Assembly: GCA_945861535.1 (NCBI GenBank)
Contig: CAMAUZ010000004.1
Coordinates: 1-64,000, forward strand
Origin: Akkermansia muciniphila
GTDB lineage: Bacteria > Verrucomicrobiota > Verrucomicrobiia > Limisphaerales > BJHT01
Reading direction: 5' to 3'
Length of the DNA stretch: 64,000 nt
The stretch's first letter is position 1; each line of letters begins with the position of its first letter. Under the pieces are notes generated by a model that was not told where the DNA came from, ran no database searches, and saw only the letters and a program-made list of their open reading frames with translations. Position numbers and translations under genes: made by a program. Positions 1 to 64,000 of this stretch are shown in pieces.

Positions 1-1
1 C

Positions 2-139
2 CTGGCCGTGCGGCGGACGGGCCTGATCGCGCTGCGCGCGCAGCGGGCGCCGCACCTGAGCTGGCCCGCCCTCTTTGAGCTGGCGGCCCGCCAACCCGCC
101 TTCCCCTTCCGCCTCGTCACCAAACCCACTCCCATATGA
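2..139 (+). CDS. C-terminal fragment of a CDS truncated by the window edge (…LFELAARQPAFPFRLVTKPTPI*)
   Basis: Open frame from base 2 to TGA at 137-139; no family recognisable from 45 aa. Confidence 0.4.
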   Translation: MAVRRTGLIALRAQRAPHLSWPALFELAARQPAFPFRLVTKPTPI

Positions 140-328
140 AAAGGCCTTGAGGTTGGCAGGGCTTTATAGATTGCTGGAATTTGCGCAGATACGAGGAGCA
201 GGGGCCGGAGGCGGACGGGGGTACGTTGGCAGGCTCTAACTTTTTTGGCGAGCGGCGCGTGGTTGGGCAGAAGGAGGTTAGAGTCTCCTCACGTCGTCTC
301 CTACAAGGCTCCGCGCGCCTGCTGCGAC

Positions 329-1390
329 TCACCCTTTCTTTCCAAGCATCCGGTCGAGCGAATCGCTGGTCTGGTACACGAGCGCCTCGGGGTAGTGCAG
401 GTAGGGGTGGAAATACTCGAAGGTCAGGAAGCCGCGGTAGCCGATGGCATCGAGGGATTCCATGACGGCGGGCCAGTTGGTCGTGCCGTCGAGGAGCGGG
501 CGGAAGGTCTCGAGCGAGTAGTCGGTGCCTTTCTTGGTGTATTCCTTGAAGTGAATGTTCTTGGTGCGTTTGCCGAGGATGGGCACCCAGTGCTCGGCGT
601 GCTGGAACATCGAGATGTTGCCGGTGTCGAAGTGGACGCGCACGCGTTCGCTGCCGAAGGAATCGACGAAGGCGTTCATTTCCATCGGGGTCATGAGGTA
701 GCCGTTGAAAAAGATGTTCTCGATGTTGAGGAAGACCTTTTGTTTCTCGGCGGATTTCACGAGCTGGCCGACGGCCTGGCGGGCGCGTTCGTCGCACACG
801 TCGTTGCGCACGGGTTCGTGGTCGGTGCGCCACGGGATGTGGACGGCGCCGGGGACGACGAGGACGTTTTCCACGCCGAGGTCGCTGGCGGCCTGCGCGA
901 TCTTGCCGGCGAGTTCGAGGCCGCGGGCGCGCTTCACTGGATCGTTGCTGGTGAGCGGATACGGCCAGAAGAGGAACGAGCAGAGGCCACTGATCTGAAT
1001 GCCGATGCGGTCGGCCATCTGGCGGATGGCTTTGAATTCTTTCGCGCCGGCCTTGGGGGAGAGGTCGTTGTCGAGGTCGTAGTTGAGTTCGATGCCGTCG
1101 AAGCCGGCGTCTTTCGCAAGTTGCAGGCACTCCTCGAGATTCATGCGGTCGGGGTACGGGAACGCCCAGAGGTTGATCGATTTCTTCATGTCGTAGCGGC
1201 GGGTCGAGGCGCGGCGGGCATCGGGCTTGGCGGCGGGGCCGGCAGCGGCGGCGCGGGCGGGCGCGGGGGCAAGGGTCGCGGCACCGACGGCGGCGAGCGC
1301 GGACTTGAGCGCGGTGCGGCGGGAGAAACCGTCGCTCGCAGGGGAGTGGGGAATGGGAGCGGAGGTGGAAAGCGGGGAAGGAGTGTTCAT
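329..1390 (-). CDS. Tat-signal sugar phosphate isomerase/epimerase (xylose isomerase-like TIM barrel)
   Basis: SRRTALKSALAAVGAATLAPAPARA Tat signal; INLWAFPYPDRMNLEECLQLAKDAGFDGIELNYD and VHFDTGNISMFQHAEHWVPILGKRTKNIHFKEY motifs of the AP endonuclease 2/hydroxypyruvate isomerase-like fold. Confidence 0.85.
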   Translation of the reverse strand: MNTPSPLSTSAPIPHSPASDGFSRRTALKSALAAVGAATLAPAPARAAAAGPAAKPDARRASTRRYDMKKSINLWAFPYPDRMNLEECLQLAKDAGFDGIELNYDLDNDLSPKAGAKEFKAIRQMADRIGIQISGLCSFLFWPYPLTSNDPVKRARGLELAGKIAQAASDLGVENVLVVPGAVHIPWRTDHEPVRNDVCDERARQAVGQLVKSAEKQKVFLNIENIFFNGYLMTPMEMNAFVDSFGSERVRVHFDTGNISMFQHAEHWVPILGKRTKNIHFKEYTKKGTDYSLETFRPLLDGTTNWPAVMESLDAIGYRGFLTFEYFHPYLHYPEALVYQTSDSLDRMLGKKG

Positions 1391-1460
1391 GGGCGTTTGA
1401 TGACAGGTAGGGCGGGGTGTTTCAAGGGGGCAGTGCGCGGGCGGGGCGAGCAAGGGGAAA

Positions 1461-1560
1461 TTGGCAGGGGAATTTGGGGCAAAGGAATGGGGGCAAAGGA
1501 ATGGAGGCGGGGGTTTTTAGCATCTTATTCCTTTGCCTCCATTTCTTGGCGAATTCTCCC
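1461..1560. repeat. Word-repeat palindrome F1, copy A
   Basis: ttggcaggggaatttggggcaaaggaatgggggcaaaggaatggaggc ... ttattcctttgcctccatttcttggcgaattctccc. Confidence 0.88.
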
Positions 1561-1728
1561 GGCCGGAGTGCGCCCGTCTCGGGCGCAGCGAGGTGGAGCG
1601 GAGGGAGTCGCGGAGAAGTTCCGGCGGTCTCGTGCGGACGAGCGTTGCTGCGGCCGGGGACGGCCGCACTCCGGGCGTGTTCGGCTGCGCCGTTGACAGT
1701 GCTGGGGGTGGCCGCAAGGTTCTTCGCC

Positions 1729-2961
1729 ATGGTCACCATTTCTCCGCAATCCCGCTCGCTCTTCGCGTTTTTCTTCACGGCACTGCTCGCGCTTCCTCCC
1801 GACGGGCGGGCACTGGATTGGCCCTGTTTCCGCGGCCCGGAGCACAACGGCATCTCACGCGAGACGGGGTGGGTCACGGCGTGGCCAGGGGGGAGTCCGG
1901 CGGTCGTGTGGAAGGCGGCGGTGGGCCTGGGTTTTTCGACGCTGGTCGTCGCCGAGGGGCGCGTGATCGCGACGGGACACAAGGCGGGACAAGACACGGT
2001 GTGGTGCTTCGAGGCGGGGAGCGGCAAGGTCGCGTGGAGCCACTCGTATGCCGCGCCGCTCGGTGACAAATTTTTCGAGGGCGGCATGACGGGCACGCCG
2101 ACGATTCATGGCGGCAAGGTTTTTCATCTCAGCCGGCAAGGGGACTTTTTCTGCTTCGAGTTAAGCTCGGGGAAAATTCTGTGGCAGAAGGATCTCGGGA
2201 AGGAACTGGGCGTGACGCTGCCGGACTGGGGCTTCGCGTCGTCCCCGCTGGCCGAGGGAAATCTGCTCATCCTCAATGTCGGCGGCGCAGGCACGGCGCT
2301 GGATCGCGAGACGGGCAAGGTCATCTGGACCTCAGACAAGGAGATGGCGGCCTATGCCACGGCGGTGCCGTTTAATCTGGGTGGCCCCGAGGGCGTGCGC
2401 TGCGTCGCAATTTTCACGCGGCGCGAGTGTGTCGCGGTCGAGGTGGCGGGCGGCAAGGTGCGCTGGCGGCAGAAGTTTGTTTCCAATTACGACACCAACG
2501 CCGGCGCGCCGGTGATTCACGACGGCACGCTGTTCCTCTCCGCTTACAACGTCCCGGGCGTGATGCTCAACGCGACCGATGGCACGCCGGTGAGCGGCTG
2601 GGCGACGACCACGCGCGTGCATTTCAACGCGGGCGTGGTGATCGGCGGGCACCTGTTTGCATTTCATGCGCAGGCGGGAAAACCGGATGGCGAACTGCGC
2701 TGCCTCGACTGGAAAACCGGCGCGACCAAGTGGGCGGCGAAGGGACTGGGCGTCGGCTCGCTGGTGGCGGCGGATGGGAAGTTGATCATCCTCAGTGAAA
2801 AAGGGGAGCTCGTGGTGGCGGAGGCGTCGGCGGCGGAGTTCAAGCCGCTCGCGCGCACGCAGGTGCTCGGGGGCAAGTGCTGGGCTACGCCGGTGCTCGC
2901 CAACGGGCGCATCTATTGCCGGAATGCGGCGGGGGATTTGGTGTGTGTGGAGGTGCGGTGA
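1729..2961 (+). CDS. Secreted PQQ-like beta-propeller repeat protein
   Basis: Signal peptide then WPCFRGPEHNGIS and repeated blades (GKVAWSHSY, GKILWQKDLGKELG, GKVIWTSDKE, GKVRWRQKF), as in verrucomicrobial/planctomycetal PQQ-like proteins. Confidence 0.85.
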   Translation: MVTISPQSRSLFAFFFTALLALPPDGRALDWPCFRGPEHNGISRETGWVTAWPGGSPAVVWKAAVGLGFSTLVVAEGRVIATGHKAGQDTVWCFEAGSGKVAWSHSYAAPLGDKFFEGGMTGTPTIHGGKVFHLSRQGDFFCFELSSGKILWQKDLGKELGVTLPDWGFASSPLAEGNLLILNVGGAGTALDRETGKVIWTSDKEMAAYATAVPFNLGGPEGVRCVAIFTRRECVAVEVAGGKVRWRQKFVSNYDTNAGAPVIHDGTLFLSAYNVPGVMLNATDGTPVSGWATTTRVHFNAGVVIGGHLFAFHAQAGKPDGELRCLDWKTGATKWAAKGLGVGSLVAADGKLIILSEKGELVVAEASAAEFKPLARTQVLGGKCWATPVLANGRIYCRNAAGDLVCVEVR

Positions 2962-3022
2962 GGGACGGTTGGACGTCGGGGTGGGATTTCGCGGGCTGAG
3001 TCAGGTGCCGGGCGGAGAACTT

Positions 3023-4924
3023 ATGATGCGAACGATTACCATGTTGGTTCTGTTGGTTTCGGCGATGCTCTGCGGCGGTGCCGTTGGCGGCGCGGAGTAT
3101 GCGACAATTTTCGCGAGGACTCCGGATCTCCGGCCTCCTTATTTTTCGACGTTGCCGGAGATGATCAAGCAACGGCGTGCTCAATTTCAGGCAATTTTGG
3201 AGCGTATTCACCTGGTGGATCAGGGAAAGGGCGCGGCGAGTTTTGGTGTGGCGTCTAATGGCCTGCAACTTGCGCTGATCGTGTTGGAGCCGGAACTAGC
3301 CAGCACCCAGAGGGTTCATGCGGCGATCGTGCTGCGAAATGATTCCAGCGAGAAGGTGGGCTACCAGGGAGACACCACCGATGTGCTCGAAATAATCGCG
3401 GTTGACGAAGCCAGCCAACCATTGCCCCGCACACCCAGCGGAAAGGCGTATGCAGGGCGTCGGGTGAATGTAGGCATTGGCAAGCCACCTACCATGGTCA
3501 TCCCTGCGCATGGGCAAGTGGTTTATGAGGTGAACTTGGCCGAACTTTTTGTGGTTCCCCGTGACAAGCGGGTCACGTTCGTTGCCGCGGCGCGATTCGT
3601 TGACGGACGGGGGAAAGGGTGGGCGGAGGTGCATTCGCAAAGTGGGTGGGTGTGGCCCAGAGGCGACGCGGGGGTGAAGAGCTTTTTCGATGAACCGGAG
3701 GCTCCCGAATGGGTGTTGGCGCGGATGCGGGCATATCAGGAGACCAGTGGGCCGGTGGCACGATCCAATGCGGTGGTGCGGATGGCGCAGGACACAGCAC
3801 GGCCCACGAATTTCGTTTTCTCCAGCAGCACCGGGAGCAGTGCGACGAATCCATTTCCGCAGACGAATCTGACAAATGCTTCACCGGTTGTGACCGGTAC
3901 TCCATCGGTTCCACCGTCGGCACGCCAGTCCCCAAAGGCAGATTTGCTTCAGCCGCCAGCGGTAGGAGTGACCGAGCCGATGCTGGCTCCGTTGTTGGGG
4001 GATGGGTCTGGTAGGGCGGCGACGAATGCGGTGCAGTGGCAGCAGCGCGCCGCATTGCGTCAGCGCTGGCAGGGTTTGCTCGGCGAGTTCCCGGCGGAGC
4101 GGGCGCGGCTGAAATCCGAGGTGCTCGCGACGGAGGAACTGCCCGATTTCACGCGGCAGCATGTGAAGTATCAGATTCAGGAGGGCGTGTTCACCGACGC
4201 CTATCTGCTCACACCGAAGCCCGCGCGGGAACGACGTCCGGCGGTGGTGGTGTTTCATCAGACGGTGAACAGCCATGCGCGGCAGGCGGCGGGGCTGGAT
4301 GTTTCCAATCCGGAGCTGAACCACGGCGTGCAACTGGTCCGGCGCGGGTATGTCGTGGTGTGTCCGCGCTGCTACATCTTCGACGACGGCACGAATTTCG
4401 CGGGCAATGTGAAGCTCGTGCAGCAGCGCAATCCCGCGTGGACCGGCATGGCGCGCATGACGTTCGATGGCGTGCGCGCGGTGGATTTTCTCGCGTCGCT
4501 GCCGTCGGTGGACACCGACCACATCGGCGCGCTCGGGCATTCGCTGGGCGCGAAGGAGGTGCTGTTCGCGGCGGCGTTCGACGAGCGCTACAAGGTAGCG
4601 GTGTTCAGCGAGGGCGGCATCGGGCTGAAGTTCACGAACTGGGACGCGCCGTGGTATCTCGGGCCGGCGGTGCGGCAGGCGGGCTTCGCGGGCGAACTCC
4701 ATGAATTGCTCGCGCTCATCGCGCCGCGCGGCTTTCTCCTGCTCGCCGGCGAGTCGGCGGACGGCGACCGAAGCTGGCGGTTCATCGAAGCAGCGCGGCC
4801 GGTGTATCGGCTGCTGGGTGCGGAGAAAAATCTCGGGTGGCTGAATCACCGGCAGGGGCATCGGTATCCGGCGGCGGCGCGGGAAGTGGCGGAGGAGTTT
4901 CTGGATCGGTTCCTCAAGCCGTGA
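3023..4924 (+). CDS. Secreted two-part protein: uncharacterised N-terminal region plus C-terminal alpha/beta hydrolase (dienelactone hydrolase/acetyl esterase-like)
   Basis: Signal peptide MMRTITMLVLLVSAMLCGGAVGGA; C-term RRPAVVVFHQTVNSHARQAAGL..., IGALGHSLGAKEVLFAAAFDERYKVAVFSEGG (GHSLG nucleophile elbow). Confidence 0.75.
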   Translation: MMRTITMLVLLVSAMLCGGAVGGAEYATIFARTPDLRPPYFSTLPEMIKQRRAQFQAILERIHLVDQGKGAASFGVASNGLQLALIVLEPELASTQRVHAAIVLRNDSSEKVGYQGDTTDVLEIIAVDEASQPLPRTPSGKAYAGRRVNVGIGKPPTMVIPAHGQVVYEVNLAELFVVPRDKRVTFVAAARFVDGRGKGWAEVHSQSGWVWPRGDAGVKSFFDEPEAPEWVLARMRAYQETSGPVARSNAVVRMAQDTARPTNFVFSSSTGSSATNPFPQTNLTNASPVVTGTPSVPPSARQSPKADLLQPPAVGVTEPMLAPLLGDGSGRAATNAVQWQQRAALRQRWQGLLGEFPAERARLKSEVLATEELPDFTRQHVKYQIQEGVFTDAYLLTPKPARERRPAVVVFHQTVNSHARQAAGLDVSNPELNHGVQLVRRGYVVVCPRCYIFDDGTNFAGNVKLVQQRNPAWTGMARMTFDGVRAVDFLASLPSVDTDHIGALGHSLGAKEVLFAAAFDERYKVAVFSEGGIGLKFTNWDAPWYLGPAVRQAGFAGELHELLALIAPRGFLLLAGESADGDRSWRFIEAARPVYRLLGAEKNLGWLNHRQGHRYPAAAREVAEEFLDRFLKP

Positions 4925-5108
4925 ATCCTTGTAGGAGCCGACGTGAGGAGGCTCTGACCTTTTCTGCGCGAGCAGCGGACAGAGTTTCGGAAGCTGACTT
5001 GGGAGAGGCGTGAGGGGCCGGAACTTGGTTGCAAGACGGGGCTTGGAGTGTCTTTGGGCGGGCCGCGCGTGGAAGGAGGTTAGAGTCTCGTTACCTCGAC
5101 TCCTACAA
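4923..5108. repeat. Full-length ~185-bp MITE-like element, TTGTAGGAG...CTCCTACAA termini
   Basis: ccttgtaggagccgacgtgaggaggctctgacc ... ggaggttagagtctcgttacctcgactcctacaaag; interior homologous to reverse complement of 22917-23102. Confidence 0.88.
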
Positions 5109-5133
5109 AGGCGGGCTGAGGCTCTCAGCCGTG

Positions 5134-6432
5134 CTACTTGACCAGTTCCCCCACCAGCAGAATTGCGCCGGGATAGAAGGCCCGGCCGTCGTAACGCTCG
5201 GGCTTGTCGATCTTGTTGTTGCGCGTGGCGAGGACCTTGGCCTTGTCCACCTGCTCGGGATGAATCTCGAGTTTCACGGTATGGATTTTGTCTTCGAGTT
5301 CGCTGCCGAGACCGATGGTGGCGAGGCGGTGGTAGGTGCTGAAGGAATCGAAACGCGGCACGACCTTGGCTGGCTTGTCGTCCACGGTGACGATGACCTG
5401 GCCGCAATCGGGGCCGATGATGTCGTAGATCGAGCAACGTGTGCCCTTGAATTTGAAGGTGATCGTCTCGCCGGGTTGGGCGCCCTTGTGCAGCGCGGTC
5501 ATGCGGTTGGCCCAGCGTTTGCCGAAGTCATCGGCCTGGGGATCGAGCAGCGCGAAACCTTTCGAGATCGTGGCGGCAGTGATGGGGAGCAGCTTCGCGT
5601 GCTCATAGTTTGAGGCGATGAACGGCGCGGGCAGCGGATGCGGGGCGGCGGTCTTGGCGGCGGCGCGCACGATCGGAAGCGAGCGCGCAATGGCTTCGAC
5701 GTAAAGCTGGTGACCGGTCTCGACGTGCGGATGCACGCCGTCGGGCGCGAAGACGAACTTGTCGCCGACCTGCGCTTTTTCTTCAGGCGTCTTGGGCAGC
5801 GGGGATTTCCAGAGGAGCTTTCCCTCCTTGGCCAGGCGTGCGACTTCCATGGTCAGGTGGATGGTCGGGATGCCGTAGTGCTCGGCGATCTTCTCCATGG
5901 CACTGGCGGCGCGATGAAATTTGCCCTCGAACAGCGGCTCCACGATGGCCTCGGTGATAGTGTAAACAAAGGCGATGTCGCAGTTCGGCAGCGTGCGCCA
6001 GGTCTGCCGCACGATGCCCTCCATGCAGCGGAAGATTTGCTCGGGCGTGGCCCAACTGTCGTTCACCGCGAACTCCACGAACATCAGATCGGGCTTCGCA
6101 TCGAGCACGTCCTGCTTGAGGCGAAAGACGCCGAGGTCCGAACCGGTGCCGCCAATGGCCGCGTTGATCTCGGAAATCTTCGCGGTGGGAAAAGTCTTCT
6201 GGAGGTGCGCGAGCGATTTGGGCCGCCAGCCAGGCTGCGCGGTGATCGAGCCGCCGAGGTAGGCGATTTTCACCTCCGCCCCGGAGGTGGTGGCTTTCGC
6301 GAAGAAATTTGGGAGACCGCCGCGCGGGCGGCATTCTTGCGCGGGGGCAAGGGACAACTCCTGAGCCGGCGAGCCGAGCGCGCCGGCGAGCAGAATTCCG
6401 AAGAGGCGAATGAGGGTGTGGTTGGTGTGCAT
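5134..6432 (-). CDS. Secreted SGNH/GDSL hydrolase family protein
   Basis: Signal peptide; VKIAYLGGSITAQPGWR (block I), GTGSDLGVFRL, FVEFAVNDSW (block III), APDGVHPHVETGHQLYVEAI (block V). Confidence 0.8.
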   Translation of the reverse strand: MHTNHTLIRLFGILLAGALGSPAQELSLAPAQECRPRGGLPNFFAKATTSGAEVKIAYLGGSITAQPGWRPKSLAHLQKTFPTAKISEINAAIGGTGSDLGVFRLKQDVLDAKPDLMFVEFAVNDSWATPEQIFRCMEGIVRQTWRTLPNCDIAFVYTITEAIVEPLFEGKFHRAASAMEKIAEHYGIPTIHLTMEVARLAKEGKLLWKSPLPKTPEEKAQVGDKFVFAPDGVHPHVETGHQLYVEAIARSLPIVRAAAKTAAPHPLPAPFIASNYEHAKLLPITAATISKGFALLDPQADDFGKRWANRMTALHKGAQPGETITFKFKGTRCSIYDIIGPDCGQVIVTVDDKPAKVVPRFDSFSTYHRLATIGLGSELEDKIHTVKLEIHPEQVDKAKVLATRNNKIDKPERYDGRAFYPGAILLVGELVK

Positions 6433-6536
6433 GGCAATCTGTCGGTTGAACTGGCCGCGCAGCGTGGCGGAGTTCAGGCGTGGTGTTGAGGAAAAACGGG
6501 TGCGCGGGCGAGAGGCGACGGGCAAGGTGTCGAGAT

Positions 6537-7226
6537 ATGGGCAATGGAAAATCACCGTTTGGTTTCACCGTGGGCGCAGCGCCGGGGGCTGGGTCGGACG
6601 CGAGCCAGGCACAGCGGGACGGCAGTCTCGCGCGGAGCGTGGGGATCGGGACGCTGGGTTTTGGCGCGGCGAGCCTGCTGGTGTTTGGGAGCTGGGCGTG
6701 GATGGGACGGTGGCTGTATGGGGCTTTGGGCGAAGCGGGGACATACGCGGTTTGGGCGGTGGTTTTCGTCGGCGTGGCGGGGGCGGGACTGCGGCGGTTG
6801 CTGATCTTCCCGGTTTCGCTGCCACGATTTCTCGGGTTCTTTTTGGTCGCGTTCGGGGCGTATGCGTTGGTGTGGTCGGTGAGTTGGTTTGCCCGGCCGA
6901 CGCGCCTGGGGGAGTGGCTGGCGTCGCTGCTGGGGACGATGAGTTTTTGCGCCGTCTTGTGCTGGGCTTTTGGCGCATGGCGGATGTTCGTGCAGGTCGC
7001 GCTGGCGGTGTTCGCGCTGCACTCGGCGGGATATTTTGCGGGCGGCTGGCTGCACGGCTGGGTGCTCGGCGGGACGTTGCCGGCGGAGTGGCTGGGCACG
7101 GCGGCCCGCGCGGATCTGAGCAAGCTGCTGTGGGGCGCGGCGTATGGCTGCGGTTTTGGTGCGGGGCTGGGCTATGCCTTTCACGCGTGCCAGCGCGCGG
7201 ACGTGGGGGCAAAGCTCAAAGGCTAA
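6537..7226 (+). CDS. Multi-pass membrane protein, hypothetical
   Basis: ORF with about six hydrophobic segments; no family recognised. Confidence 0.6.
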   Translation: MGNGKSPFGFTVGAAPGAGSDASQAQRDGSLARSVGIGTLGFGAASLLVFGSWAWMGRWLYGALGEAGTYAVWAVVFVGVAGAGLRRLLIFPVSLPRFLGFFLVAFGAYALVWSVSWFARPTRLGEWLASLLGTMSFCAVLCWAFGAWRMFVQVALAVFALHSAGYFAGGWLHGWVLGGTLPAEWLGTAARADLSKLLWGAAYGCGFGAGLGYAFHACQRADVGAKLKG

Positions 7227-7413
7227 AGCTCAAAGCTCAAAAAAATTCCAAGCACCAGGTTCCAAGGCCGCCATCATGGGCGCGAGGATTCTGTGGAGTC
7301 TTTCGGTTTCGCCTGCCACCCGCTCCAGACCGGCCGGTAGCCGACCTGATCTGGAGCTTGTCTCTTGGACCTTCCCATGAGCTTTATGCTTTGAGCTTTG
7401 AGCTTTTTTTCAC
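7210..7413. repeat. Palindromic element with tandem GCTCAAA/TTTGAGC words
   Basis: caaagctcaaaggctaaagctcaaagctcaaaaaaattccaag ... cttggaccttcccatgagctttatgctttgagctttgagctttttttc. Confidence 0.85.
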
Positions 7414-7431
7414 CCGGCCCGTGTCGTCGGC

Positions 7432-8247
7432 TCAGAGCTTCAGGTATTCCCACAACTCTGCGGGTGCGAGGCGGATGTTGGTGTAGAACTCGCCGAAATC
7501 GCCGTAGCGCGCGCTGACTTCATCGAAGCGCATTTCGTACACGATCTCCTTGAGGGCATCGAGCTGGTGCGCGACGAGCGTGACGCCCCATTCCCAGTCG
7601 TCGATGCCGACCGAGCCGGTGATGAGCTGGCTGACGCGGCCGCCATATTTGCGGCCGACGCGGGCGTGACCGCCCATGAGTTTTTTGCGGGTCGCGAGGT
7701 CGAGCAGATACCAGTTGTCCGCGCCGCTGCGGCGTTTGTTCATCGGATAGAAGGACATGATTTCCCAGTCGGGCAATTCGGGGTAGAGCCGGTAATGCGC
7801 GTATTCCTTGAGCTTGGCGCATTCGGCGGCGAGGCGCGTGGCGAACTCCGGGCTGTCGGGCGCGAGCTTTTCGGCGTGTTGCAGGCGCTGTTTCACGTCC
7901 TCTTCGCTCGACTGATATTCGGAGAGTTCGGTGACGCTGAGGTAGGAGTAAACCGGGAGCAACGTGCCGGGCGGAAAACACGTCTCGAGTTCACGCTGGA
8001 GCCGGCCGATCTCGACCAGGTCGGCGGCGAAGAGCATGAACGCGAAATCCGCTTTGCCGCCGATGTTCGCGTAGGTGGTGATGCGGGGATGGGAGGGATT
8101 GGAATTCGCGGCGACGAGGTCAGCCAGGCGCTGCCGGGCGTCGGCGGATTCACCATGTCCCAGTTCCGCCCAACTGACGCGGTCCACTTGGAAGAACAGG
8201 TGCATGACGTGAATTCCTTGATCCAGTTTGATGATGGGGAGGGGCAT
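7432..8247 (-). CDS. Chlorite dismutase family protein (HemQ-like coproheme decarboxylase); start could extend to 8319
   Basis: IHVMHLFFQVDRVSW...ADFAFMLFAADLVEIGRLQRELETC...SYLSVTELSEYQ...LYPELPDWEIMSFYPMNKRR...NWYLL...KLMGGHARVGRKYGGRVSQLITGSVGIDDWEWGVTLVA...FDEVSARYGDFGEFYTNIRL. Confidence 0.9.
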   Translation of the reverse strand: MPLPIIKLDQGIHVMHLFFQVDRVSWAELGHGESADARQRLADLVAANSNPSHPRITTYANIGGKADFAFMLFAADLVEIGRLQRELETCFPPGTLLPVYSYLSVTELSEYQSSEEDVKQRLQHAEKLAPDSPEFATRLAAECAKLKEYAHYRLYPELPDWEIMSFYPMNKRRSGADNWYLLDLATRKKLMGGHARVGRKYGGRVSQLITGSVGIDDWEWGVTLVAHQLDALKEIVYEMRFDEVSARYGDFGEFYTNIRLAPAELWEYLKL

Positions 8248-8260
8248 AGGGAGTGGGTTC

Positions 8261-8332
8261 GACAAGGAGGAGTTATGGGGCACGGAAGAGTTGTTGGACA
8301 CCGAGGGGTTATTCGACACGGAGAGCTTGTTC
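8261..8332. repeat. Four degenerate 18-bp tandem units at the hemQ-like 5' region
   Basis: gacaaggaggagttatgg / ggcacggaagagttgttg / gacaccgaggggttattc / gacacggagagcttgttc. Confidence 0.8.
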
Positions 8333-8683
8333 GAGCAGCACAGGCAACTGGGCGAGCATGGCGTCCTCGCTGGTCACCAACGTGGCACCGGCGGCGGAAG
8401 CGGCCTGCCGGAGGGGCTCGTTGTTTTTGCCGGCAAAGGCCAGCACTGGCACATGACCGGCCTCGGGACTGCGGCGGAGATCACGCAGCAGGGCGCAGGT
8501 GTCCACCGTGGCGGACTCGAGATCGAGGAGCACAACCAGCGGCAGAAGCGACTCGGCAACTTCGACGAGCCGCCTGGTTTCGAGGACGGTCTCGACACGA
8601 TAGCCCAAGTCGCGCAGCCGGTTGCCGACCTGGCTTCCGGGCAGCAACTTCTCGTAAAGGAGCAGGGCCACCGGTTGTTTCAT
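8309..8683 (-). CDS. Degenerate response-regulator receiver-like protein
   Basis: Receiver-like fold pattern: VALLLYEKLLPG...LPLVVLLDLESATVDTCALLRDLRRSPEAGHVPVLAFAGK...; N-terminal acidic pair and conserved Lys not evident. Confidence 0.6.
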   Translation of the reverse strand: MKQPVALLLYEKLLPGSQVGNRLRDLGYRVETVLETRRLVEVAESLLPLVVLLDLESATVDTCALLRDLRRSPEAGHVPVLAFAGKNNEPLRQAASAAGATLVTSEDAMLAQLPVLLEQALRVE

Positions 8684-8996
8684 TCGCCGTTCACGGTGGG
8701 GCGCGTTGTGGGAAAATGCAAAAAATTTCGCCGGAGTGCGCCGCCGGAGCGCGGGCGGATCACTCGCCAGCGCCGGTGGTCATATTCCATTCCCATGCCC
8801 CAAATTCCCCTGCCAAGTTTCCCCTGCTCACGAACGGTTACGCTCCATGCCGACAGCGCGCACAAGCTCATCTGTCACGAGCAATTCCCGCCGCTGTCGC
8901 CCATGCCACGCGTTGCGACCGGGACGTCCGCGCTCACAAAGCATGTGTGAAAACGATCCGGCTTGCTGCCCTCAGGTCGCTTTCTATAGTGAGCCA

Positions 8997-10298
8997 ATGT
9001 TGGACATAAAATTGATTCGCGAGCAGCCGGATTTGGTCCGTCAGCGTCTGGCTTCACGCGGCGGGGGCGATGAAACGCGCGTGACCGAAGTGCTGGCGCT
9101 GGACGAGGCCCGCCGCAAGGCGCTCGTCGAGGTGGAGAAAATCAAGGCCGACCGCAACCGTGTCTCCAAGGAAATCGGCGTCTTGATGGCGCAGAAGAAA
9201 CCCGCCGAAGCCGAAGCCCGCAAACAGGACACGCGCAACCTCGGCGACCGCATCACCGAACTCGATCAGCAGGCCGCAACGGCCGAAGCGGCCCGCGATC
9301 AGCTTATGCTCCGGCTGCCCAATCTGCCCCACGCGTCGGTGCCCGTCGGCCGCACCGCCGAGGACAATCCCGTCGTGCGCATCCACGGCGAAAAACCCAC
9401 GCCGGCCTTCAAGCCCCGCACGCACATCGAATTGTGCGAGCAACTCAAGCTCGTGGATTTCGCGCGCGGGACGAAGCTCTCGGGCAGCGGCTTTCTCCTC
9501 TACACCCACTGGGGCGCAAAACTGGAGCGGGCCTTGATCCAATTCCTCCTCGAACTGCATTCCACGCAGCACGGCTACACCGAAGTTTCGCCGCCCTACA
9601 TTGTCAGCCGCGACTGCATGATCGGCGTCGGGCAGTTCCCGAAATTTGAAGATCAGGCCTACGCCGTGCGCGAAGGCAACGACGACGCGTCGCTCGGTTC
9701 GCTCTACCTCGTGCCCACCGCCGAAGCGCCGGTGGCCAACATCCATCGCGAGGAAATCCTCAAGGAAGCCCAGCTCCCCATCCGCTACTGCGCCTACAGC
9801 CCGTGCTTCCGCGCCGAGGCGGGCGCGGCGGGCGTCGGCACGCGCGGCATGATCCGCGTGCATCAGTTCGACAAGGTCGAGCTGATCAAAATTGTGAAGC
9901 CGCAGCACGGCTTCGACGAACTCGAGGCGATGGTGGCCAACGCCGAGAAGGTGCTCCAGTTGCTCGGCCTGCATTATCGCGTCGTGCTGCTCTGCAGCGG
10001 CGACATGGGCTTCGCCAGCGCCAAGACTTACGACATCGAAGTCTGGGCGCCGGGTCAGGGAAGCTATCTCGAAGTCTCCAGTTGCTCGAACTGCGAGGAC
10101 TACCAGTCGCGCCGGATGAACCTGCGCTTCAAGGCCGAGACCGGGGAGAATATTTTTCCCCACCTCCTCAATGGCAGCGGCACCGCGCTGGCGCGCCTCT
10201 TTGTGGCGCTTCTGGAAACCCACCAGCAAGCCGACGGCACCGTGCTGATCCCCGAGCCGCTGCGGCCTTATCTGAAGACCGACCGCCTCGTGCCCTGA
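8997..10298 (+). CDS. serS: Seryl-tRNA synthetase
   Basis: MLDIKLIREQPDLVRQRLASRG N-terminus; LYLVPTAEAPVANIHREEI, FRAEAGAAGVGTRGMIRVHQFDKVE, SCSNCEDYQSRRMNLRF, LNGSGTALARLFVALLE. Confidence 0.97.
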   Translation: MLDIKLIREQPDLVRQRLASRGGGDETRVTEVLALDEARRKALVEVEKIKADRNRVSKEIGVLMAQKKPAEAEARKQDTRNLGDRITELDQQAATAEAARDQLMLRLPNLPHASVPVGRTAEDNPVVRIHGEKPTPAFKPRTHIELCEQLKLVDFARGTKLSGSGFLLYTHWGAKLERALIQFLLELHSTQHGYTEVSPPYIVSRDCMIGVGQFPKFEDQAYAVREGNDDASLGSLYLVPTAEAPVANIHREEILKEAQLPIRYCAYSPCFRAEAGAAGVGTRGMIRVHQFDKVELIKIVKPQHGFDELEAMVANAEKVLQLLGLHYRVVLLCSGDMGFASAKTYDIEVWAPGQGSYLEVSSCSNCEDYQSRRMNLRFKAETGENIFPHLLNGSGTALARLFVALLETHQQADGTVLIPEPLRPYLKTDRLVP

Positions 10299-10368
10299 GA
10301 ACGCCACCCACCGCCGGTCACTCGTCACGCAGCACCCATCACGCAGCACGCGTCCCCCTTCCCCCCGC

Positions 10369-11835
10369 ATGAGAATCCTCCTGGGTGCCAGCGAACTCTT
10401 CCCCTACTCGAAGACCGGCGGCCTCTCCGACATGGTGGGCGCGCTGGCCAAATGGCTCGCCAAAGCCGGTCACGACGTCGGCGTCGTGACCCCGCTCTAC
10501 CGCGGCATCGCCGAGCAATTTCCCGAACTCAAGCCCTTCGATTACCACCTCGATCTCCCCCTCGGCGCGCGGACCGTGAGCGCGCGAGTCCACACACTCG
10601 CCGCGGCCCCGCGGCTCACGATCTACTTCATCGATGTCCCCGAGTTCTACGACCGGTCGGCCCCGTATCAGGACAACGGCGTGGATTATCCGGATAACGC
10701 CGAGCGCTTCATCTACTTCGCCAAGTGCGTGGCGCATCTCGGCCGCTATCTCCCCTGGCGGCCCGAGCTGGTGCATGTCCACGACTGGCAGGCCGCGTTG
10801 GTGCCGACCTTCCTGCTGGATTACCGGCTGCGCGCGGGCGTCGGCAACCAACCGCGCACCTGCTTCACCATTCACAACCTCGCGTTCCAAGGCACCTTCC
10901 CGCGCGCGAAATATCCGCTCACGAATCTGCCGTGGGATTATTTCCAACCCGCCGGCCTCGAGTTCTACAGCAGCCTGAACTGCCTGAAAGCCGGCATCCT
11001 CCACGCCGACCAGATCACCACTGTGAGCGCCCGCTACGCCCGCGAGATCACCACCGAGGAATTCGGCTGCGGCCTTGACGGCGCATTGCGCGGACGCGCC
11101 GGCGCGATCATCGGCATCTTGAACGGGGTCGATTACGAAGAGTGGAACACCGTGGAAAATCCGCACCTCGAACATCCGTACTCCGTGCGCGACCTCTCCG
11201 GCAAGGCCGCGGGAAAAGCCGCGCTCCAGCAGGAAATGGGACTGCCCGTCCGCGCCGACGTGCCGCTGTTTGGCAGCGTGACGCGGCTCACCGATCAGAA
11301 GGGCGTGGACCTCCAGTTGAGCGCGCTCGAGGAGATGCTCGCGACCAATCTCCAGTTCGTCCTGCTCGGCAGCGGCGCGCGCCCGTTCGAGGCGGCGTTC
11401 CGCGATTTGCAAAAACGGTTCCCCAGGCAGGTCGCCGTGCGCATCGGCTTCGACCAGGGCCTGTCGCATCGCATCGAGGCGGGCTGCGATTTTTTCCTTA
11501 TGCCCTCGCGCTTCGAGCCGTGCGGTCTGAACCAGATGTACAGCCTGCGCTACGGCACCATCCCGATCGTGCGTCGCACCGGCGGCCTCGACGATTCAGT
11601 CGTGGATGCCGCCGACGCCGCGGATCCCACCGAGGCCGCCGCCCGCGCCAACGGCATCAAGTTTTCCGACTGCTCCGCCGCCGCGCTGGTCCGGGCCATC
11701 CGCAAGGCCCTCGCCGTGTACGAAGATGCCGCCGTGCTGCGACAGTTTCGGGCCAATGCGATGACGGCGGATTTCTCGTGGGCGGGCACGGCGAAGCGCT
11801 ACGCGGACGTTTACAGGGAGATTCTGGCTCGCTAG
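10369..11835 (+). CDS. glgA: Glycogen synthase (GT5)
   Basis: MRILLGASELFPYSKTGGLSDMVGALAKWLAKAGHDV; VHVHDWQAALVPTFLL; FTIHNLAFQGTFP; LMPSRFEPCGLNQMYSLRYGTIPIVRRTGGLDDSV. Confidence 0.97.
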   Translation: MRILLGASELFPYSKTGGLSDMVGALAKWLAKAGHDVGVVTPLYRGIAEQFPELKPFDYHLDLPLGARTVSARVHTLAAAPRLTIYFIDVPEFYDRSAPYQDNGVDYPDNAERFIYFAKCVAHLGRYLPWRPELVHVHDWQAALVPTFLLDYRLRAGVGNQPRTCFTIHNLAFQGTFPRAKYPLTNLPWDYFQPAGLEFYSSLNCLKAGILHADQITTVSARYAREITTEEFGCGLDGALRGRAGAIIGILNGVDYEEWNTVENPHLEHPYSVRDLSGKAAGKAALQQEMGLPVRADVPLFGSVTRLTDQKGVDLQLSALEEMLATNLQFVLLGSGARPFEAAFRDLQKRFPRQVAVRIGFDQGLSHRIEAGCDFFLMPSRFEPCGLNQMYSLRYGTIPIVRRTGGLDDSVVDAADAADPTEAAARANGIKFSDCSAAALVRAIRKALAVYEDAAVLRQFRANAMTADFSWAGTAKRYADVYREILAR

Positions 11836-11894
11836 GGTCCGCTGCATCAACCGGGGGCAACTCCAATCGCGGAGCGCTGAACCGGGGAGAAACA

Positions 11895-12221
11895 GTGGAA
11901 AAGCCGGCCAATCAAGACACGGTCAAGTGCGCCAAGTTCGGCCACCGCAATCCACGCGGATCGGTCGAGTGCTCCCATTGTTCCGCACACCTCTACATCG
12001 AGTGTCCCCACTGCAACCACCGCAACCCGCGCTCGCGGCGCTCCTGCTCCGAGTGCGGCAAACGCCTCCGGCATGGAGTGCTCAAGAAAATGAAGCGCTG
12101 GGTCTTTGGGCGCGGCCGCAAACACACCATCATCCTCACGGGGATCACGATCGTGCTCGTCTTCCTCCTCTGCTGGGGTGCGTTCGCCGTGGCCGAGATT
12201 CGGCTCTTCGATTTCCGCTGA
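11895..12221 (+). CDS. Small zinc-ribbon protein with C-terminal TM helix (GTG start)
   Basis: Multiple Cys pairs (VKCAKFGHRNPRGSVECSHCSAHLYIECPHCNHRNPRSRRSCSECGKR) then IILTGITIVLVFLLCWGAFAV. Confidence 0.65.
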   Translation: MEKPANQDTVKCAKFGHRNPRGSVECSHCSAHLYIECPHCNHRNPRSRRSCSECGKRLRHGVLKKMKRWVFGRGRKHTIILTGITIVLVFLLCWGAFAVAEIRLFDFR

Positions 12222-12395
12222 CCAGGCTTCCCGTCCGACGGGCGGCCACGTTGCGGTGCTTCCAGTACGAATTGGCGAGGCTTCACCCGCGGCCGCCGCG
12301 CCCCGTTGTCAAAGGCCAAGTGCGGGCTGGATATTTGGAATGCCGATTCTAAGGTGCCCAGGTCTCGACCAACTTGGAAACCGACCGCACTCATC

Positions 12396-12686
12396 ATGAC
12401 ACCAAACCTCGTCCTGTGGATTTACATCGTCCTGCTCATCGTCGGCGGCCTCATCGGCTTCCTGAAAGCGGGGAGCAAAGCGTCGATCATCGCGTCGGTG
12501 ATCTGCGCGATCCCGCTGATTATTTGCAACGTCGTCGCGGTGCCGCCGTGGCTCGCCGACGTGTTCGTCGCGGTGCTGCTGGTGTATTTCGGCATGAAGT
12601 TTGCCAAGGGGCGCAAGTTCATGCCGGCGGGTTTCATGACGATCCTCAGCATCGTCACGCTGATCCTGCGGCAGGTGCTCAAGTGA
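12396..12686 (+). CDS. TMEM14-like small membrane protein
   Basis: YIVLLIVGGLIGFLKAGSKASIIASV...LLVYFGMKFAKGRKFMPAGFMTILSIVTLILRQVL matches the TMEM14 (PF03647) pattern. Confidence 0.8.
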   Translation: MTPNLVLWIYIVLLIVGGLIGFLKAGSKASIIASVICAIPLIICNVVAVPPWLADVFVAVLLVYFGMKFAKGRKFMPAGFMTILSIVTLILRQVLK

Positions 12687-12718
12687 CCTAGCCGCGCCTT
12701 TCGCGCCCGCGACGCGCC

Positions 12719-15379
12719 GTGCAGCGCTCCCTTCCCATCTGGCAGATTCACGCGGCGATCCTCGCGGATTTACGCGCGGGAAACCGCCTCGTGCTCGTCG
12801 CGCCCACCGGCTCGGGCAAGACCACGCAGGTGCCGCAGATGCTCCTCGACGCCGGCCTCGCGGGCGCCGGCAAGATCGTCGTGCTCCAGCCCCGCCGCGT
12901 CGCCGCGCGCACGGTGGCCGCGCGCGTGGCGTGGGAACGCAACAGCCGGATCGGCGACGAGGTCGGCTACCAGATTCGCTTCGAGGACCGCACCAGTCCG
13001 GGCACGCGCATTTCGTTTGTGACCGAGGGCGTGCTGTTGCGCTGGTTGCAAGAGGACCGCGATCTGCGCGGCATCGGCGCGGTGTTGTTCGATGAATTTC
13101 ACGAGCGCAATCTGCTGAGCGACGTTTCCCTCGCGCTCGTGAAGCGCTTGCAGGAAACCCGCCGCCCCGACCTCAAGCTGGTCGTCATGTCCGCCACGCT
13201 GGACGCCGAACCCGTCGCCAATTACCTCGCCGCGCCCGCCACGCCAGACCTCCCCTGCCCCATCCTCGTTTCCGAAGGCCAGAGCTTTCCCGTCGAAGTC
13301 CGCTACCAAACCGTCCGCGACCAGCGCCCGATTTCTGAGCAAGCCGCCGAGACCATCGCGCGCATCATCAACTCCGGCGCGGTGGGCGACGTGCTTGTCT
13401 TCATGCCCGGCATGGCCGAGATCAACGCCACGATCAACGCCGTCAGCCACGAGAAATTCCGCGAGCGCGTCGCGTGCATCCCGCTCCACGGCGACCTGCC
13501 CGCCGAGGAGCAGGACCGCGCCTTCGCCCCAAATCCACTGCGCAAAGTCGTCGTATCCACCAACGTCGCCGAGACCAGCGTGACCATCGACGGCATCCGC
13601 CACGTCGTGGACGCCGGCCTTGCGCGCGTCGCCCGCTACGACGCCGAGCGCGGCATCGGCACGCTCTTTCTCGAGGAAATCAGCCGCGCCTCCGCCGACC
13701 AGCGCAAAGGCCGCGCCGGCCGCACCGCCCCCGGCACCTGCCACCGGCTCTGGACCGAGAGCGGGCACCTCAACCGCGCCGAACGCAACACGCCGGAAAT
13801 CCAGCGCAGCGACCTCGCCGAAGTCGTGCTGCTCCTCCATTCGCTCGGCATCCGGCGCGCGGCGGAATTCGACTGGCTCGATCATCCCGATCCGCAGTCC
13901 GTCGAGCGTGCCGAACAACTCCTCCGCATCCTCGGCGCGCTCGCCGTGGCCACCGACGCGTCCGACCGCGACCACGACATCACCGCGCTGGGCCGCCAGA
14001 TGCTGCGCCTGCCGTTGCATCCGCGGTACTCCCGCATGTTGCTTGAGGCCGCCCGCCGCGGTTGCGTGCGCGACGCCGCGCTGTGCGCCGCGCTCGTGAG
14101 CGGCCGGGACCTGCTCACCCGTTTCAACCGAGACGATCGCGGCGCGACCGAGACGCGCGACAATTTTGAAACCAACGACGCCTCGGATTTTTTCACGCTG
14201 ATGCGCGCCTTCGAGTTCGCCTGCGACGTGCGCTTCAGCGTTGAGGAATGCCGCCGCGCCGGCGTCCACGCGCAGACCGCGCGGCAGGTGGGCCAGACGT
14301 GGGAGCAGATTTTGCAGATCGCCGAATCGCACGGACTCGGCACCTCCCCTGCCCTGCCCGCCGCATCAGGCGCCTCGCCCGCATCGCCTGCGGCCACTGC
14401 GTCCACCGCCCGCCCGAACCCCGACGCGCTGCTGCGCTGCATCGCCACGGGCTTCATTGACCAGCTCTGCCTGCGCCGCGATCAGGGCACGCTCGAATGC
14501 GACCTGCCCGGCGGCCGCCACGCCACACTGATGCGTGAGAGCGTCGTGCAAAAAGCCCCGCTCTTCGCCGCCGCCACACTGCGTGAGGTCGAGACGCGCG
14601 GAGCCGCGCGCACGCTCGCCGGCCTCGCCACCGCCGTGCGCCGCGAATGGTTCGCCGAAATGTTTCCGCACCTGCTCGGATCACGCGTCGAGCACCTCTA
14701 CGACCGCACGCACAAACGCGTCGCCGCCGTGCGCCAGGAGAAGCTCCTCGGCCTTGTCATCCACCGCGAACACCTCACCGGCGACACCGGCTTCTCGCCC
14801 GCACTCAGCGGCGCGTGCCTCGCCGACGCCCACCTCGAAGGCTGCTTCGAGCTGCCCCTCTTCAACCACGCCGTGAAACAATGGATCGGCCGCGTCAACC
14901 TCGTCGCCGCCGCCCTGCCCGAACTGGACTTCCCCCCGATCAACGCCGCGGCGATTCGCGAGTGCCTCGCCCGCGCCTTCACCGGCCTCAAGCTCGCCAA
15001 GGACGCGCAAGCCCAACCGCTCGACGCCGCCTTCGCCAGCCACCTCGCCCCCGAACAACGCGAGTGGCTCAACGAACTCGCGCCCACCTCCGTCCCGTGG
15101 ACCGACGACCGCCGCCTGAAGCTGCTCTTCGCCGACACGCCCTTCGTTCAGGACGCGCCGCCCGTGCCTCCCGAGGCGCAGGTGAAACTGCACGAGTGCT
15201 TCACCGTCCGCGAGCACCCGCAGCTCTGCGAAGGCAAGGTGCCCGTCAAACTCTGGCTCTGCGCCCCCGACGGCAAACGCCTCGAAGCCACCACCGACTG
15301 GCCCGCCTTCCGCACCACGCACTACCCGAAGCTCCGATCCACCCTGCAAAAAAAATACCCCGGCAATGCGTGGCTCTGA
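12719..15379 (+). CDS. hrpB: ATP-dependent RNA helicase HrpB
   Basis: LVLVAPTGSGKTTQVPQMLLDAGLAGAGKIVVLQPRRVAARTVAARVAWE; VLFDEFHERNLLSDV; VVSTNVAETSVTIDGIRHVVDAGLAR; DQRKGRAGRTAPGTCHRLW; long HrpB-type C-terminus. Confidence 0.95.
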   Translation: MQRSLPIWQIHAAILADLRAGNRLVLVAPTGSGKTTQVPQMLLDAGLAGAGKIVVLQPRRVAARTVAARVAWERNSRIGDEVGYQIRFEDRTSPGTRISFVTEGVLLRWLQEDRDLRGIGAVLFDEFHERNLLSDVSLALVKRLQETRRPDLKLVVMSATLDAEPVANYLAAPATPDLPCPILVSEGQSFPVEVRYQTVRDQRPISEQAAETIARIINSGAVGDVLVFMPGMAEINATINAVSHEKFRERVACIPLHGDLPAEEQDRAFAPNPLRKVVVSTNVAETSVTIDGIRHVVDAGLARVARYDAERGIGTLFLEEISRASADQRKGRAGRTAPGTCHRLWTESGHLNRAERNTPEIQRSDLAEVVLLLHSLGIRRAAEFDWLDHPDPQSVERAEQLLRILGALAVATDASDRDHDITALGRQMLRLPLHPRYSRMLLEAARRGCVRDAALCAALVSGRDLLTRFNRDDRGATETRDNFETNDASDFFTLMRAFEFACDVRFSVEECRRAGVHAQTARQVGQTWEQILQIAESHGLGTSPALPAASGASPASPAATASTARPNPDALLRCIATGFIDQLCLRRDQGTLECDLPGGRHATLMRESVVQKAPLFAAATLREVETRGAARTLAGLATAVRREWFAEMFPHLLGSRVEHLYDRTHKRVAAVRQEKLLGLVIHREHLTGDTGFSPALSGACLADAHLEGCFELPLFNHAVKQWIGRVNLVAAALPELDFPPINAAAIRECLARAFTGLKLAKDAQAQPLDAAFASHLAPEQREWLNELAPTSVPWTDDRRLKLLFADTPFVQDAPPVPPEAQVKLHECFTVREHPQLCEGKVPVKLWLCAPDGKRLEATTDWPAFRTTHYPKLRSTLQKKYPGNAWL

Positions 15380-15392
15380 GGCGTATCTATTC

Positions 15393-15580
15393 AGTGAGGG
15401 CGACAGGAGCGCGGCCTTCAGGCCGCAGAAACGCCCACCCGCAGCCACCGCGTCGTACGCTACAAATGCGTCCTCCCATTCACCATTTGGTGAGTTCCAT
15501 CACACTGTTCGGAAATTCGCTCGCCCGATGCGGGTCGAACGCTTCTGCGGCCTGAAGGCCGCGCTCCTCGGGCCCTCACT
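15393..15580. repeat. Palindromic element, GGAGCGCGGCCTTCAGGCCGCAGAAGC family
   Basis: aggagcgcggccttcaggccgcagaaac ... gcttctgcggcctgaaggccgcgctcct with outer agtgaggg/ccctcact. Confidence 0.9.
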
Positions 15581-15634
15581 GCATTGTTACGGCTGAGCCT
15601 TCTTCCCAATTCGATCCCGATCATTCCTGCCGCC

Positions 15635-16072
15635 ATGTCCTGCGAGATTTTCCACCACCACCACCGCGTCACCTACGCCGAATGCACCGTCGGCAATCAC
15701 GTTTACCACTCGCGCTACCTCGATATGCTCGAAGCCGCGCGCGGAGAATTCTGGCGCGCCCTCGGTGAACCGCTCGAACAACTCCAGCACAGCGGCTTCA
15801 TCTTCCCCGTCATCGAATGCCAACTCCGTTACCGCGCGCCGGCCCGCTACGACGACCTGCTCACCATTGAACTCTGGCTCACCGATCTCGGCCGCGCGCG
15901 CCTCACCTTCGCCTACCGCGTCCTCGGCCCCGCCGGCAAACTTCTCCTCGAGGCCACCACCGAACACGCCTGCACCAGCCTCGAGGAAAAACCCCAACGC
16001 CTCCCCGCGCCCCTCGCTGACAAACTGCGGCGCTTCCTTCGCCCTCCGGCTGTCACTTGCCTCGATCGGTGA
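15635..16072 (+). CDS. Acyl-CoA thioesterase (4HBT/YbgC-like hotdog fold)
   Basis: RVTYAECTVGNHVYHSRYLDMLEAARGEFWRALG...LRYRAPARYDDLLTIELWLTDLGRARLTFAYRV. Confidence 0.9.
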   Translation: MSCEIFHHHHRVTYAECTVGNHVYHSRYLDMLEAARGEFWRALGEPLEQLQHSGFIFPVIECQLRYRAPARYDDLLTIELWLTDLGRARLTFAYRVLGPAGKLLLEATTEHACTSLEEKPQRLPAPLADKLRRFLRPPAVTCLDR

Positions 16073-16160
16073 TTTCAAACAACGGAGGGAAAGCGCGTTC
16101 ACCATGGAACGACGCGACCCGGTCGGAGGTCAGAGTCTCCTCACTTCATCTTTTACAATG

Positions 16161-17627
16161 TCACGCGAGGATGTCCCGGACGACGCGCCCGCTGACGTCG
16201 GTGAGGCGGAAGTCGCGGCCGGCGTAGCGGTAGGTGAAGCGTTCGTGATCGAAGCCGAGGAGGTGCAGGATGGTGGCGTGGAGGTCGTGGACGTGGACGG
16301 GGTTCACGGCGGCGCGGAAGCCGAATTCGTCGGTGGCTCCGTAGGCGGTGCCGCCTTTGGCCCCGCCGCCGGCGAGCCAGACGCTGAAGCCGTAGGGGTT
16401 GTGGTCGCGGCCTTTGGTGGGGGTGCCGGATTTTTGCAACTCGATGGTGGGGGTGCGGCCGAATTCGCCGCCGAAAATGATGAGGGTGTCGTCGAGCATT
16501 CCACGTTGGCGGAGGTCGTGGATGAGGGCGGCGACGGGTTGATCGATCTGCCGGGCGAGGGTGGCGTGTTTGGCGATGTCGTCGTGGTTGTCCCAGGGCT
16601 GGCCGGCACCGTGCCAGAGCTGGACGAAGCGGACGCCGCGTTCGAGGAGGCGGCGGGCGATGAGGGTCTGGCGGGCGTGGACGCCGGTGCCGTAGGCGTT
16701 GCGGATGTGCTCGGGTTCGCGGCTGGTGTCGAAGGCGTCGGCGGCTTCCATTTGCATGCGGAAGGCGAGTTCGAAGCTCTGGATGCGGGCTTCGAGACGC
16801 GGGTCGCGGGTGCGCTGGCGTTGGTGTTCGCGGTTGAGTTCGAGGAGGAGGTCGAGTTGTTCGCGCTGCTCGGCGGGCGTGGCGTGGTGGCTGCGGATGT
16901 TCTCGATGAGTTTCTCGACGCTGGTCTGCTGGGGGTCGATGAAGGTCCCCTGATAGATGCCGGGGAGGAAGCCGGCCTGCCAGTTTTCGCTGTCCTTGAT
17001 AGGATAGCCGCCGGGGCACATGGCGATGAAGCTGGGGAGATTTTGGTTTTCCGCGCCGAGTCCGTAGGTGACCCAGGAGCCGAGGCTGGGGCGGCTTTGG
17101 ACGGCGTCGCCGCAATTCATGAGCATGAGGGACGGCTCGTGATTGGGGACGTTGGCCTGCATGGAACGGATGATGGCGAGGTCGTCGGCGCAGCGGGCGA
17201 CGTTGGGGAAAATGTCGCTGATCTCAAGGCCGCTCTGGCCGTGGGGCGCGAATTTGAAGGGCGAGGGGAAGGCCGCGCCGGTCTTGCGTTCGGTGCGCAG
17301 ATTGGGCGTGGGCAGCGGCTTGCCGGCGTAGCGGGCGAGGGCGGGCTTGGGGTCGAAGGTGTCAACGTGGGACGGGCCGCCGTTGAGGAAAAAGTGGATG
17401 ACGCGTTTGGCTTTCGCGGCGAAGTGCGGCGGGCGTGGCGTGAGGGGATTGGCGTCGGTGGGCGCGAAGGCGGACGCGGACGCGGCGGAGGCGGACGCGG
17501 CGGAGGCGTCGGGGAGGAATGCGGTGGATTCGCCGAGGAAGCTGGCGAGGGAGAGTGCGCCCATGCCCATGCCACTGCGGAGGAGGAAGTCGCGGCGGGA
17601 GGGGGGCGGGTGGAGGGGGTGAGGCAT
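16161..17627 (-). CDS. DUF1501 domain-containing protein (Tat signal, sulfatase-like fold)
   Basis: SRRDFLLRSGMGMGALSLASFLGEST; VIHFFLNGGPSHVDTFDPKPAL; FGGEFGRTPTIE...GRDHNPYGFSVWLAGGGAKGGTAYGATDEFGF. Confidence 0.95.
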   Translation of the reverse strand: MPHPLHPPPSRRDFLLRSGMGMGALSLASFLGESTAFLPDASAASASAASASAFAPTDANPLTPRPPHFAAKAKRVIHFFLNGGPSHVDTFDPKPALARYAGKPLPTPNLRTERKTGAAFPSPFKFAPHGQSGLEISDIFPNVARCADDLAIIRSMQANVPNHEPSLMLMNCGDAVQSRPSLGSWVTYGLGAENQNLPSFIAMCPGGYPIKDSENWQAGFLPGIYQGTFIDPQQTSVEKLIENIRSHHATPAEQREQLDLLLELNREHQRQRTRDPRLEARIQSFELAFRMQMEAADAFDTSREPEHIRNAYGTGVHARQTLIARRLLERGVRFVQLWHGAGQPWDNHDDIAKHATLARQIDQPVAALIHDLRQRGMLDDTLIIFGGEFGRTPTIELQKSGTPTKGRDHNPYGFSVWLAGGGAKGGTAYGATDEFGFRAAVNPVHVHDLHATILHLLGFDHERFTYRYAGRDFRLTDVSGRVVRDILA

Positions 17628-17897
17628 GGGTGGGAGGGGTTGAAGGGTTAAACGGTTGGAGGGTTAAAGCGGGACTGGCGCGCGCTGCGGACGCAATGGT
17701 TTGCTGGCGTGGGGCAGATTTTTGAACGGAGGGGAAAACGCCCAACGTTCAACGCTCAACGTTGAACGCTCAACGAGAGAGGTTGAATCGGGATCTATGG
17801 TTCGTCGTTTGGCGAAGTCGAGCAGGCCACCGTTGGATGGTACGGTCTTGCGGGTGGGGTGGTTGACTCGCTCCACCGTGGAACGTACGGTGCCAGC

Positions 17898-18152
17898 ATG
17901 AGTTTGACCTTGGACATTCCCGACGACGTGATGGCGGCCATCCCGGTGCCTGAAGCGGAGCGGAAGCGTTATTTGTTGCTGGAAATCGCCTGCACGCTTT
18001 ACGCGCGCGAGGTGTTGAGCCTGGGCCAGGCGGCGGAACTCGCCGGCATCCCAAAGTTGGATCTGGGCCTGGAATTGGGCCGCCGCAGCATCCCCCGTCA
18101 TTATTCCGAGACTGAGCTGGCAGCGGACCTGGCGTATGCTCGTGGTGAGTGA
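17898..18152 (+). CDS. UPF0175 family antitoxin-like protein
   Basis: LDIPDDVMAAIPVPEAERKRYLLLEIACTLYAREVLSLGQAAELAGIPK...RSIPRHYSETELAADLAYARGE; overlaps the next PIN-like gene. Confidence 0.85.
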   Translation: MSLTLDIPDDVMAAIPVPEAERKRYLLLEIACTLYAREVLSLGQAAELAGIPKLDLGLELGRRSIPRHYSETELAADLAYARGE

Positions 18153-18627
18153 CACCTCGCCGCTGGCGAACCTCGCGATTCTCGGCCACTTGGATTTGCT
18201 CCGTGAACAGTTCGGGGCCGTGCGTTCGCCGCCGGCCGTGTCGCGGGAGTTGGCGGCACTGCGGAATCCGGGAGCCAAACTTGCGCTGGCGGCCGCGGTC
18301 GAGGCGGGCTGGTTGCAGGCGGTAAGCCTACCGCCCTCAGCCCCATATCCCGGCGAACTCCACGGACTGGACGCGGGCGAAACCGAGGCGCTGCGGCTGG
18401 CTCTCGCCATCAACGCCGACCGCGTGCTCATGGATGAAAAGGAAGGTCGCCAACGCGCGACGAAGCTCGGGGTGCGGACCATCGGCGTCATCGGCATCCT
18501 CATCGTCGCCCGCCAGACCCGGCGGATTGAATCGCTGGCGAACGAGATCGCCCGGTTGCGGCGGGAAGCCGGGTTCTTCGTGGGCCGCGCCTTGGAAGGA
18601 CAGGCGCTGGCCGAGGTGGGGGAATAA
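18136..18627 (+). CDS. PIN-like toxin (DUF3368 family)
   Basis: VVSDTSPLANLAILGHLDLL; LDAGETEALRLALAINADRVLMDEKEGRQRATKLGVRTIGVIGILIVAR; 17-nt overlap with UPF0175 gene. Confidence 0.9.
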   Translation: MLVVSDTSPLANLAILGHLDLLREQFGAVRSPPAVSRELAALRNPGAKLALAAAVEAGWLQAVSLPPSAPYPGELHGLDAGETEALRLALAINADRVLMDEKEGRQRATKLGVRTIGVIGILIVARQTRRIESLANEIARLRREAGFFVGRALEGQALAEVGE

Positions 18628-18718
18628 CCATAGACGGCGGGTGTGAGTCCGCGCTCGTCGGTGGGAGGAAGATTGATGGGCCGGATCATGCGCTCAGGGC
18701 GGGATTTTCCGAACGGTT

Positions 18719-18865
18719 TTACGCGTGTGGAATGCGGCAAATGGGTGCGGTGGATTTGCGGAGAAAACCCGCGAGGGAGAGCGCGCCCATGCCCATGCCG
18801 CTGCGGAGGAGGAAGTCGCGGCGCGAGCGGGGCGTGACTTGGGCGGCGGGAGATTTTGATTTCAT
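18719..18865 (-). pseudogene. Orphan N-terminal fragment of a DUF1501 gene (48 codons then stop)
   Basis: Minus-strand translation MKSKSPAAQVTPRSRRDFLLRSGMGMGALSLAGFLRKSTAPICRIPHA*; near-identical DNA to the 5' end of the DUF1501 gene at about 17519-17605. Confidence 0.8.
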
Positions 18866-19050
18866 GGGTGGCGGTGCGAACTCACTGCCGACGGGAGGTT
18901 TTTTGCAAGTGTTCGATCAGCGGGCAGGTGCCACCGGAAGGTTTTGGAGCGTGCCGTTGCTGGCGGATCGTGCGGGCGGTGCTGCAAGGTCTGAAAGCCT
19001 CCACGTCGTCCGGGCGGACTCGCGGGCGGGCCACCGCGCTCCGGCACGTG

Positions 19051-19159
19051 TGGAGCGCGGCGTTTACGCCGCAGAAGCGTGGACGACGACGAGTGCGCCC
19101 GAGTTGCCGATCGCGCTTGTTGCATGCGGGAGTTTCTGCGGCGTGAACGCCGCGCTCCT
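19051..19159. repeat. Palindromic intergenic element, GGAGCGCGGCGTTTACGCCGCAGAAGC family
   Basis: Left arm tggagcgcggcgtttacgccgcagaagcg, right arm tttctgcggcgtgaacgccgcgctcct. Confidence 0.85.
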
Positions 19160-19222
19160 CCGGCGCACTCCGGGCGGCGTGCTTGACTCGGCGTGGGGGC
19201 AGCCGGAGCCTCCGCGGCTGTC

Positions 19223-20386
19223 ATGCACGAATCGCTGCGCCTGCGGGCTGTTCAAACGCCGATCATTCCGGTCATTGCGGATTTGATTCGCGCCACGCCC
19301 GGCACGATCTCGCTTGGGCAAGGGGTGGTGAATTACGGGCCGCCGCCGGCCGCGCTGGAGCAGCTCGCGCTGTTTCTCGCCGAGCCGGCGAATCACAAAT
19401 ATCAGCCGGTCGCCGGGATTCCCGCGTTGGTGCGCGCCATTGAAACCAAGCTCGCGACGGAGAATGGGTTGCGGCTCGACGGGGAGAATCGCGTGCTGGT
19501 GACGGCCGGCGGCAACAATGCGTTTCTCACCGCCGTGCTCGCGATCACTGATCCGGGCGACGAAATCATTCTGCCGACGCCGTATTATTTTAACCACGAG
19601 ATGGCCGTGACGATGGCGAACTGTCGGCCGGTGCTGGTGCCGACGGATGAGAATTATCAGCTCGATCTGGCGGCGATCCGCGCGGTGCTGACGTCGCGCA
19701 CGCGGGCCGTGGTGACGGTCTCGCCGAACAATCCGAGCGGCGCGGTGTATCCGGCAGCCGTGTTGCGCGAGGTGAACGAACTGTGCGCCGCGCGCGGGAT
19801 TTTCCATGTGCACGACGAGGCGTACGAGTATTTCACCTACGACGGCGCGACGCATTTTTCGCCCGGTTCGCTGGCGGGCAGCGGGGCGCACACCATCTCG
19901 CTGTTCTCTCTCTCGAAGGCCTATGGCGCCGCGAGTTGGCGCATCGGGTGGATGGTGCTGCCCGCGCAGCTCGAGGCGGCGGCACTGAAGATCCAGGACA
20001 CGCTGATTATTTGTCCGCCGGTGATTTCGCAATTCATGGCCGTCGGTGCGCTGCGGGTTGGTCGCGCGTATCCGCGGGAAAAGTTGCGCGCGCTGGCGGA
20101 GACGCGAATCGCGGCCCGGCGGGCGTTGGCGGAACTCGAGGGCTGCGTCGTGCCGCGGGCGGACGGGGCGTTTTACTTTTTGCTGCGGGTCGCCACGGAG
20201 CGGCCGGCGATGGAGGTCGCCGAGCGGCTGATTCGGGAGCATCGGGTGGCGGTGATTCCGGGCAGTGCGTTTGGACTCACCGAGGGCTGTCATCTGCGTG
20301 TTGCGTACGCCGCGTTGCCGCAGGACGCGGTGTTGGAGGGCTTCGGGCGGCTGGTGGTGGGATTGAAGGAAGTGCTGCGCGGATAG
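19223..20386 (+). CDS. PLP-dependent class I/II aminotransferase
   Basis: ISLGQGVVNYGPP...VLVTAGGNNAFLTAV...VVTVSPNNPSGAVYP...FHVHDEAYEYFTYDG...SLFSLSKAYGAASWRIGWMV. Confidence 0.93.
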   Translation: MHESLRLRAVQTPIIPVIADLIRATPGTISLGQGVVNYGPPPAALEQLALFLAEPANHKYQPVAGIPALVRAIETKLATENGLRLDGENRVLVTAGGNNAFLTAVLAITDPGDEIILPTPYYFNHEMAVTMANCRPVLVPTDENYQLDLAAIRAVLTSRTRAVVTVSPNNPSGAVYPAAVLREVNELCAARGIFHVHDEAYEYFTYDGATHFSPGSLAGSGAHTISLFSLSKAYGAASWRIGWMVLPAQLEAAALKIQDTLIICPPVISQFMAVGALRVGRAYPREKLRALAETRIAARRALAELEGCVVPRADGAFYFLLRVATERPAMEVAERLIREHRVAVIPGSAFGLTEGCHLRVAYAALPQDAVLEGFGRLVVGLKEVLRG

Positions 20387-20508
20387 GTGGGGCGCCGCTC
20401 AGTTCCGCGCCCCCAAGTCCCAACTCTTTAGCACCCGGGTTCAGCCGGGTGTCTGGCGTTTGGACATTTTCGTCGGCCCTACCCGGGCGCCCTGCCTTGC
20501 GTCTGCGT

Positions 20509-20589
20509 CGTGCCGGCGGCTCGTAAGAAGTTAGCCGGTGGTGAAGCGCAGCGGAACCACCGGCTAATTTCTTGCGTGCCTCCGGCACG
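20509..20589. repeat. Palindrome (34-nt imperfect arms) upstream of ABC transporter
   Basis: cgtgccggcggctcgtaagaagttagccggtggt / accaccggctaatttcttgcgtgcctccggcacg. Confidence 0.85.
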
Positions 20590-20602
20590 ATGCTGAGGTG
20601 AG

Positions 20603-22426
20603 GTGGCGCGCGCCGGTCGCGAGTTTGTGGTGGTCATCGGCGGTGGCGTTCCCGAATCATCCGGCGTGCCTGAATCATCGCCGAAGAAAACCCGCGGAGC
20701 CTTTCGCAGCCTGCTGGGGATGCTGGCGTTTCTTCGGAAGTATCCGGTGCGCGTGGCGCTCTCCGTCGCGCTGCTGGTGGTGAACATCGGGATCGAGATG
20801 AGTTTGCCGCGCATCCTCGGCGACACGATCAATCATCTTCAGGCGCACGCGGCGCGCGGGGTTCCCTTTTCGCTGGCACCGGCGGTCACGCTGTTTCTGG
20901 CGCTGATTGCGCTGCGAATGCTGGTCGCGGTCACGCTCGGGCCGCTGCGGAACAAGCTGATTCAGGAGACGCTCGCGGACATCCGCGCGGTGATCTACGA
21001 CACGCTGCAACGGCTGGCGTTCACGTACCACGACAAGTCGAACACCGGCGAACTGATCTCGCGCTCCACGACGGATGTGTGGCGGATGCAGGATTTTTTC
21101 TTCGCCTGTTTGTTCCTGAGCATCGACATCGTGGTGGCGCTGGTGGTCACGCTGATCCTGATTTTTCAGATCAGTCCGCGCCTCGGGCTGCTGACGGTCG
21201 GGACGATGGTGCCGACGCTGGCGTTGATCGCGTTCTATGCGGCGAAGCTTCAGCCGCAGTGGCGCAAGGTGCAGGACCTGCACGGCACGATGTCCACGGT
21301 GATCCAGGAGAACGTCGCGGGGGTGCGGGTGGTGAAGGCATTCGCGCGCGAGCAGGCGGAGATCGAGAAGTTTCGCGGCAAGCGGGAGGATTATCTCAAG
21401 ACCCTGCTGGAGACGGTTAATTACTGGTCAGCGCGGGTGCCGTTCGCGCAGTTCATCTTCGGTCTCGGCGTGCCGCTGGCGCTGTGGGCGGGCGGGCGCG
21501 AGGTCATCACGGGGCAGCTTCAGCTTGGCGATCTGGCGAAGGTCATCCTGTATCTGATGGCGATCGGGCACCGGCTCGGGATGGTCGGGCAGTTTACGAA
21601 CATCCTGCAAAACGCCAGCGCCAGCGCCGAGCGCGTGATGGAGATCATCGCCGAGCCGCAGACGATTCGCAGCGGCACGCGGGCGCTGCCGGCGGGTGGC
21701 GGCGCGGTGGAGTTTCAGGAGGTGTCGTTTCAATATCCCGACGCGAAGGCCTCGCTGCGGAAGCTGAGCTTCAGCGTGAAGCCCGGCCAGACGGTGGCCA
21801 TCGTGGGGCCGACGGGTTCGGGCAAGACGACGCTCGTGAATCTGTTGCCGCGTTTTTACGAGCCCACGGCGGGACGGGTGTTGCTCGAGGGGATCGACGT
21901 GCGGGAGTTCGACCTCGTCCAGTTGCGGCGCAGCATCGGGGTGATTTTCCAGGAGACGTTTCTTTTCAGTGCGACGGTGGCGGAGAACATCGCGTACGGA
22001 AAACCGCAGGCTGGTCGTGACGAAATCGAGCGGTGCGCGCGCGCGGCGCAGGCGCATGAGTTCATCGCGGAGCTGGAGGACGGCTACGACACGGTGATCG
22101 GCGAACGCGGCGTGTCGCTCAGCGGCGGGCAGCGGCAGCGGCTCGCGATTGCGCGGGCGTTTCTGCTGAACCCGCGCGTGCTGATTCTCGATGACGCGAC
22201 GGCGAGCGTGGATGCGCAGACGGAGCGGTTGATTCAGGAAGCGATGCGGCGGCTGTGCGCGGGGCGGACGACGTTCGTGATCGCGCAGCGGGTTGCGACG
22301 GTGCAGCACGCGGACCTGATCTTGGTGCTGAAGGAGGGGGAGATCGTGGAACGCGGGACGCACGAGGAGCTGGTCGGGCGCAGCGGATTTTATCGGGAGA
22401 TTTTCGAGCACCAGATGCAGAGGTGA
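20603..22426 (+). CDS. ABC transporter ATP-binding protein/permease (MsbA-like)
   Basis: TM domain then VAIVGPTGSGKTTLVNLLPRFYEP (Walker A), VSLSGGQRQRLAIARAFLLNPRVLILDDATASVD (signature/Walker B). Confidence 0.95.
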   Translation: MARAGREFVVVIGGGVPESSGVPESSPKKTRGAFRSLLGMLAFLRKYPVRVALSVALLVVNIGIEMSLPRILGDTINHLQAHAARGVPFSLAPAVTLFLALIALRMLVAVTLGPLRNKLIQETLADIRAVIYDTLQRLAFTYHDKSNTGELISRSTTDVWRMQDFFFACLFLSIDIVVALVVTLILIFQISPRLGLLTVGTMVPTLALIAFYAAKLQPQWRKVQDLHGTMSTVIQENVAGVRVVKAFAREQAEIEKFRGKREDYLKTLLETVNYWSARVPFAQFIFGLGVPLALWAGGREVITGQLQLGDLAKVILYLMAIGHRLGMVGQFTNILQNASASAERVMEIIAEPQTIRSGTRALPAGGGAVEFQEVSFQYPDAKASLRKLSFSVKPGQTVAIVGPTGSGKTTLVNLLPRFYEPTAGRVLLEGIDVREFDLVQLRRSIGVIFQETFLFSATVAENIAYGKPQAGRDEIERCARAAQAHEFIAELEDGYDTVIGERGVSLSGGQRQRLAIARAFLLNPRVLILDDATASVDAQTERLIQEAMRRLCAGRTTFVIAQRVATVQHADLILVLKEGEIVERGTHEELVGRSGFYREIFEHQMQR

Positions 22427-22916
22427 TGCAGGGGGTGCCGGAGTGTGGCGGTCGGGGCGTGGATAGGATCGTAGGGGAGTCGCCGAGGTTGGCAGGGGAA
22501 TTTGGGGCAGGGTAATGGGGAGGGATTTGAGACGGGCCGAACTGGTTGTCCCGGGCGATGGAGAAATTTGGCGGCGGGCGAGAGTTTTGGCGCGCCGTTG
22601 GTTCATGTTGCGCGGTTGGGGCGTTCGGATTCTGCCAACGTCCCCCTCTCCGCCTCGATCCCCATTCCCGTGATCTGCGCGAATAACTGTAGTCATTAAA
22701 GCCCTGCCAACAGGGCGCTTGGCAAAACTTTGTCGTGGTCGAGGCGCGGGTTTCGCCCCGTTCCGCGGGAATCTCAAAAAGTCAGCGGCTGCAAACTTCC
22801 CCTGCTCCGCCTTCTGAGCACGATGCCCCCTGCTGCGGCCTTTTTTGGGCGTTCGGATTCTCCTCACGTCGGCGCTTTCAAATCCGACTCGCGGGCGAGC
22901 CGTCCGCGCCTCCGTC

Positions 22917-23102
22917 GCTTGTAGGAGTTGGGGGTAACGAGATTCGAAACTCTTGCCCCGAGCGGCACGTCCAAAGATACCCCGAGCCACGTCTTGCCGC
23001 CAAGCTCCGTTTCCACACGCCTCACCCAAGTCAGTCCACGAGGCTCAGTCCGGTTTTCGCGCGGAAAAGGTCAGGGTCTCGTTACCTCGACTCCTACAAG
23101 GG
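22917..23102. repeat. Full-length ~185-bp MITE-like element (inverted relative to 4923-5108)
   Basis: cttgtaggagttgggggtaacgagattc ... gggtctcgttacctcgactcctacaag. Confidence 0.88.
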
Positions 23103-23134
23103 GGAGCGGTCGCGGGCGTGGTGACGCGGGCGGA

Positions 23135-25318
23135 TTACTTGATTTCAACGGCGGGCGCCGCGGGGGGAGCGACGCCGGGCGCGGGGGCGGCGGCCCCGGC
23201 GGCGGCGGTGCGGCGTTGCCAGACTTTCACGAGTTTGTCGGAGCTGCCGGTGGCGAGGACGCGGCCATCGGTGGAAAGCGCGAGGGCGCGAATGTCGGTG
23301 GCGTGGGCGTCGAAGGATTGGATGAGTTTGCCGGAATACGCTTCCCAGAGCAGGACTTTGCCTTTGGTGGTGCCGGCGGCGACGAGGCCGTCGGCTCCGA
23401 CGACCAAGTGGGAGATGGTGGTGCCTTCGGGGGCGAAGAGCGTCGGCGACCACGCACCACGGACGACTTCAAAGACTTTGATTTTCCGCCCTTCACCGCA
23501 GGCCAGGAGGCTGCAGTCGGCGGCGAAGGCAGAGAGGCGCGCGGCGTTGGTGCCGAGGTTGATTTCCGAAGTGCGGGCGCTGGTCTGGATGTCGAATTGC
23601 TTGAGGGTGCCTTCGCGCCCGACGGTGAGGAGTCGGCTGCCGTCGTCGGAGAAGCCCATGGCGAGCACGGCATCGTAATGGCCTTGGAGGGCTTTGCGCG
23701 GGCGGCCGGTGGCGACCTCGTAGGCGCTGAGCTGTCCGGCGGGTCCGCCGCTGGCGAGCAGGTTGCCGTCAGGGGAAAAAATCAGGCCGGCGACTTCGTT
23801 GGAGTGGGTGAGCAGGCTGCTCTTCACCCGGCGCCAAGTAACCTCCCAGATTTTGACGGAGAGATTGGGCGCGAGGCTGGCGAGCAGTTTGCCGTCGGGC
23901 GTGAGGGCGATGCGGGAGAAGGTGCAGTTATCGCCGAGGACGGGTTTGAACCTGCCGGTGGCGATGTCCCAGACGTTGGCGGATTTTTCCTCACCGCTGG
24001 CGATCGAGAAACCATCCAAGGAAAAGGCGAGCGCCGTGACGGCTTCCTTGTGGCCTTCGAAGGTGCGGTAGAGCGCGAAGCTGAGGTTGGTGAGAGTGCC
24101 GGAGCGTCCGACGATGAAGGCGGGCGGTTCGGGGGGCGGCGGCGGCGGCGGCGGGGGTTCGGTGACCACCTTCACGACGGGCGGCGGCGGCGGCGGCGGC
24201 GGCAGGGGCGGTTCTTCCCCGAGCTTTTTCAGGTAGGAGGCGGCAAAGCCCATCACGATGGCGATCACCACCAGGACGCCGGCAATCGGGCCGAAACGGG
24301 CGGCGAGCGAACGCGGCGGGGCGGCGGTGGCCTGGCGATGTTGAGTGTCCTCGCGGGGTTTGCGGGTGAGAGTGGGTTTGATCTCCCCGAATTGAGCGCG
24401 GGTCGGCGGTCTGGCGGGAGCGTCGATCGGCTCGAAGTCCGCATCGCGAAGCACGAGGGGCGGAGCCACGAAAATGTTGTCGAGCCGTTGCTCGAGATCG
24501 CCGGCGGTGATGGGGCGCTGGCGCGGGTCTTTGGCGAGGCAGTCGGCGACGAGGCCGTTGAGGCCGGCGGGGATGTGGTTGGTCAGCGCGACTTCGATCA
24601 GGCGGTCGGCCAGCGTCTGCGGCTCGGCATTGCGGATTTGATCTTGAATGTCGCCCTCGCAGAACGGCGGCGTGCCGGTGAGCAATTCGTACAACGTGGC
24701 ACCCAAGGAATAGATGTCGTCGCTGGTGCTGGGCGGCTGGCCGTCCAGTTGCTGCGGACTCATGAAGGTGAGGGTCCCCCAGCCCAAGTGCCGCTCGGCG
24801 TGGCTCTGGTCGTGTTCGCGCAGATTCACCGCGATGCCGAAGTCGGCCAGCTTCAACTGCCCGGTGGCGCTGATGAGCATGTTGGCGGGCTTGAGGTCGC
24901 GATGGATAACGCCTTCCTTGTGAGCGTAGGCGAGGGCGCTGCAGAGGTCGCGGAAAATGGGGCGCAGGTAATCCCACGTCAGCACGCGCTCGGGCTGCTG
25001 CTGGCGGAGATCATGAAGGTTCACGCCTTTGATGTATTCCATCGAGACGAACGGAATCTCGCCGGGAACCCGGTGGAAGTCGTGAATGCGGATGATGTTG
25101 GGATGACTGAGCTTGCGGCTCTTGAGGGTCTCGAGGCGGAGGTCTTCGAGCGCGCTGTCGTCGATCCCCTCGGCGGTGTTGAGCAACTTGAGCGCGCAGG
25201 GCTCGCGGAGGACCGTGTCGGTGGCCAGCCAGATTTCACCCGCGCCGCCGCCCCCGAGACGTTTGAGCAGCACGTAGCGCCCAGCACCCAGTTTCAGTCC
25301 TGGGTAAATGCCGGACAT
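23135..25318 (-). CDS. Serine/threonine protein kinase with C-terminal WD40 repeats
   Basis: RYVLLKRLGGGGAGEIWLATD, VIHRDLKPANMLISATGQLKLADFGIAVNL, TM segment, Pro-rich linker, WD repeats (LALSTDGRVLATGSSDKLVKVW). Confidence 0.95.
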   Translation of the reverse strand: MSGIYPGLKLGAGRYVLLKRLGGGGAGEIWLATDTVLREPCALKLLNTAEGIDDSALEDLRLETLKSRKLSHPNIIRIHDFHRVPGEIPFVSMEYIKGVNLHDLRQQQPERVLTWDYLRPIFRDLCSALAYAHKEGVIHRDLKPANMLISATGQLKLADFGIAVNLREHDQSHAERHLGWGTLTFMSPQQLDGQPPSTSDDIYSLGATLYELLTGTPPFCEGDIQDQIRNAEPQTLADRLIEVALTNHIPAGLNGLVADCLAKDPRQRPITAGDLEQRLDNIFVAPPLVLRDADFEPIDAPARPPTRAQFGEIKPTLTRKPREDTQHRQATAAPPRSLAARFGPIAGVLVVIAIVMGFAASYLKKLGEEPPLPPPPPPPPVVKVVTEPPPPPPPPPEPPAFIVGRSGTLTNLSFALYRTFEGHKEAVTALAFSLDGFSIASGEEKSANVWDIATGRFKPVLGDNCTFSRIALTPDGKLLASLAPNLSVKIWEVTWRRVKSSLLTHSNEVAGLIFSPDGNLLASGGPAGQLSAYEVATGRPRKALQGHYDAVLAMGFSDDGSRLLTVGREGTLKQFDIQTSARTSEINLGTNAARLSAFAADCSLLACGEGRKIKVFEVVRGAWSPTLFAPEGTTISHLVVGADGLVAAGTTKGKVLLWEAYSGKLIQSFDAHATDIRALALSTDGRVLATGSSDKLVKVWQRRTAAAGAAAPAPGVAPPAAPAVEIK

Positions 25319-25476
25319 CCCCTTGGAGGATTTCTCCCCGCCAGGGCTTCCTTGACTTGCGTCAGTACGTTCCACGTCGCAATACTGTTTCAAATGCTAG
25401 CGAGAAATACAGCCTATTCTGCGCAATTCCCCGCAGCATATCGGCGGGTTCGGTGAGACATTGAGTTTTTAAGGCC

Positions 25477-27186
25477 ATGCGCATTGTATACTCCTATAAG
25501 GGCAGTCAACGCAATCTGGTGTTCCCACCGGGCACGATCCTGTTGGGGCGCCCAGCCGAGGAGGGCGATCCCGACCTGGACCTCAGCCCCGACCGCGATA
25601 CCTCGCGGCGACACGCCACGGTGCGCGAGGACGGGGGCCGCATCTGGGTCGTCGATCTGGGCAGCCAGAGCGGAACGTTCGTCAACGGCCGCCGGATTTC
25701 GGCCGCGACGGTGGTTGGCCCCGAGGATGTGATTTCCATCGGGTCCACGATTTTGCAGGTGGCCGCCGGAATGCCCGAGGGCGGCGTGGCGGGCACGCCC
25801 GCCGCCGAGGTCACGGTGGCCGAGGAAATCCCCGCGTCCGCCGCCGTCACGGCGACGACGATGGCGAGCACGGCGGAGGCGGACGCGGGCGCGCGCGCTG
25901 CGGTGGCGGATTTCGTGGCGCCACCGCCGACCGCGGAGGAAGTCGCCGAGGCGGGACTCTACGAGGACGGGGATGAGGAGGTGCTGGAGGAAGAGTTGGC
26001 CGGGGCGCTTTATCCCGACGAAGCGGAAGCCCGCGTACGACTGCTCGCCGACGTGCTGGCGCTCAACCCGCGGCGGCACGGCTTGTACCCTTTTGTCAGC
26101 AATTTGCTGGGCAAGCTGATGAGCGTCCTCACCGATGCCGAACGTGGGGCCGTGCTCCTGCTGGACCCGGCGACCCAACGGCTGACCGTGTACGCCTACG
26201 TGGCTCCGGGCGATCCCGCCATCAGCCAGACGCTGGTCCGCAAGGCGGTGCGGGCCAGGAAACCGTTCCTGTGGCGGCGGATTTCCGACCGCATGCCCAG
26301 CGACACGATGCAGCAGCTCAAAATCAAGGCGGGCATTTACGCCCCGATCATCTGGCAGGAACGCGTGCTGGGCGTGCTCTGTCTCGACAGTTCGACCCGG
26401 GACCTGGCCTTCACCGATGCGGATTTGAAGCTCGTCCGTTCGGTGACGAATGCCGCGGCCGCCACGATGATCGCGTTCGAGTACCAGCAGCAACTCGCCC
26501 AGCAAACGTCCGGCTGGCAGCGGCTGGTGCATATGTTTTCGCCGCCCATGGCCGCGAGCCTGATCGCCCGGGCACAAGCGGGCGGATTGGTTCCCCAGAT
26601 TGAAAAATCCGAGGTGACATTGCTGTGGATCGCTTTTTCCGGTCTGGCCCTGCCGCCGAGCGCGCAGCAGGGCGGTGCGGTGCTCGAATGGTGGCACGAT
26701 CATTTTGATCTCGTGATCGACTTGGCGCAGGCGTGTCACGGGACGATCGAACGCAGCGGCGAGGATTATCTGCTGGCGGTGTTCGGCAGCCCGGAGGCTG
26801 ATCCGGGGCAGCATCTCAACGCAGTGAACGCCGCGCTGGCGGTGCTGGCGGGCTTGAACCAATTGCGGGAGGCGCGCCGCGCTTTGGGCGATGCGCCGTG
26901 GGAGGTACGCCTCGCGGTCCATACAGCGGAGGCGTGGAACGGACTGTTCGGAACCACCGAGCGACTGAGTTTCCACGTGCTCGGCGAGAGTGTCGGCCAC
27001 GTCGCGGCGCTGGCCGGCGGGACGGCGGCGGGCGAGGTGGTGGGCAGCCGCGAGTTGCAACCGCACATCGCGGCGCTGGTGCAAACCGAGCCGGTGAGCG
27101 TGACGCTCAAGCCCGGAGCGGTCGTGGAGGCGTTTCGCATCAAGGGAATCTTGGCTCCGGCGGCCGCGGGGACGGCGGCGGGGTAA
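25477..27186 (+). CDS. FHA-GAF protein with C-terminal degenerate class III adenylyl cyclase-like domain
   Basis: FHA: ILLGRPAEEGDPDLDLSPDRDTSRRHATVREDGGRIWVVDLGSQSGTFVNGRRI; GAF-like IYAPIIWQERVLGVLCLDSSTRDLAFTDADLKLVRSVTNAAA; cyclase-like C-term. Confidence 0.85.
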   Translation: MRIVYSYKGSQRNLVFPPGTILLGRPAEEGDPDLDLSPDRDTSRRHATVREDGGRIWVVDLGSQSGTFVNGRRISAATVVGPEDVISIGSTILQVAAGMPEGGVAGTPAAEVTVAEEIPASAAVTATTMASTAEADAGARAAVADFVAPPPTAEEVAEAGLYEDGDEEVLEEELAGALYPDEAEARVRLLADVLALNPRRHGLYPFVSNLLGKLMSVLTDAERGAVLLLDPATQRLTVYAYVAPGDPAISQTLVRKAVRARKPFLWRRISDRMPSDTMQQLKIKAGIYAPIIWQERVLGVLCLDSSTRDLAFTDADLKLVRSVTNAAAATMIAFEYQQQLAQQTSGWQRLVHMFSPPMAASLIARAQAGGLVPQIEKSEVTLLWIAFSGLALPPSAQQGGAVLEWWHDHFDLVIDLAQACHGTIERSGEDYLLAVFGSPEADPGQHLNAVNAALAVLAGLNQLREARRALGDAPWEVRLAVHTAEAWNGLFGTTERLSFHVLGESVGHVAALAGGTAAGEVVGSRELQPHIAALVQTEPVSVTLKPGAVVEAFRIKGILAPAAAGTAAG

Positions 27187-27241
27187 TACCCACGCAACAC
27201 TGCGGTTTTTCTCTCCTGCGATTGGAGAACAAACCCTTCGA

Positions 27242-28261
27242 TCACTGCCCGGGGCGGGCTGAAGCGGCGACGGCGCGGGCGAGTTTCTCCCGCAAAAATG
27301 CCGCGCACTTGGGCACCTGCGCCTCGCTGAGACCGTGGAGGAAGAGCGGTCCGCGGAAGCCGTGGGTGTGCAGCAGGGAGATATAGCGGTCGTAGTCGAG
27401 CTTGCCTTCGCCGGCGGCCTTGTGGCCCGCATCGCCGTCGCGATCGAGGTCCTTGGCGTGCGCCATCACGATGTCTTTGCCGATCAGCGCGAAGGCCTGA
27501 TCGAGAATCTCGGCCATCCGGGGCAGCTCGCCTTTGTGAAATAAATTGGCGGCATCCATCGTGACCTTCAGGTGCGGGGAAGCGATCTCGTCCAGGAGGC
27601 GGCGGGCTTTGAGAGCTGAATCGACCACGTTGTTGACCTCGGGTTCGAAGGCCACGACGACGCCCGCCTGCCGGGCGATGTCCGTCGCAGCGCGCATGGT
27701 GGCGACCATGTCTTTCCACGCGTCGGGCAGGTCGTTGTCGGGATGCCGACGCCACATGCTCGTGCGGTCGCGCGTGCCGCTGCACAGATGGATTCGCGGC
27801 ACGCCCAGCTCCTGACACAACCCGGCCAGCACGCCGAGCCGCCGCAGGCCGGCCTCGCGCTGCGCTGCGTCCGGGTGGCACATGTTGAAGGTGCCTTGCA
27901 GCGACGCGACCGTGATTCCGCGCGCCGCCGTTTCGCGACGGATGCGGACGGCGAAGTCCGGTGGGATTTTATCCGGCATCATCGGCCCGGCGACGCAATC
28001 CAAGGCCAATTGAATGTGGACCAATCCGGCAGCCTTCGCCGCGTCCAGCCGGGCTTCGAGCGGCGGGCGGACAAATGTGGAAAGCAGGATGCCGATCTGC
28101 ATGAGCGCGGGCGGCGTGGTGACGGACGCCGTAGTCGCGGTTGGGGCGGCGGCGGCCAGCGCATTTGGTCCGCAAGCGCTGGCGAAAGTCAGGGTGCTCG
28201 CGAGGCGCAGGAACTGGCGTCGGGTTGTGAGCCGCTCGGTTTCGGAAATGGGCTGAGCCAT
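27242..28261 (-). CDS. Tat-signal sugar phosphate isomerase/epimerase (TIM barrel)
   Basis: TTRRQFLRLASTLTFASACGPNALA; AKAAGLVHIQLALDCV; VVAFEPEVNNVVDSALKARRLLDEIASPHLKVTMDAANLFHKG. Confidence 0.85.
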   Translation of the reverse strand: MAQPISETERLTTRRQFLRLASTLTFASACGPNALAAAAPTATTASVTTPPALMQIGILLSTFVRPPLEARLDAAKAAGLVHIQLALDCVAGPMMPDKIPPDFAVRIRRETAARGITVASLQGTFNMCHPDAAQREAGLRRLGVLAGLCQELGVPRIHLCSGTRDRTSMWRRHPDNDLPDAWKDMVATMRAATDIARQAGVVVAFEPEVNNVVDSALKARRLLDEIASPHLKVTMDAANLFHKGELPRMAEILDQAFALIGKDIVMAHAKDLDRDGDAGHKAAGEGKLDYDRYISLLHTHGFRGPLFLHGLSEAQVPKCAAFLREKLARAVAASARPGQ

Positions 28262-28463
28262 AGAATTCGTTGGGTGGAAACTGATTTTCCAAATGTTTTG
28301 CGGCTTCGGGCGAGCCGCTTTTGCATCGGGATCGTGGGCGGCACCCTTCGGCTTCCGAAACGTTGTCGCAATGTTTTTCACGGCACCGACGATCCGCGCA
28401 CACTCCACGCGCCATGCTGAAGAACGGAGGAGGTTACGGCCGCGCGGCAACGCGGCCCTACCG

Positions 28464-28499
28464 AATAAAAAAACGGGGCCGACTCGCGTCGGCCCCGTT
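28464..28499 (-). terminator. Rho-independent terminator of groEL (minus strand)
   Basis: Perfect 12-bp stem aacggggccgac-tcgc-gtcggccccgtt followed on the minus strand by a T-tract. Confidence 0.92.
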
Positions 28500-28525
28500 C
28501 GTGATTAATCGAGTGACTGGCTGGC

Positions 28526-30163
28526 TCAGTAGCCGCCGCCGCCCATGCCGTGTTCGCCACCGCCGCCAGGAGCGGGTTTATCCTTCTCCGGGATTTCGGT
28601 GATGAGGCACTCGGTGGTCAGCAAGAGACCAGCGATGGAGGACGCGTTTTGGAGCGCGGTGCGGGTGACCTTCTTGGGGTCCACGACGCCGGCCTTGACG
28701 AGGTCTTCATAGTTGCCGGTGGCGGCGTTGAAGCCTTCGTTGCCTTTGCGCTTCTTGACTTCCTGAACGACCACGGAGCCTTCATAGCCGCCGTTGTTGG
28801 CCAGTTCGCGGATGGGGGATTCGACGGCGCGACGGATGATGTCCACGCCGATCTGCTCGTCGGCATTGTCGCCTTTGACGGCTTCAATGGCGTTGAGGCA
28901 GCGGATGAGCGCGACGCCACCGCCCGGGACGATGCCTTCTTCGACGGCCGCACGGGTGGCGTGCAGGGCGTCTTCGACGCGGGCTTTCTTTTCCTTCATC
29001 TCGGTCTCGGTGGCCGCACCGACGTTGATGACGGCGACGCCGCCGGCCAGCTTGGCGAGGCGTTCCTGGAGTTTTTCCTTGTCGTAGTCGGAGGTGGTTT
29101 CCTCGATCTGGCGGCGGATCTGACCGACGCGGCCCTGGATCTCGGAGGACTTGCCGTAACCTTCCACGATGGTGGTGTTTTCCTTGTCCACGACGACGCT
29201 CTTGGCGCGGCCGAGGTCGGAGAGCTGGAGGCTCTCGAGCTTGATGCCGAGGTCTTCGGTGATGCACTTGCCACCGGTGAGGATGGCGATGTCTTCCATC
29301 ATGGCTTTGCGGCGGTCACCGAAGCCCGGCGCCTTGACGGCGCAGACGTTGATGGTGCCACGGAGCTTGTTGACAACGAGGGTCGCGAGGGCTTCGCCTT
29401 CGACTTCTTCGCTGATGATGAGGAGCGGTTTGCCGGTCTTGGCGGTCTGTTCCAGGATCGGGAGCATGTCCTTGAGCGAGGAGATTTTCTTCTCGTAAAT
29501 CAGGACGTACGCTTCCTCGAACTTGCATTCCATCGTGTCCGCGTTGGTCACGAAGTAGGGGGAGAGATAGCCCTTGTCGAACTGCATGCCTTCCACGACT
29601 TCGAGGGTCGTGTCGATGGACTTGGCTTCCTCGACCGTGATGGTGCCGTCCTTGCCGACCTTGTCCATCGCGTCGGCGATGATCTCGCCGATGGTGTTGT
29701 CCCAGTTGGCGGAAACGGTGGCGACCTGCTTGATCTCTTCCTTGTCCTTGACCTTCTTGGCGATCTTGTCGAGGTGGCCGACGGCGGCGTCGACGGCCTT
29801 TTGGATGCCGCGTTGGATGCCGATGGGGTTCGCACCGGAGGTGACGAACTTCAGGCCTTCGCGATAGATCGCTTCGGCGAGGACGGTGGCGGTGGTGGTG
29901 CCATCGCCGGCGGTGTCGCTGGTCTTGCTGGCGACTTCGCGCACCATCTGGGCGCCCATGTTTTCGTACGGGTCTTCGAGTTCGATTTCCTTGGCGACCG
30001 TGACACCGTCTTTGGTCACGGTCGGGGAACCGAATTTCTTGTCGAGGACGACGTTGCGGCCTTTCGGTCCGAGGGTGGCCGCGACGGCGCGGGCCAGTTT
30101 GCTGACACCCTTGAGGAGGGCCTGACGAGCTGCTTCGTCAAAGAGGAGTTGTTTGGCTGCCAT
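28526..30163 (-). CDS. groEL: 60 kDa chaperonin GroEL
   Basis: [77 protein letters not shown]-terminal [13 protein letters not shown]. Confidence 0.99.
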
Positions 30164-30208
30164 AAGTTGCTTCTTTAAGAGTTAAGGTTTGGTTGGTTGA
30201 GGTGGGAA

Positions 30209-30502
30209 TTATTCGATCACGGCGAGGATGTCGTCGGTGTTGAGGATTTTGTATTCCTTGCCGTCGAGCTTGATTTCGGTGCCGCCGTATTTGCTGATGA
30301 GGACGCGGTCGCCGACCTTGAGTTCGAAGGCGATTTTCTTGCCGTTCTCGTCAGTCTTGCCGGTGCCGAGCGCGCGCACGAGACCTTCGGTCGGTTTCTC
30401 TTTTGCGGAGTCAGGGATGATAATGCCACCCTTTTTGACTTCTTTTTCTTCCTGCGGCTCAACGAGCACGCGGTCGCCGAGCGGTTTTACGTTCAGTGCC
30501 AT
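30209..30502 (-). CDS. groES: 10 kDa co-chaperonin GroES
   Basis: [38 protein letters not shown]...[34 protein letters not shown]. Confidence 0.99.
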
Positions 30503-30581
30503 AGTGTTGTTTTGTTGGTTTCTGTTGGTTTGGTTTTGGTTGATTCAACCCCCGCCGCACCCACGGCGGGTAAGTTAAAAA

Positions 30582-32504
30582 TTATTTTTTGTCGTCCACG
30601 ACCTCGGCATCGATGATCGGGCCGTCGCCCTTGTTGCCGGGGCTCTTGCCCGAGTCGGGTTTCGCGTCGGCTCCGGCGTCGGGCTTGCCGGCGCGGGCTT
30701 TCTCGGCCCCGGCCTTGTACATCTCGGCGGAGGCTTCGATGAGCTTTTCGCTGGCGGTCTTGATGGCGGCGGTGTCGGAGCCTTTGAGCGCTTCCTTCAG
30801 GGCGGCGGCGGCTTTCTCGACGCCTTCCTTGAGGTCGGCGGGAATCGTGGCCGCGTTGTCGCGGAGCATCTTCTCGGTGCGATAAAGCGTGCTGTCGGCC
30901 TCGTTGCGCAGGTCGATTTCCTCGCGTTTGAGGCGGTCCTCTTCGGCGTGAAGCTCGGCGTCTTTGCGCATCTTTTCGACATCGTCTTTGTTGAGGCCGC
31001 TGCTGGCGGTGATGGTGATTTTCTGTTCCTTGCCGGTGCCTAGGTCCTTGGCGCTGACGTGGAGAATGCCGTTGGCATCAATGTCGAAGGTGACTTCAAC
31101 TTGGGGCACGCCGCGCGGGGCCGGGGGAATGTCGGTGAGGTTGAATTTCCCGATGGTCTTGTTGTCGCGCGAGAACTGGCGTTCGCCCTGGAGGACGTGG
31201 ATTTCAACGCCGGGCTGGTTGTCCGAGGCGGTCGAGAAGATTTCCGATTTGCGGGTCGGGATGGTCGTGTTGCGCTCAATGAGTTTGGTGAACACGCCGC
31301 CGAGGGTCTCGATGCCGAGCGACAGCGGGGTGACGTCGAGGAGCAGCACGTCTTTGACTTCGCCCTTGAGCACGCCGCCCTGGATGGCCGCGCCGATGGC
31401 GACGACTTCATCGGGATTGACGCCCTGATGCGGGGGCTTGCTGACGAGCGCGTGGGCGGTCTCGACGACGCGAGGCATGCGGGTCATGCCGCCGACGAGG
31501 ACGAGTTCGTCGATCTTGTCGGCCGTGATGCCGGCGTCTTTGAGGCAGTTCTTGGTCGGCGCGATCGTGCGTTCAAAGAGCTGGTCGCAGAGTTGCTCCA
31601 TTTTCGCACGGGTCAGCTTGGTGCTGATGTGCTTGGGGCCGCTGGCGTCGGCGGTGATGAACGGGAGATTGAGATCGTACTGTTGCGAACTCGACAGCGC
31701 GATCTTGGCCTTCTCGGCTTCTTCCTTGATGCGCTGGAGGGCGTCGGGCTGCTTGCGCAGGTCCATGCCGTTCTCGCGTTTGAACTCATCGAGAATCCAG
31801 TCCATGAGCTGGTTGTCCCAGTCATCGCCGCCGAGGTGCGTGTCGCCGTTGGTGGCTTTGACTTCGAAGACGCCGTCGCCGATTTCCAGCACCGAGATGT
31901 CGAAGGTGCCGCCGCCCAAGTCATACACCGCGATCTTCTCGTCCTTCTTTTTGTCGAGACCGTAGGCGAGCGAGGCGGCGGTGGGTTCGTTGATGATGCG
32001 GAGGACTTCCAGGCCCGCGATCTTACCGGCGTCCTTGGTGGCCTGGCGCTGGGAATCGTTGAAGTAAGCGGGCACCGTCACCACGGCCTGCGTGATTTTT
32101 TCGCCGGTGCGGGTTTCCGCGTCGGACTTGAGTTTGGCGAGGATCATCGCGGAAATCTCGGGCGGGCTGAACTGCTTGGGCTTGCCGTCGATCTCGATCT
32201 CGACGCAGGCGTCGCCGTTGCTGGCGCGCACGACTTTGTAAGGCACGCGTTTTACCTCTTCCTGAACCTCGTCAAACTTGCGGCCCATGAAGCGCTTGAT
32301 CGAATAGACCGTGTTGCGCGGGTTCGTGACGGCTTGGCGTTTCGCCGCGTCGCCGACGATGCGCTCGCCGGTTTTGGTGAAGGCGACCACGGACGGCGTG
32401 GTGCGTTTGCCCTCGGAATTCTCCAAGACCATCGGTTCGCCGCCCTCCATGACCGCCATGCAGGAATTCGTCGTCCCCAAATCAATGCCCAAGACTTTTG
32501 CCAT
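30582..32504 (-). CDS. dnaK: Molecular chaperone DnaK
   Basis: [82 protein letters not shown]. Confidence 0.99.
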
Positions 32505-32553
32505 AAGGTTGGTGTGTGTATTTCTAAAAGCTAAATGCCCTTTAGCACGCGTG

Positions 32554-32573
32554 GTGCCATGAGGGCATGGCAC
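32554..32573. promoter_or_regulatory. Perfect inverted repeat upstream of dnaK
   Basis: GTGCCATG-AGGG-CATGGCAC, 50 bp upstream of dnaK start; function unknown, not a canonical CIRCE. Confidence 0.45.
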
Positions 32574-33055
32574 TGTTTAACGCATTGTTGGTAAGCGATT
32601 TGCGTCGAATTCGTGAATCGTGAGACGAGCTGGAGGCGGTGTGCCTAAGCGACACAATGGCGCACAACTCGCCAACTGTGTCAGGTCTCGATGTCACAGC
32701 GAAACTGTCCACCGGCCTGACCCGGCAGGCGCGAAAACCACCGGCCGAATCAGGGTTTCCAACCAACTAGCCCAACTCGAACTCTTAATCCCTGGACCGA
32801 AGTCCGTAGCCGGATGGGGAGCGCACCCGCCCTCAGGAGCGGTTTTCCGCGCCCCCGGCGGAAAGCCCGCGTGACACGAAACCGTGCGGAGTCTTTGTGA
32901 CCTCAGTCCGCGGCACATGCCTGGATGCGAGGGAGCAGCCAACGACACGCGAGGGCGCGTCTGCTCCCCGGCCTGGCAAGCGCCCGATTCCCTCCCGAGG
33001 GTCGCATCCACAGGCTGCCCCGCGCGCGGGCGTAAAAACCGGCGTCGAGTCCGCG

Positions 33056-33442
33056 ATGCCGGCGGTGCCGGGTTTCGCGCCGCCGGTGAAGGCGCTGTGC
33101 GTCGCGCCGTTCGGCATGGAGGAAGGCACGCAAGCGGACATTCCGCCGCAGGAGTTCGGACTCGTGGTCGGCGAGGCGACGCGCTTCCGGTTTTTCGCGT
33201 CCTCCGTCCGCCGCGAGGACCAGCCCAGCGACAGGGTGGAGGACGTCGCGGGCAACGATCAGTTGGAGGAACTCGCGCCGAATGAAGCGGCGCTCACGGT
33301 CGACGCGCGGGGTGTCGGGCAGCTCGTGCCGGTGAATCTGCCGGCGGCGGTGACAGAAGTCGGCACGCTGGAATTGCGCTGTGTGGAGAAGGGTGGGGCC
33401 GGGTGGTGGAAGCTGGAGCTGAATGTGAGGATGAAGGAGTAA
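33056..33442 (+). pseudogene. Probable 3' remnant of an Hsp70-family (DUF3731-type) gene
   Basis: PVKALCVAPFGMEEGTQADIPPQEFGLVVGEATRFRFFASSVRREDQPSD...TEVGTLELRCVEKGGAGWWKLELNVRMKE resembles C-termini of Hsp70-like DUF3731 proteins; no ATPase domain upstream. Confidence 0.55.
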
Positions 33443-33605
33443 AAGGAGTCGCTGCCGGCAATTGGTTTGCGCGAACGCGTAGAGGGATTGAGCCGTAATG
33501 CTGTGCCAATGCCTGGTGGGGTTGGCCGCGCGCGGAAGAGTGACTCCGTAGGAAAAGAGGGGCCGGGGCCACGGTGAGTCCGTCAGAGAAGATTTCCTGC
33601 CACCT

Positions 33606-34523
33606 TCACTTGGCACCGCTCTTTAGTTTGGCCGCGGTCTGCGCACGCAATTCCTGCGTCCGCTTTTGCGCGGCTGCGACTTGTTGCGGGGACATCTTTT
33701 TCTCCAAATCATCGCGGAGCTTTGCAGCATTTCCATCTGTTCGGGCCGCTAGATTGAGCCATGCATATGCTTCGGCGTAGTCCCTCGGTACGGATTGGCC
33801 GGTGAAGTAAAAGGCACCCAATGTAAATTGCGCTGTGGCGATGTCCTGTTCGGCGGCTTTGCGCAGCCATTTTACCGCTTCTGTGTAGTCTTTCTCGATG
33901 CCTTCGCCATTGAAATATAAGAAACCTAAGTTGTTCTGAGCGGTGGCATTGTTTTGTTCAGCCGCTTTCCGATACCATTTCACCGCTTCCTTGTAGTCCT
34001 GCTTCACGCCTTTGGCTTTGTGGTAGCCGTAGCCCAGGGCGAGTTGAGCCGAAACGTCGTTCTGTTCGGCGGCTTTGCGAAACCATCTCACCGCTTCTGC
34101 TTCATTTTTCTCCACCCCTTGGCCGTAGGCATAGCAAAAGGCCAAATTGCTTTGAGCTTTGGCGTAGTTCTGATCGGCGGCTTTGCGGTACCATTTAACG
34201 GCTTCCGTGTGATTTGTCTCCACTCCTTGGCCTTTGGCATAGTAGAGGCCGAGACTATACTGCGCCGAGGCGTGGTTCCGTTCAGCGGCTTTGCGATACC
34301 ACTTCGCCGCTTCCGCGTCGTCGTTTTCCACCCCTTGGCCAGATGCGTAGCTCAAACCCACGTTAAATTGAGCTTGAGCATCGCCCTTCTCCGCCTTGGC
34401 CTTGAAATCTAGGAATCGCTTACGGAGACCGTCACTCGGCTGCCCGGATGCTCCGGACGCAGCCAAGGTGACAGTGCAGAGCAGCGCGGCGACCAGGCAG
34501 AATATGGAAACCGGGGATTTCAT
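33606..34523 (-). CDS. Secreted Sel1-like repeat protein
   Basis: Signal peptide plus multiple 36-aa repeats (EAVKWYRKAAEQNNATAQNNLGFLYFNGEGIEKDYT). Confidence 0.93.
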   Translation of the reverse strand: MKSPVSIFCLVAALLCTVTLAASGASGQPSDGLRKRFLDFKAKAEKGDAQAQFNVGLSYASGQGVENDDAEAAKWYRKAAERNHASAQYSLGLYYAKGQGVETNHTEAVKWYRKAADQNYAKAQSNLAFCYAYGQGVEKNEAEAVRWFRKAAEQNDVSAQLALGYGYHKAKGVKQDYKEAVKWYRKAAEQNNATAQNNLGFLYFNGEGIEKDYTEAVKWLRKAAEQDIATAQFTLGAFYFTGQSVPRDYAEAYAWLNLAARTDGNAAKLRDDLEKKMSPQQVAAAQKRTQELRAQTAAKLKSGAK

Positions 34524-34683
34524 GGGAGGAAGGGGTTTCTTGAGGATATGGGCCGGTTAGGACTGCAGCAGGGATTACCGTAAAAAAGGGCACCCGCAAA
34601 ACAATTACGCCACCGAAAAAGCCACTGAACGCAGTTTGGCTTCTGGCACATGGTTTGATTCTCACTTCCAAGCCCGGAGCACT

Positions 34684-35283
34684 TCAGTGCTGGGTCTGCG
34701 GCGGTGGTGAAGCAAGTCCCGGCAACGGAGGGATGCCCGCGAGCGCGGCTTGCAGGCGGTCGGTGGTGTGGTGGCGGGCGCACCAGCGTTCGATGTAGGG
34801 CATGTCGAGGGTCTCGGGGCCTTGGACTGCGAGGACGTCACGGGCGTCGTCCAGATCCTTGCTGCGGCCCCAGCGGAGCTTTTGGACGATGACATCCTCG
34901 GGCGTGGGCAGCCACGTTGAACGCCCGAGCATCGGAACAAACACTTGCTGGCGGCGGCGGAATTCTTCCTGCACGAACGGTTCGTCGAACAGCTCGAACA
35001 ACTCGACCTTGAACGGGGGAGATGACCGGCTCTGGCCGACATGACGGCGTCCCCAGGTGAGCGTGTCGAAGACGACCTGCGGACCGAATTGCACCAGGGG
35101 TTCCAGCGCCTGAATGACCGCGGCCACGCCACCGGCCACATTGACGGCCAGCAAGAGGTCCACATCCTTGGTGGAGCGGGGCACGCCATACGCCCCGGCA
35201 GCGATGGCACCCACGACCATGAAGTCCACTCCGGCGACTTCGGTCGCCTCGACGACCTTGATGGCGAGGGACTCCAGGTTCAT
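34684..35283 (-). CDS. Nucleotidyltransferase family protein (possible toxin-antitoxin component)
   Basis: VDFMVVGAIAAGAYGVPRSTKDVDLLLAV (G[AG]-x9-D-x-D signature); TPEDVIVQKLRWGRSKDLDDARDVLAVQ. Confidence 0.85.
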   Translation of the reverse strand: MNLESLAIKVVEATEVAGVDFMVVGAIAAGAYGVPRSTKDVDLLLAVNVAGGVAAVIQALEPLVQFGPQVVFDTLTWGRRHVGQSRSSPPFKVELFELFDEPFVQEEFRRRQQVFVPMLGRSTWLPTPEDVIVQKLRWGRSKDLDDARDVLAVQGPETLDMPYIERWCARHHTTDRLQAALAGIPPLPGLASPPPQTQH

Positions 35284-35561
35284 TTGCCAGCGGGCTTCTC
35301 AGTCACGTAAAGGCCGGCGTCGCGCACACGGTCGAGACGCTCCATCCAGCGGGATACTTCCTGCCAGCCGGCGGCTTCGTCGCGGGTGCCTAGGCGGTGC
35401 ATCGCGCCGGCGAGCATCATGCCGAATTGATGGTTCGACAGTTCAAAGACCTCGGTCAGCCGCTCCTGCGTTGTCATCCGGCGGGCGCGCAAAATTTTCT
35501 CCCGGTAGAGGTCGTCCTGGAGCGCTTTCAACGCGGCGGGGTCGTCGTGGATGTTGGGCAT
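35280..35561 (-). CDS. Small protein translationally coupled to the nucleotidyltransferase
   Basis: 93 aa; stop/start overlap ATGA with downstream gene at 35280-35283. Confidence 0.75.
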   Translation of the reverse strand: MPNIHDDPAALKALQDDLYREKILRARRMTTQERLTEVFELSNHQFGMMLAGAMHRLGTRDEAAGWQEVSRWMERLDRVRDAGLYVTEKPAGK

Positions 35562-35649
35562 GACCGGGGCAGGGTATCGGCGAAGCAGAGGGGCGGCAAG
35601 GTTGGGGACGCCCTACTGATCGAAGCGGGTGCATTCGCGGGCTGCCCCC

Positions 35650-35757
35650 GGAGCGCGGCGTTCACGCCGCAGAAATGCCCGCATGGAACAATAACCGCAG
35701 GTAAATCCAACGCTCCCTTGCCGTTCCACGCTGCTGCGGCGCAAACGCCGCGCTCCT
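35650..35757. repeat. Palindromic intergenic element, GGAGCGCGGCGTTCACGCCGCAG family
   Basis: ggagcgcggcgttcacgccgcagaaa ... gctgctgcggcgcaaacgccgcgctcct. Confidence 0.85.
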
Positions 35758-35784
35758 TCCGGGAGGGGCCGCGATCCGACTGGA

Positions 35785-36933
35785 TTACAGCATTTCCAGC
35801 GTGCGATGGAGTTCGGCATCGGTGTTGTAGAAGTGCGGGGAAAGGCGGAGGTAGCGTTGGCCGGCGCGGTCGGTGCGGAGGGAGGTGACGATGTGGGCGT
35901 CGGCGAGGCGTTGGTGGAGGGCGGGGAGGTCGGTGTCGGGGCGGCGGATGGTGATGATGCCGCTGGCGTTGGGGATGGCGGCGTCGGCATTCAGGACGGT
36001 CCAGCCTTTGGCCTGGAGGGCGGGGACGAGCCAGGCGCGTTTGCGGAGGAGTTCGCGGCCGATGGCGTCGATGCCGATTTCGAGCAATAGTTCCAAGCCG
36101 GCGCTCAGACCGGCGAGACCGACCAGGTTGTGGGTGCCGGCTTCGTAGCGACGGGCGTCTTGGCGGAAGACGATATTTTCCTCGGCGACATAGTTGTGGC
36201 TGCGGACGTTGTGCCAGCCGTACACGACGGGATGAAGGGTATCGAGGCGGCTCTGGCGCACGTAGAGGATGCCGGCGGCGCAGGGGCCGAGGAGCCATTT
36301 GTGAGAATCGGCGGCGAGGAAATCGACGTGTTCAACGGTAGTGGGGAAGGCGCCGAGGGTTTGGATGGCATCGACGCAGAAGAGGATGCCGCGCTGGCTG
36401 AGTTCGCGACCGATGGCTTCGAGTTCGACGCGGAAGCCGGAGAGGTAGTGACAGGAAGTGAGCGCCACCAAGCGGGTTTGTTCATCGATCTGGCCGAGGA
36501 CGTCGATGCGGCGGATGCGGCCGAGGTCGCGGGTGTTGAGGAAGCGGACTTCGACGCCGCGATCGGCGAGTGCCATCCACGGGTACACGTTGCTCGGGAA
36601 GTCATCGTGATAGACGAGGATGTTGGAGCCTTTGCGGAAGGAGAGGCCGGCGGCGACCATGCTGAGGGCGAGGGAGGTCGGGCCGACGAAGGCGATTTCT
36701 TCGGGCTTGGCGGCAAGAAGTTGTGCGGCGAGTCCGCGGGTGTGTTTAAGGAGCGGGGCAACTTCGTTTTCCTGATCGTTGCGCGCGCCGCGCTGGGCGG
36801 TGGCCGCGATGGCGTCGGCGACGCGGCGCGGCAGCGGGCAGACGCCGGCGTGAGCAAGGAAGATGCGTTCCTGGACGACGGGGAATTCGTGGCGGCGGAG
36901 GTCTTCGTTGACGAGAAGGTCGTGAAGGGTCAT
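35785..36933 (-). CDS. Class V aminotransferase/cysteine desulfurase-like PLP enzyme
   Basis: FLAHAGVCPLPRRVADAI; VDAIQTLGAFPTTVEHVDFLAADSHKWLLGPCAAGILYV (PLP Lys in DSHKW); YEAGTHNLVGLAGLSAGL. Confidence 0.9.
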   Translation of the reverse strand: MTLHDLLVNEDLRRHEFPVVQERIFLAHAGVCPLPRRVADAIAATAQRGARNDQENEVAPLLKHTRGLAAQLLAAKPEEIAFVGPTSLALSMVAAGLSFRKGSNILVYHDDFPSNVYPWMALADRGVEVRFLNTRDLGRIRRIDVLGQIDEQTRLVALTSCHYLSGFRVELEAIGRELSQRGILFCVDAIQTLGAFPTTVEHVDFLAADSHKWLLGPCAAGILYVRQSRLDTLHPVVYGWHNVRSHNYVAEENIVFRQDARRYEAGTHNLVGLAGLSAGLELLLEIGIDAIGRELLRKRAWLVPALQAKGWTVLNADAAIPNASGIITIRRPDTDLPALHQRLADAHIVTSLRTDRAGQRYLRLSPHFYNTDAELHRTLEML

Positions 36934-37048
36934 GGGGGAAAGTAATTAGTAATTAGTGAGCACAGGGGAGGAGATGGGGGGATTTTGGCAGGGGAATTTG
37001 GGGCGGGGGATGGGATTTCAGGAAGCGGCTTGAACTAGAAGAGAAGCG

Positions 37049-38044
37049 TCAGAGCGCGTTGATGCTGTTGAAGTAGCCGCTCCAGAAGCCGATGACGGTC
37101 ATGGCGATTTTTATCATGATGGCGAGATAGACGAACATGGGGAGCCATTTGGCGAGGGTGCGGAGTTTGCGGAAGCCTTCGTCCTGGTAATGGTGGTGGA
37201 GGCGGTGGAGGGATTCGTCGAGCTGGCCGCTGATTTCGCCGCTGTGATAGAGGTTGGTGAAGAGGTCGGGGAAGACTTTGGACTGGCCGGCGAGTTCGGC
37301 GGGGGTTCTTTGTTCGCGCTCGAGGAGCGGTCGCCAAGTGCCGACGACGCGGCGGATGGCGGGTGAGCCGCTGCTGGCGGCGGCGAGTTCCCAGGCGTTG
37401 ATGACGAGGACGCCGGCGTTGAGGAGGGCCTCGAGGGCGGCGGCGAGCCGGGAGAGGGCGAGGGCTTGGCGGGCTTTGCCGAGGATGGGAATGTAGCGGC
37501 AAAAGACTTCGATGAAGGCGCGCCAGCGTTCTCCGTGTTTGCCTTGCCCGGCGAAGATGAGGAGCGCGGTGAGGGCGTAGAGCGGGACGAGGACGCCGAG
37601 GGTCGCGAGGAGATAGGCGCCGATGTTGCCGGTGCGGAAGAGGTCGGGAAAGGGGATGATGAAGACGGCCCCGTGGAGGACGAAGAGCGGGTAGGCGAGT
37701 TCGCCGAGCATGGTGCGGACGAGCGAGGCGCGTTCGCGGTAGTAGCTGGCGAGGAGGTTCAGGCTGGTGTCGAGGCGGCCGCTGCGTTCGCCGGCGTCGA
37801 TGAGGGCGATGTCGAATTCCGGGAGCCAGGATTTTTCCGTGCGCAGCGCCTCGGCGAAAGTGAGGCCGTGGTCGAGGTGCGGGATGAGGCGCGCCAGCGG
37901 CTGGCGGAAGGCGCGCGAGGGCGGGGCGCGCTGGAGGGTTTCGAGGGCTTTGCGGACGGGAATGCCCGAGGCCGTGAAGGTGGCGATCTGCTGGTATAGC
38001 ACGGCCCGCAGGTTGAGTTGTCCGGGCGTGGGGAGTGCCGGCAT
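37049..38044 (-). CDS. Type II secretion system F family protein
   Basis: LYQQIATFTASGIPVRKALETL...FAEALRTEKSWLPEFDIALIDAGERSGRLDTSLNLLASYY...VFPDLFTNLYHSGEISGQLDESLHRLHHHYQDEG. Confidence 0.88.
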   Translation of the reverse strand: MPALPTPGQLNLRAVLYQQIATFTASGIPVRKALETLQRAPPSRAFRQPLARLIPHLDHGLTFAEALRTEKSWLPEFDIALIDAGERSGRLDTSLNLLASYYRERASLVRTMLGELAYPLFVLHGAVFIIPFPDLFRTGNIGAYLLATLGVLVPLYALTALLIFAGQGKHGERWRAFIEVFCRYIPILGKARQALALSRLAAALEALLNAGVLVINAWELAAASSGSPAIRRVVGTWRPLLEREQRTPAELAGQSKVFPDLFTNLYHSGEISGQLDESLHRLHHHYQDEGFRKLRTLAKWLPMFVYLAIMIKIAMTVIGFWSGYFNSINAL

Positions 38045-38066
38045 ATCAACCTGCGGCGGCGTGAAC

Positions 38067-38423
38067 TCAGGCTTTCGCTTTCGGGACGACAGCCGTGATC
38101 GCGTTGTTGAGGCTGACGCAGAGGGGGGCCTTGCCCTTGGCTCCGATCATTTGCTCGATGACCTGGCCTTCCTTGAAGATGAGCAGGGTGGGAATGGACT
38201 GAATGTGCCACTCGGCGGCGAGGGCGTTTTGTTCGTCGATGTTGACCTTGGCGATTTTGACTTTGCCCGCATAGGTGCCGGCGAGTTCGTCGAGCAGCGG
38301 GCCGATCATTTTGCACGGGCCGCACCATTCGGCCCAGAAATCCACGAGCACGGGGAGGGGCGATTTCAGGACTTCGGCGTCGAAGTTGGCGGTGGAAAGG
38401 ATGACGATGTTTGCTGCTGCCAT
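38067..38423 (-). CDS. trxA: Thioredoxin
   Basis: LPVLVDFWAEWCGPCKMIGPLLDELAGTYAGKVKIAKVNIDEQNALAAEWHIQSIPTLLIFKEG. Confidence 0.97.
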   Translation of the reverse strand: MAAANIVILSTANFDAEVLKSPLPVLVDFWAEWCGPCKMIGPLLDELAGTYAGKVKIAKVNIDEQNALAAEWHIQSIPTLLIFKEGQVIEQMIGAKGKAPLCVSLNNAITAVVPKAKA

Positions 38424-38466
38424 AAGGGTTCTGGTTGGGATTGGGGCAAGCCGTGGGAACGGTGGC

Positions 38467-39387
38467 TTACCGGGAAATACTGGAATTCAGCAGGAAGAGC
38501 TGAACGGCCAAGGTGACAATGATGCCCATGGCGAAGACGGCGAGGACGAGGTCGAGGACGCCGGCTTTGGCTTTGCCCGTGGAGACTTCTTTCGGCGCGG
38601 CGGGTTCGGCTTTTTTGGCGGGGACGACGGCGACGGCTTTGACGGGGGCGGCGGTTTCCTTGGCGGCGGGAGCGGCGGCTTCTTTCGCGGCGGCAACCGG
38701 TGCGCCATGCGCCCCGGCAGCGGGCGCGCCGTGGGCCATGGGCTTGGCGGCGGAGGTGGGTGCGCCGGTGCCGGGCTGTTTCGGGGTGGTGGGCAGGGAG
38801 GGCTTCGGCGGGGCGGCGGGTTTGGCAGGCGCAGCCCCGGCGGGCGCGCCGTGGGAGGCTCCGGGGACTTTGACGGTGGCATCGGTCCCCGGGCTGGGGA
38901 CGAGCAGATTCAAATTCTTGGCGTCCTTGCCGAGGTTTTGCGCGGGGACGCTGATCTTCTGGGTCTGGCCGGGCTGGGCGGCGACCGGGGCCGGGACGCC
39001 GACTTTGATTTTCTGGGTCTGGCCGGCCACGACGGCGGCCGCAGGCTTTGGTGGTGGCGCGACCGCGCTGGGAGCGGGGGGCGGGGGCGGCGGCGGGGCA
39101 GGCGGCGGTGCGCCGGGCTTGACGCTGACGGGCTGCGACGGCGGCTTGGTGGTGGGGAGCGTGAGGCGGACGGTTTCCTTCGACCCGGGCTTGGGCGGAA
39201 GGTTCATGGGCTGAGACGGGGGCTTGGTGCCGGGGCGCGGCGGGAGCGAGATTTTTTGGGTTTCCTTGGCCGCGCCGGGGCGGGGCGGCAGGCTGATGCG
39301 GACCGTTTCCTTCTTGGGCTGGACCTTGCCGGCCTCCAAGGTTTGGGGCGGCAGCGAGGTGGTTTGGGCGTTCTCGTTCTCAGCCAT
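38467..39387 (-). CDS. Pro/Ala-rich repetitive protein with C-terminal TM helix
   Basis: Repeats ETVRISLPPRPG/ETQKISLPPRPG/ETVRLTLP/QTQKIKVGVPAP/QTQKISVPA; C-terminal VLDLVLAVFAMGIIVTLAVQLFLL. Confidence 0.75.
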   Translation of the reverse strand: MAENENAQTTSLPPQTLEAGKVQPKKETVRISLPPRPGAAKETQKISLPPRPGTKPPSQPMNLPPKPGSKETVRLTLPTTKPPSQPVSVKPGAPPPAPPPPPPPAPSAVAPPPKPAAAVVAGQTQKIKVGVPAPVAAQPGQTQKISVPAQNLGKDAKNLNLLVPSPGTDATVKVPGASHGAPAGAAPAKPAAPPKPSLPTTPKQPGTGAPTSAAKPMAHGAPAAGAHGAPVAAAKEAAAPAAKETAAPVKAVAVVPAKKAEPAAPKEVSTGKAKAGVLDLVLAVFAMGIIVTLAVQLFLLNSSISR

Positions 39388-39511
39388 AAATTTCGAGGCG
39401 GACGCTACGGTTTGCAGGTCGGGAGTGTCAAACCGAATCAGGGTCACGGCGCGGCTTGCAGCGGTGGTGCGGCAAAAAAACGATGAGAGGGCAGTGGCCG
39501 GGGAGCGGAGA

Positions 39512-39634
39512 TGGCAAAGGAATGGGGGCAGGGGAATTGGGGGCAGGGGAATTTGGCAGACGAATGGGGAGTGGAATTTTTCCCGTGGGGCTAACTGTTT
39601 GTCTCTATTCGTCTGCCCCCATTCGTCTGCCAAA
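39512..39634. repeat. Word-repeat palindrome F1, copy E
   Basis: ggcaaaggaatgggggcaggggaattgggggcaggggaatttggcagacgaatgggg ... attcgtctgcccccattcgtctgccaaa; perfect 18-nt complement tttggcagacgaatgggg/ccccattcgtctgccaaa. Confidence 0.93.
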
Positions 39635-39718
39635 GCGGTTTATGGATTTTTGGGGCGCGGACTTTTTTCGGCGTGGCTTGCAGTTGTCAGCGGGGTTGGT
39701 TGTCGGCAGTCTGTGCGC

Positions 39719-41032
39719 ATGAAGCACACTTTTTTTCGCGCACTGGTTTTGGGGACGGTGGTTTTGTTTTTTGCGGGGCGGTCGGATTCTTCGGGGCAGC
39801 CGGCGGGGTTCAACTACGATGAGGCGAAGGTCGGCACTTACACGTTGCCGGATCCGTTGACGCTGGTGAGCGGGGCGAAGGTGACGGATGCGGAGACGTG
39901 GAGGACGAAGCGGCGGCCGGAACTGGTGCGGTTGTTCGAGACGCACATGCACGGGCGAAGTCCGGCGCGGCCGGCGGAGCTGAAGTTCGAGGTGACATCG
40001 ACTGACAAGAATGCGCTGGGCGGCAAGGCGACGCGCAAGGAGGTCACGGTGCGGTTTGGCGCGGGGCCGGACGCGGCGGCGATGCACCTGCTGCTTTATG
40101 TTCCCAACAGTGCGCGCGGGCCGGTGCCGGCGTTTGTCGGGGTGAACTTCGAGGGGAATCACACGGTGACGAGCGATCCGGGAATCACGATCACGGAGCA
40201 GTGGGTGTGGAACAGCAAGGAGAAGCGCTCGGAGCGGATGCGCCCGGCGGAGAGTACGCGGGACAAGCGCGTGGGGAGCTGGTCGGTAGAGACGTTGCTG
40301 GCGCGCGGCTACGCGCTGGCGACGATCCCGCGCGCGGACATTGAGCCGGATTATGCGGAGGGCTGGCGGCACGGGGTGCGCGGTTATTTTTTGCAGCAGG
40401 CGGGCAGGACGGAGTTCGCGCCGGATGACTGGGGCGCGGTGGCGGCGTGGGCGTGGGGCTTGAGCCGCGCGCTGGACTATCTCGAGACGGACAAGGACAT
40501 CGACGCGAAGAATGTGGTGGTGATGGGGCATTCGCGGATGGGGAAGGCGGCGTTGTGGGCGGGCGCGAGTGATGAGCGGTTCGCGGGGGTGATCGCGAAC
40601 AATTCGGGGGAGAGCGGCGCGGCGATTTCGCGGCGCTGGTTTGGCGAAACGGTGGAGCGCATCAACACGAGTTTCCCGCACTGGTTCTGCGCGAATTACA
40701 AGCGTTACAACAAGGATGTGGCGGCGTTGCCGGTGGACGCGCATCTGCTGGTGGCGTTGATCGCGCCGCGGCCGGTGTACATCGCGAGCGCGGCGGAGGA
40801 TACGTGGGCGGATCCGAAGGGGGAATTTCTCGCGGCCAAACATGCCGAGCCGGTGTACCGGTTGTTTGGCAAGGCCGGCCTGGGCGTCGAGGAATGGCCG
40901 GCGGTGGATCAGCCGGTGGGCAAGGTCGTGAGCTATCATGTGCGGCGGGGCAAGCACGACGTGCTGGCGTATGACTGGGAGCAATATCTGAATTTTGCGG
41001 ATCGGAATTTGCGGATCGTGAAGACGCCGTGA
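39719..41032 (+). CDS. Secreted CE15-like glucuronoyl esterase/acetylxylan esterase-type alpha/beta hydrolase
   Basis: Signal peptide; YTLPDPLTLVSGAKVTDAETWRTKRRPELVRLFETHMHGRSP; VVMGHSRMGKAALWAGASDERFAGVIANNSGESGAAISRR. Confidence 0.85.
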   Translation: MKHTFFRALVLGTVVLFFAGRSDSSGQPAGFNYDEAKVGTYTLPDPLTLVSGAKVTDAETWRTKRRPELVRLFETHMHGRSPARPAELKFEVTSTDKNALGGKATRKEVTVRFGAGPDAAAMHLLLYVPNSARGPVPAFVGVNFEGNHTVTSDPGITITEQWVWNSKEKRSERMRPAESTRDKRVGSWSVETLLARGYALATIPRADIEPDYAEGWRHGVRGYFLQQAGRTEFAPDDWGAVAAWAWGLSRALDYLETDKDIDAKNVVVMGHSRMGKAALWAGASDERFAGVIANNSGESGAAISRRWFGETVERINTSFPHWFCANYKRYNKDVAALPVDAHLLVALIAPRPVYIASAAEDTWADPKGEFLAAKHAEPVYRLFGKAGLGVEEWPAVDQPVGKVVSYHVRRGKHDVLAYDWEQYLNFADRNLRIVKTP

Positions 41033-41284
41033 GCGGGGGGGCGGTCACGGGAGCGGGAGTTTTGGCAGACGAATGGGGGCAGGCGAATGGGGATGAGATT
41101 GGTCAGTTCCCATGCGGTTCGCGGTGGTCCGGCTCGTTTTTGAAGCTGCCGAATCTGCGATTTCGGACGCGCATCGCGGACCGGAACCGCTGCAGTTTTC
41201 CCGCAGATTCAGGGCGACCACAGATGGGAAATTCTTTTCTGTGGAGGCATTTGCAAAACCTCGGCTTCACAGTTCCGGCTTTCC

Positions 41285-41370
41285 ATCTTTTACCCCTGAT
41301 CTTTTACCAGATGCTTGGGCCTTGGACGAGGGGACGGGATACAGATGGTAAAAGAGGGTGGGTAAAAGAT
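41285..41370. repeat. Palindrome with doubled TCTTTTACC words
   Basis: atcttttacccctgatcttttaccagat ... cagatggtaaaagagggtgggtaaaagat. Confidence 0.85.
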
Positions 41371-41525
41371 AAACAAGCTGGGGTTTTGCAAGTGGCTCTG
41401 TGGGCGCCTTGAATCGGCGGGAGGCGCGCCTTTTTCTTTTCCAATCAGTGCGGGACGTGCGGCGATTTTCGGCGGTTTGGAATTTGCCTTAACACGGACG
41501 GCGGGTTGCTCCTAGCATCGCGGCA

Positions 41526-42683
41526 ATGAATTCAACGACTGTGCCGGTGGAAGTGACGGACCCGATCAATGCGCAAATCCTCGCGGTGTCGGAGGACAAG
41601 GTGCCGGGGTTTCAGCCGAATCCGCTGCGTGAAATCGCGCGGCTGTCGGGGGTCGAACTGGCGGTGGTGACGGAGCGCATCCAGGCGATGCTGCGGGCGG
41701 GGACGATCCGGCGGGTGCGGCAGACGTTGCTGGCGACGAATCTGGCGCAGGGCGCGCTGGTGGCGTGGGAGGTGCCGCAGGCGAAGCTGGACGCGGCGTT
41801 TGATTACATGTTCCAGCAGGACCCGTTCAGCGGGCATGTGGTGACGCGCTCGACGGACGCGGCGACGCCGGGGTCGCAGTACAAATTGTGGACGACGCTG
41901 AAGGTGCCGCAGGGGTACTCGATGCCGCGGCACGCGGAGTTTTTGCTGGGGAAGGTCGGCGGGGTGCATTTCCGTTTGATGCCGGCGAAGAAATTATTCG
42001 CGCTCGGGGTCGGGCATGTGCGGCGCAAGGGCCTGGAGCCGGGCGCGCGCGCGGACGGGCCGGGCGAGCCGACGGAGGTGGCGATTGTGACGTTGAATGA
42101 TTTGGAGTGGCGCATCTTGAGCGCGCTGAAGCGGGAGTTTGAGCCGGAGGAGTTGAGCGAGAATCTGTGGGCGGCGCGGGCGGCGGAGGCGCAGGTGCCG
42201 CTGGCGACGTTCCTCGAGGTGGCGGCGGATTTTGACCGCCGGAAAATCATCGGGCGCTTCTCGACGTTTCTCGAACATGTGAAGCCGTCGGCGACGGGCG
42301 AGCGGGTGACGCGGTTCAATGCGCTGTTTCATTGGGCGGTGCCGGCGGGGCGCGAGATCGAGGCGGGCGTGGAGGTGGCGCGGCATTACATCATGACGCA
42401 CGCGTACTGGCGCGAGGGCGGACCGGAGTTTCGCAATGTGAACGTGATGGGCGTGGCGCACGGCACGGACAAAACGCTGGTGCTGGCGCACAAGGCGGCC
42501 ATCGACCAGCACCTCGCCGAAACGGGGATGCCAGTGAGTTACACGAACGTGTTCTGGGGCGGACGCAGTGAAATCAAGCCGAGCGAAATCTCGCCGCTGG
42601 CATATCGCGAGTGGTGCGTGAAGCAGGGGCTTGACCCGGAGAAGATGCGGCTGGCGGCGGGGGAGAAGGGGATTGCGGGGTGA
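41526..42683 (+). CDS. Fused two-repeat Lrp/AsnC-type protein resembling siroheme decarboxylase AhbA/AhbB
   Basis: Two tandem HTH + AsnC-ligand-like halves (NPLREIARLSGVELAVVTERIQAMLRAGTIRRVRQTL / LNDLEWRILSALKREFEPEE...FDRRKIIGRFSTFLEHV). Confidence 0.7.
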   Translation: MNSTTVPVEVTDPINAQILAVSEDKVPGFQPNPLREIARLSGVELAVVTERIQAMLRAGTIRRVRQTLLATNLAQGALVAWEVPQAKLDAAFDYMFQQDPFSGHVVTRSTDAATPGSQYKLWTTLKVPQGYSMPRHAEFLLGKVGGVHFRLMPAKKLFALGVGHVRRKGLEPGARADGPGEPTEVAIVTLNDLEWRILSALKREFEPEELSENLWAARAAEAQVPLATFLEVAADFDRRKIIGRFSTFLEHVKPSATGERVTRFNALFHWAVPAGREIEAGVEVARHYIMTHAYWREGGPEFRNVNVMGVAHGTDKTLVLAHKAAIDQHLAETGMPVSYTNVFWGGRSEIKPSEISPLAYREWCVKQGLDPEKMRLAAGEKGIAG

Positions 42684-42840
42684 AGCGGGGAAAAGCTCCA
42701 AGTTCAAAGCTCAAAGCTCAAGGGAAGGTGCAAGGGCCAATGGCCAAAGGGAGGGGCGCGGTTTGCAGGAGTGAATTCTCGGACTGAACAGACGGCTTGT
42801 TGGAATGGGTGGCCCGAGCGCGTGACCGTCAGCTTTGAAA

Positions 42841-43392
42841 CTTTCGCCTTGGTGCTTCCCTTGAGCTTTGAGCTTTTCGGTCAGTCACTGCCGCGCGGTC
42901 ACAAACTCAAAGACGCGGACTTCGAGGACGGCTTCGGCGGAGCGCCGAGCATCGCTCGGCTTGGCGGAAGCGTTCGTTTCGTGCCGAGCAATGCTCGGCG
43001 CTCCGGGTTGTGGAAAAGCTCCGCCAACAGGCGCGGCTGCCACCGTTGGAACTTTCTCCTTGGTCCTTCCCTTGAGCTTTGGGCTTTGAGCTTTGAGCTT
43101 TCCGCGCCCCTCACGGGCGGGCGGTCACAAACTCAAAGGCGCGGACTTCGCGGACGGCTTCGGTGGAGCGCCGAACATTGCTCGGCTTGGAGGCTGCGTT
43201 CGCTTCGTGCCGAGCAATGCTCGGCGCTCCGGCTTGTGGAAAAAATCCACCAACGCGCACGGCGGCCAGCTCTGGAACTTTCGCCTTGGTGCTTCCCTTG
43301 AGCTTTGGGCTTTGAGCTATGAGCTTCCCGCCCCTCACGGGCGGGTGGTGACAAACTCGAACGTGCGGACTTCGAGGACGGCTTCGGCGGTG
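42841..43392. repeat. Tandem array of ~211/226-bp units plus a partial third unit
   Basis: Units begin ctttcgccttggtgcttcccttgagctttgagcttt at 42841, 43052 and 43278; each contains cggtcacaaactcaaagRcgcggacttcg and, in units 1-2, an inner GGAGCGCCGAGCA hairpin. Confidence 0.9.
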
Positions 43393-43997
43393 GCGGCGGG
43401 CTTGGCGAGGGGACCGGTGATGCGCACGCGGGCGGCGGCGTTGGTGGCTTGGGCGATGAGATTCTGGAAGGCGGTGCGCTCAGTTTCGGAGATGGGCTCG
43501 CGGAGTTTTTTCTTGTTGTTCATCTGGATTTTTTCGCGGAGCGCGGCGAGCGGGAGGGGTTCTTTCACGCCGTCGATGTGGAGGAAAATTTTGGAGTCGT
43601 GGCGTTCGAGGGTGCCGGCGGCGGTGAGCTCGATGCCGCGGAGACGCGCGCCGACGCCCATGAGGAAGATGTTGGTGGCGAGGAACTGCGGGTTCACGAG
43701 CTCGGGGCTTTTCGCCTGCATTTCAAAGGTGCCGCGCACGGCGTCGGGGCGGGGGCTGACGGCGGCGACGGTGTCGATGGCTTCCAAACTCTCGCGCATC
43801 AAGGCCCAGCATTCGGTGAGGCCGTAGGGGCAGTTGACGTCGAGGCCGACGGTGTAGGAACGAATCTGCGCGCGGGCGGGGGCGGCAGCAATGAGCAGGA
43901 GCAATAGCGCGATCCCGAACGCGAGGACGGCGCGGGCGAGCGACGCGCGGGCTCGGTGCAAACCACGGGAAGCGATGGCGGCGCGGGGCGTTTTCAT
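43335..43997 (-). CDS. Secreted hypothetical protein
   Basis: Signal peptide FGIALLLLLIAAAPARAQ; IRSYTVGLDVNCPYGLTECWALMRESLEAIDTVAAVSPRPDAVRGTFEM. Confidence 0.65.
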   Translation of the reverse strand: MKTPRAAIASRGLHRARASLARAVLAFGIALLLLLIAAAPARAQIRSYTVGLDVNCPYGLTECWALMRESLEAIDTVAAVSPRPDAVRGTFEMQAKSPELVNPQFLATNIFLMGVGARLRGIELTAAGTLERHDSKIFLHIDGVKEPLPLAALREKIQMNNKKKLREPISETERTAFQNLIAQATNAAARVRITGPLAKPAATAEAVLEVRTFEFVTTRP

Positions 43998-44004
43998 AAG
44001 CAGA

Positions 44005-44562
44005 TCATGGTTTGGTGGTGAAGCCGGCGGCTTCGAGTTCCTGCTGTTCACGGAGACGTTCGCGGCGTTGGTAAAGTTCGGAGGCGCGGGTATGTGCCTG
44101 CATCTCGAGTTGTTCCTTGAGTTCGGCGGCGATGAGTCGATTGGCGGCGGCCCCGTTCAGGGCGAGTTGCAGGGGCTGCCCGGCGTAGAGGATTTCGACG
44201 CGTTCCTGCGGGACGTTGACGCTGACGAGCTGGAGGTCGCCTTCGCGCTGGCCGACGGCGAGGCGGACCGTGCGGGCGGGGCCGCCTTTGGCTCCGAGGT
44301 TGAAACAAGCCCAGCGCCGGTCGGCGAGCGCGGCGATGCCGGTGAGGGCGATGGGCGGGGGCGGCTTGGCGGCGGGTGAAGCAGTGGCCGCGCCGGCGGG
44401 CGGGGTCGGTGGTTTCAGGCCGAAGGGATTGCGTTGAAGGATGGCGGCGTACTGGCCCGGGGGTGGCGGCTCCGCGGTCGCGCCGTCCGCCGCCGCGACC
44501 GCGCCGCACCAGCCGAAGAGGGCGGCGCGGGCGGCGGAGCGGATGACGCGGCAGTGATTCAC
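44005..44562 (-). CDS. Secreted hypothetical protein (pilus/T2SS PilP/GspC-like character possible)
   Basis: YAAILQRNPFGLKPP...IALTGIAALADRRWACFNLGAKGGPARTVRLAVGQREGDLQLVSVNVPQERVEILYAGQPLQLAL. Confidence 0.6.
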   Translation of the reverse strand: MNHCRVIRSAARAALFGWCGAVAAADGATAEPPPPGQYAAILQRNPFGLKPPTPPAGAATASPAAKPPPPIALTGIAALADRRWACFNLGAKGGPARTVRLAVGQREGDLQLVSVNVPQERVEILYAGQPLQLALNGAAANRLIAAELKEQLEMQAHTRASELYQRRERLREQQELEAAGFTTKP

Positions 44563-44578
44563 GCGGGGTGGGGACGGG

Positions 44579-46078
44579 TTACTGGCGCAAGCTGGTGACG
44601 GTGGTGGTGGTGCCGAGGAGGACGGTTTTTGACACGGATGGGACGCCGTTGGTGTTGATGAGCCACAGGAGGTGGTAGCCGGGCGGACAGAGGTTCGCGT
44701 TGGCGGGAGCCGTCACGGTGAGGGCGCCGGTGGCGACTTTGAAGTTCAGCGCGATGAAGCGCTGGCCGAAGTTTTGCGCGTGGGTGGCGCTGCCCAGGGC
44801 GGTCAGGGTGACCTTGGCGATTTTCGCAGCGTCGGGGGTTTTGACGGTGAAGGCGTTTTTGTAGCTGATGCTGCCGGGCGCGGTGGTGATCGCGGGGCGG
44901 GCGCCCTTGAAGAGATAGGGCGGTGAAAACACCTCGGCGTCGGGATGGCCGTTGCCGCCCGCGGACAGGACGCGTCCGTCCGGGAGCAGGAGGGCGCTGG
45001 AATGGTAGCCGCGATAGACTTGTTCCGGGGCGAGCAGGGTCCATTGGCCGGTGGCGGGATCCCAGATTTCGGCGAAAAGATTTTTGCCGGGTTCGGTGTC
45101 GATGCCGAACTCGCTGGAGCCGCCGGTGGCGAGGACTTTGCCGTCGGGGAGCAGCGTGGTGTTGTGCTGGCGGCGCGGGCGGGCCATGGAGCCGGTGAGC
45201 TGCCAGGCGGGCCGGGATTGATTCAGATTGATGATTTCGCAGGTGTTCACGGGCGGATCGGCACCGCCCACGAACATGACCTTGCCGGGTTCGTACATGA
45301 CGGCGGAACCGTAGTCGTCGCGGCCGGGGACGAGGCGTCTGGCGACGGTGGACCAACTGCCCTTGCCGTCGGTGTCCAGGTAGCGTGACGTCGTGGTGGC
45401 GAAGAAGACCTTGCCGTTGGGCGCGACGAAGGCGCGGGGATACCACGGCAGGATGAGAGACGCCTTGGGCAGGGTCTGCCAGCGGCCGGTGGCGAGTCGG
45501 AAAATTTCCGGCACCGGGACGGTGAGGCTCTGTTCATCCAGCCCCGCGATGGAAAGCACGTCGCCGCTCGGCAGGGTGACGCAGGTGGGATACCAGCGGG
45601 CGTAGTTCATGGGCGCCGAGCGGGTCCACGCGCCGGTAAACGCATCGAACAGCGCATTTTCCTTCACGCCGTAGAGGAGGACGAGCTGGCCGCCGGAGAC
45701 GACCAAACGCCCGCGGGAATCAAAGGCGTGGCCGGCGCAAAAAATATTGTAGCCGGCCCGCGGCGCGTCGGTGAGCGCGGCGGTGGCCGGGTCCCAGAAT
45801 TTCGGGGTGTCGCCGGTATAACCGGGCCAGTAGAGGACTTTCCCATTCGGCAGCAGCGAGGCGTGGATGGCGGGATAAACCCATGGCTGCGGGGCGCTCC
45901 AAGCGCCGACGGCGGACGGTTGGGCGCGGCCGACGGCGGGAAGGCCGAGCAGCGTTGCCGCGACGGCGAGGCCCGCCAACCAAGCCCGCCGTGGCTTGCG
46001 AGCCGGGGAGCGTGAGTAAAAGGAGCCACCGTCGGCCAGCGGGACGACGGGTGTGGTTGGGGAGGCGAGTGAGTTCAT
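44579..46078 (-). CDS. Galactose oxidase-like (kelch + DUF1929) predicted copper radical oxidase
   Basis: PNGKVLYWPGYTGDTPKFWDP, NIFCAGHAFD, YRGYHSSALLLPDGRVLSAGGNGHPDAEVFSPPYLFKG, SATHAQNFGQRFIAL, PPGYHLLWLINTNGVPSVSKTVLL. Confidence 0.9.
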   Translation of the reverse strand: MNSLASPTTPVVPLADGGSFYSRSPARKPRRAWLAGLAVAATLLGLPAVGRAQPSAVGAWSAPQPWVYPAIHASLLPNGKVLYWPGYTGDTPKFWDPATAALTDAPRAGYNIFCAGHAFDSRGRLVVSGGQLVLLYGVKENALFDAFTGAWTRSAPMNYARWYPTCVTLPSGDVLSIAGLDEQSLTVPVPEIFRLATGRWQTLPKASLILPWYPRAFVAPNGKVFFATTTSRYLDTDGKGSWSTVARRLVPGRDDYGSAVMYEPGKVMFVGGADPPVNTCEIINLNQSRPAWQLTGSMARPRRQHNTTLLPDGKVLATGGSSEFGIDTEPGKNLFAEIWDPATGQWTLLAPEQVYRGYHSSALLLPDGRVLSAGGNGHPDAEVFSPPYLFKGARPAITTAPGSISYKNAFTVKTPDAAKIAKVTLTALGSATHAQNFGQRFIALNFKVATGALTVTAPANANLCPPGYHLLWLINTNGVPSVSKTVLLGTTTTVTSLRQ

Positions 46079-46287
46079 GGGCGGTGCGGTGCGTTAGCTG
46101 CGTTCAATCTTCCTTGGTCGGTTGCGCGCGGGCGGCGGATTTGAACGGGTCAATTCCGCCGCGCCGGGCGCAACGCTCGCACGGTGTCGGCACTTTGCCA
46201 GCGGGCCTTGAGTTTTTTTCTGCGGCTCATTTGCAGCCGTTGGCCGCACGGCGACCACGGCGACTTTCCGCGCTCAGCGGCGTTCGC

Positions 46288-48915
46288 TCAGCGGCGTTCG
46301 CTCGGCGGCGGCCCGAGGCCGGTCGGGACGTAGGCGTCATTGGGCGTGAGGATGATTTTGTCGAGGATCAGGCCGTCTTCGCGCATCCAGATGGTGAAAG
46401 TGTGGAGGCCGACCGTGGGCACGTTGATCGTGGCCGCCGGGCCGTCGATCGTCTTGCGGGTCCAGGTCCAGACCGGGGTGAAACCGGTGCCCTTGTCGCT
46501 GGTGGCCTGCACCACGCCGTCGAGACCGGCATGGCAGGTGTCGTCGGTCCCGTCAGCCGCCAGGCCGCGGAGCCACAGGTAATGGGTGCCCGTGCGGTTG
46601 AAATTCACGGCAAAGTCCATTTGCGGGGCGGTGGTTTCAATGCTCGTGCCGATGTTGCGGCCGAGATTCGGCAGGGCGCGCATCGCACTGCTGCCGGCGG
46701 ATCCGACGTAGCTAACCGGCTGCCAGCTATGAAGGCCGCGGGTGATGGCGGAATTGAAGGTTTCCGCGTTCATCGCGACGAGCGCGTCCGCCGTGGTGTC
46801 CTGTTGGTAGGTCAGCGTGGGGGGTGGCGGTGGCGGTGGCGGTGGCGAGTTCGTGCCGCTGCGGCTGGTTTCGGCGGGGCCAAGCCCGGTCGGTACGTAG
46901 GCCGGGTCGGTGGTGAGCACGAGCTTGTCGAGGATAAGTCCGTCCTCACGCATCCAGATGCTGACGGTGTGAACGCCGAGCGTGGGGATGTTCAGGGTGG
47001 CCACTCCGCCGCCCGCGCGGGAGCGCGCCCAGGTCCACGCGGTGGGGAATCCGATGAAATTGCTGGCGGTGGGCGCCACGGCACCATCCACGCCGACGTG
47101 ACAGGAATCGTCGTTGCCCGAGGGGCCGATGCCTCGCAGCCAGAGGTAGTGGGTGCCGGTTTTTTTGAAGTCGATCTGGAAATCGACCTGGGGAGAGTTG
47201 GCTTCGATGCCGGTGCTGATGTTGCGGGCCGCGTTGGGCAGGGCCTGATAGGCGTTGGTACCGGCCGAGCCTGCTACGACCACCGGCTGCCACGCCGTCC
47301 CACCGCGGGCGACAGTGCGATGGTTGCTCTCGAGTTTCATCGAGACCATGCCGGCCGCGCCGGAGTCTTGCACGAATGAGTTGGTGCCGGCGGGGGGCGG
47401 GGGCGGGGGCGGCGGGGGCGGCGGCGGCGGCGATGATGAGCCACCGACGCGAATCATTTTCGACACGGAAGGGACGCCGCTGGAATTGATCAACCAGAGC
47501 ATGTGATAACCCGGCGGGCAGACATTGCCATTGGCGGGCGGGCTGACGCTGAGGCCGCCGTCGGTGATGGTGAAGTTCAGCGAGATGAAACGCTGCCCCC
47601 AGTTCTGCGCGTGCGTGGCACTGCCCAGTGCGGTCAGCGTGACCTTGGTGATGTCGGCAGCGTCTGGCGTGCTGATGGTAAATCCGTCCGTGTAGCCAAT
47701 GGTGGCGGGGGCCGTGGTGATCGTCGGTCGGGCGCCGCGGAACAGATACGGCGGCGAAAAAACTTCCGCGTCCGGGTGGCCATTGCCGCCGCCGGACAAC
47801 ACGCGCCCGTCCGGGAGCAACAGGGCACTGGAGTGGTAACCGCGGTAAACCCGCTGCGGGGCCAGCACCGTCCACTTGCCCGTCGCCGGGTCCCAGATTT
47901 CCGCGAACAGATTTTTACCCGATTCGGTGTCGATGCCGTAGGCGCTCGAGCCGCCGGTCGCGAGCACTTTGCCGTCGGGCAGCAGCGTGGTGTTGTGCTG
48001 CCGGCGCGGCCGCGCCATCGAGTCGGTGTACTGCCACGTCGGGCTGGGCTGGTTCAGGTTGATGATTTCACACGAATTGACCGGCGGATCGCTGCCGCCC
48101 ACGTACATCACCTTGCCCGGTTCATACATGACGGCCGAACCGTAGTCATCTCGGCCCGCGACCAACCGCTTGCTCACGATGGTCCAGTTTCCCGTGCCGG
48201 CCGTGTCCAGATACCGCGAGATCATCGTGGCCACGAAGACCTTCCCGTTGGGCGCGACGAAGGTGCGCGGATACCACGGCAGCGTCAGCGGGGCGTCGGA
48301 CAGCGCCCGCCAGCGGCCGGTGGCGGCTTCGTACAGTTCCGGAATCGGGACCACCACGCTGTTTTCATCCAAACCGGAGACCGTGAGAATGTCACCGTTG
48401 GGCAGCAGTGTGGCGCTCGGATACCAGCGCGCATATTTCGTTTGCGCATTCCGGGTCCACGTCCCGGTAAAGGCATTGTAAGCCGCGTTGTCCCGCAAGC
48501 CGTAGAGCAGCACGAGCTGGCCGCCGATGGTCACCACCCGGCCCTGGGAATCGAGCGTGTTGCCCGCGCAGAAAATGTTGTAGCCGGCTTTCGGCGCATC
48601 CGTGACCGCCGTGGTGATCGGATCCCAGAACTTGGGCGTGTCGCCGGTATAGCCCGGCCAGTACAGCACCTTGCCGGTGGGCAGGAGCGACGCATGGATG
48701 CACGGATAAATCCACGGCTGCGGCGAAGTCCACGCGCCCACGGCGGAAGCCTGACCGTGCGCCCGCAACGGATGCAGCCACGCCATGACGAGGGCGAGGG
48801 CGACGGCACTCCACGCCATTCGGCGGGGCTGCCGGAGTGGAGGATTCGCCGCGTTCCCGCTGGATTCACAGGGCGCTCCGACTGGCATTCTGATGGTTCT
48901 AAGAATCGTTCTCAT
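46288..48915 (-). CDS. Galactose oxidase-like protein with two C-terminal GH115_C-like beta domains on Pro linkers
   Basis: Paralogue of the adjacent 44579-46078 gene; tandem ~130-aa modules each ending MREDGLILDKLVLTTDPAYVPTGLGP / MREDGLILDKIILTPNDAYVPTGLGP. Confidence 0.9.
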   Translation of the reverse strand: MRTILRTIRMPVGAPCESSGNAANPPLRQPRRMAWSAVALALVMAWLHPLRAHGQASAVGAWTSPQPWIYPCIHASLLPTGKVLYWPGYTGDTPKFWDPITTAVTDAPKAGYNIFCAGNTLDSQGRVVTIGGQLVLLYGLRDNAAYNAFTGTWTRNAQTKYARWYPSATLLPNGDILTVSGLDENSVVVPIPELYEAATGRWRALSDAPLTLPWYPRTFVAPNGKVFVATMISRYLDTAGTGNWTIVSKRLVAGRDDYGSAVMYEPGKVMYVGGSDPPVNSCEIINLNQPSPTWQYTDSMARPRRQHNTTLLPDGKVLATGGSSAYGIDTESGKNLFAEIWDPATGKWTVLAPQRVYRGYHSSALLLPDGRVLSGGGNGHPDAEVFSPPYLFRGARPTITTAPATIGYTDGFTISTPDAADITKVTLTALGSATHAQNWGQRFISLNFTITDGGLSVSPPANGNVCPPGYHMLWLINSSGVPSVSKMIRVGGSSSPPPPPPPPPPPPPAGTNSFVQDSGAAGMVSMKLESNHRTVARGGTAWQPVVVAGSAGTNAYQALPNAARNISTGIEANSPQVDFQIDFKKTGTHYLWLRGIGPSGNDDSCHVGVDGAVAPTASNFIGFPTAWTWARSRAGGGVATLNIPTLGVHTVSIWMREDGLILDKLVLTTDPAYVPTGLGPAETSRSGTNSPPPPPPPPPTLTYQQDTTADALVAMNAETFNSAITRGLHSWQPVSYVGSAGSSAMRALPNLGRNIGTSIETTAPQMDFAVNFNRTGTHYLWLRGLAADGTDDTCHAGLDGVVQATSDKGTGFTPVWTWTRKTIDGPAATINVPTVGLHTFTIWMREDGLILDKIILTPNDAYVPTGLGPPPSERR

Positions 48916-49534
48916 TTTCTCGGCGGTCGCTATATGGGAAAGCGTTTGGCACTGCAACATTTCCGAGCGACGGCGGCGTTTTTCGGGTTCGGGATGGCGG
49001 AACCGCCGTCCTTCGCACACGGGCACGGTGTTTTCAAACGGAATTTTCAAACCGGATTTCCACCGGGTGCAGCGTGATTGGCTGGGCGCGCGATCGCAGT
49101 CGCGGACGGTGCGCGGACGGCCCGCCCGCGAGGGCGGCCGGAGGCGGCGGGCGCTTTCAGATCGCACCGCGCCACGCGCCCCGGCGGTCGCGAACCGCGC
49201 GCTCGCCCGACTGCGGGATGCGCCGGAAAGGATGGGGCATTCGCGCACTGCCCAAGTCGTGCAGGTTTCCAAACCCGCGTATCGCCGATTTCCAAATCGG
49301 CAGGAGCCGCCGCGTTCAGGGCGCGGGGCGAAAATGTAGCCGCCGCGGTGACGAGGCGGAGGCCGCTCCCGCGACAAGCCCGGGAAATCCGCCTCCTCAC
49401 TTTGGCGGCTACCGCGCACGCGCACGCTTTCCGTGCTTGGCTCCCCTTCGCATTGCGCCACGATGCGCCGCGAGAAAACCGAATCGCACCATGCCCCCCA
49501 CCTTCACCGCCACCCATCCCACTTTTCCCAGCCC

Positions 49535-52500
49535 ATGAAATTCCCCCGCCCCCTGCTCGCCCTCCTGCTCGCCGCGCTGCCCGCCCTCGCCGCTCTCGCC
49601 GCGACGCCCTTCCCGCAACCCACCAACAACGAACCCGGCAACCCCTCGCCCCTCTCGCCCGCCGAGGCGCTCGCGGCCATCAAGCTGCCGCCGGGCTTCA
49701 AGGCGACCCTCTTTGCCGCCGAGCCGAACGTGCAGAATCCCATCGCCCTGGCGTGGGATTCGCGTGGTCGTCTCTGGATCGCCGAGAACTACACTTACGC
49801 CGACAACAAGAAGCGCTTCGATCTCTCTTTCCGTGATCGCATGCTGATCTTCGAGGACACCAAGGGCGACGGCCACTTCTCCTCGCGCAAGGTTTTCACC
49901 GACGACATCCAGATGCTCACGAGCATCGCCATCGGTCACGGCGGCGTGTGGGCGATGTGCCCGCCGAACCTCGTCTTCATTCCCGATGCCAACGGCGCCG
50001 ACGCGCCGAGCGGCCCGAAACAAATCGTCCTCGACGGCTTCGATCCGATGCACGCGATGTATCACAACTTCGCCAACGGCCTGAAATGGGGTCCCGACGG
50101 CTGGCTCTACGGTCGCTGCGGCGGCTCGTGTCCCGGCGAGATCGGCGTGCCCGGCACGCCCGCCGAGCAGCGCGTGCCCTTGCGCGGCGGCCTCTGGCGT
50201 TTTCATCCGCAGCGCAAAACCTTCGAGACCATCGCCCACGGCGCAACCAATCCCTGGGGCCACGACTGGAACGCCGACGGCGAACCGTTCTTCGTCAACA
50301 CCGTCAACGGCCATCTCTGGCACGCGTTCGCCGGCGCGCGTTTTGTCGGCCGCTCGCCGGGTTCCACCAGCCCCTACACCTACGAACTGATCGACATGCA
50401 CGCCGACCACTGGCACTTCGACACCGGCAAAAAATGGACCGACTCGCGCGGCGGCAAGGCCGATGCCTACGGCGGCGGCCACGCGCACATCGGCACCATG
50501 ATCTATCGCGGCGACAACTGGCCGGCCGCCTATCGCGACAAACTTTTCACGCTCAACCAGCACGGCCGCCGCATCAATTGCGAGCGCCTCGAACGCGCGG
50601 AATCCGGCTACGTCGCGCGGCACGAGGCCGACACCGTGATCTTCGGCGACCCGTGGTTCAGGGGCCTCGACCTCGACTACGGCCCCGACGGCGGCGTGTT
50701 CGTCCTCGACTGGAGCGACACCGGCGAATGCCACGACTTCACCGGCGTTCATCGCACCAGCGGCCGCATTTTCAAAATCACCTACGGCGATCCCAAGCCC
50801 GCCGCCTTCACCGATCTCGCCAAGCAGAGCAACGCCGAACTCATCGCGCTCCACACGCACGCCAACGAATGGTTCACCCGCCAGGCCCGCCGCGAACTCG
50901 CCCGCCGCGCCGCCACGCAAGCCCTCCCCGCTGCGGACCTCGCCGCGCTGCGCTCGCTGTTCCTGCGCAGCCCCGGCATCAACGTGAAACTCCGCGCGCT
51001 CTTCACGCTCCACACCCTCGGCGCGACCGACGACGCCTTCCTCCGCACGCTGCTGCGCCACGCCGACGACCTCGTCCGCGCCCAGGCCGTCAAGCTCCTC
51101 ACCGACGCGTGGCCGCTCGACCGCGCCAACGCCCTCGCACCCGAACCCGCCACCGCCGAGCGTTGCGCCCCGTTGCTCCCCGAGCTGCTCCGGCTCGCGA
51201 AAGAAGATTCCTCCGCCACCGTCCGCCTCGCGCTCGCCTCCACGCTGCAACGCCTCAATGTCTCGCAACGCCCCGCCCTCGCGTCCGCCATCGTCGCGCA
51301 CGCCGAAGATTCAAAAGACCACAACCTCCCGCTGCTCGTCTGGTTCGGCCTGATCCAAGTCGCGCAAGCTGATCCCACCGCGCTCGCCGCCGTTGCCAGC
51401 GCGTGCGAATGGCCCGTCACCCGCCGCCTCATCGCGCGCCGCCTCGCCACCGATCTGGAGAAAAATCCCGCGCCGCTCAACGCGCTCCTCACCGCCGTCG
51501 CCGACCGCCCCGCCGCGCTGCAAGCCGACATCTTCACCGGCATCTCGGAAGCCACCGCCGGCCTGCGCCAGGCCACCAAGCCCGCCGCGTGGGACGCCTT
51601 CGCCGAAAAGATTTCGCGCTCCGACAACACACTACTCAAAGCAAAGCTCGCCAATCTCGGCGCGCTCTTCGGCGACGCCCGCGCGCTCGCCGAGGCCCGC
51701 CGCAGCGCCACCGACCCCAAGGCCGACGTCAACGCGCGCAAGCTCACCCTGCAAACCTTGATCGATCAGAAAGCGGAAAATCTCCGACCCATCTGCGAGG
51801 CCGCGCTGACCACGCGCGCACTCAACGCCGTCGCCGTGCGGGGCCTCGCGCGCGAGAACGATCCCGCGCTCGGCGCGAAGATCGTCGCGGCGCTGCCCAC
51901 CTTCATCGAGAACGAACGCGGCAGCGCCTTCGCCGCGCTCGCCTCGCGGCCCGCGTGGGCGCTGGCATTGCTCGATGCCGTCGCGCGCGGCGAGGTCGAG
52001 CGCTCCGCCATTTCCGCCAGCACGCTCCGCGACCTGCGCAATCACAATCACGCCGGCCTTAACCAGCGCCTCGCCGAAGTGATGAAAGCCATTCGCGAAG
52101 CCACCGAGGACAAGCGCAAACTCATCGCCAGTTTCAAAACCCGCCTCACGCCCGAGACCCTCGCCAAGGCGGACAAAGCGCAGGGCCGCGCGATGTTCAA
52201 CCTCGCCTGCGCCGCCTGCCACACGCTCTACGGCGAAGGCGGCAAGAACGGTCCCGACCTCACCGGCGCAGGCCGCGACAATATGGATTACCTCCTCGAA
52301 AACCTCCTCGACCCCAGCGCCGTCGTCGCGCCCGACTACCGCGTCAGCCAGGTTTTCCTCAAGGACGCCCGCAACCTCACCGGCATCATCGCCGCGCGCA
52401 CCGAGCGCACCCTCACGCTCAAGACCGTCGCCGAAACCATCGACCTCGATCAACGCGACATCACCACGATCAAAGACTCCGCCCTGTCCCTCATGCCCGA

Positions 52501-52594
52501 CGGCCTGCTCCAGGCCCTGCCGCCGGAGCAGGTGGCCAACCTGATCGCCTACCTGATGTTCAAAGCGCAGGTGCCGCTGCCGGGTGGGAAGTGA
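49535..52594 (+). CDS. PVC-type membrane-bound dehydrogenase with HEAT-like region and C-terminal heme-binding CxxCH domain
   Basis: LPPGFKATLFAAEPNVQNPIALAWDSRGRLWIAENYTYAD; FNLACAACHTLYGEGGKNGPDLTGAGRDNMDYLLENLLDPSAVVAPDYRVSQV. Confidence 0.95.
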   Translation: MKFPRPLLALLLAALPALAALAATPFPQPTNNEPGNPSPLSPAEALAAIKLPPGFKATLFAAEPNVQNPIALAWDSRGRLWIAENYTYADNKKRFDLSFRDRMLIFEDTKGDGHFSSRKVFTDDIQMLTSIAIGHGGVWAMCPPNLVFIPDANGADAPSGPKQIVLDGFDPMHAMYHNFANGLKWGPDGWLYGRCGGSCPGEIGVPGTPAEQRVPLRGGLWRFHPQRKTFETIAHGATNPWGHDWNADGEPFFVNTVNGHLWHAFAGARFVGRSPGSTSPYTYELIDMHADHWHFDTGKKWTDSRGGKADAYGGGHAHIGTMIYRGDNWPAAYRDKLFTLNQHGRRINCERLERAESGYVARHEADTVIFGDPWFRGLDLDYGPDGGVFVLDWSDTGECHDFTGVHRTSGRIFKITYGDPKPAAFTDLAKQSNAELIALHTHANEWFTRQARRELARRAATQALPAADLAALRSLFLRSPGINVKLRALFTLHTLGATDDAFLRTLLRHADDLVRAQAVKLLTDAWPLDRANALAPEPATAERCAPLLPELLRLAKEDSSATVRLALASTLQRLNVSQRPALASAIVAHAEDSKDHNLPLLVWFGLIQVAQADPTALAAVASACEWPVTRRLIARRLATDLEKNPAPLNALLTAVADRPAALQADIFTGISEATAGLRQATKPAAWDAFAEKISRSDNTLLKAKLANLGALFGDARALAEARRSATDPKADVNARKLTLQTLIDQKAENLRPICEAALTTRALNAVAVRGLARENDPALGAKIVAALPTFIENERGSAFAALASRPAWALALLDAVARGEVERSAISASTLRDLRNHNHAGLNQRLAEVMKAIREATEDKRKLIASFKTRLTPETLAKADKAQGRAMFNLACAACHTLYGEGGKNGPDLTGAGRDNMDYLLENLLDPSAVVAPDYRVSQVFLKDARNLTGIIAARTERTLTLKTVAETIDLDQRDITTIKDSALSLMPDGLLQALPPEQVANLIAYLMFKAQVPLPGGK

Positions 52595-52639
52595 GGCGGG
52601 GAACCTGAATCCGGAGACTCGCGGGAACAGGGAATTAAA

Positions 52640-52746
52640 ACCACTAACCGGCACTAACCTGCACTAATGGGAACAAGGAAAACCGCACTCGCGAAGGTGA
52701 ATCGGGTTGGGTTTCTGATTAGTGCCAGTTAGTGCCGGTTAGTGGT
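52640..52746. repeat. Palindrome with arms of tandem CACTAACCKG words
   Basis: accactaaccggcactaacctgcactaat ... attagtgccagttagtgccggttagtggt (2 mismatches over 29 nt). Confidence 0.92.
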
Positions 52747-52760
52747 GAGAACTGGATGCC

Positions 52761-54029
52761 TCACGCCTCGAACCGCAGGTAGAGGCACTTCAGGTACGAC
52801 GCTTCCTTGAAGGTCGCGGGGTGATCCGGCGCGTGGCGTTCGCTTGCGATCTCCGTGAACCGCCGCCCCGAACCCTCCGCCGCCGCGCGCACTGCGCCGA
52901 AGAATTCGTCCGTCGTTACGTGCGCCGAGCACGATCCGGCCACGAGAATTCCACCGCTCCGGAGCCGCGCGATGCCGAGCCGGTTCAGCCGCTCATAGGC
53001 CTGAATCGCGCGGCCCCGCTCCGTCTCGCGCTTCGCCAGCGACGGCGGATCGAGGATGACGAGATCAAACTGCCGCTCCTGCTTTTCGAGCCAGAAAAAC
53101 GCGTCCGCCTGCACCGTCTCGTGCGCGCACTCCCGCACCGCCGCGTCGTCCTGGTTCAACGCAAAGTTCCGCCGCGCTCCTGCCAAGGCGTAGTCGCTGA
53201 TGTCCACATCCGTGACCTTGCGCGCGCCACCACGGGCTGCGTGAACCGAGAATCCGCCCGTGAAACTGAACGCGTTCAACACCTCGCGCCCCGCCGCCAG
53301 CGCCTCGACTCGTGCGCGGTTCTCGCGTTGATCCAGAAAAAATCCCGTCTTCTGTCCGCGCCGCACGTCCGCCTCGAACCGCAGCCCATGCTCGCGAAAG
53401 ATCACCACGTCCGGCGGCTCCGTCAGCCCGAGCGACTGTCCCTCCACCACCTGAAACGCCCCGGCGGCCACCTGAATGTTACGACTCAGGCGCAGGATCA
53501 GATGCTCGTGCGGCAAGTGCTCGCGCAGCAGCGAAACGATCTCGTCCAGCCGCGGCAGCCAAGCCGCCGTGTAAAGCTTCAGCACCAGCGTCGTGGCATA
53601 GCGATCCACGACCAGCCCCGGCCAGCCCTCGCTCTCGCCATTGATGCACCGGTATCCGTCCGTGCGCGCATCGAACATCCCCGCCCGCCGCGTGATCGTC
53701 TCCTGCAACCGCGCCGCCCACCACGCGCGGTCAATCGTCGTCGGCTTGCCCACGTAAATAATCCGCACGCGCAACGGCGAATCAGGATCGAACAATCCGA
53801 TCGCGAGAAATTTGTCCTGCCGGTCGTAAATCACCGCCAACTCGCCCATCTCCCCTGCTCTGTTCTGCTCCAGCACACTGTCCGAGAAAACCCACGGATG
53901 GCGCGAACGAATCGCCGACTCCGAGGCCTTGGTCACGCGCAACCGCAACCGCGCCGCCGCCGGCGACGCCCCCGTTGGCGGCGTCTTCGCCGCCGTCGTT
54001 CCATTGTTCACATTCGGTATTTCAGACAC
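52761..54029 (-). CDS. Class I SAM-dependent rRNA methyltransferase (RlmI-like)
   Basis: [15 protein letters not shown]...[54 protein letters not shown]...[29 protein letters not shown]. Confidence 0.93.
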
Positions 54030-54110
54030 GCGGCGAGGTTATCCCCTGCCCCACCACAAGTCACGCGGGCAGACCCGCGGCCAACCAGCGGGCCAGATCC
54101 GCACACCGTC

Positions 54111-54236
54111 CCGGAGCGCGGCTGTGTCGCAGACCAGCCGCAGCAACTGCAATCGACTGACGTGCTCGAAGGGAATCGACGCCGTCGGGTTTTTCAGCGT
54201 GCTGCGGCTGGTGCTCCGCACACAGCCGCGCTCCGG
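54111..54236. repeat. Palindromic element, GGAGCGCGGCTGTGTCGCAGACCAGCCGCAGCA family (copy 1)
   Basis: Left ccggagcgcggctgtgtcgcagaccagccgcagca, right gtgctgcggctggtgctccgcacacagccgcgctccgg. Confidence 0.88.
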
Positions 54237-54240
54237 CCCT

Positions 54241-54348
54241 GGTACCGCAGGCGTCCCCGCCTGCGAGTTCGGGCGGCGTCTCGCCGCCGGGCCCGATTGC
54301 TGGGGCGAGGACGCCCCGTAACTCGCAGCCGGGGACGGCTGCGGTACC
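54241..54348. repeat. Clover-like element with four GGCGTC/GACGCC-type hairpins bounded by GGTACCGCAG...CTGCGGTACC
   Basis: gcaggcgtccccgcctgc, gggcggcgtctcgccgcc, ggggcgaggacgcccc, gcagccggggacggctgc inside outer GGTACC palindrome. Confidence 0.85.
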
Positions 54349-54463
54349 GAGTTGGGGACACCGCGCCGAGGCTCTCAACCAACCGCGCGTCCGCGCCCAG
54401 CAAAACCTCCGGCTTTCCCCGTCGCCCGCGGTCGGTATGCTCACGCGCAGTGCGGGTGAAACC

Positions 54464-54874
54464 ATGACAGCTCTCTTTCGTTATCTGGCCACGTTGACCA
54501 CCGGGCGGATCGTTCTGTGGTGCTACGCCATCTGGTATGTGGTGAACGTGGCCCATCATTTCGATGCGCGCCCGCGGCTCTGGCTGACCTCGCTGGGGTT
54601 GAGCGCGATCATCGGCGCGGCGCTGCTGCTGAGCACGCAGGCGAGTTCGCGCGGCACGACGCGACTGGATCGTTGGCAAATCTTCCGGCTGTTTCTGATG
54701 CCGTTCTGTGTCTCGAGCTTCGCCGCGCTGGTGAAGGACGCGGGGTTTGTCCTCATTTTTCCACCGAGCTGGCGGGAGAATGGGGTGGGGCTGATTGCAA
54801 TGGGCGCGTTCGTTTTCGCCGTGCTCGGGCTGAAGCAGACACGATTTGCGAGATTGGAAGACAAGCCCAATTGA
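54464..54874 (+). CDS. Hypothetical membrane protein
   Basis: ~136 aa with several TM segments (IVLWCYAIWYVVNV, LGLSAIIGAALLLST). Confidence 0.6.
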   Translation: MTALFRYLATLTTGRIVLWCYAIWYVVNVAHHFDARPRLWLTSLGLSAIIGAALLLSTQASSRGTTRLDRWQIFRLFLMPFCVSSFAALVKDAGFVLIFPPSWRENGVGLIAMGAFVFAVLGLKQTRFARLEDKPN

Positions 54875-54905
54875 AGGGGGTTCCGCTATGAGTGGATCCG
54901 ACGCG

Positions 54906-54992
54906 GGTGGGTAGGGCGCGTCTGTCCTCAGCGCGCCGCCGAACGTGCGGACACCCCACGGCGCGCTGGGGACAGACGCGCCCTACCCACCG
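54906..54992. repeat. Palindrome GGGTAGGGCGCGTCTGTCCTCAGCGCGCCG...CGGCGCGCTGGGGACAGACGCGCCCTACCC
   Basis: Near-perfect complementary arms read directly. Confidence 0.9.
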
Positions 54993-55043
54993 CGGTTCTT
55001 TCCTCTCACAACAGCGCAGAACACCGAACAGATTCACTCCCGG

Positions 55044-56459
55044 CTAAAACGGCTCCGCCGTCTCCGTAGGCGCTTGCAGTTGCAGCAGCTTCAGTGCGCC
55101 CAGTGTGATCTTTACCGGTCCGAAGAGCGGACTCTTGCCCACGAGCTGCCCCTGCTCGACGCGCTCAATCGCCACGGTCACGCGGCCGCGTGTGACGAAG
55201 AAGGCCTGCGGCGTGTGGGCCGCCGCCGCGCCCGCCGGGCGCGCCGTCTCGGCCAGGCGCACCTGCGCGACGCGCAGCAACGGAATGGCCAGCGGCCCCA
55301 GCGGCGACTCGACGGTCAGCTTGCCGTCGGCGAATTTTTGCAGGCGTCCCGCCACGGTGTCGTTGTTCATCAGCAGCACAAAATCGCTCTTCGGATCGGG
55401 GGCTTTGTTCGTCGTGGCGTCCATCCGGCCGTCCCATTCGGCAACGGTGAGGTTGCTCAGTTTCATGATGCTCGCGGTCTGGTTCACGAAGCGCAGGATC
55501 GTCCCGGTGCCCGCGAATTCCGTCGGCTCCTTCCATTGCTTCACGAGCGCGCCGTCGATCAGGAGGTTGATTGTCTGGTCGGGTTTGTTCACGCGGATGG
55601 CGACGTGCATCGAGTTCTTCGTGTTGGCCAGCGGCATGAACGCCGCGCCCAGCGACGTGATGGGACGCTGCTTGCTCACGACGAGGATGTTCACCGAATT
55701 GTTGTTCAACTGGAGGCTGTAGAAGCCGCCGAAGTCCGGCGCGTTTTCCTTTTGCGCGAGGTTGATGGGAAACAGCGAGTCCGCATACAGCGCGATGGCC
55801 AGATTGAAAAAGCCCTTCCACGCCACATCGAACTGAATGTCCACCAGGTTCGGCAGCTTGAAGTCCCGCGCGATCGACGCCGACTGCGTCGCGAGAAACG
55901 CCCCCTGATGATAGACCCAGCCGCTCGGCTCCGCGTCGGGGATCGGCGGCTTGCCCTGCGTCCAGCCCTCCAGCCCCGTCGGCCCCTCGAACAGCAGCCC
56001 CGGCCGCGGGCTTTGCGGCACGATGCTCTCAATGCTGCTGCGCGGGATGCCCAACTCGCCGGCGTACCACGTCTGCAAAATGATCTTGTCATCAAGAACC
56101 GCGACCAAGCTCCCTTCCAGCTCGTCCTGATTGATCAAGCGCACGAGCACGGGGAACGCCGGTTTGGTCGTGTTGCCCGCGCGTTCGCCGAGACGCACCT
56201 TCATCACGCTTGCGGTCCGTGCGGTCATTTCCTTGGCCGCGTCGGGATGCCGCCACAGCAGTCCTTTCTCGGGATCAAAGGTAATCAGTTCGCCACGCAA
56301 CCGGTCCCCATTGGCAAAGTAAATCCCGTCATTCACCGGCCCCGCCGCCACCGCGCCGCCCAGCGGCGGCAGCCACGCCAGCAACGCGGCGACGAGCAAG
56401 GCCGCGGCGTAGAATCCCCGTCGCGCGCCGGGTTTGCTGCGATTGAAAATTTGTTTCAT
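55044..56459 (-). CDS. Secreted hypothetical protein (conserved-looking, LamG/DUF1080-like middle)
   Basis: Signal peptide; NDGIYFANGDRLRGELITFDPEKGLLWRHP...; lacks a clear family signature. Confidence 0.65.
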   Translation of the reverse strand: MKQIFNRSKPGARRGFYAAALLVAALLAWLPPLGGAVAAGPVNDGIYFANGDRLRGELITFDPEKGLLWRHPDAAKEMTARTASVMKVRLGERAGNTTKPAFPVLVRLINQDELEGSLVAVLDDKIILQTWYAGELGIPRSSIESIVPQSPRPGLLFEGPTGLEGWTQGKPPIPDAEPSGWVYHQGAFLATQSASIARDFKLPNLVDIQFDVAWKGFFNLAIALYADSLFPINLAQKENAPDFGGFYSLQLNNNSVNILVVSKQRPITSLGAAFMPLANTKNSMHVAIRVNKPDQTINLLIDGALVKQWKEPTEFAGTGTILRFVNQTASIMKLSNLTVAEWDGRMDATTNKAPDPKSDFVLLMNNDTVAGRLQKFADGKLTVESPLGPLAIPLLRVAQVRLAETARPAGAAAAHTPQAFFVTRGRVTVAIERVEQGQLVGKSPLFGPVKITLGALKLLQLQAPTETAEPF

Positions 56460-56523
56460 CGGACCGCGGGACGCTAGAAGCGGGACGCGGCAAAGGAAAG
56501 GAACTAAACCGGAACAGTGCAGT

Positions 56524-56658
56524 CGGAGCGCGGCTGTGTCCCGCGCGGCGCGGGATCAGCCGCAGCAGCGTCATCGGGAGTGACGGCCAAGGTAATTTCA
56601 AAGCCCGCGTGAAGTGGGTCCGTGCTGCGGCTGGTCGCTGCGACACAGCCGCGCTCCT
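56524..56658. repeat. Palindromic element, GGAGCGCGGCTGTGT family (copy 2)
   Basis: cggagcgcggctgtgtccc...atcagccgcagcag ... gtgctgcggctggtcgctgcgacacagccgcgctcct. Confidence 0.88.
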
Positions 56659-56688
56659 CCCGCGTTTCACCCGCGCTCCACGGCGCGC

Positions 56689-57720
56689 TCAAAAGAGGAG
56701 CAGTTCGACGTGCTGGGTGCCGTGGCTGGTGAGTTCCCAGCGGGCGCCGCGTTTGGTGACGAGTTTACGGCAGGGGTGTTTTTTCTGCTCGGTCTCGTTG
56801 ACGGAAAGGAGCTGGATGCGGGCGGTGTTGCCGATTTCGGAGGCGGCGCGCGGGATGATGCGGCAGGGGATGCCGGTGTAATTGAGCGACAGTTCGTAGC
56901 CGACCACGCCTTCGCGTTCGGCAGTGGGATTGCGGGTCACGAGCGGGGCGTAGCGTTTGACCCACGGGACGTCGGCTTTGCGGACGAAGAGGCGGCAGAG
57001 TTCGGGTTGTTGCTGGATGAATTTGACGAGACTGAAGTTTTTCCCGGCGACGCGCTGTTCGCGGAGGATGGCGGCGGGGTCGAGGCCGAGGAGGTTGAGG
57101 CCGCTGTATTCGCCGTGGTCGTTGCGCTGGGTGGGAAGGAATTTCTTGTACCAGCCGGAGAAGTGGTCGTTGACGAAGAGGTTGAGCTCGAAGTGGAGGT
57201 GGGCGCGTTCCCTGGAGATTTGTTCGCGGGTGTTGGCGGTGCGGCCCATGAGGGCGACGACGTCGCCAGCCTTGACGGGCGTGCCGTATTGGAGGCCGGG
57301 GCGGATTTCCTTGAGGTGCGCGTAGAGGGAGAAAATCTCCAGGCCCTCGACGCGGTGCATGATGACGAGGTAGTTGCCGTAGTTGGAGAGGTTCGCGCGC
57401 TTGTTGGTGTAGGCGACGATGCCATCGGCGGTGGCGAGGATGGCGTCAGTGGGTTCCTGTTTTTTGTCGCGGCTGACGCAGCGGATGTCGAGGCCCTCGT
57501 GGAGTTGCCAGCCGTCCGAACGCACGCAGCCGAAGGTGCCGCTGGCCCAAGGTTTGCCGGTGGTGCCGACATAAAAACGCTCCTCGCCACCGGGTTCGAA
57601 AAGCGCGCGGTTGGCGGTGGGAAGGCGGAAGAGTTGCGCAGGGGCGGCGGTGCCGGCGACGCACGCGCAAACGCACAGGAGCGCGGCGGCGAGAGTGCCG
57701 AGGGGACGAAAGAAAGGCAT
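56689..57720 (-). CDS. M23 family metallopeptidase (secreted)
   Basis: WQLHEGLDIRCVSRDK...ILATADGIVAYTNKRANLSNYGNYLVIMHRVEGLEIFSLYAHLKEI...GRTANTREQISRERAHLHFEL. Confidence 0.9.
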   Translation of the reverse strand: MPFFRPLGTLAAALLCVCACVAGTAAPAQLFRLPTANRALFEPGGEERFYVGTTGKPWASGTFGCVRSDGWQLHEGLDIRCVSRDKKQEPTDAILATADGIVAYTNKRANLSNYGNYLVIMHRVEGLEIFSLYAHLKEIRPGLQYGTPVKAGDVVALMGRTANTREQISRERAHLHFELNLFVNDHFSGWYKKFLPTQRNDHGEYSGLNLLGLDPAAILREQRVAGKNFSLVKFIQQQPELCRLFVRKADVPWVKRYAPLVTRNPTAEREGVVGYELSLNYTGIPCRIIPRAASEIGNTARIQLLSVNETEQKKHPCRKLVTKRGARWELTSHGTQHVELLLF

Positions 57721-57756
57721 GACGCGCGGGGGGACGACGGGGCGGCGGGGCGGCGG

Positions 57757-58275
57757 TCAGTACTGCTCGCCGCGTTTTTGCATGGCGGTGGCGAGGAGGT
57801 TGAGCCCCTTGACGAAGCGCTCGGCGTCCTCGCGGGTGCCGTCCATGCGGAAGATCAGTTCGCCGCCGGCGGTGTGCTGGCGGAGAAGCGGCGCGCCGAT
57901 CCAGCGGCCCGCGGGATATTCGCTGTAGATCGCAAGGTGGCGGCCGCGATGGGAGAGGCTGGTGGTTTCGAGAACCAGAGCGCCATGGGTGGTGAACTTG
58001 AGCTGGATGCCGAACTTGCCGTCACCTTCCAGCAGCTTGGCTTCAGTGACGGAGGTTTCATCGAGGATCGGCTCTTTTCCGACGATGAGTTTGAGGGGGG
58101 GATCGAGGAAAACGACGATCGCCTGGGTGCGATCGGCGGCGTCGGGGCGGGCCTCGACAAAGATGCGCAGCGTGCTGGCATCCGCGGCTTTGGGGAGGCT
58201 GTTGGTCTTGCAGCCGACGGCGAGCAGCGTGAAGAAAAGCAGAATGATGTTGAACGGCCCCGGACGAAACTTCAT
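57757..58275 (-). CDS. Lipoprotein with SecD P1-head-like domain
   Basis: Lipobox LLAVGC; LRIFVEARPD...ILDETSVTEAKLLEGDGKFGIQLKFTTHGALVLETTSLSHRGRHLAIYSEYPAGRWIGAPLL. Confidence 0.65.
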   Translation of the reverse strand: MKFRPGPFNIILLFFTLLAVGCKTNSLPKAADASTLRIFVEARPDAADRTQAIVVFLDPPLKLIVGKEPILDETSVTEAKLLEGDGKFGIQLKFTTHGALVLETTSLSHRGRHLAIYSEYPAGRWIGAPLLRQHTAGGELIFRMDGTREDAERFVKGLNLLATAMQKRGEQY

Positions 58276-58320
58276 AGTGCCGCCAAGAAAGTTGAACGAG
58301 CAAACAAAGTAAAGTGTGAT

Positions 58321-58494
58321 ATGGGAAAACAGCTAAATAAGGTCATCAAAAAACGTCGTCGCGTCAGTTATTTGAAGCGCAAAAAAGAGGCGGCGGTGGC
58401 GGCGGCTGCCACAGCGGCCACGGCCAAGAAGGCGGCCACCGCTGCGGCCCCGGTCAAGAAGGTCAGCAAGGCGGCGGCAGCGGCAGCGGCGTGA
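58321..58494 (+). CDS. 57-aa Lys/Arg/Ala-rich basic protein (histone H1/nucleoid-like tail)
   Basis: MGKQLNKVIKKRRRVSYLKRKKEAAVAAAATAATAKKAATAAAPVKKVSKAAAAAAA*, followed by a strong intrinsic terminator. Confidence 0.75.
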   Translation: MGKQLNKVIKKRRRVSYLKRKKEAAVAAAATAATAKKAATAAAPVKKVSKAAAAAAA

Positions 58495-58515
58495 GGTGAC
58501 GGTCGGTTATTTCGA

Positions 58516-58543
58516 GGCCACCCGGGTTGGGTGGCCTTTTTTT
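58516..58543 (+). terminator. Rho-independent terminator
   Basis: GGCCACCC-gggtt-GGGTGGCC-TTTTTTT, 22 bp after the 57-aa ORF stop. Confidence 0.93.
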
Positions 58544-58624
58544 GTCGGTGGCGGGGCAGGCCGGGCGTGCGGGGCAGCAGCAACCCAAGCGAAGCGCGAC
58601 CGGTCTCCGGTCGCAGCGGCATCA

Positions 58625-58710
58625 TCGGAGCCGAGGCGTTGGCAATTTCTTGCGCCGTCGCGGGCGCGAAGCCGCTGCGGTTGGTCCGCGGCGGACACAG
58701 CCGCGCTCCG
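58625..58710. repeat. Degenerate/rearranged copy of the GGAGCGCGGCTGTGT family (copy 3)
   Basis: gccgctgcggttggtccgcggcggacacagccgcgctccg right end intact. Confidence 0.65.
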
Positions 58711-58828
58711 TGCGAGGCGGGCCGCTCGGAGTTCGCGACGGCATAAACACCGCCAAGTTTCGGCGGCGGGAGCGACGGTGTGAGTCACGGTGGCGGAGTG
58801 CGGTCGGGCAATTCTGTTTACAAAAATT

Positions 58829-60040
58829 ATGGAACAACTAGCGACGGTTTTGGTGCGTCCAGGGGAGGCGGATCGGTTGATCGCGGGACATCCGTGGCTC
58901 TACAAAGGCTCGATCTTGCGGATCACCGCGGCGGTGGCAGACGGGGCCGTGGTGCAGGTGAAGGATCATCGGCAGCGGTTTCTCGGGGTGGGCTTCTACA
59001 ATTCCAAATCCAAGATCGCGGTGCGGATGCTCGCGCCGGACCGGGTCGAGGTGAACGAGAAGTTTTTCGCCGAACGCATCCGCGCGGCGCTGGCGCTGCG
59101 GACGCGCTACATGCCGGGGGCGACGTCGTTTCGTGTGGTGAATTCGGAGGGGGATTTGCTCAGCGGTTTGATCGTGGACAAATACGAGGACGTGCTGGTG
59201 TTGCAGACCTCGTCGCTCGGGATGGATCAGCGGAAGGGGATGATCCTCGCGGTGCTGCAGGAACTGTTCGCGCCGCGGGCGATTCTGGAACGGAACGATA
59301 TGGCGTCGCGGCGTTTCGAGGGGCTGCCCGAGGCGCAGGGGACGATCGTGGGCGAAGCGCCGGGACCGGTCGGGGTGAAGCTAAACGGCCTGGAATTCAA
59401 GCTCGACCTCGCGACGGGGCACAAGACGGGCCTGTATCTGGATCAGCAGGAGAACTACCGGCGCGTGGCCGAACTGGTGAAGACGACCAACGCGAAGCAG
59501 GTGCTGGATTGCTTCAGTTTCCTCGGCGGGTTTGCGCTGCACGCGGCGCAGGCCGGGGCCGAGCGGGTGCTGGGGTTGGACCAGAGCGCGGACGCGGTCG
59601 CCGCCGCGACGCAGAACGCCGCGGCCAACGGCTTGGCCGAGCGCTGCACGTTTGAGGCGGCGAATGTGTTCGACTGGCTGAAGGCGCAGACGGTCCCCGC
59701 GCCACACGAGAAGGTCGTGCCGCGCTTTGATTTCATCGTGCTCGATCCGCCGTCGTTCACGCGCAACCGCGACTCGGTGCCGGACGCGCTGCGCGGGTAC
59801 AAGGAAATTCATCTGCGGGCGCTGAAGCTGCTGCGCCCCGGCGGCACGCTGGCGACGTTCTGCTGCTCGCATCATGTGGATGCGAACCTGTTTCTCGACT
59901 CAATCTTGGCGGCGGCCTACGACTGCCATCGCGTGCTGCGGCGCGTGGCGGTATTCCATCAAGCGCCGGATCATCCGGTGCTCCCGTCGGTGGCGGAGAC
60001 AGAGTATCTCAAGGGATTTGCCTTCGAGATCGCGCGGTAA
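58829..60040 (+). CDS. Class I SAM-dependent rRNA methyltransferase (RlmI-like), second paralogue
   Basis: ADRLIAGHPWLYKGSI; GHKTGLYLDQQENYRRVAELVKTTNAKQVLDCFSFLGGFALHAAQAGAERVLGLDQS; FIVLDPPSFTRNRDSVPDALRGYKEIHLRALKLL. Confidence 0.95.
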   Translation: MEQLATVLVRPGEADRLIAGHPWLYKGSILRITAAVADGAVVQVKDHRQRFLGVGFYNSKSKIAVRMLAPDRVEVNEKFFAERIRAALALRTRYMPGATSFRVVNSEGDLLSGLIVDKYEDVLVLQTSSLGMDQRKGMILAVLQELFAPRAILERNDMASRRFEGLPEAQGTIVGEAPGPVGVKLNGLEFKLDLATGHKTGLYLDQQENYRRVAELVKTTNAKQVLDCFSFLGGFALHAAQAGAERVLGLDQSADAVAAATQNAAANGLAERCTFEAANVFDWLKAQTVPAPHEKVVPRFDFIVLDPPSFTRNRDSVPDALRGYKEIHLRALKLLRPGGTLATFCCSHHVDANLFLDSILAAAYDCHRVLRRVAVFHQAPDHPVLPSVAETEYLKGFAFEIAR

Positions 60041-60084
60041 CGCAGCGGCCGCAGTGAACGGGGCGCAGGCAGCGGGAACTGAAT

Positions 60085-60185
60085 TTGGCAGGGGAATTTG
60101 GGGCAAAGGAATGGGGACGAAGAAGTGGATGCACTGGATGACGGTTCCCTTGTCCCCATTCCTTTGCCCTAAATTCCCTTGCCAA
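60085..60185. repeat. Word-repeat palindrome F1, copy G
   Basis: ttggcaggggaatttggggcaaaggaatggggacgaag ... cttgtccccattcctttgccctaaattcccttgccaa (2 mismatches, 1 indel). Confidence 0.95.
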
Positions 60186-60307
60186 CTCCCCTGCCCCAAT
60201 TCCCTGCAGCCACAAAGTCTGCACTCAAAGCCGGGGTCAATCGTGCCGATGCTTCGGGGATGATGATCGGATTTGCGAACGGCGGACGGGGCGGCTAGAA
60301 AAACTCA

Positions 60308-61540
60308 ATGAAGGCGCGCGGGCTGGGATTTCTTTCAGTGTTGCTAAACATCGCTCTGCTGGCGGCAGTGGCGGTGCTGTGGCAGCGCCCCGCCCCCGCC
60401 CTCTTGCCCGCGCCGCTGCCAACAGTCGCGGCGCGGGGCGGCACGAATACCGCAACGACCCCGCGCCCGCGCGCGACGCAGGGGACCGAGCCGACGATCA
60501 TCCCGGCGCAGCTGGATTGGCGCGAACTCGAGTCGGAGGATTACCGGAAATACATCAGCAATCTCCGGGCGATCAATTGTCCCGAGGAGACCATCCGCGA
60601 CATCATCATCGCCGACGTCAACAAGCTGTTCGGCTCGCGCCGGTCGCAGATCGAGGTGACGCCCAAGGAGTACAAATTCTGGCAGGCCGAGGAAATGCGG
60701 CAATGGGACGACCCCGTGCTGCGCGACCGCCAGCGCAAGATTCAGGACCTCGAACTCGAGCGCCGCGCCCTGATCAAGGACTTGCTCGGCGTGGATTATC
60801 AGCAGGAGACGCAGAAGATGATCGGCGGATCGAGCGTACTCGACCGCATGTATGGCTTTCTGCCGCCCGACAAACGCGAGCGGGTGCAGGCGCTCATCGA
60901 GCGTTCCAGTCTGATCGAGCAGGAATTTTATCAGGAAGCCGACGGCGATCTGTCGCCCGAGCAGCGGAGCCAGTTGAAAAAACTGCGCGCCGAAACCCGC
61001 GCCCAACTGACCCAGACCATGAGCCCGGCGGAACTCGAGGAATACGACCTGCGCAACTCCCCTTCCGCCCACGCCATCCGCGCCAATCTCGCCGGGATCG
61101 AACTGACGGCCGAGGAGTTCAAGGAGGTTTACCGACTACGGAAATCCTTCGATGAACAGTTCGAGGACGGGGCCGACGGACCGGAGCGGGAGAAAGCAAA
61201 AAAACAGCTCGAGGACCAGATCCGCACGGCCTTGGGCGGCCCGCGCTTTGCCGAATTCCAGCGCGCGCAAGATCCCGATTTCCAGCAACTCCACCGCGTC
61301 ACCGAACGCTACCAACTCCCGACCGAGGCGGCGGTGAAACTGTATGACCTCAAACGAACCGCGCTCGAATCGCGCCTCAAGCTGGAGACCAACACCCAGA
61401 TCATCGGCGAACAGCGGTATGCCGCCATCGAAGCCATCTCCACCGAAGTGCAGCGCGCCGTAAAAGAAGTCCTGGGTGACAAAGGCTACAAATACCTCCT
61501 GTCCCGTGGCGGCGAATGGATGCTGAAGCCGGGGGAGTGA
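60308..61540 (+). CDS. Membrane-anchored hypothetical protein with long helical domain
   Basis: N-terminal TM LGFLSVLLNIALLAAVAVLW then YRKYISNLRAINCPEETIRDIIIADVNKLF...; typical codon usage, no family signature. Confidence 0.75.
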   Translation: MKARGLGFLSVLLNIALLAAVAVLWQRPAPALLPAPLPTVAARGGTNTATTPRPRATQGTEPTIIPAQLDWRELESEDYRKYISNLRAINCPEETIRDIIIADVNKLFGSRRSQIEVTPKEYKFWQAEEMRQWDDPVLRDRQRKIQDLELERRALIKDLLGVDYQQETQKMIGGSSVLDRMYGFLPPDKRERVQALIERSSLIEQEFYQEADGDLSPEQRSQLKKLRAETRAQLTQTMSPAELEEYDLRNSPSAHAIRANLAGIELTAEEFKEVYRLRKSFDEQFEDGADGPEREKAKKQLEDQIRTALGGPRFAEFQRAQDPDFQQLHRVTERYQLPTEAAVKLYDLKRTALESRLKLETNTQIIGEQRYAAIEAISTEVQRAVKEVLGDKGYKYLLSRGGEWMLKPGE

Positions 61541-61557
61541 CTGGTCGGTGACGCAGT

Positions 61558-61642
61558 CTTGTAGGAGACTCTAACCATTTCCTCGCGAGACGCGTGCCTG
61601 GGCGGAAGGAGGTTAGCGTCTCCTAACGTCGTCTCCTACAAG
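61558..61642. repeat. Internally deleted copy of the TTGTAGGAG...CTCCTACAA MITE-like element
   Basis: cttgtaggagactctaacc ... ggaggttagcgtctcctaacgtcgtctcctacaag. Confidence 0.88.
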
Positions 61643-61887
61643 ACCGCCCCGCGCTACCGTGCCCGTAGTTCGGAAGTCGCAGCTACCTCAGCTGCGGTTC
61701 GCTCGTCACCCCGGAAAAAGCAGTTGAAACCACGAAAGACACGGATGACACGAAAAGGGAACCCATTGCTCCAAGCTCCGGGTTCATCCGGCGGGTGAGG
61801 TTTTTCGGTGCCGGCATGACTCACTCTCCACCTTCGTTTTCGTGTGTTTCGTGCATTTCGTGGTTCAATTCAACTCCGCTTCTTGGC

Positions 61888-63375
61888 TCACACTTTGCCC
61901 GCTGCCGGGACTTCGTAGCCGGGATGGTTCGCATCCTTGAGCAGTGCGTTGGCTTCGGTCTGGAACTCGCCGGTGTGTTGCTCGGTCTTGGGATCGAAGG
62001 TGAGCCAGGGGCCAACCGTGTATTCCGCACCGTCCTCGGGCACGCCTACGCCGTCGCGCATGAGGGCGTGGAGTTTCATGAAGTGCTCGTGGGCGTCGGT
62101 GTTGTCGCCGAAGCGGCCGGCCTTGGCGTTGAAGGGCACCTTCTTCCCGAGGCGGTAGGAGTTGTTCATGAGATGACCGAGGACGCAGCCGTAGTGGGCT
62201 TCGTTGGCGTTGCCATTGGCCATCTCGGGCTTGCCCGCGCGGCAGGCGGCGATGAAAGCGCCCCAGTTGCCACCGGGAGTTACTTTGCCGGAGGGCACGG
62301 AGACTTTCTCTCCTTTGTCACTGCCTTTGGGATAGTAGAGACCGCGCACGATCTTCCCGCCGTCCTCGAAGTAATACTCATTCTCCACTTGGTTCTGATA
62401 ACCCTTGTAGTGGACGTTGCGCACGTTGAAGAACACCTGCTGGCCGTTCGCATACTCACCGATGCCGAACATCGTGTTGGGAGTCTCGCCCTGATCGTTC
62501 CACTGAAAGCGTCCGCCAATGGCCATCGCGCGGACGGGATGAGTCAGCGCCGGGTCGAGCGCCCAGCGGGCCACGTCGAGCTGATGGGTGCCCTGGTTGT
62601 TGAGGTCGCCGTTGCCGGTCTTCCAGAACCAGTGCCAGTTGTAATGCACGAGATTGGCGTGGAATTCCTTGAGCTGGGCGGGACCGCGCCAGAGGTCCCA
62701 GTTGAGACCTTCCGGCGGCGCAGCGGGGGCCTTGAAGTCGATCCCTTTGCGGGGCTTGCAGCAGTAACCGTAGGAGACTTTGAGTTTGCCGAACTTGCCG
62801 GACTGAATTGCGGCGTGCAACCCGGCCAGCCCGGCATCACTGCGCCGCTGGGTGCCATGCTGGATGACAACGCCGTATTTCTTCTGCGCCTCGACCACCA
62901 CGCGTCCCTCGGCCACGTCGTGACTCATGGGTTTCTCGACATAGACATGCTTGCCGGCCTGCGCGGCCCAGATGGTCATCAGCGAATGCCAGTGATTCGG
63001 CGTGGCGATGGAGATGGCGTCGAGCGTGGGGTCTTCGAGCGCCTTGCGGACATCGGTGACGCCTTTGGTCGTGAGCTTGCCGGCCGCAGCAGGGTTCTTC
63101 GCCGCGGCCTTTTGCGCCTTCGCTTCGAGAGACTTTAATGCGCGATCCAGCACCCGCTGATCGGGGTCGATGAGATAGGCGATCTCGACATTGGGCTGCG
63201 ACAGCCAGCCGTCGATGTGCGACTGGCCGCGTCCGTTGCAACCGGCCACGGCGATGCGCAACCGGTCATTCGCGCCGATGACGCGGGCGGAGGACCGGGT
63301 ACCGCTAACCAGCGCGTAGGCGCCGGCCGCCAGCGCGGACTGTTTCAGGAAGGAACGGCGGGGGAGTGGATTCAT
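61888..63375 (-). CDS. Gfo/Idh/MocA family oxidoreductase with Tat signal
   Basis: LPRRSFLKQSALAAGAYALVSGTRSSA; LRIAVAGCNGRGQSHIDGW; ISIATPNHWHSLMTIWAAQAGKHVYVEKPMSHDVAEGRVVVEAQKKYGVVIQHGTQRRS. Confidence 0.95.
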   Translation of the reverse strand: MNPLPRRSFLKQSALAAGAYALVSGTRSSARVIGANDRLRIAVAGCNGRGQSHIDGWLSQPNVEIAYLIDPDQRVLDRALKSLEAKAQKAAAKNPAAAGKLTTKGVTDVRKALEDPTLDAISIATPNHWHSLMTIWAAQAGKHVYVEKPMSHDVAEGRVVVEAQKKYGVVIQHGTQRRSDAGLAGLHAAIQSGKFGKLKVSYGYCCKPRKGIDFKAPAAPPEGLNWDLWRGPAQLKEFHANLVHYNWHWFWKTGNGDLNNQGTHQLDVARWALDPALTHPVRAMAIGGRFQWNDQGETPNTMFGIGEYANGQQVFFNVRNVHYKGYQNQVENEYYFEDGGKIVRGLYYPKGSDKGEKVSVPSGKVTPGGNWGAFIAACRAGKPEMANGNANEAHYGCVLGHLMNNSYRLGKKVPFNAKAGRFGDNTDAHEHFMKLHALMRDGVGVPEDGAEYTVGPWLTFDPKTEQHTGEFQTEANALLKDANHPGYEVPAAGKV

Positions 63376-63407
63376 AGGTTGTGATGTAGGGGATGAAACG
63401 TGGGACT

Positions 63408-63620
63408 TCAGAGTGTGGTGGAGCGTTTTATGCGTTTGGCGTTCTTCGGAGTCTTGAGCAAACCGGCGGACTCCTCCAGCGCCTGATAGTCCGCCAGCGA
63501 CAGCAGGACGACCGCCGAAGCTCGGTTGCGCGTGATGATGGTGGGTGCGTGATCCTCGCAGACCTGCTTCATGGTCGAGGCGAGATTCTCTCGTGCGGCG
63601 GTGTAGGAAATGGCGTTCAT
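63408..63620 (-). CDS. Phd/YefM-type antitoxin
   Basis: MNAISYTAARENLASTMKQVCEDHAPTIITRNRASAVVLLSLADYQALEESAGLLKTPKNAKRI. Confidence 0.93.
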   Translation of the reverse strand: MNAISYTAARENLASTMKQVCEDHAPTIITRNRASAVVLLSLADYQALEESAGLLKTPKNAKRIKRSTTL

Positions 63621-64000
63621 GGGCCGGACGGTAGGGGGTTCATATCGGGCGTCAAGCGGCTTGCTTTGGGAACTACGTGAGGTGCGCAGTTCGGTTTCAC
63701 GCACATCTGATTGGCACCCGGTCTTAGCCGAGAGTTGCTGGGGAGAAGACTCGGGCAGCCGTTTTGCGGCTTTGGTGGAGGTGCCAGCCACAGCAGCAAG
63801 ACCCGAAAACCGCTAAAGCAGTTGCGCTGATTCGCCTGCCCTGACACCCGGCTAAAGCCGGGTGCTAATGAGATGGGGAATCGGCTGCAAGAAACTGAGA
63901 TGCGCCCTTACTTGAGTCAGTAGCCTGCCGACCCAGGGCCTCAGCGCCCCGGCCGCCGAGGCTCACCGGTTGCAACAGTGATCCGATGGCCGGAGCGTTT

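Follow-up and report, generated by a model that had tools for sequence, protein, structure and literature searches.

Dispersed palindromes built from short tandem words, which we call F1, lie between the genes of the 64,000-nucleotide stretch of DNA analyzed here (the window), and they raise the question of what kind of element they are and with which gene, if any, they belong. The original prediction had placed them at seven intergenic sites, all of which proved to be present; three of the seven are complete palindromes and the other four consist of one arm, as that prediction had implied. The window copies, with the evidence for each, are as follows.

1461-1551, + strand: F1 palindrome with three left and two right words, the outer right word decayed (sequence, single-stranded DNA fold)
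8786-8815, - strand: solo arm of F1 sub-family II (GGCAGGGGAATTtggGGCATGGGAATG) (sequence)
22489-22522, + strand: solo arm of F1 sub-family II (sequence)
36986-37015, + strand: solo arm of F1 sub-family II, second word degenerate (sequence)
39513-39631, + strand: F1 palindrome with four left words, a loop and two right words, the stem being of the GACGAAT type (sequence, single-stranded DNA fold)
41064-41091, + strand: F1 solo arm (GGCAGACGAATGggGGCAGGCGAATG) (sequence)
60087-60195, + strand: F1 palindrome whose stem is full-length, with an additional right word (sequence, single-stranded DNA fold)

Architecture and distribution of F1

Allowing up to two mismatches, the F1 word GGCARRSGAATKKG occurs 39 times in the window against 13.9 ± 3.4 expected (100 shuffles, the largest giving 22), and the whole host genome contains 297 exact matches and none to the pattern read backwards. 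A complete unit has the form W-2nt-W-loop-W'-2nt-W', where W is GGCARRSGAATG, and typically measures 62 to 75 bp; the arms of the dispersed palindromes surround a loop of 8 to 40 nt, and complete copies are strong hairpins as single-stranded DNA (z from -5.5 to -10.8). Words of the GACAGAATCATT type are unrelated to those of F1.

The predicted word length of about 14 nt describes one of two sub-families that we defined from a 1.24 Mb sample of the host genome. This 14-nt-period group uses AAAGG, AGACG or AAGGG words, is mostly palindromic and has a loop mostly of 21 to 23 nt; to it we add a second group with a 15-nt period (GGCAGGGGAATTtggGGCARGGGAATG) that consists mostly of solo arms. Within each sub-family the flanking sequence is also shared, over as much as about 100 bp; the F1 flanks are rich in TTT/AAA and lack GTAG. 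F1 elements often form mosaics with GTAG-tagged REPs. One inverted pair of such REPs (GTAGCCGCC...GAGGCGGA), a separate family common in the host genome, lies at 49336-49412 of the window.

As originally stated, no transposase lies beside any F1 copy in the window, and we found no described family with this architecture. The claim that no coding sequence is disrupted fits the sites in the window, provided that some ORF starts are taken to be over-long. In another genome, one F1-type palindrome (L155, 1679-1740) lies inside a predicted gene, in its predicted signal-peptide region; the ortholog of that gene in genome G125 carries a decayed copy.

In an automated tally, the tandem F1 pattern was present in 8 of 146 relatives besides the host genome, with 248 matches in the congener against 141 in the host genome and a few in each of the other carriers. 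Among the matches listed for named genome contigs, the pattern occurred in other Verrucomicrobiota, in Planctomycetota and on a scattering of contigs that bear other names; neither viral contigs nor plasmids contained it.

The gene between the palindromes

Three loci in three genomes contain two F1 palindromes about 0.9 kb apart, and the ORFs that they enclose all belong to one family, GxxExxY/PDDEXK_3.

L151, 6508-7308: ORF enclosed by F1 palindromes
L042, 1500-2330: ORF enclosed by F1 palindromes
L191, 10178-11002: ORF enclosed by F1 palindromes

The enclosed proteins match TIGR04256 at 43 to 60 bits (cut-off 35; E from 5e-11 to 3e-16) and PF13366 (PDDEXK_3) at 50 to 62 bits (cut-off 22; E from 5e-13 to 7e-17). 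The partner of F1 is, as predicted from its sequence, a GxxExxY nuclease of the PD-(D/E)XK type and not a RAYT. When one enclosed ORF was used to query eight genomes, it returned eight long homologs, located in the host genome, the congener and G004, and all eight had inverted tandem words near both ends, each gene with its own word (GACAGRAGAATG, GGCAGAAAAATG and GGTAAAAGATG among others). Different arrays, for example AGCCACGGATTGAACACGGAAG and its inverse, stand on the two sides of short GxxExxY genes.

The window itself contains three further word elements of this kind, two of them dispersed copies carrying the word of a host-genome gene and the third with its gene in the congener.

41202-41225, + strand: array of CGCAGATTCAGGGCGACCACAGAT words, a dispersed copy of the array bracketing the congener GxxExxY gene G001:C295
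41284-41371, no strand assigned: palindrome whose GGTAAAAGATG words are of the type found on both sides of the host-genome GxxExxY gene G000:C2
52636-52745, no strand assigned: palindrome of GCAGGTTAGTGC-type / AACCACTAACCGGCACTAACCTGCACTAATG words, the type bracketing the short host-genome GxxExxY gene G000:C38 (contig 38)

At 41061-41371, an F1 arm, a CGCAGATTCAGGGCG array and the GGTAAAAGATG palindrome are neighbors within a single intergenic region.

For each gene, we took 250 bp on either side and scored the best inverted repeat that these two flanks form with each other. With controls drawn from one genome (1500 host-genome ORFs) and test genes from many, median scores were 21 for long and 23 for short GxxExxY genes versus 9 for controls, and 35 of 43 GxxExxY genes (22 of 28 long, 13 of 15 short) exceeded the control 99th percentile of 14.0 (Fisher 1e-51). 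A later set exceeded it in 10 of 10 cases. Genes with two domains, whose ends had been mis-set in the first comparison, scored 26 to 45 in three of four cases with 700-bp flanks (control 99th percentile, 20). The association between gene and palindrome is well supported, and we hold it with high confidence. Eight plasmid-borne GxxExxY genes from other phyla, found with a query protein that is approximate in its tail, served as leads. Clear inverted word arrays flank those of Bacteroides finegoldii (22.5) and Bernardetia (18), the Treponema gene scored lower (11), the Gemmatirosa gene has a one-sided palindrome, and the remaining leads showed nothing clear on both flanks. Because these leads are mixed, the link may not hold for every GxxExxY gene.

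Word type also follows the protein. Among homologs sought in 27 F1-bearing genomes, the F1 word stood on both sides of 7 of the 10 distinct genes whose products are at least 44% identical to P0003, the F1 partner (three of the seven being the discovery cases), and of none of the 15 that are at most 43% identical; the three other close homologs have related, non-F1 words. Here L292 and L343, which are one gene, count once; an earlier figure of 8 of 11 (p 1e-4) was slightly inflated because they had been counted twice. Protein sequences were extracted by tblastn. Over 34 genes, with words read by eye from the flanks, word identity correlated with protein identity (Mantel r 0.376; 0 of 20000 permutations). 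Among 387 other Verrucomicrobiota genomes, G360 alone contained the tandem F1 pattern, and it alone held a homolog at least 44% identical.

The protein has the residues expected, from sequence, of an active PD-(D/E)XK domain: E41, D80, K91 and Q103 are invariant in 41 long homologs, and E89 is present in at least 90% of them. In a structure model (pLDDT 95.7), the second half repeats the helix and strand order of the first, and several relatives have two recognizable GxxExxY domains. The best fold match in the PDB was the Cas4 nuclease SSO0001 (E 9e-4), of modest significance and with a low overall TM-score. Searching by sequence returned no solved structure, and PADLOC made no defence assignment, reporting just a weak Cas4 match for P0001.

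Homolog searches detected no long F1-cognate gene in the host genome, and the window's F1 copies therefore look orphaned. The same searches detected no long cognate gene in the F1-bearing relatives G018, G027, G104, G125 and G133, and no close homolog in most of the 27 F1-bearing genomes. Incomplete drafts, together with palindromes that break assemblies, may account for the missing cognates, and gene loss is also possible.

Several other arrangements were seen. In one planctomycete MAG, the F1 words form tandemly repeated units, each about 290 bp long and built as W'W'-spacer-WW (L105 198-1010 and L143 6340-6855), and that genome also has an F1-cognate GxxExxY gene (L346). At L300, the left flank of a GxxExxY gene holds a long array of TATGACAGAATCAT-type words. 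In Sphingomonas parapaucimobilis (L374, 1471-1899), a GxxExxY gene lies between fabD and fabG with a one-sided word array upstream.

Mobility and alternative readings

We consider it likely that F1 palindromes belong, as non-autonomous members, to a family of mobile repeats with the GxxExxY nuclease as its cognate; by analogy with RAYT-REPIN, mobilization by that nuclease is the best explanation of the data and probably the right one. The autonomous form would be a two-domain GxxExxY gene flanked by such arms or by a palindrome on each side, about 0.9 kb in all, and the dispersed palindromes would carry those arms without the gene. The nuclease would bind its own word pair, which it would probably recognize in hairpin or cruciform form. 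Cleavage there would allow excision or copying to new intergenic sites, with gene-less copies presumably mobilized in trans.

Comparison of related genomes is consistent with this reading. One intergenic site in G333 is filled by a 940-bp palindrome-gene-palindrome unit. In the sister species G336 this site is only a short gap with no such unit, and in G345 it holds a different palindrome type; further copies of the G333 palindromes occur in G333 and G345, and none in G336. This pattern supports gain and loss of whole units, whatever the reaction behind it. Moreover, the word types of the host-genome GxxExxY genes are dispersed through 1.24 Mb of that genome, with most reversed-sequence controls at or near 0.

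Across 77 palindromes, target-site duplication did not rise above shuffles, and a search for a nucleotide-exact empty site of a small palindrome found none. Three candidates for such sites were set aside. Insertions between the host genome and the congener were mosaics with GTAG REPs that could not be resolved to the base. For a coding-region site in genus g27, one ortholog (G125) keeps a decayed copy and the others diverge. Upstream of argG in genus g128, the element is absent from G345, and the borders could not be aligned.

The same link between gene and word would arise if the palindromes were immobile and the GxxExxY protein bound them as operators or protective sites in a regulatory or immunity-type role, and many F1 copies do lie in 5' or 3' intergenic regions. 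We regard this as unlikely, given the large differences in copy number, the presence or absence of a whole unit between sister species, and the sub-family flanks that are copied along with the arms. Alternatively, GxxExxY genes could be passengers that landed in, or recombined with, pre-existing palindromes, as might be suggested by the other palindrome type that a sister species has at one such site and by the mosaic of repeat families in the genome. Passengers would bring unrelated words, but word type follows protein clade, and the passenger reading is therefore disfavored and, in our view, very unlikely.

The original prediction had taken the agreement between the arms of each copy as a sign that pairing is maintained, and here our results differed. 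In 84 palindromes (18 from the host genome, 37 from the congener and 29 from other genomes), words that pair were no more alike at the variable purine positions than words that do not. RR identity in the other genomes was 0.31/0.34 for paired words versus 0.59/0.52 for words within an arm, and the base on the left was independent of that on the right (A/A 57, A/G 25, G/A 22, G/G 12). In almost all copies the four words were uniform at the G/C position, whether or not they pair with each other. A column-wise covariation count did exceed shuffles, the largest contribution, 10 of 22 double changes, coming from this G/C position. Because pairing brought no advantage at purines and the G/C position is uniform in non-pairing words as well, the agreement within a copy is best attributed to word type rather than to compensatory pairing; the comparison of paired with unpaired words speaks against arm pairing as its cause. 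Strong hairpins and intergenic positions would suit a structured RNA element or transcription terminator with base pairing under selection, but we find this highly improbable, since there is no compensatory pattern beyond word type, many copies are solo arms in which a hairpin is impossible, and an Rfam check of the window gave 0 matches.

Mobilization as REP/REPIN elements by a RAYT (Y1 HUH) transposase or TIRYT merits scarcely any credence: RAYT-type Y1 genes (nine in the host genome) and abundant GTAG REPs are present and the logic of inverted hairpin pairs is that of REPINs, but F1 has no GTAG or CGTC tag, and none of the 39 Y1 genes examined has tandem F1 words at its ends, these genes bearing their own REP or TIR flanks instead.

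Relation to known systems

Extending the favored reading, mobilization by the GxxExxY nuclease, beyond F1, we lean toward the view that GxxExxY proteins are the mobilizing nucleases of a very large class of tandem-word palindromes, including CACGGATGAACACGGAT and CCACAGAGGACGCAGAGGACAC arrays, in several phyla, which would make them a counterpart of RAYT-REPIN with an unrelated enzyme. If so, a widespread protein family of unknown function would gain a role, a class of intergenic repeats in Verrucomicrobiota and Planctomycetota would be explained, and a PD-(D/E)XK enzyme would be added to the short list of enzymes that are known to disperse miniature repeats in bacteria. The words, each specific to a gene, and the gene-specific proteins that match them would also form a natural data set for how these nucleases read DNA. 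In the full-text literature searched, which left preprints and most subscription journals outside, no paper assigned GxxExxY/TIGR04256 a role or tied palindromes to it. That the nuclease gene is bracketed in related bacteria by the hairpins themselves points to a mobile-DNA system that the searchable literature has not described.

The analogy with RAYT-REPIN is functional only, F1 not being a member of the RAYT systems. As with REP/REPIN elements and their RAYT (TnpA-REP), F1 consists of dispersed short intergenic palindromes, with a partner gene bracketed by its own repeat, orphan repeats, a gene-specific repeat sequence and, as far as detected for F1, no target-site duplication. Unlike them, its partner is a predicted PD-(D/E)XK nuclease in place of a Y1 HUH transposase, and its arms are a tandem pair of 11- to 14-nt words with no GTAG tag. 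In the TIRYT/TIR families (Di Nocera et al. 2013, PMC3733652), too, long inverted repeats stand on either side of a gene and recur elsewhere as dispersed copies, but that gene encodes a tyrosine transposase, and the portion of that text searched contains no such tandem-word arms. Classical MITEs of DDE insertion sequences are likewise short and non-coding, and their inverted ends relate them to a form that carries a gene; F1 differs from them in that neither target-site duplication nor a DDE transposase was found at its ends, and in carrying tandem words within those ends.
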